Of a DNA stretch of 64,000 nt, positions 1-64,000 are shown one piece after another. Position 1 is the stretch's first letter; each line of letters begins with the position of its first letter. The notes under the pieces were generated by a model, which did no database searches, was not told the origin of the DNA, and saw only the letters and a program-made list of their open reading frames with translations. This DNA is from Aporrectodea caliginosa (lineage: Eukaryota > Annelida > Clitellata > Crassiclitellata > Lumbricidae): assembly GCA_020284085.1 (NCBI GenBank), contig JACEVL010000208.1, positions 872,501-936,500 of the forward strand, read 5' to 3'. Made by a program: the position numbers and the translations under genes.

Positions 1-360
1 CAGCGAATATCTAAGGCGTATAAATCGAAAGGGTCAGGGGTGAGATTTGCTCCCCAAAACTACGTACGTATGTATGTATGTGCGTACGTACGTACGTATG
101 TATGTATGTATGTGTCACCAACTCTTTTCTTCTTAGTTGTGACGCGGGTGACTTGTCTGTTTCGGCCGGCGTTTGCCATAGATGACTCTGTCTGTCGTCG
201 TGACTTTAACATCATAGGCCAGAGTCGTTGTGGGCTGGGCGTCGTTGTTGGCTGCCAACTTTGTTTGGTTTCCGTGTTTTATATGTATGTAAACAAGAGT
301 GCAGGTCGCAAATGGTAAAATAAAGAATATACCTACCTACTTACTTACTTACTTACTTAA
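1..360 (+). repeat. LINE-like 3' end with ATGT/ACGT microsatellite
   Basis: An ACGT/ATGT tetranucleotide tract fills about 61-112. It is followed by non-coding sequence with an AATAAAGAATAT motif and a tail of CCTAC/TTAC repeats (about 331-358). A short tandem tail after an AATAAA-like motif is how several LINEs in this window end, so I read this as a LINE 3' UTR. The open frame at 40-318 starts inside the microsatellite and is not a gene. Confidence 0.45.
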
Positions 361-654
361 CTCGTATTGCTCAAGTGTCGACCTTGAATATAAATTTTAT
401 TGACGATTTGCCAAAAGTTGACGCACACCCACTTCCGGAATGGGTCGTCGTTCAATTATAGCTTCGAGCGATCATTTGTTATGAGAAATAGTGTATATTT
501 AAAACAATTTTTCAATCGATTTCCTTCTTTTTAACCAATTATAACTCTACTAATGCATTAATTGGGCAATGGCACGTTATTTGAAATAATTTGCGGAGCT
601 TTTTATTTCACTAAAAGTCAGAAAATAATTTAGGACGCTAAAATACACGTTTAC
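361..654. other. no recognised feature
   Basis: AT-rich sequence without a convincing ORF, TIR or tandem repeat. Confidence 0.5.
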
Positions 655-1080
655 CCACGAATGAACACTAAATGTAGTGAAACCATTCTGTGTCATGTAT
701 GTAAATACATTTTCGCGATCTTTGAGTCTACAATGAAACAAAAGTCTCGACCAGAAATTACCCGAAATAGTTGACGCTATTAACGTTCATCAACAACAGT
801 TGGTGAACATAGAAGAAAAATGGAAGTGTGACGCTAGTTAATCTATGATGATACGCACGAAAGAATAATTCATGCATATCATTTTTGTTTTCAAATTGAA
901 AGTTTTAGTACAGTTTAAACTGAGCATATCTATACTACTGAACATATTCAAGGATTCTGCTTTTCTTTTGCGTTTTTGGATACATTTTAAGTTTAATTTA
1001 AGTATTATACTTATGTCTAATTAGGAACTTTAACTCTATCAAATTGTTTTAGTTGTTGCACTGAAGATATACTTCACTTG
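655..1080 (+). pseudogene. remnant of a C2H2 zinc-finger gene 3' end
   Basis: The stretch resembles 9180-9570, the decayed tail of the zinc-finger gene at 7748-9010. About 660-760 reads as a worn finger (peptide CHVCKYIF and following residues). The match continues through a shared GATACGCACGAA segment near 850, a shared 'ggat(t/c)ctgctttt' stretch near 950 and a shared TCTAATTAGG-type stretch near 1015. It therefore looks like the 3' part of a second zinc-finger gene whose 5' part is lost. The reading frame is not maintained. Confidence 0.5.
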
Positions 1081-1689
1081 ATCTACTATACATGTAGATG
1101 TTTTCGTGATACTTTCATCCAATCCAAGTTTTAGTCTACACAGTCGTACTCTCACGCATTTGCTGTTCCGTATCTGCAACTCAAAGTAATTGCAAGGATT
1201 ATTTCAAACATAATCAGTTCTGAGAGTAACGATGTTGTTCAGGTGGAACTGTCTTAGCAAATAAAGTTTGTTCGTTCTTTATTTGTCATAGTTAACCAGT
1301 AACGACTCTTATAGAAATAGCATCCATGAACAGCTGAAGGCGAGAGATAGATCCCAGTAGGCCTAATTTGTCGACAACATGATGAAAGGTGGAAAATAAT
1401 ATTATCACCAAAGTAGTCCCATATAAATCAACTCTTGTATGAATTTATTCTACTTGGATTTAAGTTTTATTTCGCTTTGAAAGTTATATATTCGTTTGCC
1501 CCGATAATACAGTTGAAACACCGTGAAGAATAAATGAGGGTAAGCAGACATGGCATATTGTAGGCCTACTTTGGTGGAACTACGAGTAACAATTCCAGTC
1601 ACTTATCCCGCAGATTTGGAGTTGAGGCCTAATGAGTTTATATTAGTGCAGTAGAAAACCACTGAAGACACTGGCTGCTACTGATCATC
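1081..1689. other. no recognised feature
   Basis: AT-rich, no supported ORF. It holds two copies of the octamer TAGGCCTA (1358-1365 and 1561-1568). Confidence 0.4.
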
Positions 1690-1925
1690 TGTTCTACCTA
1701 TACTTAGAAAATTAAGGAAAATGGGGCTCCCTGGCAGCGGAGCATTAGTGCTCCTTTAGGGATAACCCTTTGACACTAGGAAACCGATTGTTTATGGTAG
1801 ACAACTTTGCTGCATATTATAATATTATTGATAATTGGACTGAAGTGATTATGTACTGCTAGATTTGTTTTTTGTGTTGGTACTTGGTGTCAATAAAAAG
1901 TGTTGAATTGAATTGAATTGAAATA
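1690..1925 (+). repeat. LINE 3' UTR with TTGAA tail
   Basis: It reads CTCCCTGGCAGCGGAGCATT, then ACACTAGGAAACCGATTG, CAATAAA, and ends in a GAATT pentamer tail (about 1901-1921). This layout (GGGAxCCCGATTG, CAATAAA-like motif, short tandem tail) recurs in the 3' UTR of the LINE at 35220-36925, so I infer a LINE 3' end. Confidence 0.45.
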
Positions 1926-2156
1926 CTATAAGAGTGCTGTAGAATGTCTGTGTTACTGACGTCAATGGCTTTTGATTATAATAATAAGACGATTTTTGAA
2001 GCTAGACTAGAACTCTTCCGGTAAAATTTCGTTCTACAAAGTCTGCTCTGGATTCCACATTTCAGCTAAACAACTATCTTTTCCTGGACTCATTTCCGTG
2101 CCGCCTTGGACTCCTTATTGGCCACGAATTGACTCACATTGAAATTTGGCTTGGAC

Positions 2157-3417
2157 CAGTGTGATTCTCCTTACAGATTTTATTTAGTTATAGTTACAGT
2201 TATAGTTAATGGTTTCTTATTTTAATTACAGTTATAGTTAGTAGGCCCCTATTATTAATTTTTTCTCGTTATAGTTATAGTCATAGTCACTGACTTTTTA
2301 TTTTAGTTAGGCCTACTACTTATAGTTACAACAAGGCTACATTAAATTGCCTACAGTCGCAGGAGCTATGCATAACATTAAGACGCGTTACATAATTTTC
2401 TAAGAGCTTCGAAGACTTTGAAGAAAAAGTGCATTCAGCTTTAGGAATACACGTTACTTCGATGCCAATAAATTCATAAATTCTGATGATGAGGGGTACA
2501 TGGGCGTAGTCAGGAAATAATTTCGGAAGGAGTTTTAACGTTTTTTGGGAGGATAGCATTGGAAATTGTCGTATTTGTTTACACTTTTAGTTTTAAAAAC
2601 AGTAATGCATTTATGGGGGGGTTGAACACGTGAAACAACCCATAAATACGTCCATGGAGAGGTAGCTATTTCAGAGAAACGCTGTTAAGCCCGCAAAAAT
2701 CACCAAACACATTGAAAAAAACAGCCATTGACAGTTGATTCTGTTCATACTGAATACTAATATCTAACCGGTTTTGATTGTGTTCGTGAGTTCCCTTCTG
2801 TGCACCTCTTCTTATCGCAGACTTCTTGGTATGTAGGCTACATTACTTGGTTGGTGATACTTGAGATGATTGAGATGAGTCGTGTTTTTACCGGCTGTAA
2901 GTCGGCCACATTACTCCCCTCATTAACACCAACAACGCTGATGATCGCCTACACGAACTTTTATTTGTGCCTGATTCGTAGGCCTACTTGAATTGACTCC
3001 TGACTGCATTCCCACAGCTGCGGATGCTCAAGGTCTTTAGAGACATTTTTACTACAATACTACTACGAGTACTGAGTTTGCGAATTTGCATTAGTCAACC
3101 TCGGTCGCAATCGCTATAGAAACGTTTACAAAGTAGCTAAATTTAATAAAATGCGCCACTAGGCCTACTACTGGGTTAATTCACGAATCCAAAAACCAGG
3201 GTCAACATATAAGTCCTCCTATTTTGTCAATATTTCGCTCTTTCCATTTTTGCATTAACGAAAATAACAATGAATTGTCGTTAGTGTTATTTTCGTTATA
3301 GTCATAGTTATAGTTATTGATATATTTTAGTTATAGTTATAGTTATCGTTAACGAAATCGTTTTATTTTCGTTAACGAACATTTTCGTTACCGTTATCGT
3401 TAACGAGAATCACACTG
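2157..3417. mobile_element. hAT-type DNA transposon, CAGTGTGAT family
   Basis: The 13-bp TIRs CAGTGTGATTCTC and GAGAATCACACTG are perfect. They are flanked by a perfect 8-bp duplication GCTTGGAC (2149-2156 and 3418-3425). Eight-base target duplications and CAG...CTG ends are the hAT hallmark. Subterminal regions are built of TTATAG-type hexamers and CGTTAACG/CGTTATCG palindromic repeats. No transposase is visible, so it is non-autonomous. A smaller relative lies at 36202-36745. Confidence 0.85.
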
Positions 3418-3462
3418 GCTTGGACAACGATTTTGCATATTAGCAACCATCGACTGATTGTA

Positions 3463-3545
3463 GGCTATTGTATTTAAAGGTTTATAAAGCACCTCTCACA
3501 GTGCACACCAATCAGAGGCGCTCCCAGTGCGAAAGGCCTCGAGAA
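3463..3545 (-). repeat. CR1-like LINE 3' terminus (fragment)
   Basis: Reverse-strand sequence containing GGGAGCGCCTCTGATT then a degenerate GGTGCTTTATAAA. It matches the 3' ends of the LINE fragments at 11.9, 13.1 and 51.1 kb (GGGAGCGCCTCTGAGTAG followed by GGCGCTATATAAATT). Only the terminus is left. Confidence 0.5.
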
Positions 3546-4032
3546 TAAAGACAAGTTTTGAGGTATACCGTAGCAAAAAGATGTAGCAGGACCACAAGAT
3601 AGACTAGTGCGGTGGTGCGAACAAAGGGTGGGTGGAGTTGATTCTATAGCGAAGGGCCACTGCAGGCAAAGGCACGGGACTGAGCTATGGCCGTTCTCAC
3701 ACGAGGATATTTACTAGTTTATTCTAAAACTTTCTAATGAACTTTAATTATTCATTATCACTCATGTTAGCATTTCTGCGTTTTTGTCAGATTGTTTTTC
3801 TCAATAAACGAATATATATTGGAACAAAAGGTCAAGACGATCCGAATAGCGGAGCGGGCGAAGGGAGGCGGCCGAGGTAGGCCGACGTACTGAGTCACAG
3901 AGGTATTTAGGAGCAAGACTGACTCCCTATTCCGTTTTTTATGGATGAACTGAAGTCGGTAACTTTGTATGTTTGTGTAAAACTGTCAATTAATAGGATC
4001 GGCAAATGAGGAAAAGTAGGGCCTACATTTAA
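3546..4032. other. no recognised gene
   Basis: Contains CAATAAACGAATAT near 3803, a LINE 3'-end motif seen elsewhere in the window. No ORF of note. Confidence 0.35.
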
Positions 4033-4818
4033 CCCTCAGGCTACCGGGGTGTTTTGTAACACTGGCTACCAACGGGGGGGGGGTGTGGTTACCACCCCTC
4101 TGGATTTCGCGTTTGGTTTCACATATCATAACTTGTAATACAGCAATGGATTCAGCATTCATTTCTGAACAAAATGGTATATTTAGTTGTACATTATGTG
4201 AATGCATCTCGAAATTACATCATTTTTACAACGGAACCGATAATTAGCGATATTTTCTATTATTGCGTACATTTTGTACTTTTTGGATAAATAAATATAA
4301 GATTATGTGTGTTTTGAAACTGATCTATGTATCCAAGAACATTTTAAACATAATGATGCTTCATTTGTAACAATAACCTACAAACTAGTCCATAGTCTGT
4401 ATTAGGTACAGCGAAATTGTAATGCTGCATTCAGCCATTTTCACATATAACGCGCATTATTATTTATTTTTATCACTTCCGGTGTTCAAAAGTTAAATAA
4501 GTAAGCAAGCAAATGAAGCCCTGCATTCCCTCTATGGAATGGTATTTTTGTATCGCTTCTACAAAGAAAACTAAATAAGCTATGGTCGAAAAACTAACGG
4601 GGGGGTGGGGGTGGTGATATCCACCCTCCTCTGGTACCTCGGCTATATCGGGTATAACTTTTGAACGGCGTGAGATACCATCATGATTTTTACCTCAAAA
4701 TGTGCGCCAATGAATCTGCTACAGCTACCTAAAACGTAAAAATAATATTCCATTTGAAGAAAAAAACTTATGTATAAAAACGTAGGGGGTGGTAACCACC
4801 CCATTGGTAGCCCGAGGG
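4033..4818. mobile_element. piggyBac-type MITE, copy 1
   Basis: The ends CCCTCAGGCTACC and GGTAGCCCGAGGG are inverted repeats directly flanked by TTAA on both sides (4029-4032 and 4819-4822). This is the piggyBac signature (TTAA target, CCC...GGG ends). The interior has G/C-rich blocks with GGTGGTAACCACC-like motifs but no transposase. The 4130-4320 interval is the reverse complement of sequence in the copy at 52276-53236. Confidence 0.8.
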
Positions 4819-4822
4819 TTAA

Positions 4823-5640
4823 CTGGATGCATGCAGTAAGAGGAAGCCAATGTAGTTGTTCAAACATGAATGTAGAGATATGGGAGAATCGCTGCCATTG
4901 ATCTTGCTTCGATCGCGCCTTCGACCTCGGTGCGTGATCTCGGCGTCGTGCTGGAGAACGACTTGTCCATGAGGCGCCATGTTGCGTGGATGGTCGGCTG
5001 TTGCTTTCGTCAGCTCCGTCTCATCAGGAGCTGCATCAAGTCCTTGCCTTTCGAGGCCGCTAGAGCAGCCGTCGCTGCTTTCGTCATCTCTCAAGTGGAC
5101 CGCTGTAACAGCTTGCTGGCTGGCGCGCCTGCGTGTCTCTTGGACGGACTCCAGTCGGTGCTTAACGCCGCGGCGAGGCTCATATGTAATAGGAGGAAAT
5201 ATGATCACGTCACACCGCTCCTACGCGATGTCCTTCATTGGCTGCCTGTCCCGTTCCGCATCGAGTTCAAGCTTTGTCTGCTTGTATTCAAGGCGCTTCA
5301 TGGAGCAGCGCCTGAATATCTGCGTGACTATTGCACCGAGACTCATTCCTCTGCGTCTGGGCTGCGACTTAGATCGCTTAAGAAGACCGACCTACGCGTA
5401 CGGAGGATGAGAACGCGCTTCGGCGATCGCGCTTTCTCGGCCGCTGGTCCTAGATGCTGGAACAGTCTTCCACCCACCATCAGATCGGCCAACTCAGTAG
5501 ACTCCTTTAAATCTCAGCTTAAGACGTATTTATTCTCCAAGGCTTATCCCGCTGATTAGTCGTATGTGAGGCGCCCTTGTAGCGGTATGGCCGCGTTACG
5601 GCGCCATACAAATTGTCGTTATTATTATTATTATTATTGA
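4823..5640 (+). mobile_element. 5'-truncated CR1/L2-like LINE, reverse transcriptase C-terminus
   Basis: The open frame 4930-5559 (209 aa) gives the C-terminal part of a non-LTR reverse transcriptase protein: RDLGVVLENDLSM, the thumb-like stretch with HWLPVPFRIEFKLCLLVFKALHG and APEYLRDY, then the terminal block AGPRCWNSLPPTIRS ... FKSQLKTYLF. The catalytic YADD region is absent, so the copy is 5' truncated. Downstream GGCGCCATACAAATTGTCG leads into an (ATT)n tail at 5618-5638. The frame is intact and more GC-rich than its surroundings, which suggests a fairly recent insertion. The ATG at 4930 is not a true start. Confidence 0.85.
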
Positions 5641-6410
5641 CTGATGGCTTGAGCATTATTAAATTGGCGCTATATAAAGTTTAGAATATAAATAGTATAG
5701 TTGGCCTATTATTATATTTAGATAAAACGTCTGCTTTCCAATTGCAAAAATTGCGTCTTGAGTGAATATGAGTTGAAACCTCGTAATACGATATGAACTC
5801 CTTTTTTACGCGCAGAGAATGATGACGTCACTATAATTGGCGTCCAAGTAAGATTAAAATCTACTGCTTAAAATTTAATTAATGTTAATTGTCCGATTGT
5901 CATTCAGTTTTCACACAGTCATCATTTGTTTCTTTTTCAGTAGAATGTTCCCCTTATAATTATATTATCAGTGCAAAGTCTCACAACTTGCAGACCGCAA
6001 TTAATATTGTGGCGTTTTCATATCCGTCGTTCGTGATGTTAGTCAATATGTAAGCTAAATGTCCCTATATTTCTTCTGTAGCCTATATAAATTTTTCAGG
6101 TTTTTTCAGCGCGTTTTACATATCGCTAGAAATGACGTAGAATCTGGTGTTTATATGAATGTTTCATTTCGTCTGGTTTGCTAAGTGTGGCTTCTCTCGC
6201 ACGAAAAGTCTGTAGACGAAAAGTCTGTAGACGAATTGTCGTGACACCTTCAAGAGCTGAATCATTATTATTTGTTTTCGCAAAATAAATTAACGTAGGC
6301 TATTTGATATCTAATATATATAACGTAGGCTACTTGATATCTAATATATATAATGGTCTCTTCTTATGTTTTTGTTCGATTATTCCAATCTAAGTATCGA
6401 CTGGCTGTAA
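5641..6410. other. no recognised gene
   Basis: Mostly AT-rich. A LINE-like GGCGCTATATAAAG lies at about 5667-5681. A tandem duplication of about 35 bp (ACGTAGGCTAxTTGATATC) lies at 6293-6353. Confidence 0.4.
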
Positions 6411-6942
6411 TTTAGCGGATCCATGATCCCTTCTAGACCCCATGTAACCAGTAGGCCTACATATCAAATCATTGCCTTATTGTTTCACTGTTGTTGTTCT
6501 TATTATTGGTTACATAAATAAATGACTGATTGAAATTTACTGATTGATTAAATTAGATGATTTTGTTTATAATGCTATTTTAGCTAAGATTGTGGTAAAT
6601 TATAGTTGATTTTGTCTGTAAAGCTATTTTAGTTAAGATTTTATAGTCTTTTGTTAATGTGATTTTTAATGGATCCGTCTTATTTTATTTGGTCTTGTTT
6701 GTTATTTGTTGTTTGATTTTTGAGCCCAAGGCTTACTCTACTCTATGTATCATTGACTGTCTTTCTTTCCCTATCTGTATTTTTTGTATGTTTAGGTGTC
6801 CCTATTTAGCGGGATCCATGATCCCTTCTGGGCCTCCTTGTAGCCAGTATAATGTCAAGCCGTTGCCTTACTGTTTCATTGTTCGTTTTTTCTCTTCTGA
6901 TGGTTACAGAAATAAATGATTGATTGATTGATTTTTTGATAT
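6411..6942 (+). repeat. two LINE 3' UTRs in tandem, ATTG-tailed
   Basis: Two related segments (about 6411-6545 and 6640-6932) contain AGCGG(G)ATCCATGATCCCTTCT and end GGTTACAxAAATAAATGA(T/C)TGATTG. They are LINE 3' UTRs with ATTG tails. The open frame at 6659-6919 lies entirely in this non-coding tail and is not a gene. The array element at 6943 inserted just past the second tail. Confidence 0.5.
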
Positions 6943-7428
6943 GGTAAACCCGTAGTTTAGGTTGGTAAATTATTTTATATCGTCAAATTAAAATGGAAGC
7001 TGGATTGATGAAAAAATGGTTTCCCTAAATGAAAGTGGGATTGATGAAACCAATTATGTATTTAAATAGAAGTTGGATTGGTGGAAATAATTTTTACTGT
7101 AAATAGAAGCTGGATTGATGAAACTAAGTTTTTGATGCAATGGAAACTCGATTGAAGAAAATAATTGTTTCCGTAAGTAGAAGCTGGACCAATGAGAATA
7201 GTTCTTTGCCTAAATAAAAGTTCCATTGATGAAAAGTATTTGTTTGGTTAAATAGAAGTTGGGTCATTTTTTTCATGAAATCGAAGCTGGATTGATTAAA
7301 AAAATTTCTTCATGAAATTGAAGCGGGATTGATGATAGTTATCATGGACATAGGTAGAATGCTTACCAACGTGAAGTACGGCATTGAAGACATTCAAATA
7401 ATTTACCAACCTAAACTACGGGATAACC
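6943..7428. mobile_element. array-bearing P-like MITE, element A
   Basis: The left end GGTAAACCCGTAGTTTAGG and right end CCTAAACTACGGGATAACC are inverted repeats that continue through GTTGGTAAATTATTT. The flanks TTTGATAT (6935-6942) and CTTGATAT (7429-7436) agree at 7 of 8 bases. The interior is an array of ten units of about 37-38 bp, each with a GAAGCTGGATTGATG core and an AT-rich spacer. It closes with a unique block ending GGCATTGAAGACATTCAAAT. There is no coding capacity. The superfamily is inferred from the THAP-bearing relative at 48527-51612. Confidence 0.75.
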
Positions 7429-7747
7429 CTTGATATTATGTCCGAGTCTAAATAAAGATAAAACTGGCGATAAAACTGGCGGAATTCTGATTCTGTCTCC
7501 CAGATTATGTCTTTTTATATTGGGATTACAGTGGTTTTTTATTTTGTTTGGTTAACAAGGAATAAATAAATGCAAGAAAAAGTTATATGCAGTTATTCTT
7601 AGATTTTTACTGCAAAAGTTAAATGACTGGCGACGTTGGATAAAAATTTCAATGCACAGAAACTTGCAGGAGATTCAGTGTTTTCAACACTATCTTTGAG
7701 CAGAAACTCATACCTAGAGGTCAAACTTAGGCAATTCATAATCATCA
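7429..7747 (+). other. upstream region of the zinc-finger gene
   Basis: AT-rich, presumably promoter and 5' UTR of the gene at 7748. No TATA box can be chosen with confidence. An in-frame TAA at 7739-7741 precedes the start codon. Confidence 0.3.
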
Positions 7748-9010
7748 ATGATGTCGGAAAGCATTTCTCCCATGCATTCGTTAGAAGATTCCATGGGAAT
7801 TGCAACACAAAAAAAGAAAGAAAGTGCCCAGCTGTTTCAGAAATCAATTGTGCTGGAGAGTTATAGACTTAGGAAGGAAAACAAGAAGAACCATTCAAAA
7901 GCAAAGACACACGAATGCGAGTTTTGCAAAACAATATTTACGCACACTTGTATACAAAAGCACATGAGAATCCATACTGGAGAAAAACCATACCATTGCC
8001 TTGTATGTGAGAAAACATTCTCAAGCTCTTCGCATCTGAAAACACACACTAGAACCCATACTGGAGATAAACCATTTCAATGCGATATATGCCAAAAAAT
8101 ATTTTCTCATTCTTCCAGTCTACGGCAACATATTAGAATCCATACTGGAGAGAGACCTTTTCAATGCCATTTATGTCAAAAGAGTTTTTCCACATCTTCA
8201 AGTCTAACATTTCATGCAAGAATTCATACTGGAGAAAAATCTTACCAATGCCAACTCTGTCAAAAACGTTTTCCCGAATCTTCACATCTAAAACGTCATG
8301 CAAGAATTCATACCGGGGAGAAATCTTACCAATGCCAAGTATGTCAAAGACATTTTTCCCAATCTTCACATCTAACACGTCATGCAAGAATTCATACTGC
8401 AGTGAAACCGTACCAATGCCAATTATGTGAGTATAAAACTAAGTGTGATGGTGATGTAAAGAAGCACATGAGAATACATACTGGAGAGAAACCATACCTT
8501 TGTCGGCTATGTCAGAAAACATTCTCAGACATTTCAGGTCTGAGAAGTCATTCCAACACTCATTCTGGAGAGAAACCATTTCTGTGTAGTCTTTGTAATA
8601 AAACATTTTCCACATCTTCAATGCTACGAACGCATTTTAGAATTCATACTGGAGAGAGACCATACCAATGTCAGATATGTAAAAAAAGTTATTCCCAATC
8701 TTCTCATCTGCGAAATCATGTTCGAATACATACTGGAGAAAAACCATACCAATGCCAGACATGTCAGAAACGGTTTATCAGATCCTCTCATCTACAGACA
8801 CATGCAAGAATTCATACCGGGGAGAAACCATACCACTGTCAATTATGTGTGTTTAAAACTAATAATAAAAGTGATCTAAAGAGGCACTCGACAACACATA
8901 CCGGAGAGAAACCATATCTTTGCCAGATATGTATGAAAACGTTCTCGAGCGCATCAGGTCTGAGAAGTCATGAAAAATCCCTCACTTTGTGTGGCTCAAA
9001 GTTGCAATAA
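7748..9010 (+). CDS. C2H2 zinc-finger protein, 12-13 fingers
   Basis: A 420-residue protein, presumably a nuclear DNA-binding regulator. Residues 1-54 are a basic leader without a recognisable KRAB, SCAN or BTB domain. From residue 55 to about 410 twelve complete C2H2 fingers follow each other, joined by TGEKP/TGERP-type linkers. A thirteenth finger has both cysteines and one histidine but lacks the second histidine. Fingers 7 and 12 are of a different subtype (CxxC followed by EYKT or VFKT) with linkers on either side, dividing the array into blocks. One linker is altered (HTAVKP before finger 7) and two read TGEKS. The start is the first ATG after an in-frame TAA at 7739-7741; the ORF is uninterrupted, so the gene is intronless or this is its main exon. 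Worn finger sequence continues past the stop. DNA target unknown. Confidence 0.9.
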   Translation: MMSESISPMHSLEDSMGIATQKKKESAQLFQKSIVLESYRLRKENKKNHSKAKTHECEFCKTIFTHTCIQKHMRIHTGEKPYHCLVCEKTFSSSSHLKTHTRTHTGDKPFQCDICQKIFSHSSSLRQHIRIHTGERPFQCHLCQKSFSTSSSLTFHARIHTGEKSYQCQLCQKRFPESSHLKRHARIHTGEKSYQCQVCQRHFSQSSHLTRHARIHTAVKPYQCQLCEYKTKCDGDVKKHMRIHTGEKPYLCRLCQKTFSDISGLRSHSNTHSGEKPFLCSLCNKTFSTSSMLRTHFRIHTGERPYQCQICKKSYSQSSHLRNHVRIHTGEKPYQCQTCQKRFIRSSHLQTHARIHTGEKPYHCQLCVFKTNNKSDLKRHSTTHTGEKPYLCQICMKTFSSASGLRSHEKSLTLCGSKLQ

Positions 9011-9570
9011 CATTTTCCAAGGTTTGCAGTCTGCAAAATTATTTTGAATCCATATTATTTTCAGAAAAGCCATACTAATTCCAGTTATAGCGGTACCAGA
9101 GAACATTCTCATTCGATTATTTCGCGTATGTGAGGAAAGATTTTACGCAATGCCTCTGAAATATACGAATGAACCCTTAATGGAGAGAAATATTCTGTGT
9201 CAGGTTGTAAAAAATCACTATCGCGATCTGCAAGTCTACAAAGAAACCAAAGTCTCTGGGAAAATAACCTGAAATATTTGACGTTAGGCCTATTGACGTT
9301 CACCACCAAAAGTTGGTGAATGGAGCAGGCAAATGGATACGCACGAACGAATTCATGCAGTTAAATTTTCTATTCTAAGTAAGAGCTTTAATTCAGTTCA
9401 ACTGAGTATTACTGTTTGACTGGATAAATTCAAGGATCCTGCTTTTGTTTTGAGTTTTTGGGACATTTTTAGTTGAATTTAGGTAGGCTTGTTAATTTTG
9501 TTATGCTTTTGTCTAGTTAGGCACTTTACTCCATCGAACTGTTTTTATTATTGTGATTTCCTCTTTAAAT
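9011..9570 (+). pseudogene. degenerate fingers and duplicated tail of the zinc-finger gene
   Basis: Past the stop codon, finger-like sequence continues in broken frames. Near 9185-9255 a finger can be read with GEK, a lost first cysteine (VSGC), a KKSLSRSASLQ core and lost histidines. The protein was once longer. About 9180-9570 is similar to 655-1080. The 9285-9292 TAGGCCTA is an insertion relative to the other copy. Confidence 0.5.
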
Positions 9571-9814
9571 TTTCAACACAGCAAACAAGAATTAAAATGA
9601 TTACACATATAAATACGTGTATAAAGAAATAACAGAAAACATAACTTACACTTGTAACTCTTACACTTAAGTTTGCAAAAAGAATTTTTGAATTACGTTT
9701 TCTAACTTCTTTGTCTTAGGTAGTGCAGTTGCTTTGTTAACAGCACTATTTCTCGCTGCTTCGAGCCAAGCAAAGTGTACTTTTCTACATTCCATGCCAT
9801 AAGAGACGGATCAT
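9571..9814. other. no recognised feature
   Basis: AT-rich sequence without supported features. Confidence 0.4.
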
Positions 9815-9873
9815 TTATCATCATCATCATCATCATCGTCATCATCATCTTCATCATCATCATCATCATCATA
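9815..9873. repeat. (TCA)n / (ATG)n microsatellite
   Basis: About twenty trinucleotide units with two interruptions. On the minus strand it follows the hAT remnant as an (ATG)n tract. The Met- and Ile-rich frames over it are artefacts. Confidence 0.9.
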
Positions 9874-9874
9874 A

Positions 9875-10175
9875 ACCATGGGTTCAACGCCCGTAGGTGT
9901 CTGATGCCGTTCTCGTTATATTCTTCCACTGCTGCCTCTCCATCGCATCCCCATCATTTATGCCAATCATTAACGGACCATTGACTGAACTCACATGAAG
10001 TCTGTTTCTTTCACTAGTGTGATAGAGATTCATTTGACTGAATCCTTTTTTACACTCGGTAGGTGAAACAGCTAGAACTTCCAACCAATTATTGAGTGTC
10101 TGCAATTTTTTGCCTACCATTTCACAATCTTTTTTAAACCTACAATATTCAAGGTGCCTCAGAATTTCTCATTGT
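9875..10175 (-). pseudogene. hAT transposase C-terminal remnant (ZMYM-like)
   Basis: The minus-strand frame 10120-9884 and its upstream extension read as the C-terminal dimerisation region of a hAT transposase: CRFKKDCEMVGKKLQTL, then VSPTECKKGFSQMN, HTSERNRLHVSSVNGPLMIG. Family members carry a '(C)ERGFS.MN....T..RNRL....L..LM.I' pattern at this position; here the glutamate is lysine. Catalytic residues and the rest of the protein are missing and the end is frameshifted. I infer a dead fragment. Its relation to the hAT N-terminal fragment at 31077-31460 is unknown. Confidence 0.55.
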
Positions 10176-10200
10176 AAACTCTGCACAGCAATGCAACATG

Positions 10201-11635
10201 TCTTTTTCTAAACAGGACAATTTGCAGAGTTGTTGACTATTCTGTTTTATTTAAGCAATTAGCAGCCTGTAGAAAGTGTAGATGGAAATCTCTGCTGCAC
10301 ATTGTCAAATAAAGATAGGAGAAACGGGTTCCTTAAAGGTCTTATATTTTGCTTCATCATTTGCCTGAACTATTTTTAACAATTACGACTTCGTTCAAGA
10401 TTTCAAGCTGCAGATTCTTAAATGCGTAAACGCTGCAACCCGGGGTTAGGATGAAAAACTGAAAAATGGCTCTTCACACTGGTCGCATTCTTCAACTGTA
10501 TTGCTGAATTAAAAGATGCATCCGATAACTCATGGACCTCAAATGAATCTGTGCATTAATTGTGCGCAATCAATTATTTAATAGTTTGAATTGAACTGAT
10601 ATTCAAACAACAGGAAACTTAATGACCCTCATTCCTGAAGGCAGCCGCAATGAATCAGCATTGAATTATGTATTAGATTAGTAACTGCTGTAATAATATT
10701 ACACCAAACTGATCAGATTTAGTAGGTTCAGGACTTAAGGTATAGGCTGTATTTTTCTGGTGGTTTCTCTTGCCTTCATCAGTTGTTTCTATTTGCATTC
10801 ATTTCAAGTAGCCTAACAAGTTCAGCACAGTTTGGCGTTAAAGACAGAAATTCATAGTCCAATTTCATAGTTGTTTGCCATATTACATGACATTGTTCAG
10901 CCTCTAGTAGAAAAGGCAACATGTTGCAACTAATTATTGCATAAAAGTAGAAATTTACGCCTCATAGGCCTACATAGGCCTAATGTAGGCCTTCTTATCA
11001 TTGTCGAAATGGTTTGATAGGCTAATTGCGTACAGTTGTGACTGGGTTCGACTCTTTCACTGGACATATCGGAATACTGTAGCCTATAATTTATTGTATT
11101 GTGGCTTTTTAAATTCTTTCTCGCGTTCTTCGTCATCTTATTCAATAATCTCGGCCTACTGCTTCACTCTCTCAAATTCCTTTGACCAACCAACACACTC
11201 ATTCTCCGAAACTGTTCCGAGACAGAACTGATTTCAACAAGAAATTTTAGTTGTATTTGAGCAAAAATGGCGCTCAACCCACAGCTTGAAAGAAAAAGTA
11301 AATGTATTGAAGAACTTGGATTATTGTGCATGCTGCTTTTCTGCTCTCATTCGCAAACTATAGGCCTAACGGTAGGTAAGTAGGCCTAACTAATTTACTT
11401 CAAAACACACTTCAATAATTGGCGTGTGTGGGTTCTCTACTCTTCATGAAAGAGCAGGAGGTCAAGACCTGACCCCAACATCTCTTCAGCGACTTACATA
11501 ATTCTTAGAAGAAGTAGGGCGGCTGAACCCCACCACAGCAACGACAACTACAGCACCGCTACTGCTGCTGCTGCTGATAATAATAGTCTAATAATGAATG
11601 CAAGCGTAATACAAAGGTTACAGACGCCTTTCTTT
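10201..11635. other. no recognised gene
   Basis: AT-rich. It contains four exact TAGGCCTA octamers (10965, 10975, 11361 and 11381) and a short CTG run near 11560-11575. No ORF here resembles a known family. Confidence 0.35.
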
Positions 11636-11639
11636 TTTG

Positions 11640-11965
11640 GCATTTGATGAAATCAGCTGGGTGTTCTAAGTTGCACAGACAGGTTGAAATTTCTTCGCTC
11701 TGCCATTCAAGGTGACCTGGTTGTCCCTATGGCTCGAACATCCACGGCGCTGCAAAAAAGCTTCTCTGTGGTCGGTCCTTCCTTCTGGAAAAGGTTGCCT
11801 AGCAACCTCTGTAATGAACTTCTTGGTCTGTCTTTGCCTCTTTTCTGCAAGCGTTTGAGAACCATTCTTTTCGATTGTGGTTTGGTGTTATCAGGTCGGG
11901 AGCGCCTCTGAGGAGTTTCTCTTGAAGTGGCGCTATATAAATTTACGATTACAAATACAGAAAGG
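11640..11965 (+). mobile_element. CR1-like LINE C-terminal fragment and 3' end
   Basis: The frame 11684-11911 carries the terminal block of a CR1/L2-like protein: LVVPMARTSTALQKSFSVVGPSFWKRLPSNL. It runs into the conserved 3' terminus GGAGCGCCTCTGAGGAGTTT then TGGCGCTATATAAATTTACG. The copy is strongly 5' truncated. Confidence 0.7.
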
Positions 11966-13041
11966 CAATCAATTTGTAGGCAAGCTGAAGTCAGCTGGAA
12001 GGCAATTTGCAGACAAGTGTCTGGCAAGCAGCAACTCATACAAATGGTAACGGAATTAAACGGATGGAACCAGAAATGCAATATGAACATTAATCTTATT
12101 TTTATAATAATAACAATGCTTAATGAAATACAGAAAGTACGACAGAGTATTAGGGTATATCTCACAACAGGCGTCAAATTTAGAAATAGAATTTGAGAAA
12201 AAGAAAGTCATGCAAAATATAAAAAAATTCTTACACAAATATTTTACTAGCAGTGATGAAGCATACTTAATATTGAGCAGAGCTTAAATTTGACAGATTT
12301 GGCCTAATTTGTTATTTTAGATTTTTTACTATGTGAAACATATACAACTTTGACTCCTTAATATTTATAACTCCGTTACTTAATAAATACACAATACAAT
12401 ATACAGCCACTGTTTATAATTAGTGATTAATTAGTATTCAAGTTTGCACTATTACACAGCAACCTAAATTATTTTGATGACAAATTATCTACATGTACCA
12501 TTAAATAAATTCATTTTAATAGAAAAATAATGCAACGGAGTTGTAATAACGGAGTTGTAAAACATTCATAATTAGGTTTCCATGTTTACCGCACGCGTTA
12601 AGATAAAAAAAAGTTAGTTTACAGTGGCCAGGATGTCAATTTCAATATTATTTTTGAAAGAAAAAAATTATATATATACGCAAAGTGCAGTAATTACAGT
12701 CACAGAGTTGTAAATCTTTTTCATACTATTACATTACCGGATAAATTTCCGAAAATTGTCAACAGAACCAAACATCCATATTGATTTCTTGTTGGTAAAA
12801 TCGACGCAGACATGTTCCCTGCTATAGAAATGTCAATTCAAAAACCGAGAGTTTTCAATTCATTCCACAGATGGCAGAAAACAGTCGTAACGGTGTTGTA
12901 ACCGATATTTGAAGACAGAGAGTTTAATTTATTTTTTAATTATTTAGTTCGTTAATAAGTTAATAATAACCATATAGAGCATTAGATATGTAAGTTAATG
13001 ATCTAAAAATTATAAAACATCAGTTCAGCGTTTCAGCTGTT
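11966..13041. other. no recognised gene; scattered AACGGAGTTGTAA repeats
   Basis: AT-rich. A motif like AACGGAGTTGTAA recurs at about 12533 and 12549, with variants at 12700 and 12887, and occurs inverted at about 12368. This may be a worn element with ends near 12366 and 12905, but I cannot define TIRs or a target duplication. Confidence 0.3.
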
Positions 13042-13445
13042 CATTCATTCATTCATTCATTCTGGAAATTTATATAGCGCCCCTTCAAGAAATCTACTCA
13101 GAGGCGCTCCCAGCCCAGCCACGGCAAAAGTAAAAAGACTTAAGTGATTTATAAAACCTAGTTTGACTGATCAAAGGTAGCAAGCGCAGCTCCGATGGCA
13201 GGTCATTCCAGATGGAGGGGCCTGCAACCGAGAAAGCTCGGCGCTGCCTAGCAGTCAAGCGAGCCCGCGGAACTAGGAGTTGCCCCGTCGTCGCAGAGCG
13301 AAGCGCCCGACGCGCTACAACGTCGGACACTGGGCGGCAGAGGTTGCGCAGGTAAGATGGAGCACAGCCAAGGATGCTGCGTGAAACCAAAGAAGCAATA
13401 GGCCTACGGTATGATATCCGTTGGGCCACAGGCAGCCAGTGTTAC
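13042..13445 (-). mobile_element. CR1-like LINE C-terminal fragment and 3' end
   Basis: On the minus strand, 13429-13094 reads ISYR..IASLVSRSILGCAPSYLRNLC, then LLVPRARLTARQRRAFSVAGPSIWNDLP, a typical CR1/L2-group C-terminus. It ends in the shared 3' terminus (GGGAGCGCCTCTGAGTAG, then GGGGCGCTATATAAATTT) and an (AATG)n tail at about 13042-13062. A TAGGCCTA at 13399-13406 adds two residues (RP) between YR and IAS. Confidence 0.75.
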
Positions 13446-14340
13446 CCTAACGTAACGTTGAATTGCCTCACCATTAGAAAGGACAATGCAATTTCGGGTT
13501 AAAATTGGACTTTATAATTTTTTTCTCATACTAATAATCTAAATAATATAATAGAAATAATTGTTTATAACTAATTCATGCCCTGCAATGTATTTAAAAA
13601 TTATAATTTTACTCTTTGTGTAAGCCGTCCAAAGGAGAAGACGGAAATTTATCTAATTGCCTCCTGTTGTGAAAAATACCCATTAAGAGAATTCATCACA
13701 ATGCGATCACTCATCAATGGCAACAACAAATACAAAATTCCAATTTTTTAACAATTTATTTTTTTAACATTTAAACTGATCAATTCAAATACATAATTAT
13801 GTGAGCAAGTGAGCAAGTTTTGTAACTATCTTTCAGGTCAACAAATTTTTCAAAACAGTCATTGAGCGTGAAAAACATACATTTTAAAGAGCAACAAACA
13901 AAACACTTTTTCACACACTAGTATCAAGAGATTACAAATAAGAAATGTGCACAAACAGCTCTTTGTAGCAGTTCAAATTTGTTTAACAGTTTTTCTATTA
14001 GTAATTCAGGTTGTCCTGGTTTGCCTAACAATTAATCTCAGATCAGACAATGAGATTTTGCACTGACAATGGAAGGTGGAAAACATACAAGACATGGAGC
14101 ACCGCATAGAACTCGTGTCAGTTATTTAATGAGAAGTGGGAAACTTTTCAGACTTAACACAGTATACCAACAAGGGAGATGTGCTAATATCATAATGCCA
14201 TCATGTTTTACTTAATTCTTAGGTCATGCTGTTTTCTAATGTCATGAATAACACAGGTTTCATGAAGCACAAGGCATAAATCGATGTTCCAGAACGTTAA
14301 CAAATCCTGATCTAATGACTATGAAATGAAGGGGCAAAGA
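13446..14340. other. no recognised feature
   Basis: AT-rich, without a supported ORF or repeat. Confidence 0.4.
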
Positions 14341-14735
14341 TGATCTCTAGTGTGAAAAGTGCAGCGAAAAGCAAAAGCGCAGCCTGAGAAAAGGTGGAAG
14401 ATATTGGAACACAATACATGCCTGAAATTTAGCCCTACTCCTAAACCTAGAGATCACCCAGAGGAAAAGGGGAGAAGGTGGAAGAGAATGGAACAGAACA
14501 TAATGCCTAAAACTTCGTCTTACTCCTAAACCCAAAGATCATCCCAAGGAAAAGGAGAGAAGGTGGAAGATAATGGAACAGAATATAGTTCCTAAAATTT
14601 AGCCCTACTCCTAAATCCAAAGATCACCCGGGCTCACCATGAGGAAAAGGGGAGAAGGTGGAACATAACAGAACAGTAGATAATGCTTAAAATTTAGCCC
14701 TACCCCTTAAATCTAAAGATCACCCCAAGCCTGAT
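14341..14735. repeat. tandem repeat, about four units of 85-93 bp
   Basis: Units start with a GGGGAGAAGGTGGAA-type block (about 14387, 14472, 14557, 14650) and continue through GAACA, AATTTAGCCCTACTCC, AAAGATCACCC. Divergence between units is moderate. No coding frame runs through it. Confidence 0.8.
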
Positions 14736-15519
14736 ACACCCTAAACTTCTTCCCGTCTTGAAAGCCACCAGACAGCCAGTCATAACACTGACATAACAGC
14801 AACAACAAGGACAAACAATCGACAAAACAACACCCAAATGAATACAAGAAAAAAAGAACACGACTTATGGTGACTATGGGTCGCAAAAAACAATATTTTT
14901 GATCGATAACCTGTGAACCTTTCGAGTAGAAAAGAGCAATTGCCCTGCATAACTTTGCTGTTTCTGCAGGCATATTTGGACTAGTCTTTTAAAGTAATCC
15001 TTTGATCTTCATGAACTCTTAAAGAATTGTACTACACATATATGCTCATGAATGGTTTGTTACTCAACGATATTTATATTCGAGTGTCTTAGATAGGCTA
15101 CATCAACAGTTTAAAAGAGTAACTTTGTAAACTACCTGTTACATTTAGCATGCATACTGTTTGTGAAACTATTATTATTTGCAGTATGATAACATCAAAT
15201 CGTCTACGTTTCCATCATGGTAACCTTATATGTTGCCATAAGATGTCATTAAACTGAAGATTAATAAATAATTCATTTAAAAGTAGAATAAGAATTTAAT
15301 ATCATAACTATACTTGTAAATATATGTATTAATTGTATTAATTATGTTTTTGTGGCCAAAGTTCTTTCGTTCTTTAAACATTTATTGTGTGGGACAACTG
15401 CTTCCGAATATTTTTTAATTTGCATCAAATCATTCTATCACAATATGTGTATAATTGAATTTTAGCAAATTGATTCATTACTTTGCCGCTAAACAATGAA
15501 TATTAGTGATATTGTAAGT
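14736..15519. other. no recognised gene
   Basis: AT-rich flank of the satellite region, with no supported feature. Confidence 0.4.
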
Positions 15520-18500
15520 CTGTTTCGAAACCTCTTAATGGTGTCTTTAGGACACTAAAAGTTTCTCGTTTCTTTGCATTGCATTTTTTAATTGTCTTCA
15601 ACGGCATTATATGTCACGAGACCACAATAAACTTTGAACGACAGAGCAGATACTCTCGCTAAAGAAGCTCTTTTGATCCCATAATTTCTACTAATTATCT
15701 CAATTTCAGGAAACTGAAACTTGATATAATAAACAAATGGCAACTAGAACTTTTATAATGATAATGGGGCATTTTATGAATCTATTTGTCCAAATCTAAG
15801 AAAAATAATTTTTTAGGTCCTTACAGGAATAAGGAAATCAAATTCAAATTTCTACATTGCGCCTGCAATTACCATTAAAATACTAACCAAAGGCTAATTT
15901 ATTATAAAATGACATTCTAACGGTTTATGTGTTACCACTCAGGAAACAACTCATCACCTCTTAATTGACTGCTAAAAGAAGATATTTCTAAGACATTAAA
16001 AAATTAATGTCAATTAAAAAAGATCAAATTTCTATTAAAATCCTTTTGATGGATAATATATTTCAAACGAAGTGTATACTCTTAAAAAATAGTTTTATAT
16101 CTTGAGGTGTTCTTCTGTGAATATGTACCTTTTAATGGTGTCGCTCGGAAGCAATAAGTTTCTAGCGATAGTTACTTTTTAACATATTGATACCAAAATT
16201 CAAACAATTATAATACATATATTTGCTCATGTATGCTTTGCTAGTTAATCAAATTTATTGTGTAATGTTCTAGGTACATTAACAGTTTGAAAGAGTACAT
16301 TGTAAATTACACTTTTTATTTATCGTGCGTAATGTTTGAGGAGGTGTTCTTCTATGAATATGTACCTTTCAATGGTGTCTCTTGGAAGCTATAAGTTTCT
16401 AGCGATAGTTACTGTTAACATATTGATACCAAATTTGAAACAATTATAATACATATATTTGCTCATGTATGCTTTGATATTTAATTAAATTAATTGTCTA
16501 ATGTTCTAGGTACATTAACAGTTTGAAAGAGTACATTGTAAACTACACTTTTTATTTATCATGCGTAATGTTTGAGGAGGTGTTCTTCTATGAAAATACC
16601 TTTCAATGGTTTCGCTATATAAGTTTCTAATAGTTACTGTTATCATATTGATACCAAATTTGAAACAATTATAATACATATATTTGCTCATGTATGCTTT
16701 GATATTTAATTAAATTAATTGTCTAATGTTCTAGGTACATTAACAGTTTGAAAGAGTACATTGTAAACTACACTTTTCATTTATCATGAGTAATGCCTGA
16801 GGAGGTGTTCTTCTATGAATATGTACCTTTTAATGGTGTCGCTCGGAAGATATAAGTTTCTAGCGATAGTTACTTTTTAACATATTGATACCAAAATTCA
16901 AACAATTATAATACATATATTTGCTCATGTATGCTTTGTTAGTTAATTAAATTTATTGTCTAATGTTCTAGGTACATTAACAGTTTGAAAGAGTACATTG
17001 TAAACTACAATTTTCATTTAACATGCGTAATGCCTGAGGAGGTGTTCTTCTATGAATATGTACCTTTTAATGGTGTCCCTCCGAAGCTATAAGTTTCTAG
17101 CAAATAGTTACTTTTTTAACATATTGATACCAAAATTTAACAATTGTAATACATTATTTGCTCATGTATGCTTTGCTAGTTAATTAAATTTATTGTCTAA
17201 TGTTCTCGATGCATTAACAGTTTGAAAGAGTACATTGTAAACTACAATTTTCATTTAACATGCGTAATGTCTGAGGAGGTGTTCTTCTATGAATATGTAT
17301 CTAATGTCATAATTATAATTCGAATTTTATGTAGTGTACCTTTGCAACTAACTTGTGTTTTTTATTACTTTGAATATGTCTTATTTGTGGTACAATCGTT
17401 GTAGAATAATATTGTTTAATTAGGATCAAATGCTTTTGTATTACTTGTATCAGAGACAATGCCAGATCAACTATATTATTTTGCTTAATTCGAATATTAG
17501 TAAGATTGTAAAGCTCCGTTTGGCACCTTTTAATGGAGTCGCTCGGAAGCTATAAGTTTCTGGTTTTTCATCCTAATGTATATGTTTCTGTATTGTCGTC
17601 AACGGCCTTTCAATGTCATAGGACGACTTTAACTTTGGAATAATAATAATTGTATTTCGAATTTTATACTCTAGCTATACTAATTTTGTTTCGTTTAACA
17701 TTTAATTTCTAGATATGATCTTTTATACATTATATATATATATATATATACTAATTTTCAAAAGTAGATGACCTATTTGCTGCTGCTTTTACAGTACCAA
17801 CTTTAAATATATATGATAAAAAATTTAGATTGTGTAAAATTTCAATAATTTATGCATCTGACTTGACTGCAATAATTGAAACTGTTCTATGGTTATTAAA
17901 CAGTGAATGTTATAATAATTGTAAGTTTGCATTTTCTCTGATGCTATTGAGTTTCTTCTCTGATCAATGTATATGTCTTTCTGTATTGTCGTACTAAATG
18001 ATTTATTTTGACATTCATAAGACTACGTTAAACTGTGGATTTATTTTAATCCCTTAGTCACATTGACCTAGGTGACAGGCAACGACAAAGCAGATACTTT
18101 AGCTATAAGTTTTAGTTACATTGTATCACATAAATTCTACTAAACATTATAATACATATAATTATATGCTCATGGATGCTTTGTTAGTTAATTAAATTTA
18201 TTGTCTAATGTTCTAGGTACATTAACAGTTTGAAAGAGTACATTGTAAACTACAATTTTCATTTAACATGCGTAATGCCTGAGGAGGTGTTCTTCTATGA
18301 ATATGTACCTTTTAATGGTGTCAATCGAAAGCTATAAGTTTCTAGCAATATAGTTACTTTTTTAACATATTGATACCAAAATTCAAACAATTATAATACA
18401 TATAAAATTATATGCTCATGTATGCTTTGTTAGTTAATTAAATTAATTGTCTATTGTTCTAGGTACATTAACAGTTTGAAAGAGTACATTGTAAACTACA

Positions 18501-21500
18501 ATTTTCATTTAACATGCGTAATGCCTGAGGAGGTGTTCTTCTATGAATATGTACCTTTTAATGGTGTCGCTCGGAAGCTATAAGTTTCTAGCAATATAGT
18601 TACTTTTTTGGTCTTTTAATAATACATTGTTATTATGCAATTATGTACTGTGTTGCAATGTAAAAGAGTACTTTTAACAATTATAATACCGGTACATGTT
18701 TGCTTTATTGGTTAATGGAATTTTTATTATGTGTGTTAGATACATGAACAGTTTAAAAGAGTACTTTAAACAATTATAATACATGTATACTTCTCTGGTT
18801 AATGAACATTTTTATTATAGTGTTTTTGTTAGATACATGAACATTTTAAAAGAATACCTTAATAAATAATAATACATTCATGTAAGATCAGTTAATAAAT
18901 TTGTCAGTACATAATTATCATAGACAGTGCCAGATGAACTACATTACGTTGCAAAATATTGAATATTAGTGAAATTGTAAAGCTCCGTTTGACGCCTTTT
19001 AATGGTGTCGTTCGTATGCTATAAGTTTCTACTTTCTCATCCTATTGTATATTTTCCGTATTGTCGTCAACAGCCTTTGATGTCATAAGACGACGTTAAA
19101 CTGTGGTTAAATAAAATTTTACTGGTTCTGCATTGTAATTATATGTTCTTCTATGATTATCTTTAATTTTAATTGTGTAATGTTCGGTACTTAAACAGTT
19201 TGAAAGAGTACATTGTAAACTACAATCATTTAACATGCTTAATGCCTGAGGAGGTGTTCTTCTATGAATATCTACCTTTTAATGGTGTCGCTCGGAAGCT
19301 ATAAGTTTCTAGCAATATAGTTACTTTTTAACATATTGATACCAAAATTCAAACAATTATAATACATATTATATGCTCATGTATGCTTTGTTAGTTAATT
19401 AAATTTATTGTCTAATGTTCTAGGTACATTAACAAAGTTTGAAAGAGTACATTGTAAACTACAATTTTCATTTAACATGCGTAATGCCTGAGGAGGTGTT
19501 CTTCTATGAATATGTACCTTTTAATGGTGTCGCTCGGAAGCTATAAGTTTCTAGCAATATAGTTACTTTTTAACATATTGATACCAAAATTCAAACAATT
19601 ATAATACATATAAAATTTTATGCTCATGTATGCTTTGTTAGTTAATTAACTTTATTGTCTAATGTTCTAGGTACATTAACAGTTTGAAAGAGTACATTTT
19701 AAACTACAATTTTCATTTAACATGCGTAATGCCTGAGGAGGTGTTCTTCTATGAGTATCTACCTTTTAATGGTGTCCCTCGGAAGCTATAAGTTTCTAGC
19801 AATATAGTTACTTTTTTGGTCTTTTAATAATACATTGTTATTATGCAATTATGTACTGTGTTCCAATGTAAAAGAGTACTTTTAACAATTATAATACCGG
19901 TACATGTTTGCTTTATTGGTTAATGGAATTTTTATTATGTGTGTTAGATACATGAACAGTTTAAAAGAGTACTTTAAACAATTATAATACATGTATACTT
20001 CTCTGGTTAATGAACATTTTTATTATAGTGTTTTTGTTAGATACATGAACATTTTACAAGAATACCTTAATAAATTATAATACATGTATGCTTTGTTAGT
20101 TAATGAAATTTGTCAGTACATAATAATCACAGACAGTATGAGATGAACTACTTTATGTTGCAAAAATATTGAATATTAGTGAAATTGTAAAGCTCCGTTT
20201 GACGCCTTTAATGGTGTCGTTCGGATGCTATAAGTTTCTGGTTCTGATTGTATTGTATATTTTCCGTATTGTCATCAACAGCCTTTGATGTCATAAGACG
20301 ACGTTAAACTGTGGTTAAATAAAATACTTAATGCCTGTGGAGGTGTTCTTCTATGAATATCTACCTACGTATGGTGTGAAAGTAACTATAAGTTTTTGAA
20401 AAATAAATTGAGTGTTTATTTAAAATACTTAATGCCTGATGGAGGTGTTCTTCTATCTATATCTTTCTTTTAATCATGTCGCTCGGAAGCTTTAAGTTTT
20501 CTATGCAATATAGTTACTTTTTTGGTCTTTTAATGCTACATTGTTCCTTTTGCTTTTATACTGTTGTCGCAATGTAAAACAAGTACTAATAACGTAAAAT
20601 AATACACGACTACATGATGCTTTATTGGTTAAGCCAATTTTGGTTATGTGTGTTAAGTACATGAACAGTTTACGAAAGAGTAGATTTAAACAATGTTAAT
20701 ACATGTTGCTGGCAAGGACGTTGAAAACCACGATTATAGTGTTTTTAATTGTCGGAACTCGGAACATAGCAAATGTTAATCTGGAATAACATGCGCTCGT
20801 TGTGTTTTCCTTAAAGTAAACCGACAATACGTTAAATCGAATTGATTTGCTGCGTAAGCCTAAATATTTCTGGTAACTGTTCAGAATACTTGTGGTCAGT
20901 GTGTCATTAGTCATGACTTGTGAAAAAATAACTGATGCTATAACTGAAAAAATAAAGAGGTGTTTGAAACTGTAATGAAAAATATGTTAAATAACTGAAA
21001 CTGAAAAATCTGATTTCAGTTAACTGTAACTATAACTTTAACTGAAAAATCATAAATTAGATAACTTTAACTGTAACTGTAACTGAAAAACCATAATATC
21101 TACCTTTTAACACTGTCGCTCGGAAGCTATAAGTTTCTGGTTTTTTCCATCCTAATGTATATGTTTCTGTATTGTCGTCAACGGCCTTTGATGTCATAGG
21201 ATGACATTAACTTTGGAATAATAATAAATTGTATTTCGAAGCGTATACTCTAGCTATACTAATTTTGTTTCGTTTAACATTTAATTTCTAGATATGACTC
21301 TTCTATAAATTATATATATATACTAATGGGTCAAAAGTAGATGACCTATTTGCTGCTGCTTTTACAGTACCAACTTTAAATATATAATATATAAAATTTA
21401 GATTGTGTAAAATTTCAATAATTTATGCATCTGACTTGACTGCAATAATTGAAACTGTTCTATGGTTATTACACAGTGGATTGTTATAATAATTGTAAGT

Positions 21501-23835
21501 TTGCGATTTTCTCTGATTCATTGAGTGTTCTCACATCAATTAAGATGTCTTGCTGTCAACCTAGACCTAATGTACTAAATGATTTATTATATACATTAAT
21601 AAACTAAATTCGAATCAAATGATTTATTTGATGTCTTAAGACATTGACCTAAGGTGTGGCAACGACAAATAAGATACTTTAGCTAAAGAAGTTTTAACAT
21701 ATTGATCACATAAATTTTACTAAACAATTATAATACATATAATTATATGCTCATGGATGCTTTGTTAGTTAATTAAATTTATTGTCTAATGTTCTAGGTA
21801 CTATTAACAGTTTGAAACAGTACATTGTAAACTACAAATTTCATTTAACATGCGTAATGTCTGAGGAGGTGTTCTTCTATGAATATTTATCTAATGTCAT
21901 AATTATAATTATAATTTTTTTATGTAGTGTACCTTTGCAACTAACCTGTTTTTTTATTACTTTGAATAATGTCTTATTTGTGGTACAATCGTTGTAGAAT
22001 AATATTGTTTAATTAGGATCAAATGCTTTTGTAACGCTATATGTATCACAGACAATGCCAGATCAACTATATTATTTTGCTTAAAATTCGAATATTAGTA
22101 AGATTGTAAAGCTCCGTTTGGCACCTTTTAATGGTGTCGCTCGGAAGCTATAAGTTTCTGGTTTTTCATCCTAATGTATATGTTTCTGTATTGTCGTCAA
22201 CGGCCTTTGATGTCATAGGACGACTTTAAACTTTGGAATAATAATAAATTGTATTTCGAAGCGTATACTCTAGCTATACTAATTTTGTTTCGTTTAACAT
22301 TTAATTTCTAGATATGACTCTTTTATACATTATATATATATATACTAATGAGTCAAAAGTAGATGACCTTTTATTTGCTGCTGCTATTTTACAGTACCAA
22401 CTTTAATAATATATGTTATATAAAATTTAGATTGTGTACAATTTCAATAATTTATACATCTGACTTGACTGCAATAATTGAAACTGTTCTATGGTTATTA
22501 AACATGAATGTTATAATAATTGTAAGTTTGCGATTTTCTCTGATTCATTGAGTGTTAATCACATCAATTAAGATGTCTTGCTGTCATACATAGACCTAAT
22601 GTACTAAATGATTTATTATATCACATTAATAAATAAATTCGAATCAAATGATTTATTTGGATCCCTTAGTCACATTGACCTAGGTGACAGGCAACGACAA
22701 AGCAGATACTTTAGCTAAAGAAGTTTTAAGCATTGATCACATAAACTCTACTAAACATTTATAATACATATAATTATATGCTCATGGATGCTTTGTTAGT
22801 TAATTAAATTTATTGTCTAATGTTCTAGGTCTATTTACTGTTTGAAACAGTACATTGTAAACTACAAATTTCATTTAACATGCGTAATGTCTGAGGAGGT
22901 GTTCTTCTATGAATATCTACCTTTTAATGTCGCTAATTATAATAAGTAATTGGAATTTTATGTAACATACCTGATGCAACTAACCTGTTTTAATAAATAT
23001 TACTTTGAATATGTCTTATGCTTTGTGGTACTATCGTTGTAGAATAATATTGTTTAATTAGGATTGAATGCTTTTGTAACGCTATATGTATCAGAGACAA
23101 TGCCAGATCAACTATATTATTTTGCTTAAAATTGGAATATTAGTAAGATTGTAAAGCTCCGTTTGGCACCTTTTAATGGAGTCGCTCGGAAGCTATAAGT
23201 TTCTGGTTTTTCATCCTAATGTATATGTTTCTGTATTGTCGTCAATGGCCTTTCGTGTCAATAGGACGACTTTAACTTTGGAATAATAATAAATTGTATT
23301 TCGAAGCGTATACTCTAGCTATACTAATTTTGTTTCGTTTAACATTTAATTTCTAGATATGACTCTTTTATACATTATATATTATATACTAATGAGTCAA
23401 AAGTAGATGACCTATTTGCTGCTGCTTTTACAGTACCAACTTTAATTATATATATATAAAATTTAGATTGTGTAAAGTACTTTCAATAATTATAATGTAC
23501 ATGTCTGACTTTGTTGCAATAATTGAAACTGTTCTATGGTTATTAAACAGTGAATGTTATAATAATTGTAAGTTTGAATTTTCTATAATTCATTGAGTGT
23601 TCTCACATCAATTAAGATGTCTTGCTGTCAACCTAGACCTTTTGTACTAAATGATTTATTATATCATAATTAATAAACTAAATTCGAATAAATGATTTGC
23701 CTTGGATTGTTAGTCATGAATTGACCTAGGTGACAGGCAACGACAAAGCAGATACTTTAGCTAAAGAACTTTTAAGCATTGATCACATAAACTCTACTAA
23801 ACATTTATAATACATATAATTATATGCTCCTATTT
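15520..23835. repeat. layered satellite array, about 235-bp monomers and 0.9-1.5-kb higher-order units
   Basis: Two motif types alternate. Type 1, GAGGAGGTGTTCTTCTATGA followed by a TTTAATGGTGTCGCTCGGAA-type block, recurs at about 16340, 16573, 16800, 17035 and 17272 with a spacing of 227-242 bp. It returns near 18285, 18525, 19250, 19490, 19732, 21860 and 22900. Type 2, starting AAAGCTCCGTTTG and including TTGTCGTCAACGGCCTTT, recurs near 17510, 18985, 20190, 21105 (its 5' end replaced), 22115 and 23165. A diverged type-2 copy lies at about 15530-15640. Short frames inside (for example 17222-17404, 21782-21997) are repeat artefacts. Confidence 0.85.
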
Positions 23836-23849
23836 ATATATTTTGGTCT

Positions 23850-25130
23850 CCGAGTTTTGGACAGTCTCATATAATAATATGCACCTCGGCTTTTTATATG
23901 GCATATTTTAAGACTTCTCAATGTTGCTGTGAACGTAGATGTCGAGAGGATTCAAACAGTCATGCTGCAACAAGACTCTGAAGCAGATTTTATGGTTTCT
24001 TTGTTGTTTAACATAATACATGATTTGCTCAAATACGAAATGGAGAGGCATCAGTAAAAATATTTTGTAACAAAATGATTTTGTGCTGTTGATACATTGC
24101 TGGCAGAAACAGCAAATTCCAAGTCCAGTTTATACTTTGATACTTGAATGAACTCATTAGCACTCCATCCCTTTGAGAAATGAATGCAAAGTTCAGAGGT
24201 CAAGAGGTCCTACATGTTTTGGAACATAAGACAGCTCTAACAGGTAAAATCCTGCAAATAAATTCCAAACAGCTGTGATCTAAACACATTCGTTATCAGG
24301 ATGCTTTTTGGACCATAATTTCATAATTTCTATTGTTGTCAACAATCAACGTCGATCTTAACGGGTTCATGTAAACCAAAATACGGTCTGTAACGGGTAA
24401 ATTAAAGAATATTCTATTCTATTCTTTCTGTCTTATGTGCTGGTACATGTAAATAAACTGCAGTCTTTCTGTTTCACATATAATCAGTCATCTCTCAGCT
24501 GAAAACAAATTTCTCTCTAAAATTGTGCACATATTTATCATGAAATAAATGCAATATAAATTTAAATAATTTGCCTGACATTGAGTCCTACGTTCAAGAA
24601 CATGTAAAAGTAACACTGCTAGTTTTCTCTTTCAGATGCAATCACTATTTTCCAATTGCCATATTTTAAGTGACCTTGTGAGGTTCTTAAAAGGTGCTTT
24701 ACAAATACAGCAATATATAAATACAGACCTGTGCATATTACTATCTCTCAGCCAAAGATATTGTTGAATTTAACTAGTAATTACATGATTTATAGAAAAT
24801 TGTATATTTAATTAAAGCAGAAGTGCAATTAACCTTTTGCCATATTCAGCTCCCAATGCACAGGTGAACTTGTTCCTTTCACCTGAACTTTGACAATGCA
24901 ATGTATGGCCTTCAGCAGTTTGGCTATGTATTAGCAGCAGACTCCCTTTAGATCTGCTTGTGCCTGTAGACAAGGACACCACTGTACTCCTTCCACCAAC
25001 ACTAGAAAACTAATGCTTTCTGCTTCTGTTGGACTGGGAGCAAACCTGAGCTCTTCATACATCATGTGAAGAAGACCAGTCCCTTAAGCTAGCCTGAGAG
25101 GCAGCCATGGGTATGAAGTGTTAGCAAACT
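23850..25130. other. no recognised gene; one LINE-like tail
   Basis: AT-rich. Near 24378-24425, ACGGTCTGTAACGGGTAAAT followed by AAAGAATATTCTATTCTATT looks like a LINE or SINE 3' end with a short tandem tail. Nothing else is supported. Confidence 0.35.
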
Positions 25131-25134
25131 TTTA

Positions 25135-25310
25135 TCAGTCTCGGCATATGAGGGCGGGTGGCCAGTCATCTCCCTAGCCATCTGATCTTCCCACCAACAG
25201 TGTATACAGTCAGTGTACTCATTATAGCTGAGTTGGCTAAGGCACCCCACTAGACCATCGCTCACCTCATCATGTGAATGAAAGAGTAAATCTCATACAT
25301 ACAGATTCTT
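25135..25310. repeat. SINE-like interspersed repeat, copy 1
   Basis: The segment TCTCGGCATATGAGGGCGGG ... ACAGTGTATACAGTCAGTG ... CTCATTATAGCTGAGTTGG matches the segment at about 38262-38355. In copy 2 a tRNA-like box lies next to it; here that part is shortened (CCACTAGACCATCGCTCACC). Confidence 0.5.
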
Positions 25311-25360
25311 ACCATGTTAAAAGAATTTACAGTGCATGTTGATTTATAAAAAAAGTATCT

Positions 25361-25960
25361 ATGCCAACAACAACTTACCGCTTAGATGTGACGCGAATGT
25401 CTTCTACAAAGATTTTGGATGTAACCATACAGGAGGATCTTTCCGCATCCTCCCATGTTGAAGAGATCTTAGGAGGATGCTCTGGCTGGCTACATGTGCT
25501 GCATGTGCGTAGAGCACACGGAATGCCTGAAACTGCTCTCCACATGGTTGCGGCAGCTCTACGCTGCCCTGGCAAGGTGAGGTCTCACTTCTGCTGACAA
25601 CCGGACCAGACTCTCGAGACATCTGACTCAAATGAAGAGAATGGGCTTCCTCCCTATGGCTTCGCCAAGGGGTTGAGGTCAGAGCGGAGTGGCTGAGGAT
25701 CGTCTGTTGTTGATGGTCATCTGGAGCCGCTCGCACATGTTGTATCGAATATTCCCTCCAAAGGTCAGATGTCAGTACAATCTGAGTCCGAGCCACACGA
25801 CTTTGTTTTACCAACTAAGTACAAACACATAATATATTAGTTTTACTACCTTTTAATATCAAACAGACTTACAATTTCTTTCTTCCTTACGGCATAACTG
25901 TAGTATTTACCTGGTTGCAGTCTGTCAACCGGTTTATTGAATAAACGAAAGTTGTTACTA
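25361..25960 (+). mobile_element. LINE reverse-transcriptase C-terminal fragment
   Basis: The frame 25361-25597 reads KILDVTIQEDLSASSHVEEI, the post-YADD segment of CR1/jockey-group proteins, then RRAHGMPETALHMV. After a frameshift, 25590-25830 gives DNRTRLSRHLTQMKRMGFLP and HMLYRIFPPKVRCQYNLSP, the usual 'H.L...PP....YNL..R.H' terminus. The 3' part (about 25905-25950) carries TTGCAGTCTGTCAACCGGTT and AATAAACGAAA, a terminus repeated at 59775 and 63480. The copy is frameshifted and dead. Confidence 0.65.
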
Positions 25961-26476
25961 ACAGTTACAAGGGATCTGTCGACTGATAAGTGCAACCATA
26001 GCAATCCAACAAGTGGCAGCTTCTTGCACATAAATGAAAAATATTTGATCTGAAATTGATATGCAGCTTTCTTTTAAAACTCATGTAATTACCTTTTCTC
26101 CATACAGTGTATGCCATTATATGAACAGATATACAAGACTCTTGCAAAAAAGGACCACTTACAAATAAATAAATTAACATAAAATTCTAGGATAAATTCT
26201 AATTGCCTGGCAATTTCTCTTGCAAAAACTTTACCTACAAAATATTTAAAAACAACATTTTGAGCAAAATTGCTACATAATTACATTCTATTGTGGCTCT
26301 AGTAAAGTATTCGTCTGTCCACATCGCTCTGAAGTTTTACAATACTTCGTAAACCTCATCGTGATTACAGTTCGTCTCCAGCACACAGTCCAGTTTCAGC
26401 TTTATACTCTTCTCTCCTACACAATACACAAATGCATAGAGAAATACAGGTTTCCGTTTACAGTTGTAATAAGAAA

Positions 26477-26683
26477 TCACCTACTTATCAGGTAAACGCC
26501 ATAAATATTATAACAATACTTGAAAGGGCAAGCACTCACAGGATACCATGCAATCTGGAACCCGATTACGCCTCCATCCTTTTGGCAATTAATGGGAACA
26601 CAATGTTGGAATTCTATGATTAGGTTGAGATCAAATAATCTGTCATAACTGATAAATCTTTGACCTTGAGTTTCTGTGTCCAA
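26477..26683 (-). other. open frame with coding-like stretch
   Basis: The minus-strand frame contains VPINCQKDGGVIGFQIAWYP followed by VSACPFK, with coding-like composition, but it matches no family I know. It could be an exon downstream of the candidate gene or chance. Confidence 0.15.
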
Positions 26684-26824
26684 AAGCTATGCTCACGACC
26701 GACAAGTCCCATTTGCCATTAAAAATAGTAATAACTTGCATCTTGCATTTACACAGCAAGATAAGAACTAAGTGTTACAAAATAGCAATAGCCTAAGCAA
26801 ATTTCAATACTCCCAAAAATACTT

Positions 26825-27160
26825 AATTTCTGGCAAAAAGATTTTCCATATTAGATAATCTATTATAAATGCACTATACAAATACCTAGTTCAATTCCTA
26901 CAAAAAATTCCCATTTTCATTTTAAATAATACATTGTAAAAATTCTTGAAGAAATCAAACACCTCCATCACTGTCTTCGTGTGCCGTTAGGTACAAAGAA
27001 CCTGAATAAAAAAATTGAAGTTGCTAGTATTAAAAAACAAATTTTCAATGCTCCCAAAATTATGTAATTTCTGACAAAAAGGATTCTCCATCTTAGATAA
27101 TTTATTATAAAAGTACCTGACGAAATCACAAATACCCTGTTCAGTTGTACTGAAAACACT
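26825..27160. repeat. local duplication, about 85 bp, 240 bp apart
   Basis: AATTTCTGGCAAAAAGATT at about 26824-26842 and AATTTCTGACAAAAAGGATT at about 27066-27085 begin two similar stretches that both pass through TTAGATAAT(C/T)TATTATAAA. Confidence 0.5.
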
Positions 27161-29536
27161 GAACCTAGTAAAACAATAATTTCATTGTTGCTCAATACAT
27201 AATTCTGTGCACCGAAATTACCCTTGTCGTCTTTAAGTAATAATTTAAATAGGTTTTGAAGAATTCATTAAACAAATGACCTTCTTCAGTTTCGGTCAAG
27301 AAGGATTCGGTTACTTCGGATGGTGCCACAGACTCTGGAACATAAAAGCGGCAAGTTGCTATTATTTTTAATACATTAAACAGCTCAACAATTTATTGTG
27401 AAAAATTATCATTTCCTAAAGAAGAAGCTAGCTCATTCCATGCAGAGTATCCCATGCTCGTTTGGAAAATTCTAATTGTTATGTATAACTTCTATCATGC
27501 CGATGTCTAATGCACAAAGAATTAACCGATGGCACACCAAGCCAAGCTATAATTGGCACAATATCCATAAGATCAGTCTATAAGTCAGACAGGAAGACAA
27601 AAGAGGACAAGTAATCTGAAAAAGGCAAGTCTGAAGTTGAAAACAAGATAACATAAGAAACTAACTACAACGAACAGATACAGAGAGTACCAAAATCTAG
27701 GTCCAAATTGTTACTTCTGGGAAAAACTCTTAAGCTGAACATCAACTACGCAAATAATTAAAATCCTTTGGTTTTCATGCTATATATTAAATTTATTTAG
27801 AAATAAATTCGATATTAACTGGTTTTGAACTCTGCATGGAATGTCCAGAAACTATAAGATAAAAGCAGAATTTTCACCTGCTGCCTCAAAACCATGAAAT
27901 GCCACTACCTGGATGTGATTGACACCCCTCCACAGTCCACACCATATGAAAAAATGAACTTGCCAAATAAATTAATACAAAATATAACAATGCAACAATT
28001 TCCCAACTACATAGAATTCAAATTTTATTTACCGTAAAATAAAATATACAAAGCAAGTCCCTACAGGTAAAAATTTACACTTAATCTGAAAGGCACAAAA
28101 AGCAGCTTAATCCTTAACAACTTTTGCTGAAAAAAATATGATGAGAAATAAATTCAGGATTACCTGGCATCAAAATCCGACAGCCCGAATCTGCAACAGA
28201 AAGTAGAATTGTAATATTGCTGCCACAAAATCAGGAAATGTCTCCTGCCCATCTCAAACACTCCGACATTATGAGTGAGAAACCCTCCCCGACTTAGATA
28301 TGAACTTTTAAAATAATTTAATAAAAATTTAGTATATAATTTTCAAGATGCAATACTATCTGGCTTTACAGCATTAATTTCGTCTAGAACCTAGATAAAA
28401 GACACAAAGTTCCTGTGAATAAAATGAAGAACTGGATTTTAATGCAAAGGGCTGAAACAGTTTTACAATTTTCATTTTGTTATATAGTTATGGAATATGG
28501 AAGCAATGAAATCATTATTATTATAAAGAAATCAACAGTCAGACTCGTACATTTCTGCTATTAAATTATGGAATATGGAAGCAGCAAATCATTATATGAA
28601 GATATCAGCAGTCAGACTTCTGGAGAAGAGAGCCTCTCTAGAAAAACAACATGCTGAACTAAACATTTCTGCCATACAAAATTTTACTTCGTTTGAAACA
28701 GACTTAGGACAATATCTGAATTAAAAACCATTACCTAATTTGAGGTTTGACTCAGACCAGCCAAAAATCTGACAATATGTCCAACATGCAACCGTTCTGA
28801 ATTAAGTCGTTTTTTAACTTCTTGGGCGACTGAAATAGAAAAAACACAAGGATTTACTAAATTAGCACCATTAACTTCCAATCAGTTGATTGACGAGTCA
28901 TCCCTGGTAAACAATTTAACATTGTTATTAATTTACTAGCTTTTATCAAATTAATATTATTATTATATAAGTGTCAGCATTTCAGTCTGTGAAATTTTAA
29001 ACTATTAAATCACTGGTAAAGTATTCAATTCAAATTCAATAAACTCAAACTCAATTAAAAATAGTGAGTTTTTAGGCATTTCTTTAAATTTTTCCAGAAA
29101 ACAACCTCACTTTAAGTGCTTTAACTAAAACACTTACTTTAGTTCATAAAGTCATTAAAATAAAAATGACCTAATGACATTAAACTCAAAATTACCTAAT
29201 GACAGACACATTGACTTGTCTGCTTCACTAAACAGTATGATACACCATTCTGTAATAAAAAATATAAAGCTTTTTAATCTGTTGAACTCCAAAAATACAA
29301 TTTACATAGCATCATCAGCTGCAAGCTACTTCTAGGCTGCATTACCCTATGCTATGCCTGCCAATGCCTGAAGTGTCCCGAGTAAGAGACACTAGAAATA
29401 ACTAGCTACTGATGATAAATTGTCATAATCACAACAACAAACATAATTTAGCTAAAAGTAATTACAATGACAATTACCAAACTCCAGAGTTGTGGAGGGG
29501 TCTTGACGAATGCTATGGGCTCAATTTCTGAAGCAG
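26955..29536 (-). CDS. candidate gene of short phase-1 exons (uncertain)
   Basis: On the minus strand, five pieces with pyrimidine-rich acceptors can be joined without a stop: 29536-29483 (54 nt), 28829-28758 (72 nt), 28190-28164 (27 nt), 27334-27281 (54 nt) and 27001-26955 (47 nt, ending TGA). Each begins with two bases that complete a codon; the inner exons are multiples of three, so all introns are phase 1. Peptide pieces include ASEIEPIAFVKTPPQLW, AQEVKKRLNSERLHVGHIVR, SGCRILMP, SVAPSEVTESFLTETEE and SLYLTAHEDSDGGV. I recognise no domain. The donors after exons 1, 2 and 4 are weak (GTTTGG, GTCTGA, GTCATT) and I chose them to keep the frame. No first exon is identified; 29990-29943 (ATG to AAG, then GTAGGA) is a possible start exon but its phase does not fit. 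The area is largely free of recognisable transposons, which favours a real gene. Confidence 0.25.
28487..28620. repeat. tandem duplication of about 75 bp
   Basis: TATGGAATATGGAAGCA, AAATCATTAT and AGTCAGACT appear in the same order at about 28489-28546 and 28567-28619. Confidence 0.6.
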
Positions 29537-29639
29537 CTGTAACAGAAATATAAAGCTTTTAAATTTATTGGAAATAAACTAGCAAGTACTACCATTTATT
29601 TATTCCATCAGCATTGATCTGTAGGCCTAAGGTAGGCCT

Positions 29640-29760
29640 AAAGATGGCCAATTTACATACAAATATGCACAGCATACAAATATGCATATTTATATACAAT
29701 ATGCAATTTACATACAAATATGCACAATTGCACATACATACAAATATACACAGATCTGTT
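29640..29760. repeat. minisatellite of CATACAAATATGCA units
   Basis: The unit CATACAAATATGCA recurs with variable spacing between about 29655 and 29750. A double TAGGCCTA lies just upstream (29622-29629 and 29633-29640). Confidence 0.7.
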
Positions 29761-30094
29761 AACATAAGGCAAGCATCACACAGCTGTGCAATTTAAAACG
29801 ATCAAACTGATCATACTTATAGATTTCCAGCAGTTGATTGAAAAGATTAAGAATTTCACATTTCTATATAAGAATCAATTATTAATATTTATATTAATAT
29901 CAAATTAGTTGATCGGACTAAATCCTACCTTAGCATTCAAAGCCATGCACCCGTGCTTCGATATCAAAGTCTTCATTTTGTCGGCAAGCAGGCAAACGTT
30001 TGACACAAGTTCTGTTTCTCAACCTAAAACAATATTTGTGATGCACATATAAAAACATTATACTTATTTATCAGGCATCAATCACAAACACACC

Positions 30095-30465
30095 AAGTAA
30101 ATAATTAATTAATTAAGTAGCCTTTATTTGCATCTGCACATCCATTACATTGTATACAACGAGTACATACAGGCCTATATTTGAAATAAACTAAAACTAT
30201 AACAGGATCAGATAATTCACAACTAAACATACATCGATTAACAAAATTACTTTTAACCAGTTTCCATTTTTCAATTGGTAGCATGAATTTATGAACTGGT
30301 AGACATGGTAGACTGGTAGCCCCGATGACTATGTCGCCCCTGCTGGAACAGTGATTTAAATCCATAAATTTAAATTAATTAAATTAATTTGTAACTGGTA
30401 TTACTGTTTCCTGTAATGAGTTGTGTCAACCTAGTGATTCTTCAATAAACGAATAGCCTATTATT
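30095..30465 (-). repeat. LINE 3' region, reverse orientation
   Basis: Starts with an (AATT)n-type tail at about 30101-30115, then GTAGCCTTTATTTGCATCTG, resembling other reversed LINE ends here (tandem tail followed by CTTTATTGA). The frame 30365-30105 on the minus strand has no family match and probably lies in this 3' region. A separate forward CAATAAACGAAT terminus is near 30442-30453. Confidence 0.35.
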
Positions 30466-30761
30466 ATTAGGCCTACATCTCTTGTTAAGTCACAACTTGT
30501 CTTCACGAAGAGGTGGCAAGAGTTGATCGATGAATGCAGTAGCCGAGGAACCGCGATTTCTAGAATATCGAGCAATCAGCTTTTCCGATTTAACAGAATT
30601 AACGGCATTCTTATAGTATCGTGGTCGGACTTTTCCGATATAGGCCTATCGTATATAATATTTGGTATCTTTTGGCGTCCTTTCATTGGTCGGAAGACTC
30701 GGAACAATACTTCCGACGAGCCTTTTGTTGGCGCTGAGAAATTTTCGAAGTTTTTTCGAAT
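30466..30761. other. no recognised feature
   Basis: Short unique stretch with two TAGGCCTA octamers (30468 and 30641), before the hAT insertion site. Confidence 0.4.
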
Positions 30762-30769
30762 GTTGTAAT

Positions 30770-32155
30770 CAGGGCCGCATTAAGGCTAGTGCGGGCCCGG
30801 TGCTGTGGTAATAGTGTGGGCCCCCCTCTGACAACCACCGGTCCACCATGCACGCACATATTTATAGCATGCTTACTAATGAGTATTAACTGCCTAAAGA
30901 CACAATATAGGCCTACAATTAACGTTACATTACTATCTGCACATCTCGCTCTGTACCATGATCATCAACTCACTTCTACTACTGTATATACATACTAGAA
31001 AAGATATTGTCAGCTTTATTTGCTGCATCATTCACAGTTTGCTTTCACACCAGTCTTTCTATGACTATCCTCCAGCTTAGCGCTGCGTGCACTGTTGGTC
31101 TTGACAAACTGCGCAAAGTGGGTCAGTTCCGCAGAGAGCTAGGTCACTTTCGATGTCCTCTGGATACTTCTCGATGAGAGTCTGAGCAGCTGTCGCCACC
31201 TCAGCTTCAGGCTCAGGGTGAGGTACACCATGTACACTGGCTTCCATGTCACTTGATGTTTCTGCGCCCGTCGCTTCGGCTAAGTCTGTGTCAGACTGAC
31301 ACTGCTGTTTACGAAACATATCAGTCAACTTCGGGATCTTGGACATTAGCGCTTGTGCATCAGCAGACTTTTTCTGCGCTAATTTCCGTTTCTGGAAGCC
31401 AGACGAATGCTGATATGGAGTAAGTCGGTCGCTCATCATTAATACACTTAAGTTCGGCACGTCACCGATGCCAAATCAAATGAGCAAACACGGAGCAGAA
31501 TCAACCGACACAGACAACAGAACGCCAACAACTTGACAACAAGTCACACGACTCACAACGGGAGAATTGTAATATGGTTAACAATCAAAAATGCATAGTG
31601 AATAACACAACTTCATTTGTCTTAGGGTAGGTCTTAAGGCTGCTAGAAATTTGATATACAGCAAACCCAGTTGTCATGCATGAGAACCAGCTAGAATGTG
31701 TGCGGGAGGATAGTTTGATGAAATATGTCTTCTTGATGCTGAAGCTGGCTATGTTGGGAATGGCCCGAATGGGATAATATACAAGGTGCGTCTGATGTGT
31801 GGGGCATATATGACTCAAATATTAGGCATCCGAAGAAAGCATTGACCTACATCATGTAGAGGCTGTCAGGTGCCATCAATCTTACAACCAGCCAGTCGGT
31901 AATCGGTATATCCGATAACCTCTGTGGCTTAAAAGCTGGCACTCTGTTCGTCTGACTGAGGCTACGTCTGAAAATTAATTGGGTCAACTACTTCGTATTT
32001 ATTCATGTAGGCCTAACAGCATTTTTGCTAGATTTAATAATGAGCTAAATATAAGTCCATTAACAAAAGATTTTGTCACTTTCGAAAATGCGGGCCCCTC
32101 AAAACTGCGGGCCCGGTGCTGCAGCACCCTTAGCACCCCCCTTAATGCGGCCCTG
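30770..32155 (-). mobile_element. hAT transposon with transposase N-terminus left
   Basis: The perfect 15-bp TIRs CAGGGCCGCATTAAG and CTTAATGCGGCCCTG are flanked by the perfect 8-bp duplication GTTGTAAT (30762-30769 and 32156-32163). Subterminal GCGGGCCCGGTGCTG occurs at both ends in inverted orientation. The minus-strand fragment at 31077-31460 is from the transposase start, so the 1.4-kb element is an internally deleted derivative. Confidence 0.9.
31077..31460 (-). pseudogene. hAT transposase N-terminal fragment
   Basis: A 127-residue frame. SSGFQKRKLAQKKSADAQAL and SKIPKLTDMFRKQ resemble the N-terminal leader of ZMYM/DUF4371-like hAT transposases ('S.KRK......LL.K.PKLT.FF'). It is followed by an acidic region and IEKYPEDIESDLALC, where the family usually has a short PxDP segment before the zinc-binding domain. 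The zinc-binding, catalytic and dimerisation parts are absent. It lies inside the hAT element at 30770-32155 in the same orientation. Catalytically dead as it stands. Confidence 0.6.
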
Positions 32156-32163
32156 GTTGTAAT

Positions 32164-32357
32164 AGTAGGCCTATACAGGCTGGAGACGTCTATGTTAATC
32201 TTGGATTCGATCATTCATTCGATTACATCGATCCTTGTTTACAAATAAGATTGTTTGGCCCAGTAAAGCTCATGCCACTGATTTTTGTAAAATCTGAACA
32301 GTTTTCGCTTAAATCATGCATAATTTGGGCTACAAACTAAAAATAATCAATTTACGT
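32164..32357. other. no recognised feature
   Basis: Short unique stretch after the hAT target duplication. Confidence 0.4.
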
Positions 32358-32366
32358 TTCCGCTAA

Positions 32367-32696
32367 GGATAAATCTTCTGCGGCGGAAAATTCCGCCGCA
32401 GAAGTAACATTTTCGACACAATTCTGCGGCGGAAGCGCTTTGCGCATGCGCAAACTTCGGCGCATGCGCATTGTTCAAAATGCGGTACTTCCTATAAATT
32501 GGCGTCGTGAGGGTCGGTTAGGGTCAGGTTTGGCCTCGTGAGTGTCGGTTAGGGTCAGGTTAAGCGCTGTGACGGTCGGTTAGGGTCAGTGTTAGGGTTA
32601 GAGTTGTTTTTAGATAAAATGTCCAAAAAAATTCCGCCGCAGAAGTAAATTTTCGCGGGTTGTGTGGCGGCATTTTCCGCCGCAGAAGCACCACGC
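32367..32696. mobile_element. Mutator-like MITE with CCGCCGCAGAAG palindromes
   Basis: Flanked by a perfect 9-bp direct repeat TTCCGCTAA (32358-32366 and 32697-32705). The ends share an inverted CTTCTGCGGCGGAAAAT about 8 bp in; the outermost 8 bases differ. A 30-bp near-perfect palindrome lies at 32375-32404, and two more inverted copies are near 32631 and 32676. The middle (32507-32600) has imperfect repeats of GGTCGGTTAGGGTCAGG. The 9-bp duplication suggests Mutator, and the right end (GCGTG inward) agrees with the element at 47228-48155. Confidence 0.6.
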
Positions 32697-32965
32697 TTCC
32701 GCTAAATATCACATTTCTCAACATCTTTTCCGACGGTCCACTAGTTAGGATAATATTACTTCCTGCTTTAGTGTCAAACAATTCCGATTTTGTTGAACTT
32801 ACGATATCGCAAACGGCGTCCAGCCCTCCGGAAAAACCAAGGCAGAATGAAGTATTATGGAAGGAGGGCAATCGAAGGCATGATGACAAGACAAAACTGC
32901 TCACTTCGATCTCGGCCTCCAGCTTCGATGAAGAGTCAAAGTCGTCTTGCGAGGCAGACTATTAA
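32660..32965 (+). other. unclassified 101-aa open frame
   Basis: Its first part lies in the Mutator-like MITE. The remainder (to SFDEESKSSCEADY) has coding-like composition but matches no known family. It could be an exon fragment or chance. Confidence 0.15.
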
Positions 32966-33173
32966 CGAAGACTAACTACTTTGCAAAAACCAAAGATTTT
33001 AAAATGTTTGACAAAAACTGTCGTAAAGATGGCGTATCGAAGAGGCGACTCCCGTAACTAAGAGAACTCAGAATGACGTCATTTCTCTCACAATTATAAG
33101 GTATGTTTGAAAAAGCTCTTACCTCGGGTACACATCCGTTCAAATAATAATATTATATTTAATATTATATTAA

Positions 33174-34735
33174 TCATTCAATCAATCAATCAGCCGTTTA
33201 TTGAATCAACAACAGTGCGCACAATTAATTAACAATCAGTCATTTAAAAAAATGTTAATCAGCTGATGCCGTCAACAGGACAGCCCTAAAGGATAAAATA
33301 ATCCGCTATTGCAGGGCTGCCCCTTTTCCATATTAGGCCTACATTTACTGATGGCAAGACGATTTTTATGATCATATAGACATAAAAAATTCAACTTAAA
33401 TAACAATGTTAGGGCTAAATCATAGCCAAACAACTAAATAACAAAACATTGCAGTACAAGATTTAAAACAAACAAACAAAATCAAAACAAAACAGATTAT
33501 AATGTTCACAGTTGTACATTATAAACAATCTTAATCTTAACTAAGGTACAATCTATCGAATCATATTCTTTTTATATGTTCAAGAGATAATGTTTCAGTT
33601 GAGCTTTAAATTTAGCCATGTGTAATATATTTATTAAGTTTGGAGGAAGAGATTCCCAAAGTGGTGGACCTGAGCATTTAATTGAGAACTGCTTAGTCCT
33701 GGTTCGTGCCCCTGGGGTTCGATATTTACAGGATGCTCTAGTATCATGTCCATGGATAGCTTCATAGGCGCCGACTCCACAGGGGCAACAGGGACTTTCG
33801 CCCCAGTACTCACCAAGGATCTGGGGCGAGAGTATAGTTTCGCCCCAGTACTTTTTGGCCATTCTGTTACGGGCCGTAAATCACGGGGAGGGAATGGAGG
33901 GAGTTCCCTCCCCACTTCTAAGCTTGGAGAGGGAACGTGATGCAATTCCCTCACCACAAATTTGTCTATGCTTTGTCATTTTTGGCCCAATCTTTGGATG
34001 TTTGGCAGTGGTAATTGCAAATATTATACCGACTCATCAAACGCACTACTGACCAAACACAATGAAACCACGATCGAACAAGAATTGTCTTCAAGCGTTT
34101 GCGGGCATAAGTTCTGTCTTATCTTTTACACGATTACCATAAACATTAAAATGTACGTATGGTGCAGATGATATAAATGTATTTAACATTTACGTTGAAG
34201 ATGATATAAATGTTCCCAATAACTTTAATTGTTTAACCTATAGTGTGTGCTGAACTAATTAACTCAGTATACATGTATAGTGGACTTCTTAATGGAACTA
34301 TATATAGGCCTACACACTGCTAAAGGAGCAGTTTTCCCTCTCCACATTTTTAAACAGATTTACGGCCCGGCGCCCATTCAAAATATCAAAAATCAAAATA
34401 CATAATAAAACTTACTTATTTGTTAGTAGAGGTAGTTAGTTAGTACTACATGTAGCTTGTAGTTACAGAAAGCCGAAATTTTTGTAAGTACTCGTTTAGT
34501 TTTTTTGCCAGTTGAAATGGCTTGAGGAAAGGGGGACTCGGGGAGATGGAAGCCAGGGCAGGATACGCGATGGATCATCCGATCACGGATTCATGGGAAT
34601 GCAATTCTTGCCCCAGGACCTTTAACTAAAAGTCGGCGCCTATGGATAGCTTTGTAGGCCTACACCCTTAATAGCCGCTGGCAGCATTTCTTCTAAACTT
34701 TTGGCTGCTATGTATGCATGCGGCATCATCTACTG
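33174..34735 (-). mobile_element. LINE 3' end and RT C-terminus, split by a hAT element
   Basis: Reverse orientation. An (ATTG)n tail lies at 33175-33193 and the 3' UTR follows to about 33571. The coding end 33754-33572 reads AIHGHDTRASCKYRTPGART, then FSIKCSGPPLWESLPPNLI and FKAQLKHYLL. The frame continues across the hAT insertion (33763-34644) into 34653-34735, giving a typical YKAIHG segment. A TAGGCCTA at 34655-34662 introduces an in-frame TAG there. How far the LINE extends beyond 34735 is unclear. Confidence 0.75.
33763..34644. mobile_element. hAT MITE, CATAGGCGCCGACT ends
   Basis: The perfect 14-bp TIRs CATAGGCGCCGACT and AGTCGGCGCCTATG are flanked by the perfect 8-bp duplication GATAGCTT (33755-33762 and 34645-34652). 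The interior is non-coding. Removing the element restores the LINE frame, which confirms the boundaries. Confidence 0.9.
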
Positions 34736-34865
34736 TAACAATAGTGGCCATATTATTATGGTCAAGGCTAAAAACCAGTAATTTTCACATTTCGCACTTA
34801 TTTTATGCAATCAAAGGACTGAGAACATCATATAACATACTGCGAACTGGTAAATTCTGTGTTTG

Positions 34866-35215
34866 AAGCCATGTATGTGTGCATGTATGTATGTAGCCTA
34901 TGTATGTATGTATACATGTACGTACATGTATTGTATTTATATGCATGAATGTATGTATGTTGCTGCGTATATGTCTATATGTAGATAAGCATGTGTCCGT
35001 TTAGAAATCCCGGAAGCATGTGTGTATGTATGTAGGCATGCATGTATGTACGTAAGTATGTATGGATATGGTGTGCGTGTTTGCATGTATGCATGTAGGT
35101 ATGTATGTATGCATGCATGTATGTATTTATGTATGTGCATAATATGCATGCATGTATGTATGTATGTATGTGCATAATATGTATGCATGTATGTATGTAT
35201 GTGCATAATATGCAA
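34866..35215. repeat. (ATGT)n microsatellite, imperfect
   Basis: About 350 bp of ATGT/GCAT tetranucleotides with interruptions. The His/Tyr/Thr-rich frames on the minus strand (34937-35238) are artefacts. Confidence 0.9.
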
Positions 35216-36041
35216 TGTTTTTTTCTCTCATAAATCAATCCAGTCTCTGCTATCTATTGCCAACACTGAACTTATCCATGTGGCGGAATGGTTTAAGGCT
35301 AATAAACTTTCTCTTAACCTGGGAAAAACTAATTATGTCCTTTTCCGATCTCATCGGAAACCCGTCCCTGCTACTGATTCTATCCTCTCCATTGACAATA
35401 TTCCTATAACTCAAGTCAATTCTTCCAAATTCCTTGGGGTCTACATTGACCAACATTTAACCTGGAATGATCACATAAGTAACATTTCCACTAAGGTTGC
35501 TAAGAACATAGGGATTCTGGCTCGTGTATCCTACCTGTTACCTTCTAGAGTTCTGCATACACTATATTATTCTCTTGTTTACCCTTACTTGACATACTGT
35601 AATATCGCCTGGGCCTCCAATTATTCTTCTCGCCTGAATAGGTTATCTATATTACAGAGACGAGTTGTACGTATTATTGCTGGGAGATCATTGATAACTA
35701 ACACTGCAAGTAGATTTACTATACTACGAATACTTAATATCCCTCAGATAAATAAATTGCAAATCTGTGAATTTATGTATCGCTTCGCCAACAAATCTCT
35801 TCCCCCAATCTTCAGTCGCTACTTCTCAAAGGTCTCTGACACACATTCTCATTATACAAGATCTCTTGATAACTTTGATGGAACCTATGCCCGTACTAAC
35901 ACTCGTTATTTTACCTTAAGATGTGCTGGTCCTTCTGCCTGGAATAACCTACCGAAGTCACTGCGCACTCTTCCGAATCTTGCCCTATTTAAAAAAGAGG
36001 TCAGAGCCTACCTCCTTGACAATAGTCAATGCATTATCTAA
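35187..36041 (+). CDS. LINE reverse transcriptase C-terminal region
   Basis: A 284-residue open frame; the true homology begins at about residue 15, because the ATG lies in the microsatellite. It starts just after the catalytic YADD box: LIHVAEWFKANKLSLNLGKT, then SSKFLGVYIDQHLTWNDHI, the thumb-like region with SLVYPYLTYCNIAW and LQRRVVRIIAG, ICEFMYRFANKSLPPIF, and the terminal AGPSAWNNLPKSLRTLPN with FKKEVRAYLL. This is the layout of CR1/jockey-group LINE ORF2. Apurinic endonuclease and catalytic palm are missing, so it cannot act alone. Intact for 284 codons, hence probably a young insertion. Confidence 0.85.
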   Translation: MYVCMCIICNVFFSHKSIQSLLSIANTELIHVAEWFKANKLSLNLGKTNYVLFRSHRKPVPATDSILSIDNIPITQVNSSKFLGVYIDQHLTWNDHISNISTKVAKNIGILARVSYLLPSRVLHTLYYSLVYPYLTYCNIAWASNYSSRLNRLSILQRRVVRIIAGRSLITNTASRFTILRILNIPQINKLQICEFMYRFANKSLPPIFSRYFSKVSDTHSHYTRSLDNFDGTYARTNTRYFTLRCAGPSAWNNLPKSLRTLPNLALFKKEVRAYLLDNSQCII

Positions 36042-36925
36042 ATATGATTATTCATTGTTATACCACAATTAGTTAAGTGACCTAGTTAAGTGTTGTTAGT
36101 TAAGCCAGTTATTCTAAATTTTTTGACAATGCTATTTGTGTAAACTATACTCAACTGTCATCCCTCTGCTAACATGGTACACGGGTATCCCTAACTTAGC
36201 GCAGTGTGATTTTAGTTAACGATAACGATAACGAAAATGTTCGTTAACGAAAATAAAATGATTTCGTTAACGATAACTATAACTATAACTAAAAAATATC
36301 ATTAACTATAACTATAACTATAACGAAAATAACACTAACGAAAATTCGTCTTTATTTTCGTTAATACAAAAAATAAAAATAGGAAGTGCAATATGGACGA
36401 TTCGACATAAATGAGAACGAAAAATGCGAAATTTTTATTGTGAAATTTGTCAGTTACTTTGGAAACTCGTGTATTGATGAAGCTGAATGTACCCATGCTT
36501 CAAAGGTTTTCATAGCTCTGAGTAAATTGTGAAACAGCGTATTAATACGCACAATTTTGCTAATAGACTTAATTATTGTAACTAAGTAGTAACTAAAATT
36601 AACTAAAATAAAAATCCATTAACTATAACTATAACTATAACTAAAAAATAATACTAACTATAACTATAACTATAACTAAAATAAAAAATCATTAACTATA
36701 ACTATAACTATAACTAAAATAAAATCTGTAAGGAAAATCACACTGACTTAGCGGGACTTCAGTCCCTTCTGGGAACCCGATTGTTTCCCTCAAACGTTAA
36801 TTAGATAATCATGTGATCTGTCTGTTTTAATTTCCAAACTTATGATTGTTGATTATGTTTATTCTGGATCACTACTTGTAAACTATTCTATGGAAACAAT
36901 AAAAGGATTGATTGATTGATGAATT
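35220..36925 (+). mobile_element. 5'-truncated LINE with intact RT C-terminus
   Basis: Coding part to 36041, then a 3' UTR that reads TAGCGGGACTTCAGTCCCTT, AACAATAAAAGG and ends in a short ATTG tail at about 36905-36920. The 3' UTR is split by the hAT element 36202-36745. The 5' truncation point abuts the ATGT microsatellite. Confidence 0.85.
36202..36745. mobile_element. hAT MITE, CAGTGTGAT family, small copy
   Basis: TIRs CAGTGTGATTTT and AAAATCACACTG, flanked by the perfect 8-bp duplication ACTTAGCG (36194-36201 and 36746-36753). Internal (TATAAC)n hexamer runs and CGTTAACGATAACG repeats are shared with the element at 2157-3417. It sits in the 3' UTR of the LINE 35220-36925. Confidence 0.9.
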
Positions 36926-37024
36926 TTAAGCCTATGTATACGTATGCATTTATGTAGGCTTATGCATGTAGGCTATGTATGTACCAAAAACCGTTTTTTA
37001 GCCTTGACCATAATAATATGGCCA

Positions 37025-37690
37025 CTACAGTACATCATCATCTGAGACGTTATACTTTCTGAAGTGTTTCCGTTTTACACAAAGTTCAGCCATCCGCCTC
37101 TGTTCTGAAGTTGTCTCCAGGCCGCTCGCAGCCATACACTCTTGAGTGCTTGGATAGACTTCCATTGTTCTTGTCCACGTGTGGCGAGGGCGCCCAACTG
37201 GTTTTATCCGACTTCTCGAAATCATTACTGGTAAGGATGTCGCGTGGTCCTGGCTATCCTCGCAGCACGCAAAGTGTTACATTATAACAGAAGCCCCCTT
37301 ACCTGAATCATCTCCGACCCTGGAATGTGCATTGTTCGGAGGTATACCTCCGCGTTTTTTTATATGCGCTGTATGGTGGATGTGCAGGTATATTCCCGAG
37401 GTTCCATCGCTGGAAGGCATTAAACTTCTTCTCCAGATCCTTGGTAAGTGCCCAGGTCGCTACTCCGTATACAGGAGGACCTGATTTCCCACTACTTTAA
37501 CACGGTCTGGAGTTGGGCCCTGATCTGGAGATTTGTTTAGACCACCAAATCTCATGTCCAAATTTATACGCTTCCTGGTCCATTTTCTCGAAGGATTTCG
37601 AGTGTCCGAGCAAGGTGAGCCACGTCGTCGCTACAATCCTAAGTGGCAGTCGAAACTCTCTTCTGGTCTGAAATATGCGGTCAATTGTCG
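37025..37690 (-). mobile_element. RTE-like LINE C-terminal fragment
   Basis: On the minus strand, about 37480-37400 reads VYGVATWALTKDLEKKFNAF followed by QRW, and 37225-37025 reads RIKPVGRPRHTWTRTMEV. Both are typical near-terminal motifs of RTE-group LINE proteins ('LYG.ETW.LT....KL..F...C', 'GRP...W'). Upstream to about 37690 the frame is broken. The copy is dead. Confidence 0.55.
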
Positions 37691-37861
37691 ATCTACGGGT
37701 GGGGGTGGGGTGAAAATGCTCTACTCAGAGACAAGCTTTGTACCGGCGCTATATAAGATAACGTTTTCAATAGACGTTGTTTTGTCCGTTTCTGTGCATG
37801 GAAAGAAGTTGCTTTAGCCATGGCCTTAATTAGGATCATCCATGGAGATGAAGTGATAGAG

Positions 37862-38238
37862 CAGTGTTTCTTAACCAGTGTTCGTCCGAACCCCTGGGGT
37901 TCGGTGACCCAGTGCCAGGGGTTCGGCAGAGGTCCTCTTAAATATATACATATTCAGGGTCAGTGAGTGTGAGTGAAAAATCATTTGCTAGTTTATTTTT
38001 ATTTTTCAACAAAGGACGCATTAAGATGCATTTGGTAGTGTTGGTACGGTTAGTTAACTGTTAGTAGTTCATGTATACATATTGCTTGTATTAATATTGT
38101 ATCACATTTTGGTACAATTTGTTTTATTTCCTTTTGTTCCCATTATTTAAAAAATTATTGTTCAAACTTGAGGGGTTCGGTAAGTGGTCATGAATTTCTC
38201 TTGGGGTTCGGCTCCCTTGAAAAGGTTAAGAACCACTG
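37862..38238. mobile_element. hAT MITE, CAGTGxTTCTTAACC ends
   Basis: Ends CAGTGTTTCTTAACC and GGTTAAGAACCACTG (14 of 15 match), flanked by the perfect 8-bp duplication TGATAGAG (37854-37861 and 38239-38246). Subterminal CCTGGGGTTCGG and TTGGGGTTCGGC also occur. 377 bp, non-coding. The CAGTGGTTCTxAACC end is widespread in Charlie-like hAT elements. Confidence 0.9.
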
Positions 38239-38249
38239 TGATAGAGCCT

Positions 38250-38475
38250 TCACTTTTTAGTGTCGGCTTATGAGGGCTGGTTTTGATTCCCTTATCTTGT
38301 CGTCATATATTCCCACATACAGTGTACGGTCAGTGCACTCATTGCAGCTGAGTTTTCGATGGGGCGCAGATTCCAGAAATCTAGAAACAAATTCTGCGCT
38401 GGCGAGGATTTGAACCCCGACCTCTCTGTTGGGAGGTCAGCACACTAGCCACTAGACTCTCTCAAACCACAAGCG
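38250..38475 (-). repeat. SINE-like repeat with tRNA-like box, copy 2
   Basis: 38262-38355 matches the repeat at 25135-25310. Next to it, on the minus strand (about 38465-38395), lies a tRNA-like sequence: TAGTGGCTAGTGTGC (A-box-like), then GGGGTTCAAATCC (B-box). This suggests a tRNA-derived SINE. The acceptor stem does not pair, so it is not a functional tRNA. Confidence 0.55.
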
Positions 38476-38479
38476 ATGC

Positions 38480-39115
38480 AGACTAGCTAACCAGACCAAT
38501 ATTCTGTGGTGCCATGATGTATTTATGATCTTAGTTATTAACAGTAGCCTACATTAAAATTACACCAAATTACAATGATGTCCATTGAGTCTTTGCTATC
38601 GGCCGCAGTAGCGACGAATGGACAAGAGGCTAAGGATCAGTCAACGAATGATCTCAAAACTGTGATCGATGTACACTGTACTTTCAACAGCAGAATGCAA
38701 TAACACCCGAGCCACGGTGAAGGTAAGATACAATAAAAGTAAATGGTAAATTCGAGGATTAAGGTAAAAGTATTAATATAACGTCTTTTCGTTTTCGTGC
38801 AGTTATTGCTAGGATTTATAAATATTTAAACTTCGATTAACCTTAATGCGGCGCCATATTGGAAAAAAGCCCATAGAGAGCATTTCAAGGGAAAATATTC
38901 TAACTGTCCTCGACGCCTGATTACAAAACAACGTTTTACAGGAACTTTTTTATAAAAAGGTATATAAAGAACAAGTATCATATAATTTTTTAGATAGATT
39001 ATACGTAGGATATAAGCACGCATACGTCATATATGCATACGTACACACGCAAGGAAAGGGTGTGACAGAGGAAATGCAGAGTGAGAGAGTCGCAGACTTC
39101 TACTTTTCAAAAGCG
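38480..39115. other. no recognised feature
   Basis: No supported ORF, TIR or tandem repeat. Confidence 0.4.
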
Positions 39116-39119
39116 TCAC

Positions 39120-39345
39120 ATTAGGGCAAGTGTCGTGTATTAAAACACGAGCTATTCGTTCGGAAGAGGCGCAACATTTCGATCTCTAACGCTAGATTTA
39201 GTACACAACGAATTCGATAGAGGCGCCACAGGTCTGTCACTAACGCTAGATTTAACTAAATGAAATCTCTAGAGGGGCCACATTTCGATCTCTAACTCTA
39301 CAGTTAGTACATGAGGTATTCGCTAGAGGCGCCACGTGGCTTGTA
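39120..39345. repeat. minisatellite, about four units of 55-60 bp
   Basis: Units share AGAGGCGCCAC, TTTCGATCTCTAACGCTAGA and TTAGTACA. A single related AGAGGCGCCAC lies near 51463. Confidence 0.65.
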
Positions 39346-39649
39346 AATGTAAATCTTCGAAATTTCTCATCGCCACACAAAAGCCGCGTCAGGGAGACCA
39401 GATTATTCACCCGAGCTTTATCAAATCAAGTCCGCAATAGCCAGGCTTTTCTGTTCGATCAGGTGCCAGGTCAGAATCTGGGGAGGTCAAACATGTGATT
39501 TTGATGCTTATAATTCAAAACGGTAAAACCTCAGTTAGTTCACTTCTCGTACGTTCCCCTTCAGTGGAAGACAAGTTAGCGTTTCTACTGAGTCCCGACC
39601 GGTTCCACTGTGTGTATTATGCCTACGTACGGCAGCCCTGGCAGCATTG

Positions 39650-40235
39650 ACCTCCAGTCTCAGAGAACTACTGAGACCTAATCAGTAGGCCTATGTCCAC
39701 CTCACTCCTTTGAACTTCACTAAAGCTTTCGACACGGTTCGGCACTCGTACCTGACGGAGCAAATAGCGGTGGTGCCCATAAATTATCAAACTGTATCTA
39801 CAACTGGATTATTACCTTTCTAGAAGACCAGAGACATGCAGCTGTCGTTCGCTGTTTAGATAAATTCAAGTATTGGTCAGGTTTCTATCACTGGCCCAAT
39901 CAACTTTATCATAACAGTCTCTAAACAGTACTGAAGACCTTGGATACAGGATCCAAAATATGCGGTTGATTACCCCTCAAATAGTGATACCGTGACGAGG
40001 ACTGTTTCATAAACCACATGAAGGTTCTGGGAGTTACGCTTTCTGACGCCCTTAGATTCGATCTGCACATTGACCGAATATGCTGTCGGGCAAGACAATC
40101 CATGCTTGCCCATGGTACATCTGGCCCCAGGCTCCATGACGTGGTCGCGTGCACCACTGTGGCCCGTATGCTCTACAGTCTACACCGCTGTCTGTTTTGT
40201 CTGTCTGGTTTATGCATTCTTTCGCAGTATTGACA
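39650..40235 (+). mobile_element. decayed LINE reverse transcriptase, palm to post-YADD
   Basis: In shifting frames: LNFTKAFDTVRHSYL (the RT palm 'D.SKAFD.V.H..L' motif with the aspartate changed to asparagine), then NWIITFLEDQRHAAVV, then a truncated KYA where YADD should be. The frame from 40018 reads MKVLGVTLSDALRFDLHIDR followed by ICCRARQSM. The closest relative in the window is the LINE at 48187-48518. Several frameshifts; dead. Confidence 0.6.
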
Positions 40236-40259
40236 TAGGCCTATATTCGTCCTTACCTT

Positions 40260-41366
40260 CGAATAGCTGTAAAATCGCTCCAACTGTCGTCGTAAGGAAC
40301 TCCTTGTGCGTTGGACTCCTTCAAAATGTCGTGTAACATTTAGGGCAGCACTGGATTGGTGGGTCATTGGTTTTAGGCATTGGCGGGATAGAACTTACCA
40401 TTTAAATAGCTTCACAGGTGACGGAGGACAGTGGAAGTAATATATTTCCAAAACATCCCAATGGGTGGCGTCAAGACCTGATTGTAGGCTAATGATTTTG
40501 ACGCTGCTTATAGGGTATAGAATTAGTAAGCTATATCATTGGGTAGAGGACACTGGCGTTCCACAAATAATCCCACTGGTTTTAATTTTAGCTCTTTATT
40601 TTACGCCATTTTACAGATGTATTTTTGTGCATGTATGAGCATTTTCGCCGTTCCCAGGAGGGTACAGCAAATATTATCGGACTAATCAATTAAATCTATT
40701 GTTTTAGCGTTCTAAATTATTATATGGCATTTTATACAGCAGCGTTCCTCCATTGTTGAAGTATAGTAGAAGTTGGACGGCACTGTGAACGCTTGTGACA
40801 TCTGCCGATTGTCATGCGTGTTTACTCGAAATAGCTGTTCAAATTAAAATTAATAGCAATGAACACGAATAATAATTCAATATTTTATAATTTTAGCAAG
40901 AAGACTTCCTCTCTTTCATAAATCATATAACTATAAATCATAGCATATATTTGAATTTATTCCAGTATGCCTATTTTCAATTTAGGAAAAATAGAGTTTA
41001 GAAATTTTACTGGGCATGAAAGATCAGCAACTAAGTAGGCTAATGCAATACAGAAATAGCAACAGTGTCTGAATAATTTAGGTATAGGCCACATAAAGAG
41101 TTCAGAGTAAACATACAAGAGTATAAGAGAAATTATTTACACTCAGTACACCACAATCGACCTTATAACACTGTTATGGTCATATCAAGAATCGTCCAAT
41201 AAGGATGAATTGTCTAAAGCTGGACTAAACTTATATTCTACACAACATCTGCATTTGTGTTGTAGCAGTCATGCTCTAAAGAGGATTTGTTTCAGATGTT
41301 CATTTGTGAAGAACTGTGGATCGGTTGCTGAAATGGAAACAGCAAATCAATGTCCACTGGTGAATT
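40260..41366. other. no recognised gene
   Basis: AT-rich stretch; its distal part is the 3' flank of the zinc-finger gene. I see no clear polyadenylation signal that I would commit to. Confidence 0.35.
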
Positions 41367-42857
41367 TCAAGGCTGATAGCAGTGCTCCATAAATTCTTTT
41401 TCCACTTCAAACATTTTATCACAGATACCACATCCACATGGTTTCACTGGGAAAGGATCAATTTCAGGAACAGATGCTGTATGATTTTTAAATCCTCCCA
41501 GACATTGTTTTTCTCCTGCATTGGATCGCCCATTGGATTGGACATCACTCAGCGAATGGTCACCCATTCCAAGGTCTTTGTGGTGTAATTCACTTGCGAA
41601 TGGTTTAAATCCCAAATGAGTTGTCGAATGATTTCTCAGTATACCACCTAGTACAAAATCCTGATGACAGATTTCATAGTTGTGTATTTTCTGTCCGATG
41701 TGTGTAGTCATGTGGTCGTTCAAAAGACTCTTCAATCTAAATGATTTGTGACAAAGTTGACATTTGTATGGATGGTTTTGAATGTGGGTACTTTGATGAT
41801 GATATAAGCCACTACGAGAAAAGTATGATCTGTGACAAAGATTACATTTGTATGGTTGTTCTCCTGTATGGGTTCTCGTGTGTGTTTGGAGACTCTTACT
41901 ACTTGTAAATGCTTTCTGACACAAACTGCATTCGAATGGTTTTTCTCCTGTATGAGATCTTTCATGGTCTTTCAGTTCTTTTGGTGAAAAGTAGGATTTG
42001 CAGCATAACTTACATTTGTATGGTTTATCTCCAGTATGTATTTGAAGATGTCTGTTCAAAGTACCAATACTAGCAAGACGTTTCTCACATACATTGCACT
42101 CAAATATTTTTTCTCCAGTATGGGTCATTGCATGGTTAATGAAACTACCAAATGATTCAGATTTTTTGTCACAATATTCACATTTGTATGTCTTTGCTCT
42201 TGCATGAGTTTTTGCATGTGTCTTTAGAGCACCAGGTCTTCCAAATGTTTTGCCACAAAACTGGCATATGTATGGCTTGTCTTCTGCATGACTTCGTCCA
42301 TGGCTCTTTAGACCACAAAGACTTTCAAATTCATTGCCACATAACTCGCATTTGTGTCGTTGCTTTCCTCTCTGTCTCTGTCTGTGCTGCTTTAGCATAT
42401 AAGACCTTGCATATGCTTTGCCGCATGAGTCGCATATGTGCGGCTTGTCTAGAGTGTGCACTCTCTTTCTATGGCCTCGGAGTTTGCAGTTTTTTTCAAA
42501 TTTTCTTCCACAGATTTCGCATCTGTATGGTTTTTCATCTTTGCCTATTTCCCCTCTGTGATCTCTAACGTATTTTAATTTATTCTTGTGCCGTATATCG
42601 TCACTATAGGTTCTCCTGTGAATCTCCAAATTTGAAGAATATGAAAATGCTTTGTCACAATATTGGCATTCGTACGGCTTTACTCCAGCATGGATTCTTG
42701 TGTGGTATTTTAGGTCAGAACTATATGTAAAAGTTTTCGCACAAAATTCGCATCGGAATGGCTTATCAACTGCACCTATTGTAGTACCGTCTCTTGTATT
42801 GTCTCGGTTGCATTCCTTCGATGGCCCTGCCTGACACACACCTTGTTCTTCATTCAT
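41367..42857 (-). CDS. C2H2 zinc-finger protein, about 15 finger units
   Basis: A 496-residue protein, presumably a nuclear DNA-binding factor. Residues 1-32 are a leader without a known effector domain. From about residue 33 come some fifteen finger units. Most are complete C2H2 (for example CEFCAKTFTYSSDLKYHTRI), but unit 2 has H-x3-Y and a long insert after it, unit 4 lacks its last histidine, unit 13 has Tyr for the first Cys, and unit 14 is worn. Linkers are less regular than TGEKP. After a spacer a separate terminal finger (CGICDKMFEVEKEFMEHC) follows, effectively C2HC. The same terminal module occurs in the decayed gene at 57095-58235, so the two are paralogues. An in-frame TAA lies about 9 codons upstream of the ATG. 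No intron is visible. Confidence 0.9.
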   Translation of the reverse strand: MNEEQGVCQAGPSKECNRDNTRDGTTIGAVDKPFRCEFCAKTFTYSSDLKYHTRIHAGVKPYECQYCDKAFSYSSNLEIHRRTYSDDIRHKNKLKYVRDHRGEIGKDEKPYRCEICGRKFEKNCKLRGHRKRVHTLDKPHICDSCGKAYARSYMLKQHRQRQRGKQRHKCELCGNEFESLCGLKSHGRSHAEDKPYICQFCGKTFGRPGALKTHAKTHARAKTYKCEYCDKKSESFGSFINHAMTHTGEKIFECNVCEKRLASIGTLNRHLQIHTGDKPYKCKLCCKSYFSPKELKDHERSHTGEKPFECSLCQKAFTSSKSLQTHTRTHTGEQPYKCNLCHRSYFSRSGLYHHQSTHIQNHPYKCQLCHKSFRLKSLLNDHMTTHIGQKIHNYEICHQDFVLGGILRNHSTTHLGFKPFASELHHKDLGMGDHSLSDVQSNGRSNAGEKQCLGGFKNHTASVPEIDPFPVKPCGCGICDKMFEVEKEFMEHCYQP

Positions 42858-43435
42858 TGCGCACAGGATGACTTCGTATTTTTATTGAGATGACTTTGTG
42901 AGGCATTTGTGTAGGTAATTAACTGTAATAATACAGTGAATTTGCGCTTCTATCACATGCACCTATATTCCCATAAATAGTAGTTTATCGTTTGTTGTAG
43001 AAAAGTTTGTGCTTGTGATCATCTGCAGAAATTTCTTCTCTTTTCAATTCTACCTTTACATCCTGTGGCTGTGAATATCTCCAGATCAGAATATATTTCT
43101 CTCAGAGCTGTTAAGACATAGGACAACATAAGAAAACATAGCTTAGGCCAAAATAGGACAAGGTAGAATAACTATGTATGAGTGGCTCGCAAGTCAAGAA
43201 ATATTATATCACAACTAGCGTAAAAAAGTCTATAAAGTTCAATAATTGCTTTTCTACTCGTTAAGTCCTTCTAGATAAAATGTTAAGGGCTGATTGTATG
43301 CGATGTGTTTACGTTTACCTAGCAGCTAATGTTTGATGTCATGCATAACATGCTGGGAATGTTGATACTGTAATTATTCATGGATATGTTAACCAAACCA
43401 TTTGTTGAAATGATTGACTGTATACATTATAATCG
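42858..43435. other. upstream region of the zinc-finger gene, nothing else recognised
   Basis: AT-rich; presumably 5' flank of the minus-strand gene. No core promoter can be assigned. Confidence 0.35.
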
Positions 43436-43439
43436 GGCG

Positions 43440-44575
<1,136 letters not shown>

Positions 44576-44583
44576 TGTTAAAG

Positions 44584-45123
44584 CAGTGGCGGATCCAAGG
44601 GGGGGCGGGGGCGATCGCCCCCCAATTGTCCATAAAAAGTAAAAAGATCGAGCCGACGCTGTTATCCGACCACAACAACTATCTAAAGACTACTGTAATT
44701 CCAACACTGACACTCACACTGACACTCACGACCATAAAAACTGACCCTAACCGACCCTCACCGGCCTCATTCGGGCACGCATCCATAATCCGTCCTACCC
44801 AACTTAAGCGGCAAGTCGCCGCCTATTTATGTGAAATAATGTGGCTTGTTTTCAATGCACGTAATTTACTTTTGAACCGTATTATGTTCAATTTTTCATA
44901 CATTTATATGATTGAATAATCCCCGAAATATATTGCCAAAAACAGGCCTCCTTTGATCTCAAATGCTGCAAAATGCGTTTGCGTCTGGGGCGGACCCCCC
45001 TGGGGGAGCTTACGACGCTCCCCCAAACCCCCTAATCGTAAGGGGCTTCGCGCCTTCGGCGCGAGCAACTCTCCACTCAAGGCGAATTCGCCCCCCAAAA
45101 ATAATAGCCTAGATCCGCCACTG
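44584..45123. mobile_element. hAT MITE, CAGTGGCGGATC ends
   Basis: Ends CAGTGGCGGATC and GATCCGCCACTG, flanked by the perfect 8-bp duplication TGTTAAAG (44576-44583 and 45124-45131). Subterminal G- and C-rich blocks are in inverted orientation. An internal stretch ACCCTAACCGACCCTCACCG (about 44742-44761) is the complement of repeats in the element at 32367-32696. No transposase. Confidence 0.9.
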
Positions 45124-45131
45124 TGTTAAAG

Positions 45132-45690
45132 TAGACCTACTTCCAATCAAAGGTTAGTTAAAAGCCAAAGGTTGATAGCAAAAAGTGTACACTGTTTCAT
45201 ATTTCGCCAATAAAACAAACTAATATTTTGTCAGTACAGGATGGCATATATTATATATGTCATCCTGTATACTGAGATGCAAAATCAGTGCAACCACCCT
45301 TCCCTCACAGAGAGCTCATTAGACAATAATAAAGAACCCGAGGTACAGCAGCTTGTCCTGCAGGGGTCGACTCGTTTCGGTCATAGTTCAATAACCCTTA
45401 TCTGGGACACGGTTTCACCCAACCATCTAATGCTGGCTTTGAAATGTTATAATTAATTTCGCGATGATTCAGCCTGGAATGACCCACTAAAAATCTGCAT
45501 AGCCTATTTGCGTTCTGTTCGCATAGCTTAGTCGGCCTACAGGCCTATATATCGACATAAATTTCATGCAAATCTCTAACAATTAGATTGAACCTGTAGG
45601 CCTACGTACTGTTGTACAGCCATGAAGTTTGCTGTTGGGAAATATGATCGACTGGGCAATTTAAAAGAATAAGCGGTAAAAGTGTATACA
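45132..45690. other. no gene; 35-bp palindrome
   Basis: ACAGGATGGCATATA and TATATGTCATCCTGT face each other at about 45236-45270, a potential hairpin. Nothing else is supported. Confidence 0.4.
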
Positions 45691-45954
45691 TTTTTAGCGT
45701 TTTTGATTCATGGTGGAGGTAGCCGTGAATTTTGGCGTATTTTATTATTTTTTCTCTTGTCTGGCTGCGTAAATGGAAGCTCGATTTATGAAAACAGTTG
45801 TGTCCGTAAATAGAAGTTGGATTGATGTAAATAGAAGTTGGATTTATGAAAAGATTTGGTAAGCGTGTAGTTTCGCATCGTAAACGATTTGCCATTGCAT
45901 GGGTTTCAGCGTTGGTCGAATACAAGTTGAAAATCATTTAAATGATTAAATAAT
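45690..45954. repeat. interspersed repeat with three array units
   Basis: Resembles 54660-54770 (TTCATGGTGGAGGTAGC, GCGTATTTTATTATTT, TCTGGCT). It then holds three copies of the GAAG(C/T)T(G/C)GATT(G/T)ATG core found in the array elements. No TIR is recognisable. Confidence 0.5.
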
Positions 45955-46392
45955 TAAGTAAGTAAGTAAGTATAGTCTTTATTGAACCAGCTGCAATCCG
46001 CATTCCGGTGTACATGCATCATATATAATAAACAGTCAATAGTCAATATGAATAAAGCATTATAACCATAAAAGTTTGTTCATGTTATGGTCAGCTAAAG
46101 GTAAACACGATCATGTGATCGGGGTCGAAGGGAATAGGCAAACGGCTTTTTTGGAGGAAGAAACCTATGGAGAACATGGCCCGGGTTTGCCAGGACCGCC
46201 GAAAACAGGCAGGTATCGGCTTTAAGGCATAGTTGTTCAAAGGTTGGGCTATCACTAAGTAGTCTTGGGAGGTATCGCTGACGGATCAATCTGTTCATTA
46301 CAGACAGGAGCATTCCCTTCTCACTTTGACTGGCAAAGCCCCACCATGCCCGAGAAGCATACAACAAGTGTGCCCCCGTTGTCTCCCTCACC

Positions 46393-48178
46393 TAGGGTTA
46401 CCAGATACATGGGTAGCCAAAGGAGGACACAGAAAGCCGGAAAGGAGGACAAAGGAGGACACATTGGAAGTTTCACCCCAGGGTCAGTGCCATGCAGTAG
46501 GTCTCCTAAGTAACCAAGAAATGAAGTCACATTGAAAAGCTGCATATAAAATCAGTTGAGGCTTTTTATCATAATGTTGCAAAGTATTGTAAGCAATCAA
46601 TTGCACCTTTTTGATTACCGTACGTTCAGTATTTCTCTGAGGAGCCAACTCTGTACAGCAAATCCTCATTTTCCAATAGCAAACACATAGAACTTCTCAA
46701 TAGAAACATTCTTCATATTGTACTTTGTAAGAATGATTCCCTTCACAGAGTAAACTTAGCGTTATAGTCAAGGAAAATAAGTTTTCAACTTTGCCATTGT
46801 TTCCAGGAATACAGTAGAAAATTTCGCAAATTTTTACGTAACTCTAAGAAACAACATGCACTGTAATAACTTTGGAAAAAGGAACTTCGCTGTTCATGCA
46901 GGACACATTAAAAAAACTGTTCATTCTTGCCTTTCATGAATGATTTAGGATTGCAGCATTGGTCAAACAATAGAGCTGAAGTAAAAAAGTAAATAATTAA
47001 GTCGATTGCTAGGCCCCTTAGCCCAAAGTTTTGGGGAACTTAGGGACAACATGCCAGTGTAAAGTCAGTAGAAAGTTTAAACACTGGCAAACAATAATAG
47101 CCAATAGCCCAATTAGCCCCAAAACAACAAACATAGAAAAAGCCGGACATTTTCCAGGTGTTTAGCTTTGCCTGCCGGACAGAGGACATGAGGCCAAAAA
47201 GGAGGACATGTCCTCCTTTTGCCGGACGCGTGTTTTGGATTCCCACTCTTGTAAAAGACTATTATTAATATTCATAAACCTAAGCCTACCATAGGTCAAC
47301 GTGACACGCCACGTGACGCCAGCTAAAGCGCTACCAACACTCATTAATATGCATAACATTTAGCCTAGATTCAAATGGCGCCGTGACTAGTTGTCAAAAT
47401 TATGTCTAGGGCCTACTCAATCCAACTTAATTCTATTTAAGCAAAGGTCCCCAAATTATTTTGCATTGGTAGCCTATGATCCATTGAAATTGCAGTTTAT
47501 TTTTTCATCATTCCGACTTCTATTTAGCAGGAATTCTTTTCATCAATCTCACTTCTATTTAAGCAGTGGAAGTTGGATTGACAAGAATAAATGCGTAAAT
47601 AGAAGCTGGATTGACGAAAATAATTGCGTAAATGGAAGCTTGATTGACGAAAATAATTGCGGAGATGGAAGCTGGATATGAGTGAAATAATTGCGTAAAT
47701 GGAAGCTGGATTGACTAAAATAATTGCGTAAATGGAAGCTGGCTTGACAAAAATAATTGCGTAAATGGAAGCTGGATTGACTAAAACAATTGCGTAAATG
47801 GAAGCTGGATTGACTAAAATAATTGCGTAAATTGAAGCTGGATTGACTAAAATAGGCTAGGCTATCGTGAAACTAGAAGTTGGATTGATCAGAATAGTTC
47901 TCTCCTTAAATACGCCTAGAAGTGGGATTGATGGAAAGAATTCATGCTAAATAGAAGTCGGATTGATGAAAAGATAAACTGACAACTAGTCACGGCGCCA
48001 TTTTACACTTGTATCTAAGCTAACTGTTATGCATATTAATGAGTGTTGATAGCGCTTTAGCTGGCGTCACGTGGCGTGTCACGTTGACCTATGGTAGGCT
48101 TAGGTTTATGAATATTAATAATAGTCTTTTACAAGAGTGGGAATCCAAAACACGCTTGCCGGACGTCTGGTAACCCTA
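46393..48178. mobile_element. hAT element, TAGGGTTACCAGA ends, inside a LINE
   Basis: Ends TAGGGTTACCAGA and TCTGGTAACCCTA, flanked by the perfect 8-bp duplication CCCTCACC (46385-46392 and 48179-48186). AGGAGGACA and GCCGGAC motifs are repeated near both ends. Its right end was split by the foldback 47228-48155. No transposase is seen. Confidence 0.9.
47228..48155. mobile_element. Mutator-like foldback element with internal 33-bp array
   Basis: Inverted arms of about 165 bp (47228-47393 and 47990-48155) are nearly identical and begin GCGTGTTTTGGATTCCCACT. They are flanked by the perfect 9-bp duplication TTGCCGGAC (47219-47227 and 48156-48164), which lies in the hAT element's right end. Long TIRs with 9-bp duplications are typical of Mutator-like elements. 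Between the arms is a tandem array of about twelve units, the middle ones homogenised to 33 bp (GAAGCTGGATTGACTAAAAT, then AATTGCGTAAATG). The unit core is that of the P-like array elements. Confidence 0.85.
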
Positions 48179-48673
48179 CCCTCACCACATTGTAAAGCCC
48201 TGGGCCAGATAGACCATGGGCAGTTAGTATGCGCAGGGCATACATGGATTGCCTAGTCCTGCAGCATATTTGGGCAATGTGCGTATCAAAATTTAGAGTT
48301 TCACAGAGCATAACCCCCAGTACCTTCATGCTATGTACTCTGGTCACTCCAGGGGCCGACACCCCCTCTCCTCCCGATCCCTCTTGCAATCATCTCATGC
48401 GTCTTTATTATGGTTTAATTTTAGGTTGCATGCTCTTGCCCAATTTGTCACATGTTCTAGCTCGGCTGAAACAGTGGCACTACTAGAAGAGAGTATCAGT
48501 AAGTAGCTATCATCAGCATACTTTAAGGTAAAGTCGTAGTTTACGCAAAGATGTTAGAGCCGTAGGCTAAGATATGACACTCCATGCATCTGAATGTACA
48601 CCTCACCTACCTTGGGATGTGTGGCGCCACCTTCCGAAAGGGTTTGGCCACTCACGTTATCAACATTGCCAAC

Positions 48674-50414
48674 ATGGCTTCGAAGCGAGGAGGGAATTGT
48701 TGTGCTGCAATTAATTGTAGCGTACGCACGTACAATTCTCAAAATATTTCACTATTTAGATTTCCGAAAGATGCCGCAAGGTATGTATAAAGGGTAAAGT
48801 CGCAGTTTACGTTGCTAAATTATTTGATATTATCACTTTAAAATGGAAGCTGGATTGATTAAATATATTGTTTCTCTAAATGGAAGTGGGATTGATGAAA
48901 ACATTCCTGTGTTCAAAATTGAAGTTGGATTGATCGAAATAATTTTTCCCGTAAATAGAAGCTGGATGGATGAAATTAAGTTTTCGATTCAATAGAAGCG
49001 GGATTGATGAAAATAATTGTTTCCGTAATTAGAAGCGGGATCCATGAGAATATATCTTTGCTTAAATAAAAGTTGGATTGATGAAAAATATTTTTTCGTC
49101 AAATAGAAGTTGGATTGATAAAAGTAATTTTTTCAAATTAAATGGAAGTTGGATTGATGAAAAAAATCTTTATGAAATGGAAGCTGGATTGATGATAGTT
49201 AAGATGCACAAAGGTAGACTTCTTACTTACCAACGTCAAGAACGGCATTGAAGACATTAGAATAATTTAGCAACGTAAACTGCGACTTTACCGTATAAAG
49301 TAACCTTTAAATTGTTTTAATAAATGTTTGACGACTGCTGTCGGTGATAATAGGCTACTTGACACACTTCTCAGGACTCGGTCCGCTCGAATAAATTATC
49401 GGAAAACGATTTTTCGGAAGCTATAAAAATACTAACAAAACTCCAGGGTGAAACTTTGCGTTGCTAGAGTGATGTTTGTGCAGTGATCAAATGCTTAATT
49501 CTGATGCAAGCTTAAAATGTAACTTTATGTTCCAATTTGTTTAGACACCGCATCGTTGTTGGCTGTATATTGTTATGCCTGATTATCAGGACCGGATTTG
49601 AGCATGGTCAACATGGGCGCCAGCTCAGAGGCCACCACCACTTAGGGGCCCAACAGTTGCAATTATATTTTTTGTGTCCCTTCACTGCCTGTGTCATCGG
49701 ACTAGCAAAGAGATTCTAAGATTGACTAGTAACTTCTCAGTGGTTGGCTTCTGATTCTGAATGACCAATTTTGACCATTGTACTAAATAATCATAATTTT
49801 GAGGTTTGGGTTGTCTGTGTTGGAGACTGTAAATCCGCTGCACAAAAGGCACCATATTGGGCACCCACGTGCCACACCACGCTAAATTCAGTCAGAGCTG
49901 CTAATGTGGCTGACTGGTTAGAGTGGTCAACCTGTAACGTGGAGAATACGGGTTCGATCCTCATCCAGGCGGTTACTGTGTCTACATACGGACCGTACAT
50001 AAATAAATTTGCTTATAACATGCACTGCAAAATTCTCTGATACGAATTGCTTAGTCATATTCTGTTATTGTTTTATTATGTGAGAACAGGTGTAAGAAGT
50101 GGAGAGTTAACAAACGGCGTTCAGATCTGGACTGCACAAGCGTTGAAGTGGACACACAACGTTTATCTTCATGTGACCTGGATTTCAACAGATTTGACAA
50201 TGACGATATATCCAGAAGCACATTATCTAAATCATTTTCACAATTAGGCCTACGTCCAGAATTATCAACAAACAGCTTAGTGACAGCGATATATCTAAAA
50301 CTGGAACGAAATTGTGTGACATCAGGATTGTCCCTGTGTCCTCCACAACCATGGATCGTTGGAAAAAATTCTCTATGCAGTCCTGGTTTAATCGAGATGT
50401 TAACAAGAACTTAG
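48674..50414 (+). CDS. THAP-domain protein, two exons, inside element G
   Basis: Exon 1 is 48674-48780 (ATG to AAG, then GTATGT). Exon 2 is 50090-50414 (after a T-rich tract and AACAG). The join at phase 2 gives an uninterrupted 143-residue frame. Residues 1-68 are a THAP domain, the C2CH zinc-binding module of P-element transposases and THAP proteins: C10-x4-C15, FRFPKD at 28-33, RCKKWRVNKRRSDL at 36-49 with invariant Trp40, then C64-x2-D67-F68. The fourth zinc ligand, normally His, is Asp (one base from CAT), so zinc binding may be lost. The remaining 75 residues match nothing I know. A TAGGCCTA at 50245-50252 lies in frame in exon 2. The intron is interrupted by element F four bases past the donor. 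Either a relic of a P-like transposase or a THAP exon set carried by the element. Confidence 0.6.
48793..49292. mobile_element. array-bearing P-like MITE, element F
   Basis: The ends GGTAAAGTCGCAGTTTACG and CGTAAACTGCGACTTTACC extend through TTGCTAAATTATT and are almost those of element G. Flanked by the perfect 8-bp duplication GTATAAAG (48785-48792 and 49293-49300). The interior has ten GAAGxTGGATTGATG units in the same order as elements A, B and C. This links the array family to the THAP-bearing element. Confidence 0.85.
49301..50089. other. remaining intron of the THAP gene, with hAT-end and SINE fragments
   Basis: Near 49588 CAGGACCGGATTTG resembles a hAT end (CAGGGCCGGATT) but no partner end is seen. 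A tRNA-like SINE lies at 49895-49980. The rest is unassigned. Confidence 0.35.
49895..49980 (+). repeat. tRNA-derived SINE fragment
   Basis: TGGCTGACTGGTTAGAGTGG matches a pol III A box and GGGTTCGATCC is a perfect B box at tRNA-like spacing. The acceptor and anticodon stems do not pair well, so this is a SINE head or tRNA pseudogene. Confidence 0.55.
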
Positions 50415-50960
50415 ATTTCTTCTCTGCACATAAATTTGGGGATCATAAATATTATAATTATGTTAATTGTAAATATGTTTTTGAATTATATAAACTGTGA
50501 ATGAACCTTTGGTCATGGAAATGGACTTTTGAGTCGTAATTGTTGACAATGTTTCTTTACTAATGATTAAGGTAATAAATACTATGTGAAACTGTGTAAT
50601 ACTGGTCAACTGCATGCATGTAGTTCAATGTGAATATGTAAATATGTATATTTGAATTATGTAATACAATACAATTGAAATTTATAATGCGCTTTAACAA
50701 AACAAGTCTGCACGAGAGCGCGTTGTGCTGTGTTATTAGCCGTAGTGTATATGAACTGAATGATCTTTATTTACAATGAAAATATATTATTTTTATTTCC
50801 TCTAGTAATTCTAGCCAATCGGTTACACTACGGGTTCATGTGAAGCATTCATACTGCACCCCTCAAAGCTATCTAATCAGAGGCACATCAAGTCCAACCT
50901 CAGCAAAAGAACAATTTTCAAGTGCTTGTGAAGGGTCCTGCAAAGTCCGTGATTGAACAA
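50415..50960. other. no recognised gene
   Basis: AT-rich interior of element G. A frame at 50312-50500 (WKKFSMQSWFNRDVNKNLDF) overlaps exon 2 in another phase and matches no transposase motif I know. Confidence 0.3.
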
Positions 50961-50964
50961 ATTA

Positions 50965-51180
50965 TGTATTTTAGTTTAGTCCGTGCCTTCTCTGTGGCTG
51001 GCCCATCGACCTGGAATGGGGTCCCTCTGACACTCCGCTTCCTTTCTATAATCCATTCTCAGGCATTCCTCTCTCAACTTTAATTGGTCCTATTCGGCCG
51101 TGCTGGGGTTGGGAGCGCCTCTGAGTAGTTCCCTTGAAGAGGCGCTATACAAATTCAAGTAATGAATGAATGGATTGCAA
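50965..51180 (+). mobile_element. CR1-like LINE C-terminal fragment and 3' end
   Basis: SLVRAFSVAGPSTWNGVPLT followed by LRFLSIIHSQAF is the terminal block. The shared terminus GGGAGCGCCTCTGAGTAG, GAGGCGCTATACAAATT and an (AATG)n tail at about 51160-51173 follow. It is inserted in element G. Confidence 0.7.
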
Positions 51181-52275
51181 GGATGCGCAGATCTATTGGT
51201 AGGTTATGCCTTTCGAAATGGATGGTGCAACCACTAAAGGCACGACGTAGCGTTTGCATTGTCGAAGTGTCCGTAAATGCAGCACGCATTATAAGCATAA
51301 AACTTATAATAAAACACATTACTATATAATTTGTATTCATTATTACTATAATATTTAATATACTGTTTAAATGTGTTAGTTTAAGGCTGCTACAATTATT
51401 CAGTATTTGTTGTAGTGATATGCCGCGTCTATCATTGCTAAGAAGTCTTCATGCCAGTCGCTAGAGGCGCCACGGGTTTATGTACTTTGACCACCACCCA
51501 AACCGAATACACAGAGGAGATAGGAAGTGTCATATCTTAGCCTACGGCTCTAACATCTTTGGTTTACGTTGCTAAATTAGAATAATTTAGCAACGTAAAC
51601 TACGACTTTACCAACTTTAGTATCATGTTTCCAATGTGAATCGTCTAAAATACGCTAAAATACACGGCTAGGCTACCTCCACAAAGAATTAAATGCGCTA
51701 ATACACTTTTACCGAAATAGCATATGACTATATTAGCCAGTATTATTAGACAAAAATCACCACTGAAGAATCATATTCTTACCTGAGGTTAAAATTTTAC
51801 GTAAATACAAAGAATAACTTCTAAAATTCACATAGCATATTATATTTAAAATCAATTCTATACGCTACCATATGCTACGAAGAGGTCGCTGATTAAAGAC
51901 ATGCCGGCATAATTATGACGTCAAAAATAAACGTAATAATTGAAGAACAGTTATGTAAAAGATTTTACTTCGCCACGCTTTAGGCCTATATATTGAGGCA
52001 GGAATCAGTCGCTTTACTATTCAAAATCGTTGCTCAGCAGTGAAGGAACGCATGAAGAAAGAACTAGCAATGTCAATAACTGCAGCGTGTATATTGACCA
52101 ATGTGGTGCTGCCTGCTAGTTTGTGGAATGTTCTCAAATAAGCAGTTGTGCAGCTTCAGCTATCGCAATAGACTACAATAACTTGTTGTATTAACTTGCT
52201 GTGCATTGATTAAAATTTTGATAAATTCATGAAACAAGAATATGTATCGAACTATCGATTCTTCTTCTTCTTTAA

Positions 52276-53236
52276 CCCTCGGGCTACCAAGGGGGGGTGG
52301 TTGCCACCCCTAGGTTTTTTTCATTTCGAACTTTTTCCATATGGAATAAAAATTTGACCTTTTAGGTAGCTGTAGGGGGTTCATTTACACACGTTTTGAG
52401 GTAAAATGTGAGATGATATCTCACACCGTTCAAAAGTTATACCCAATATACCCGAGGTACCAGGGGTGGATACCACCCCCTAGATTTTCGACTATATCTT
52501 ATCCGTCATTTAATATTAAAGAGACACAAATTATACCATTCTATAGAGGGAATGTGGGGCTACATTTCCATGGTCACTGAGTTGACCTGAGACAACCGGA
52601 AGTGCTCAAAATAAATAATAATACGCGTAATATGCGTGAAAAATGGCTGATTGGAAGGACTCCCCCTTAGTTGTTTGTCTGTAGCGTATTCATTTGTTAT
52701 CCTGGAAGAGAAACAAAGATACCATTCTTTAGAGGGAATGAAGGGCTTCATTTGCATACCTACATCTTTGTCTTTTGAATACCGGAAGTGATCAAAATAA
52801 ATAATAATACGCGTAATCTGTGTGAAAATGGCTGAATACAGCATTACAACGTAAACCGATATATATGTATGGATATATATGTATGGATGTACATTTATAC
52901 TATATAAACATGTGTAGGGATGATTTTGTGTGTGTATCTTTTATACATAGATTAGTTTCAAAACACACATAATCTTATATTTGTTTATCCAAAAAAGTGC
53001 AAAATGTACGCAATAATATACAATATTGCTAATTAATGGGTTCCTTTGTTAAAAGTGATGTAATTTCGAGCTGCATTCACATAATGTACAACTAAATATA
53101 CCATTCTGTGCAGAAATGAATGCTGAATCCAATGCTATATTACAAGTTATGATATGTAAAACCAAACACGAAATCCAGGGGGTGGTAACCACCCCCTTGG
53201 TAGTCCGTGTTACAAAAAAGCTTGGTAGCCCTAGGG
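52276..53236. mobile_element. piggyBac-type MITE, copy 2
   Basis: Ends CCCTCGGGCTACC and GGTAGCCCTAGGG, flanked by TTAA on both sides (52272-52275 and 53237-53240). Same family as 4033-4818 in the opposite orientation, with an internal duplication (52530-52660 and 52725-52850, sharing TAGAGGGAATG, CCGGAAGTG and ATACGCGTAAT). No transposase. Confidence 0.85.
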
Positions 53237-53240
53237 TTAA

Positions 53241-53690
53241 GTTCTCTGCCCTTCAGCAGGTCCAACTTCCAATGACGCCACTCCTCCCCGTGCTGTGCCC
53301 TCTCCCCTAACCCGCTGCATCCGCCGGCCACCCACCCCAGCACCATCCGCCCCGCCCCTCCCCTCCCTCCACCTCCCCTCCACGATCCCCCAGAAGGGAG
53401 TCTCCCCAACACGCGCCCCACCCAGCCCCTCCGTCCCCCCCACTGCCGCCACCAGCGACCGCCCCTCATCAACCATCCGTAGCACCCCGCCACTCGCCAC
53501 ATGCCCAGTCCAGCCCACCCTCTCCATCCCTCCCCAGACCCACACCCCAAAAGCCTCCAATCTCCCAATCCCCTCTCTCCCGATGGTCCAGGCCCCCGAC
53601 CCACAAAGCGCCACCCTCCACACCAGCGCCCCAACCAGTCCTCCCCTCAGGCCCCCATTCAGCCCTCCTCTCAACAACTACTTTTCGTCG
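53241..53690. repeat. C-rich low-complexity block
   Basis: About 450 bp of CCCACC/CCTCC-rich sequence on the plus strand, in sharp contrast to its AT-rich surroundings. It stays open in several frames because stop codons are rare in such sequence (Pro/Ser-rich plus strand, Gly/Trp-rich minus strand). No domain is recognisable. Confidence 0.6.
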
Positions 53691-53955
53691 TCATTGCAAG
53701 TGTTTCTTGGGAAATTAGAGAGGTGGTTTCCCGTTGCCTTCCTCTCGGTGTTTTTAGCGAGACACCATCTCCAAGCGTCGATGACCTTCATCGTCCGTCC
53801 TTCCGACTCCTTGTCTCTGGGCTCGCATATATACCGGCGAGGGCTCGGTCGTCCACCACACACTTTGTTTCCAACAGAGGTACCACGTGAAGGTGGCGTG
53901 GTGGGCATTTGGGTGGCAGAGGCTTTTAGAGACGCTTACCACCCCATTTCACGCC
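53691..53955. other. unassigned GC-richer segment
   Basis: Includes GGTTTCCCGTTGCCTTCCTC and TATATACCGGCGAGG. It looks like part of a repeat, but I cannot name the family. Confidence 0.25.
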
Positions 53956-54310
53956 CCTATCGATTATCGAAATCTAATTGCTTGTCGATTAGATGTTGCT
54001 ATTTGTAATTCTTATTGATTAGCTGCAAGATTTTGTTAGTTCTAATTGTAATCGATTAGCAAATTTTAGTAGCTTGTTCTAATTCTAATCGAATTGCAAT
54101 TCCTGCTAAACGTACCCATCTCTGGTATAAACCAGTCGGTAACTTCTTAAAGTGGGCGAACTTGCACACTGCGTTAGTGCGCTATAATGAACCACCTCTC
54201 AAATAGTCTGTTCACTTAATTTTCCTATTATTATTTAAATGTCAGAAATAGCAATTTTGGAAATGCGACAGTTATTTAAAATGTTATTTAAAGCTAAATC
54301 TTTATTTATT

Positions 54311-54660
54311 CGCTAGATGACACGACATTCTTTCAAAAATTCCATCTTAGCTTTCGTTGTGATGAAACCCTACAATCGCTCGCCATTTTGTGCTACGGGA
54401 ATATAAACGAGATTATGAAAAATGCCAAAATATTTAATAGAACCTGGTTAGATTCTCTGTGCTTATATTTAGTGGACAAACACATTTTGACAGCCGACAT
54501 GTTGAGAGCCCAGCAGGAGAAGTTCAATTTTTAATGATTTTGAGGAGGAGCTTTTGGCCACTTTCCAAGGTTTTTGCCTCCAAAAGGCGGTGGACAACAG
54601 CAGCACAGAAACAATTACAAAATAAACTCTAACTCAAATTTAAATTGGTAAAAGTATATG
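54311..54660. other. no recognised feature
   Basis: AT-rich, no supported ORF. Confidence 0.4.
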
Positions 54661-54779
54661 TAAGAATATTTAATTCATGATGGAGGTAGCGGTGTCTTTT
54701 CGCGTATTTTATTATTTCTCTTATCTGGCTTATTCACGAAAATTATTGTTTCCGTTAATAGAAATGGTATCCTGACAAT

Positions 54780-55768
54780 GGTAATCCCGTAGTTTAGGTT
54801 GGTAAATTATTTTATATCGTCAAATTAAAATGGAAGCCGGATTAAGGAAAAAAATTGTTTCACTAACTCGATGTGGGATTGATGAAACCATTTCTGTCTT
54901 TAAATAGAAGTTGGATTGATCGAAATAATTTTTACCGTAAATAGAAGCTGGATTGATGAAACTATGTTTTTGATGCAATAGAAGCTGGAATGATTAAAAT
55001 AATTGGGTAATCCCGTAGTTTAGGTTGGTAAATTATTTTATATCGTAAAATTAAAATGAAAGCTGGATTAAGCGAAAAAATTGTTTCACTAACTGGAAGT
55101 GGGATTGATGAAACCATTTCTGTCTTTAAATAGAAGTTGGATTGATCGAAATAATTTCTACCGTTAATAGAAGCTGGATTGATGAAACTAAGTTTTTGAT
55201 GCAATAGAAGCTGGAATGATGAAAATAATTGTTTCCGTAAGTAGAAGCTGGACCCATGAGAATAGTTCTTTGCTTAAATAAAAGTTACATTCATGAAAAA
55301 TATTTTTTGTGTTAAATAGAAGTTGGCTAATTTTTTTCATGAAATGGACGCTGGATTGACTAAAAAAATTCTCGATGAAATGGAAGCGGGATTGACGATA
55401 GTTATCATGGATATAGGTAGGTTGCTTACTTACCAACGTGAAGTTCGGTATTGAAGATATTCAAATAATTTACCAACCTAAACTACGGGATTACCAATAA
55501 CTGTTTCCGTAAGTAGAAGCTGGACCCATGAGAATAGTTCTTTGCTTAAATAAAAGTTTCATTGATGAAAAATATTTTTTGTGTTAAATAGAAGTTGGCT
55601 AATTTTTTTCATGAAATGGAAGCTGGATTGATTAAAACAAATTTTCCATGAAATGGAAGCGGGATTGACGATAGTTATCATGGACATAAGTAGATTGCTT
55701 ACTTACCAACATGAAGTTCGGTATTGAAGATATTCAAATAATTTACCAACCTAAACTACGGGATTACC
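54780..55768. mobile_element. array-bearing P-like MITE, element B outer
   Basis: Ends GGTAATCCCGTAGTTTAGG and CCTAAACTACGGGATTACC, flanked by the perfect 8-bp duplication CTGACAAT (54772-54779 and 55769-55776). Its array is interrupted after unit 5 by a second copy (55006-55495). Confidence 0.85.
55006..55495. mobile_element. array-bearing P-like MITE, element B inner (self-nested)
   Basis: Ends GGTAATCCCG and CGGGATTACC, flanked by AATAATTG (54998-55005) and AATAACTG (55496-55503), 7 of 8 matching. The target is the spacer after unit 5 of the outer copy, so the element hit its own family. Ten array units. Confidence 0.85.
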
Positions 55769-55929
55769 CTGACAATTCCCCCCCGGACAATTCCCGGACA
55801 TTTCCCCCAAGCAGGAAGTAGGTAACTCGGCATTCTATTAGTTTCCCGGACCGCAACCTACCGCCACCTCCCGAATGTTTATGCCGGTAACTCTACCATT
55901 GTCCATGATAACTGTTACTAATCCAACTT

Positions 55930-56427
55930 GGGTACTCCCGTAGTTTAGGTTGGTAAATTATTATTTTATATCGTCAAATTAAAATGGAAGCTTGATTAAG
56001 CGAAAAAATTGTTTCACTAACTCGAAATGGGATTAATGATACCATTTCTGTCTTTAAATAGAAGTTGGATTGATCGGAATAATTTTTACCGTAAATAGAA
56101 ACTGGATTGACGAAACTAACTTTTTGATGCAATAGAAGCTGGAATGATGAAAATAATTGTTTCCTGAAGTAGAAGCTGGACCCATGAGAATAGTTCTTTG
56201 CTTAATTAAATAAAAGTTCCATTCATGAAAAATATTTTTTTTTTAAAATAGAAGTTGGATAATTTTTTTCACGAAATGGAAGCTGGATCGATGAAAAAAT
56301 GCCTCGATGAAATGAAAGCTGGATTAATGATAGTTATCATGGACATAAGTAGATTGCTTACTTACCAACGTGAAGTACGGCATTGAAGACATTCAAATAA
56401 TTTACCAACCTAAACTACAGGATAACC
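55930..56427. mobile_element. array-bearing P-like MITE, element C
   Basis: Ends GGTACTCCCGTAGTTTAGG and CCTAAACTACAGGATAACC, flanked by TCCAACTT (55922-55929 and 56428-56435); one base at the left border is ambiguous, so the duplication is 8-9 bp. The target is an array unit of element D in reverse orientation. Ten units inside. Confidence 0.8.
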
Positions 56428-56859
56428 TCCAACTTCTATTGAAGCAAAGATTATTTTTCATCAATCCAACTTCTATTTAAGCAAAGATTATTTTTCATCA
56501 ATCCAATTTCTATTTAAAAGACGAATTTCTTTCATAAATCCAGCTTTTATTTCGGTAAAGAATTTGTTCACCAATCAAACTTCTATTTAAGCATAGAATT
56601 TGTTTCATCAATCCAGCTTCTATCTAAGAAAAATTATTTCTTTCATCAACCCAACTTCTGTTAAAGTAGAGAATTATTTTTATCAGTCCAACTTCTGGGG
56701 GAAACGTCCGGGGGGGAATTGTCCGGGGGAAATGTCCTAGACCCAATAGAAATATGACGAGTGCGAGCGTTAAACCATTAAGTTTTTTTTACTAATTTTC
56801 AGAAAGTTTTACTAACTAATCACTCAACTGTGGATGAAGAACAGGCATTCTACTATAAT

Positions 56860-57000
56860 GAGCAGCAATGAAATTATGTTCCATAATATAGAAACGTTAA
56901 ATATCTAGGTTCTGTTGTTACTTATAGCAAGGATATGAAGAAGACGAATAACATTCTGTTAGAGCTTCAAAAGCATTTGTAAGACAAAGTCTACATATCA
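56860..57000 (+). pseudogene. possible LINE RT fragment
   Basis: NVKYLGSVVTYSKDMKKTNN followed by ILLELQKHL resembles the 'F.YLGS.......' segment just after the YADD box of RTE-like LINEs. Short, with stops around it; weak. Confidence 0.25.
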
Positions 57001-57094
57001 TTAATCTGCATCAAGACCATTACAGCAGATATATTTGACTACAACTGTCGCTGTTGTCTCCTTCTTCATCTTCAGTTAAAAACATACTGAACAC

Positions 57095-58235
57095 TTGCAT
57101 AAAGGTGTGCTATTATACAAAGGTTGGATGGTTTCAGTGTATCGTCATAGAGTATCCATACTGGAGAAAAACCGTGAAATTATCAGTGAGGCAAGTAGCC
57201 TGGTGATTAATACAAGAATCGAGATAGGAGACAAACAACACATGTGCCAGATGTGTTGGAAGTCATTTACCGCAGGTAGTAATCTAAACATGCATATGAG
57301 AACCATACTGGTGAAAAACCATACAGCTGCCAGTTAAGTCAGAAACTATTTCCTGATCTTAGTACTCTGAAAATGGACACGAGAACCGACACTGGTGAAA
57401 AAAATGCAGGTGCCAGTTATGTGATAAAACATTTGCTAATCACAGTCATCTGAAAACGCACATGAGAACCCATAATGGTGAAAAACCATACACGTGCCAG
57501 TTATGTCAGAAATCATTTTCTCAAAGTGGTCAAGTGAAAGTGCACATGAGAATCCATACTGGCGAAAAACCATATATGTGCCAGTTATGTCAGAAATCAT
57601 TTGCTAGAGATGGTAATCTGAAAAAGCACATGAGAACCCATACTGGTGAAAAACCATACAACTGCCAGTTATGTCAGAAATCATTTGCTGATCGTAGTAC
57701 TCTGAAAAATCACATGAGGACCCATACTGGTGAAAAACCATACACATGTGAGGTTTGTAATAAAGGCTTCTCACGCATTGGAAATCGTAATAAACACAGA
57801 AGAACTCATGCAACTGAGATGCAACGCATGCACAATAAACCTTGCACCAAGCACAGTTCTTCAGCAGGGCAGCTTAAACTCCATGCAGGAACGAAGCCGC
57901 AGGATCTTGAAACGGAAAATGAAATAATTGCTTAACAGTCTGATCATTATGTCACATCTATTAGTACAGACATTATTGACAAATCAAATGAACGTTTTCG
58001 AAAGAACATATATCCGGATTCCTGTGAAATTGCAGGTCCTTTACAGAAAATTAGAGATGGAGAATGTCTGTACATTAGCAAATTCAAATATCCAGTAGAC
58101 GCAAAAGCGTCTTTGTCAAAATCTTTTGGATGCGGTATATGTGACGAATTGTTTGAAACAGAGAAGGAATTTTTAGAGCATTGTTCTAGCCATCGATTTT
58201 CTCCACCTGACGACTTACTTAGTAACCTGTGTTGA
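57095..58235 (+). pseudogene. decayed C2H2 zinc-finger gene, paralogue of 41367-42857
   Basis: Fingers are readable throughout, but the frame breaks. An IHTGEKP linker near 57154-57174 lies in a different frame from what follows. A finger at 57240-57295 leads to a one-base deletion at about 57304 (AGAACCAT versus AGAACCCAT elsewhere). The next finger has lost a Cys and two His. A second one-base loss near 57409 restores the frame of 57462-57932, which has four good fingers (CQLCQKSFSQSGQVKVHMRI and so on) with TGEKP linkers and one worn finger. TAA at 57933 stops it, yet the same frame stays open for another 99 codons to TGA at 58233. That part ends in CGICDELFETEKEFLEHC, the terminal module of the protein at 41367-42857. 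Two frameshifts and a nonsense codon argue for a pseudogene; 57462-57932 could still be expressed as a short protein. Confidence 0.8.
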
Positions 58236-58950
58236 ATTAATTATTATTCCACATACTGACAGCTTGAAACAATTGTAATCTTAGATAAGAACAGATGTTA
58301 TAATGTTAGGATGCATACATACATTGGTAGTTAGACAGTAGGCATTCTGATGTAGAGAATACAGAGATTCCTTCTTTTAGTCATCACTTATCTGAGGTTT
58401 GCCTTTTTATCAAATAATTGTTAGACTGTGACATTACTGCAGGTGATCGAAATGAAATTTTATGCTATTGTTATTAAAGACTCAGTAGTAAGGTGTTTCG
58501 TTCTGTATTCCACTATTTAACATCATAATTGTTATATATTAAACTTAGCTGTAGAAATACTTCTGCTTGACTGGAAATTTAACAGAGATCTTGGCTACAT
58601 ATCATTTTGTGATGCTGTTTTAGACTTGATACTTAGCCTATTGTCGTTGCAATCATTATGTATTCCTCAATATAATTAATTCTCTTATTCTACTTTGATT
58701 ATGTGTTGCACGGTATCTTTGGTCATTATGAAGGATAGAGTAAGATTGTAAGCATCATTAACGATATCCTGAATATTTGAAGTTTAATTATCTTTTTTGA
58801 TTTGTATTGAACATTAACATTAACTTGCATATACTTATATTTCTGTGAATGGAATATGACATATATTTGTTTAATACACTGAAATTTTATACTTCACATT
58901 GATCTTTTTCATCTAATATATACTGGATTAGGTTATAATAATCTTTTCTT
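58236..58950. other. 3' flank of the zinc-finger pseudogene, nothing else recognised
   Basis: AT-rich, no supported ORF or repeat up to element E. Confidence 0.35.
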
Positions 58951-59527
58951 TTTTATCCCGTAGTTTAGGTTGGTAAATTATTTGAATGTCTTCAATGCCG
59001 TACTTGACGTTGGTAAATAAGCAGTCTACCTATATCCATGATAACTATCATAAATACCGCTTTCATTTCATCGTGAAATTTTTCATCAATCCAGCTTCCA
59101 TTTCGTGAAAAAAATTATCCAACTTCTATTTAACCAACAAAATATTTTTCATCAATGGAACTTTTATTTATGCAAAGAACTATTCTCATGGGTCCAGCTT
59201 CTACTTACGGAAACAATTATTTTCATCATTCCAGCTTCTATTGCATAAAAAACTGAGCTTCATCAGTCCAGCTTCTATTTATGGTAAAATTCTATCCATA
59301 ATATTTTTTAATAGAAGTTGCGCCTTTTTTTCATGACATGGAAGCTGGATTGATTAAAAAAAATTCTTCATGAAATGGAAGCAGGATTCATGATAGTTAT
59401 CATGCACATAGGTAGACTGCTTACTTACCAACGTAAAGTACGGCATTGAAGACATTCACATGATTTAACGTAAAATACGGCATTGAAGACATTCACATGA
59501 TTTACTAACCTAAACTACGGGATAACC
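58951..59527. mobile_element. array-bearing element E, foldback derivative
   Basis: Both halves carry the right-hand end of the family, in opposite orientation: the left half begins with ATCCCGTAGTTTAGGTTGG and TCTTCAATGCCGTACTTGAC, the right half ends with the complementary blocks. The array units point one way up to about 59290 and the other way after it. The right flank is CTTTTACC (59528-59535); the left (58943-58950, CTTTTCTT) matches at five positions, and the outermost GG has become TT. The target is the start of repeat copy Y. In the right half the terminal GTAAAxTACGGCATTGAAGA block is duplicated. Confidence 0.7.
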
Positions 59528-59529
59528 CT

Positions 59530-59935
59530 TTTACCGAATTAGCATTATGGCTATATTGGCCAGTAATATTAGACAAAATTTCCCCATTGAATCATTCTTA
59601 CCTGAGGATAATTTTTTTAGAAAATACAAACAATAACTTCTAAAATGATGGCGCATTGGATAATACACCGGCATACAGAGCGAGAGGTACCGAGATCGAG
59701 GACCGTACGCGGATAAGATTTAAATCTTCTGTCATTTGTGTTCTTGTGAATTGTTTCAATTGCGTAATTGTACACTGTAACCGGTTGCGGTTTGTCAACC
59801 GGATTGTTTCAATAAAGAATATTATTATTATTATATATTAAACATTAATTCTATATGCTACCATATTATGCTACTAGAGGTCGTTGATTAAGACGAGCCA
59901 GCATAATTATGACGTCACAATCAACGACCTCATGG
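59530..59935. repeat. unclassified long repeat, copy Y, first part
   Basis: Matches 51714-51930. It is interrupted at about 59655-59825 by a LINE 3' end (TGTAACCGGTTGCGGTTTGT, CAATAAAGAATATT and an ATT tail). Confidence 0.6.
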
Positions 59936-60039
59936 TCAAACTAGACGTAGGCCATAGACATCTTATATATAACTAGATGTTTGCCCGTCCTAAGACGGTT
60001 GAAAGAAACGTTTACTCCAATGTGCAAATTGAGCATGAC

Positions 60040-60340
60040 ATTAGTAAGTAAGTGTGTTCTTTATTAAACACTGGCAAACGCACAGCGCTGTACATACAAA
60101 GTTATCAAATAGTTGCAGAAAAGTTAGTAAATAATAATGAAACTACTGCTTCTTCTGCTGATAATTAAACTAAAAACATTGTGGCCTAGCTGTACAACAT
60201 CCAAGCCAGGAAACAGCGCCTGGTGAGGGAATCAAATCTAGAAAGAACACGGTTGTGTGCGCCTTGGTGCAGATCTTGACAGTATATAAAAAAAGGGGCT
60301 AGGAGGTAATGGAGGATATGTCCAGGATGACTAAAGGTCT
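60040..60340 (-). repeat. LINE 3' end inserted in the Helitron tail
   Basis: A reversed TTAC tail (about 60041-60052) followed by GTTCTTTATTAAACACTGGC is the layout of other reversed LINE ends here. It may extend to about 60330; the border with the Helitron is not sharp. Confidence 0.4.
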
Positions 60341-60347
60341 TGAAAGT

Positions 60348-61368
60348 TCATGAAATTGCGAAAATCTCATTGTAAACAATGTTTTGCGTATAAATCTTTT
60401 CGTTGTTTTGAAGTTTTCCTTGAAGATGGCCTTCTTTGATAAAAACTGTCAACTCGTGTGGATTCTTAGATCTTGATAACGCAACGTAGAGTTGGCCATG
60501 AGAGAAGACTGGCTCATTCAAATGGACACCTACATATTCAAATGTTTGCCTCTGAGATTTGTTGATGGTCATTGCATATGCAGGAATGATTGGAAATTGG
60601 CGTCGTTTCAAGATAAATGGAAGATTGATGTCACTTGGTGCCAAATCAATTCGTGGAATAAAAACCACATCGCCTCTGTTGCATTGAGAAACAATTTCTG
60701 CTGTGATGAAATGATTGTGAAGCGATTTGATAACCAGCCGGGTTCCGTTGCAAAGTCCTTTTTTTGGATTTAAATTGCGGAGGAGCATAATAATTATTCC
60801 GACTTTCAGCAGCAATCTATGGGGTGGCATTCCTGAAGGTGTTTGTTGATGAAGGAACTCTGGCGGATAATTCAATTCGTCTGCTGGATCTTCGGAAGTG
60901 ATTGAATCGGCGCTGTTGTAAACATGAAGTGTTCCAGGAAGTTTGTCAATAATCTCAATGTTCATTTGAAGTGTGTCTTTGTTCGTTGGGGCTAAAATGG
61001 CACGTCGTGCAAGATCTTCAATTGGTATTTCATTTATATTTTGGCCATAAATCGAATCGATGAGATTGTCGCTAATGACCATTTCACTTGGTATTTGAAT
61101 TGAGTTCCTTGGTACTCCTGGTAACTCTGGCAAATTTCCTGAGCCAACATTCAACAGCCACTGATTATGCTCATTTCGACCTTCACTTCGCATGTTTGTT
61201 ACTAATGAGAGTTTTGTAAAAAGGTACCACAAATCGCTTGATTTTATGCAGCTCTCGATGACATCTACACGTGTACCTCTTGCAACTACAGGTAACTACA
61301 GGTAAGGTTTGTCGGAAATCTCCACCGATTACAACAACTTTGCCTCCAAATGGAAATTCAGATTTCAT
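60348..61368 (-). pseudogene. Helitron Pif1-like helicase, frameshifted C-terminal part
   Basis: 61368-61294 reads FPFGGKVVVIGGDFRQTLPV, the helicase 'GGDFRQ.LPV' motif. Frame 61232-60348 (294 aa) follows: LFTKLSLVTNMR, PVQ-like loop sequence, LRNLNPKKGLCNGTRLVI (conserved NGTRL), AYAMTINKSQRQTFEYVGV (family AxTINKSQGQT, here R for G) and HGQLYVALSRSKNPHELTVF (motif VI). The frame break is a 10-bp tandem duplication AACTACAGGT at 61284-61293 and 61294-61303; taking out one copy joins the two parts. Rep and N-terminal helicase parts are not visible upstream, so the element is 5' truncated or diverged. Inactive. Confidence 0.85.
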
Positions 61369-61546
61369 AATGTCACGAAGCAGACGATCTATGCAACGGA
61401 AACCTAACTGACACTCACAAGCCCAGTAAACTTACCCACTATATACATCTGCCCGCGATATTATAAGTTTGCAGTTCAAATTCCTTCAATTACGGCTTAC
61501 CAATAAATTTATCAATATTTCACGTAAAACAAATGCAACGCGAAGT

Positions 61547-61793
61547 TAGAAAGAAACAGCTTACGTAAATAATTATTTTAATCAATCCAGCTTCTATTGA
61601 AACGAAAACTTAGTTTCATCCATCCAGCTTCTATTTACGGGAAAAATGATTTCGATCAGTTAATATTCTGTTTAAACACAGGAATGTTTTCATCATCCCA
61701 ATTCCATTTAGGGAAACAATTTTTTAATCGATCCAGCTTCCTTTTTAAAGTGACGATATAGAATAATTTAGCAACGTAAAATACGGTTGAACC
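61547..61793 (-). mobile_element. array element H, truncated
   Basis: Reversed. The end GGTTCAACCGTATTTTACG (from 61793) then TTGCTAAATTATTC resembles the ends of elements F and G. About six TCAATCCAGCTTCTATTT-type units follow, and the other end is missing. Confidence 0.6.
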
Positions 61794-61799
61794 GATAAT

Positions 61800-62060
61800 T
61801 GCATATACTAACTAATGAAGTAAAGAACTGAGAGGGGTATCGAAAGAATGTAAAAAATATAGTAAAGTACGAATAAATACTATATTTATTTTAACATCGA
61901 TCAAAACAAAGAATGTTACAAAAACATAGAAATGGAAAGCATAGAAATGTGAAACGAAAAAGCGTTAATTGCTGCCCTCTGGCGATTCAATTTTTTAAAA
62001 CGGTCATACTTCGATTCTTTGAAAAACTTAATCGATAAGGTGGTGTGGTTGAACACGACT
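61800..62060. other. no recognised feature
   Basis: AT-rich, nothing supported. Confidence 0.4.
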
Positions 62061-62064
62061 TTAC

Positions 62065-62520
62065 AGAACTGACTCTAACGAAGGTACTGACCACCTTCGG
62101 AAAGTTCGGAGGTTCGCTGTTTGTCGCCGTCTATCGAATGACGCACGCGAATCGCCTTCGGCGATTGGCGTGGTCCTCTAACTAAGGTACTTTGCTGTTT
62201 GTCGCCGTCTATCGAATGACGCACGCGAATCGCCTTCGGCGATTGGCGTGGTCCTCTAACTAAGGTACTGACCACCTTCGGTGGTTTGCTGTTTGTCGCC
62301 GTCTATCGAATGACGCACGCGAATCGCCTTCGGCGATTGGCGTGGTCTTGTAACGAAGGTATGGCGTGGTCCTCTAACGAAGGTAGCCTACTCAGCACCT
62401 TCGGTGGTTCGCTGAATGACGCACGCGAAACGCCTTCGGCGTTTGGCGTGGACAGCACGCGAAACGCCTTCGGCGTTTGGCGTGGCCCTCTGTTTGTCGC
62501 CATCTGGCGAATGACGCAGT
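62065..62520. repeat. minisatellite with hairpin-forming units
   Basis: Units of about 85-90 bp with GTTTGTCGCCGTCTATCGAA, TGACGCACGCG and TGGCGTGGTCCTCTAAC start near 62114, 62197 and 62290; shorter variants follow to 62520. Each unit includes a hairpin such as AATCGCCTTCGGCGATT or AACGCCTTCGGCGTTT. Frames here are repeat artefacts. Confidence 0.85.
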
Positions 62521-62759
62521 GAGAAGTGACGCTTGAAGACAGAAAGACGCACGTTCATTTCTGTTTCATTATATTATTAACTAGACAGAGCTTCCTGTGT
62601 TGAGCTGCCCAGTGACGTCGAAGCAGCCGATGATGGGCGATAATAGAACATAAAACAGAGAGTACATGGTATGCGCGTCTAAATATAGATATCGATGCGC
62701 AATCATACGTCAATGGGGAGCCAACATGGCGCCCAGCCAAAACAGTAACGAGGCTTCAG

Positions 62760-64000
62760 TAAAAATCACGTGATACCACCGGCCTGACGTAGGCCCTAAT
62801 ATTTGAAGAACACTGTTAAGCAAAAGCTTTTATAGCGCCATGCTTTATTGAGTGATCCATCGGTCGCTGGTCACTTTAATATTAAAAATCGTTGCTCAGC
62901 TGTGAAGGAACGCATCAAAAAAGAATTAGCAAATGTCATGACCTGCAGCATGTATTGACCGATGTGGTGCTGCTTGTTGGTTTATGGAATATTCTTACAC
63001 ATAATGAGAGATCATGGCATGTCTACTTATGCGCTGCATGACGTTGCTATGGCAACCACTGTGTCAAACCTAATGTATGCCTCCCCTGCCTGGTAGGGGT
63101 ATGCCAGTGAGAATGAAATGGATAAATTACAAAGTATGCTAAACAGGATGAAGCTTATTTACTACCCCAAGCGTTGTAGGTAACTCGATCCCAAGTCGCT
63201 GATTCTGGCTTAGCCTATTTGGGATTAGGCCTATTTGTCGGGAACCACGTCATAATTATGTTCTCCGAGGAATCTTCCCACCTACACAGCGAAACAAAAT
63301 AATAATTATAAAGTACGTCCTCGAATTCCTAATTTTATTCTCCCCATTAATGATAAATGTAGGCTAATTACCGCGAATCGTGTTTAAATATATATATATT
63401 AATTGTGACATAATTACTTATATTTTTCTTGAATCATTAACTCTGGCATGAGTCTATTAACTAATCGTGTTTCTTGTAACCTGTTGCGTTTTGTCAAAAC
63501 TGGATTATTTTTAAATTAAACGAATATTGATTGATAATAGCAGTTTTGCAGCTTTATAAAATATTGTAGTAGGCAACAGCAACTTGCTGTAGTAAGTTGC
63601 TGTGCATTGATTAAAATTTGAATCGAAATATGGCGGTAGGCTACCTATATCGATTAAAATCTAATTCTAAAATAATTGCTAGTCGATTCACTGCAGCTAA
63701 TTCTATTCTAATTCTAATTGATTAGCTACAAGATTTTACTAATTCTAATCGATTAGCAATTGCAGCTAGACGTTGCCTACATGTAGGCTACACATGTATG
63801 GTAACCATTCAGTCACTTTTAAATTTGGAGAACTTGCACACTGTGTTAGTGGGCTATAATGAACCAGCTCTCCATTAGTCTGTTCACTTCATTCTTCCTA
63901 TTAGGCTACTATTTAAGTGTCAGAAATAGAAATTTTGCAAATGGCACTGTTAATAGTTTGTATAAGTCTAACTCTTTAGTGCTCTGGCACGTTTACATTT
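62760..64000. repeat. unclassified long repeat, copy Y, second part
   Basis: 62785-63000, 63535-63620 and 63650-63980 match copy X at 51940-52140, 52140-52230 and 53960-54310. A LINE (63025-63535) interrupts it. Near 63655-63760 both copies have a simple ATTCTAATCGATTAGC-type stretch. Confidence 0.6.
63025..63540 (+). mobile_element. LINE RT C-terminal fragment and 3' end
   Basis: DVAMATTVSNLMYASPAW, a stop in place of the second Trp (TGGTAGGGG), then GYASENEMDKLQSMLNRMKL and IYYPK. This is the 'ASPAWWG' region of jockey/CR1-like proteins, as in the LINE at 46384. The 3' end is TGTAACCTGTTGCGTTTTGT and AAACGAATATTGATTGA. Frames are broken further on. Confidence 0.65.

What the first reader, a model, noticed from the sequence alone, without database searches (positions are those of the whole stretch)
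1358..63233. Palindrome TAGGCCTA occurs 28 times and behaves as a scar at TA sites
Counted by eye; below one copy is expected in 64 kb of AT-rich DNA. Where a comparison is possible it is an extra 6 bp beside a TA. At 13399 it adds RP within the LINE peptide YR-IASLV. At 34655 it puts a stop in V-YKAIHG. At 9285 it is absent from the duplicate at 655-1080 (ACGCTATTAACG). At 51981 it is absent from copy Y. The form TA-GG-CC-TA looks like the footprint of a Tc1/mariner-like element (TA target, GG...CC ends, 2-base overhang left after excision). Shortened forms TAGGCTA and TAGCCTA are also common, as with imprecise repair.
Basis: partly seen in the sequence, partly recalled or inferred. Interest (0 to 1): 0.85.

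Follow-up and report, generated by a model that had tools for sequence, protein, structure and literature searches.

The report
Genome-wide GGCC scars at TA sites
An animal genome seems to carry hundreds of thousands of tiny, near-identical insertions that turn TA into TAGGCCTA, most likely scars left where a jumping gene landed and was cut out again, although the jumping gene itself has not been found.

Summary
Confirmed and extended. TAGGCCTA occurs 28 times in the window (100 shuffles: mean 0.43, maximum 3) and 120 times in 334.7 kb of the same 1.10-Gb genome (3.3 expected). It needs TA on both sides and arises by insertion: copies without it have one TA where it has TA-GGCC-TA. In 18 aligned copies of a young repeat, 12 are empty, 2 carry +6, 3 carry related inserts (one copy carries two), 1 carries another insert. 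TAGGCTA/TAGCCTA share its RTAY target preference, so one process probably makes both. Insert sizes fit two ends trimmed independently to 1-3 G. Extrapolated: about 0.75 million scars, 0.8% of TA sites. Best explanation (0.6): excision footprints of a TA-targeting cut-and-paste transposon with GG...CC ends. Against: no such donor in up to 306.5 kb; the three transposon copies with readable ends begin CGAGGG or CAGGGT. Main rival: a donor-free break-and-insert process.

The parts
1358..1365 (.). TAGGCCTA scar
1561..1568 (.). TAGGCCTA scar
2308..2315 (.). TAGGCCTA scar; paralogue 36468-36745 lacks it but the alignment is ambiguous
2979..2986 (.). TAGGCCTA scar
3160..3167 (.). TAGGCCTA scar
6452..6459 (.). 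TAGGCCTA scar; paralogue 6804-6927 has TATA (4+1 bp shorter)
9285..9292 (.). TAGGCCTA scar; exact 6-bp insertion relative to 657-1058
10965..10982 (.). two TAGGCCTA scars 10 bp apart
11361..11368 (.). TAGGCCTA scar
11381..11388 (.). TAGGCCTA scar, 20 bp from the previous one
13399..13406 (.). TAGGCCTA scar; 6 bp longer than the related copy L031:9244-9630
29622..29629 (.). TAGGCCTA scar
29633..29640 (.). TAGGCCTA scar, 11 bp from the previous one
30468..30475 (.). TAGGCCTA scar
30641..30648 (.). TAGGCCTA scar
30908..30915 (.). TAGGCCTA scar
32008..32015 (.). TAGGCCTA scar
32166..32173 (.). TAGGCCTA scar
33334..33341 (.). TAGGCCTA scar in a young high-copy repeat (33255-33395); 12 of 18 aligned copies are empty here
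34305..34312 (.). TAGGCCTA scar
34655..34662 (.). TAGGCCTA scar
39686..39693 (.). TAGGCCTA scar
40236..40243 (.). TAGGCCTA scar
45597..45604 (.). TAGGCCTA scar
50245..50252 (.). TAGGCCTA scar
51981..51988 (.). TAGGCCTA scar; absent from 62797-63004 (gap 6 or 10 bp)
63226..63233 (.). TAGGCCTA scar
63902..63908 (+). TAGGCTA, 5-bp form; exact 5-bp insertion relative to 54040-54274
51669..51675 (+). TAGGCTA, 5-bp form; absent from 45674-45744 and 54647-54711 (could also be a tandem duplication of GGCTA)
47853..47864 (+). two overlapping TAGGCTA (GGCTA GGCTA); shorter in neighbouring repeat units, alignments vary
4017..4025 (+). TAGGGCCTA, 7-bp form
47407..47415 (+). TAGGGCCTA, 7-bp form
62790..62798 (-). 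TAGGGCCTA, 7-bp form
2834..63790. The other 29 TAGGCTA/TAGCCTA sites (33 in all against 6.3 by chance, so roughly one in five is expected to be a chance match); coordinates listed

Best explanation
TAGGCCTA is the footprint of a cut-and-paste transposon of Tc1/mariner type. The element inserts at TA, preferring RTAY, and duplicates the TA. When it is cut out, the staggered cut leaves 1-3, usually 2, terminal bases (G on each strand) on both flanks; end joining fuses them to TA-G(1-3)C(1-3)-TA. A 3-base stagger with GGC ends, annealing through GC or through a G.G mismatch, would also give the two commonest products. SHOWN: insertion at TA with a second TA, size spectrum, shared target preference, recent origin. 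INFERRED: the transposon, its GG...CC ends, and the joining step. The donor would be a low-copy, very mobile family whose insertions are nearly always excised before they are fixed, so scars far outnumber elements.
For: Insertion: in the 18-copy alignment of a young repeat 12 copies read CCATATTACATTTACTG, 2 have +6 at the second TA, 1 has +5 there, 1 has GACCTA there, 1 has two +5 inserts at the first and third TA, 1 has an unrelated +4. Of 7 TAGGCCTA sites with a good partner in the sample, 4 show an exact 6-bp gap, against 13 of 1274 other TA-N4-TA sites; a fifth is +7 with one partner and exactly 6 with another; a sixth is 33334, resolved. TA on both sides: of 16 palindromic flanks of GGCC only TA is high (106 against 2.8; the others 0-5 against 0.4-5.4). 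Flank +1 preference is alike in 6-bp and 5-bp forms (C 0.37 and 0.38 against 0.18; G 0.08 and 0.10 against 0.17). Class counts fit independent ends (deviance 10.7 over 14 cells). Nested scars such as TAGGCTAGGCTA exist. DDE_3 and DDE_Tnp_4 transposase matches, some in identical-scoring copies without stops, are in the genome. Sleeping Beauty leaves footprints identical to its overhangs (PMC7827188, passages); in C. elegans taCATGta is a Tc1 footprint (PMC3520976, passage).
Against: No donor seen: no TAGG-starting 13-mer lies in more than 4 independent places of 266.5 kb; TIR scans of 266.5 and 306.5 kb gave no multi-copy TA-GG...CC-TA element; generic transposase motifs found nothing convincing in 306.5 kb. 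Of five transposon copies read, two (L067, L069) had no readable ends and three had other ends: TA-CGAGGG (L068), TA-CAGGGTGG (L070, L071). Loss of a whole overhang (TAGGTA/TACCTA), expected from imprecise joining, shows no target signature. With RTA...TAY sites only, the independent-end fit is poorer (deviance 16.2). Three inserts at three TAs within about 10 bp in two near-identical copies ask for a hot spot or very local hopping. One of the 7 sites (L035:429, in a microsatellite) classed as substitution; 2308, 6452 and 51981 do not give a clean 6-bp gap; of 9 partnered 5-bp sites only 1 is an exact 5-bp gap.
Confidence: 0.6

Rival explanations
1. A donor-free mutational process: breaks at RTAY with a 2-base stagger are filled in, each 3' end receives 1-3 G (mostly 2) from a terminal-transferase-like activity, and the ends are joined. 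No transposon is involved.
For: No donor seen in 266.5-306.5 kb. Ends look independent, G only, mostly 1-3 long. Local clusters, including three events at adjacent TAs.
Against: Untemplated tailing would be expected to give a broad length spread with many zeros (recall); here 2 dominates (58-62%) and 0 is 8-9% in the fit, without target signature. A TA on both sides plus a fixed palindromic core is typical of transposon footprints. I know of no enzyme with this specificity (recall).
Confidence: 0.22
2. Germline-limited elements bounded by TA-GG...CC-TA are removed from somatic cells in a programmed way, so an assembly of somatic DNA shows only scars.
For: Explains many scars without visible donors.
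Against: Nothing here tests germline DNA. Variable joints would make somatic tissue mosaic. Scars are sparser in repeats recognisable within the sample (0.15 against 0.45 per kb), which fits slow accumulation (inference).
Confidence: 0.04
3. The palindrome is a selected binding site (transcription factor or chromatin protein) that arose by substitution and is kept.
For: Palindromic, sharply defined, very frequent. A comparable frequent palindrome, TACATGTA in Phytophthora, was read as a binding site by its authors, who considered and set aside a transposon footprint (PMC3520976, passages).
Against: Comparable copies mostly differ by an insertion. The 5- and 7-bp forms share its target preference. 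Flanks are unrelated to each other.
Confidence: 0.04
4. Sequencing, assembly or library artefact.
For: Source method unknown.
Against: The motif is copy-specific in near-identical repeats, is accompanied by an excess of one-substitution derivatives (127 against 89.4) and is rarer in repeats recognisable within the sample; a technical error should do none of these.
Confidence: 0.03
5. The scars come from a different TA-duplicating cut-and-paste superfamily or an extinct family, not Tc1/mariner in the strict sense.
For: None of the readable ends of the DDE_3 elements fits.
Against: The nearest GG-ended group, ISL2EU, duplicates AT (PMC4482050, passages), and ATGGCCAT is not enriched (1 against 5.0).
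Confidence: 0.07

Closest known systems
Tc1 excision footprint of C. elegans (TA-CATG-TA)
   Same: TA on both sides, 4-bp palindromic core with two bases from each end; PMC3520976 calls taCATGta motifs rare footprints of Tc1 excision and PMC13148408 gives a +4 scar as the typical (78%) somatic footprint (passages read).
   Different: Core is GGCC, not CATG; about 0.75 million extrapolated copies rather than rare; donor unknown; variation by one base rather than loss of a whole overhang.
Sleeping Beauty / mariner footprints (3-base overhang)
   Same: Footprint equals the overhang bases (PMC7827188, passages); a 5-bp insert such as TAGGCTA/TAGCCTA has this geometry (inference).
   Different: Here the 4-base core is at least as common as the 3-base core (excess 117 against 98); ends differ.
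ISL2EU / PIF-Harbinger (PHIS) transposons
   Same: ISL2EU TIRs usually begin GG (PMC4482050, passages).
   Different: ISL2EU duplicates AT (target A|AT|T) and PIF/Harbinger TWA; the scars here have TA and ATGGCCAT is not enriched.
HIP1 highly iterated palindrome of cyanobacteria (GCGATCGC)
   Same: Very over-represented 8-bp palindrome in genomes (PMC4390886, start of abstract in the listing).
   Different: HIP1 is discussed there in connection with DNA methyltransferases; here the motif arises by insertion at TA.

Membership tests
Tc1/mariner-type excision footprint | Target is TA and both sides of the scar carry TA | tested here: met
   Only the TA flank is strongly enriched; empty sites have a single TA
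Tc1/mariner-type excision footprint | Scar is an insertion relative to an empty site | tested here: met
   4 of 7 comparable sites exact 6-bp gap, 1 of 7 substitution, control 13 of 1274; 18-copy alignment
Tc1/mariner-type excision footprint | Core made of terminal bases of both ends, with limited size variation | tested here: inconclusive
   GC, GGC/GCC, GGCC, GGGCC spectrum fits independent ends, but that these are transposon ends is inferred
Tc1/mariner-type excision footprint | Resident element with the matching ends TA-GG...CC-TA | tested here: inconclusive
   Not found in 266.5-306.5 kb; five copies read, none matches, two without readable ends; whole genome not searched for this
Tc1/mariner-type excision footprint | DDE transposases of this superfamily present in the genome | tested here: met
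   PF13358: 150 scored of 2223 candidates, several without stops
Tc1/mariner-type excision footprint | Excision observed experimentally | not testable with these tools
   Needs living material
ISL2EU footprint | Target-site duplication AT | tested here: not met
   ATGGCCAT 1 against 5.0, TAGGCCTA 106 against 2.8
PIF/Harbinger footprint | Target-site duplication TWA | tested here: not met
   AAGGCCTA/TAGGCCTT, implied by a TAA or TTA duplication, 11 against 6.7

The most novel reading that the evidence does not exclude
An endogenous, recently active process adds GGCC and a second TA to RTAY sites all over an animal genome without any resident donor element: either a host or captured enzyme that breaks and tails DNA, or elements that never stay. 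It would be a sequence-specific natural insertional mutator that has marked about 0.8% of all TA sites.
Probability: 0.22. Interest if true: 0.9.

Novelty: new variant of a known kind. Interest (0 to 1): 0.74.

Why it matters
If these are excision footprints, the movements of one family left about three quarters of a million datable marks in one genome (extrapolation). That would be a record of insertion-and-loss that ordinary repeat annotation cannot see, because the elements are gone. It would let one measure target choice, joint repair and excision rate in a natural germline, and would name a recognisable source of short indels (5 of 52 six-base gaps in one scan of the sample). If there is no donor, it points to an unknown sequence-specific insertional mutation process. 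Either way it is a warning that an over-represented palindrome can be a scar rather than a binding site.

Tried and rejected
Longer repeat carrying the motif: rejected, flanks are unrelated apart from the three close pairs, and 104 of 120 sites lie outside repeats found within the sample. Substitution origin: rejected as the general origin. ISL2EU: rejected on the duplication. A pure 3-base GGC stagger: kept only as a variant, since it does not predict GC or GGGCC forms. Telomere-like origin: none of the telomere-like repeats tried, except three TAGGCTAGGC, occurs in 306.5 kb, so untestable. Other species: the triple motif gave 11 stretches of viral contigs and 27 of GTDB contigs, all local clusters or short arrays (L010 and L054 have a few further copies outside the cluster); L008 looks phage-like by its reading frames (my reading, no family search). 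LINE protein scans found no relatives in either collection. So taxonomic spread is unknown. I have an untested recollection that TAGGCCTA-rich sequence occurs in other marine animals; no call supports it. Literature: TAGGCCTA gives 182 papers, of which 40 listings were seen; searches also listed no paper that describes this phenomenon. Microsatellite-paper mining gave no usable taxon signal. The age estimate assumes equal loss at all eight positions.
Full report
What is there. TAGGCCTA occurs exactly 28 times in the 64-kb window; 100 shuffles gave a mean of 0.43 and a maximum of 3. It is the most frequent 8-bp palindrome there and about 47 times its order-1 expectation. TAGGCTA/TAGCCTA occurs 33 times against 6.3 and TAGGGCCTA 3 times against 0.24. 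The window lies in a 1,097,852,775-bp assembly, G000, at C207:872501-936500. Encoded proteins (Mab-21-like, C2H2 zinc fingers, reverse transcriptase) suggest an animal; the species is not known to me. In 28 further stretches (280 kb, none on contig C207) plus the window, 334.7 kb without N, I count 120 TAGGCCTA against 3.3, 127 TAGGCTA/TAGCCTA against 28.6, 15 TAGGGCCTA against 1.35, 0 TAGGCGCCTA, and little for TAGGTA (148 against 127) or TAGCTA (76 against 61). Twenty order-2 simulations never exceeded 7 TAGGCCTA.

It is an insertion at TA. Of 16 palindromic flanks of GGCC only TA is high (106 against 2.8 in 266.5 kb; the other 15 between 0 and 5, with CC, CG and GG at 3-5 against less than 1). 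In alignments between related copies within the sample, 7 TAGGCCTA sites had a partner with good flanks: 4 have an exact 6-bp gap (L020:3267, L031:8802, window 9285, window 13399); 1 is +7 with one partner and exactly +6 with another (L020:3964); 1 is window 33334, discussed next; 1 (L035:429, in a CA-rich microsatellite) classed as substitution. Of 1274 other partnered TA-N4-TA sites 13 show a 6-bp gap. The script dropped near-tandem copies; two L029 sites that match each other fell out that way. Outside that strict set, 6452, 2308 and 51981 are insertion-like but not clean. The 5-bp form has fewer clean cases: 1 of 9 partnered sites is an exact 5-bp gap (63902), 1 is a substitution, and the other 7 are mixed, several of them in minisatellites or microsatellites. 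L031 near 7004 shows a clean 5-bp gap against L025 but only 1 bp against L032.

The clearest case. The repeat at window 33255-33395 gave 1303 first-look candidates in the genome; of the 40 scored, 35 are 135 bp long, against 141 for the window copy. I fetched 16 of the 40, including all four others of odd length, and aligned them with the window copy and L035. Over about 120 bp they are nearly identical. Twelve of 18 read CCATATTACATTTACTG. The window copy and L072 have +6 (GGCCTA) after the second TA; L076 has +5 (GGCTA) there; L073 has GACCTA there; L035 has +5 (GCCTA) after the first and again after the third TA; L075 has a different +4 (ATTA). The query carried the insert, so copies with it rank high, and these proportions are not frequencies. 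L072 and the window copy, and L073 and L076 (which share another change), may share inserts by descent. So at least three separate inserts fell on three TAs within about 10 bp of a very young repeat.

One process probably makes all forms. The base after the scar is C in 0.37 (6-bp) and 0.38 (5-bp) of flanks against 0.18 around TA in general; A falls to 0.21 and 0.18 from 0.31, G to 0.08 and 0.10 from 0.17. The preferred target is thus RTAY. The 15 TAGGGCCTA sites look alike (C 0.40); TAGGTA/TACCTA does not; TAGCTA shows it weakly (C 0.30). If each end keeps 0-4 G independently, the 14 classes fit with about 8% zero, 26% one, 62% two, 4% three (deviance 10.7); restricted to RTA...TAY sites the values are similar but the fit is poorer (16.2). 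A 3-base GGC stagger would explain GGCC (annealing through GC) and GGC/GCC (G.G mismatch) but not the GC and GGGCC forms. Both are end-joining models; the first covers more of the data.

Age and load. One-substitution derivatives are in excess by 38 (127 against 89.4) where steady state would give about as many as the exact copies (117 in excess) (inference). A simple model gives ongoing insertion for 0.06-0.125 substitutions per site, or a burst at 0.03-0.05. Together with inserts in near-identical repeats this says recent or ongoing. Scars are sparser in repeats recognisable within the sample (16 of 120 sites in 30% of the sequence; 0.15 against 0.45 per kb), as expected if such repeats are younger and older DNA has had more time (inference). 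Excess scars number about 229 in 334.7 kb, hence about 0.75 million in the genome and 0.8% of TA sites; full 6-bp forms about 0.38 million (extrapolation from 0.03% of the genome). Counts vary between 25 stretches of 10 kb (variance 3.7 times the mean). Close pairs (30 bp or less) number 23 against 14.6 when regional density is kept, a weak excess.

Mechanism. A second TA, a small palindromic core with limited end variation and the RTAY preference are what Tc1/mariner-type insertion and excision could give. Sleeping Beauty footprints equal the overhangs (PMC7827188, passages) and taCATGta is a Tc1 footprint (PMC3520976, passage). The missing piece is the donor. No TAGG-starting repeat end is frequent in the sample, and generic transposase motifs matched nothing convincing in 306.5 kb. 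The genome holds DDE_3 and DDE_Tnp_4 matches, some in identical-scoring copies without stops, but the three copies with readable ends begin CGAGGG (L068) or CAGGGTGG (L070, L071); L067 and L069 had none I could read. This need not be fatal: if an element is excised much faster than it can be fixed, nearly every insertion ends as a scar. By my own estimate, assuming 3-10 substitutions per 10^9 sites and generation (inference), one excision per 10-50 gametes over ten to thirty million generations would suffice, with few elements present at any time. The rival is a process without donor; the preference for 2 G and the scarcity of zero-length ends speak against random tailing.

Novelty. Excision footprints are known; a genome marked by one footprint at this density, with the donor not visible, is not described in what I could search (for TAGGCCTA only 40 of 182 listings were seen, and most subscription journals are not held). 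I therefore call it a new variant of a known kind. Whether it occurs in other species could not be tested here.

Noticed in passing
sample of 334.7 kb (window plus L012-L036, L064-L066): TACATGTA is also in excess (69 against 10.7) without the RTAY flank signature; microsatellites or genuine Tc1-type scars.
   Followed up: partly
G000: A DDE_Tnp_4 family with 23 identical-scoring copies, 21 of them with a 422-residue open frame: looks recently active.
   Followed up: no
G000; L067: A DDE_3 family with 12 identical-scoring 355-residue open frames; no terminal inverted repeats visible in the 2.1 kb read.
   Followed up: partly
16104-20111: Arrays of 237-246 bp and 93 bp tandem repeats; no TAGGCCTA between 13407 and 29621.
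   Followed up: no
43546-43822: Perfect ATTG microsatellite, 69 units.
   Followed up: no
6987-7188, 47567-47854, 48841-49203, 54780-56696: Related tandem units of 33-37 bp (AAATAGAAGCTGGATTGATGAAA...) in several places, some in inverted orientation.
   Followed up: no
L075 (C163:1221384-1221542): A +4 insert ATTA at the same stretch as the scars, not of the GGCC type.
   Followed up: no
7742-9010, 41367-42881, 57399-57935, 60348-61295: Long open zinc-finger-like frames (only 41367-42881 was scanned against Pfam) and a Pif1-type helicase frame, possibly of a Helitron.
   Followed up: partly
L018:4337-5287: Mab-21-like protein 96% identical over 75% of its length to a protein on a public (ENA) contig of 13.7 kb, so a close relative may be in public data.
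   Followed up: no
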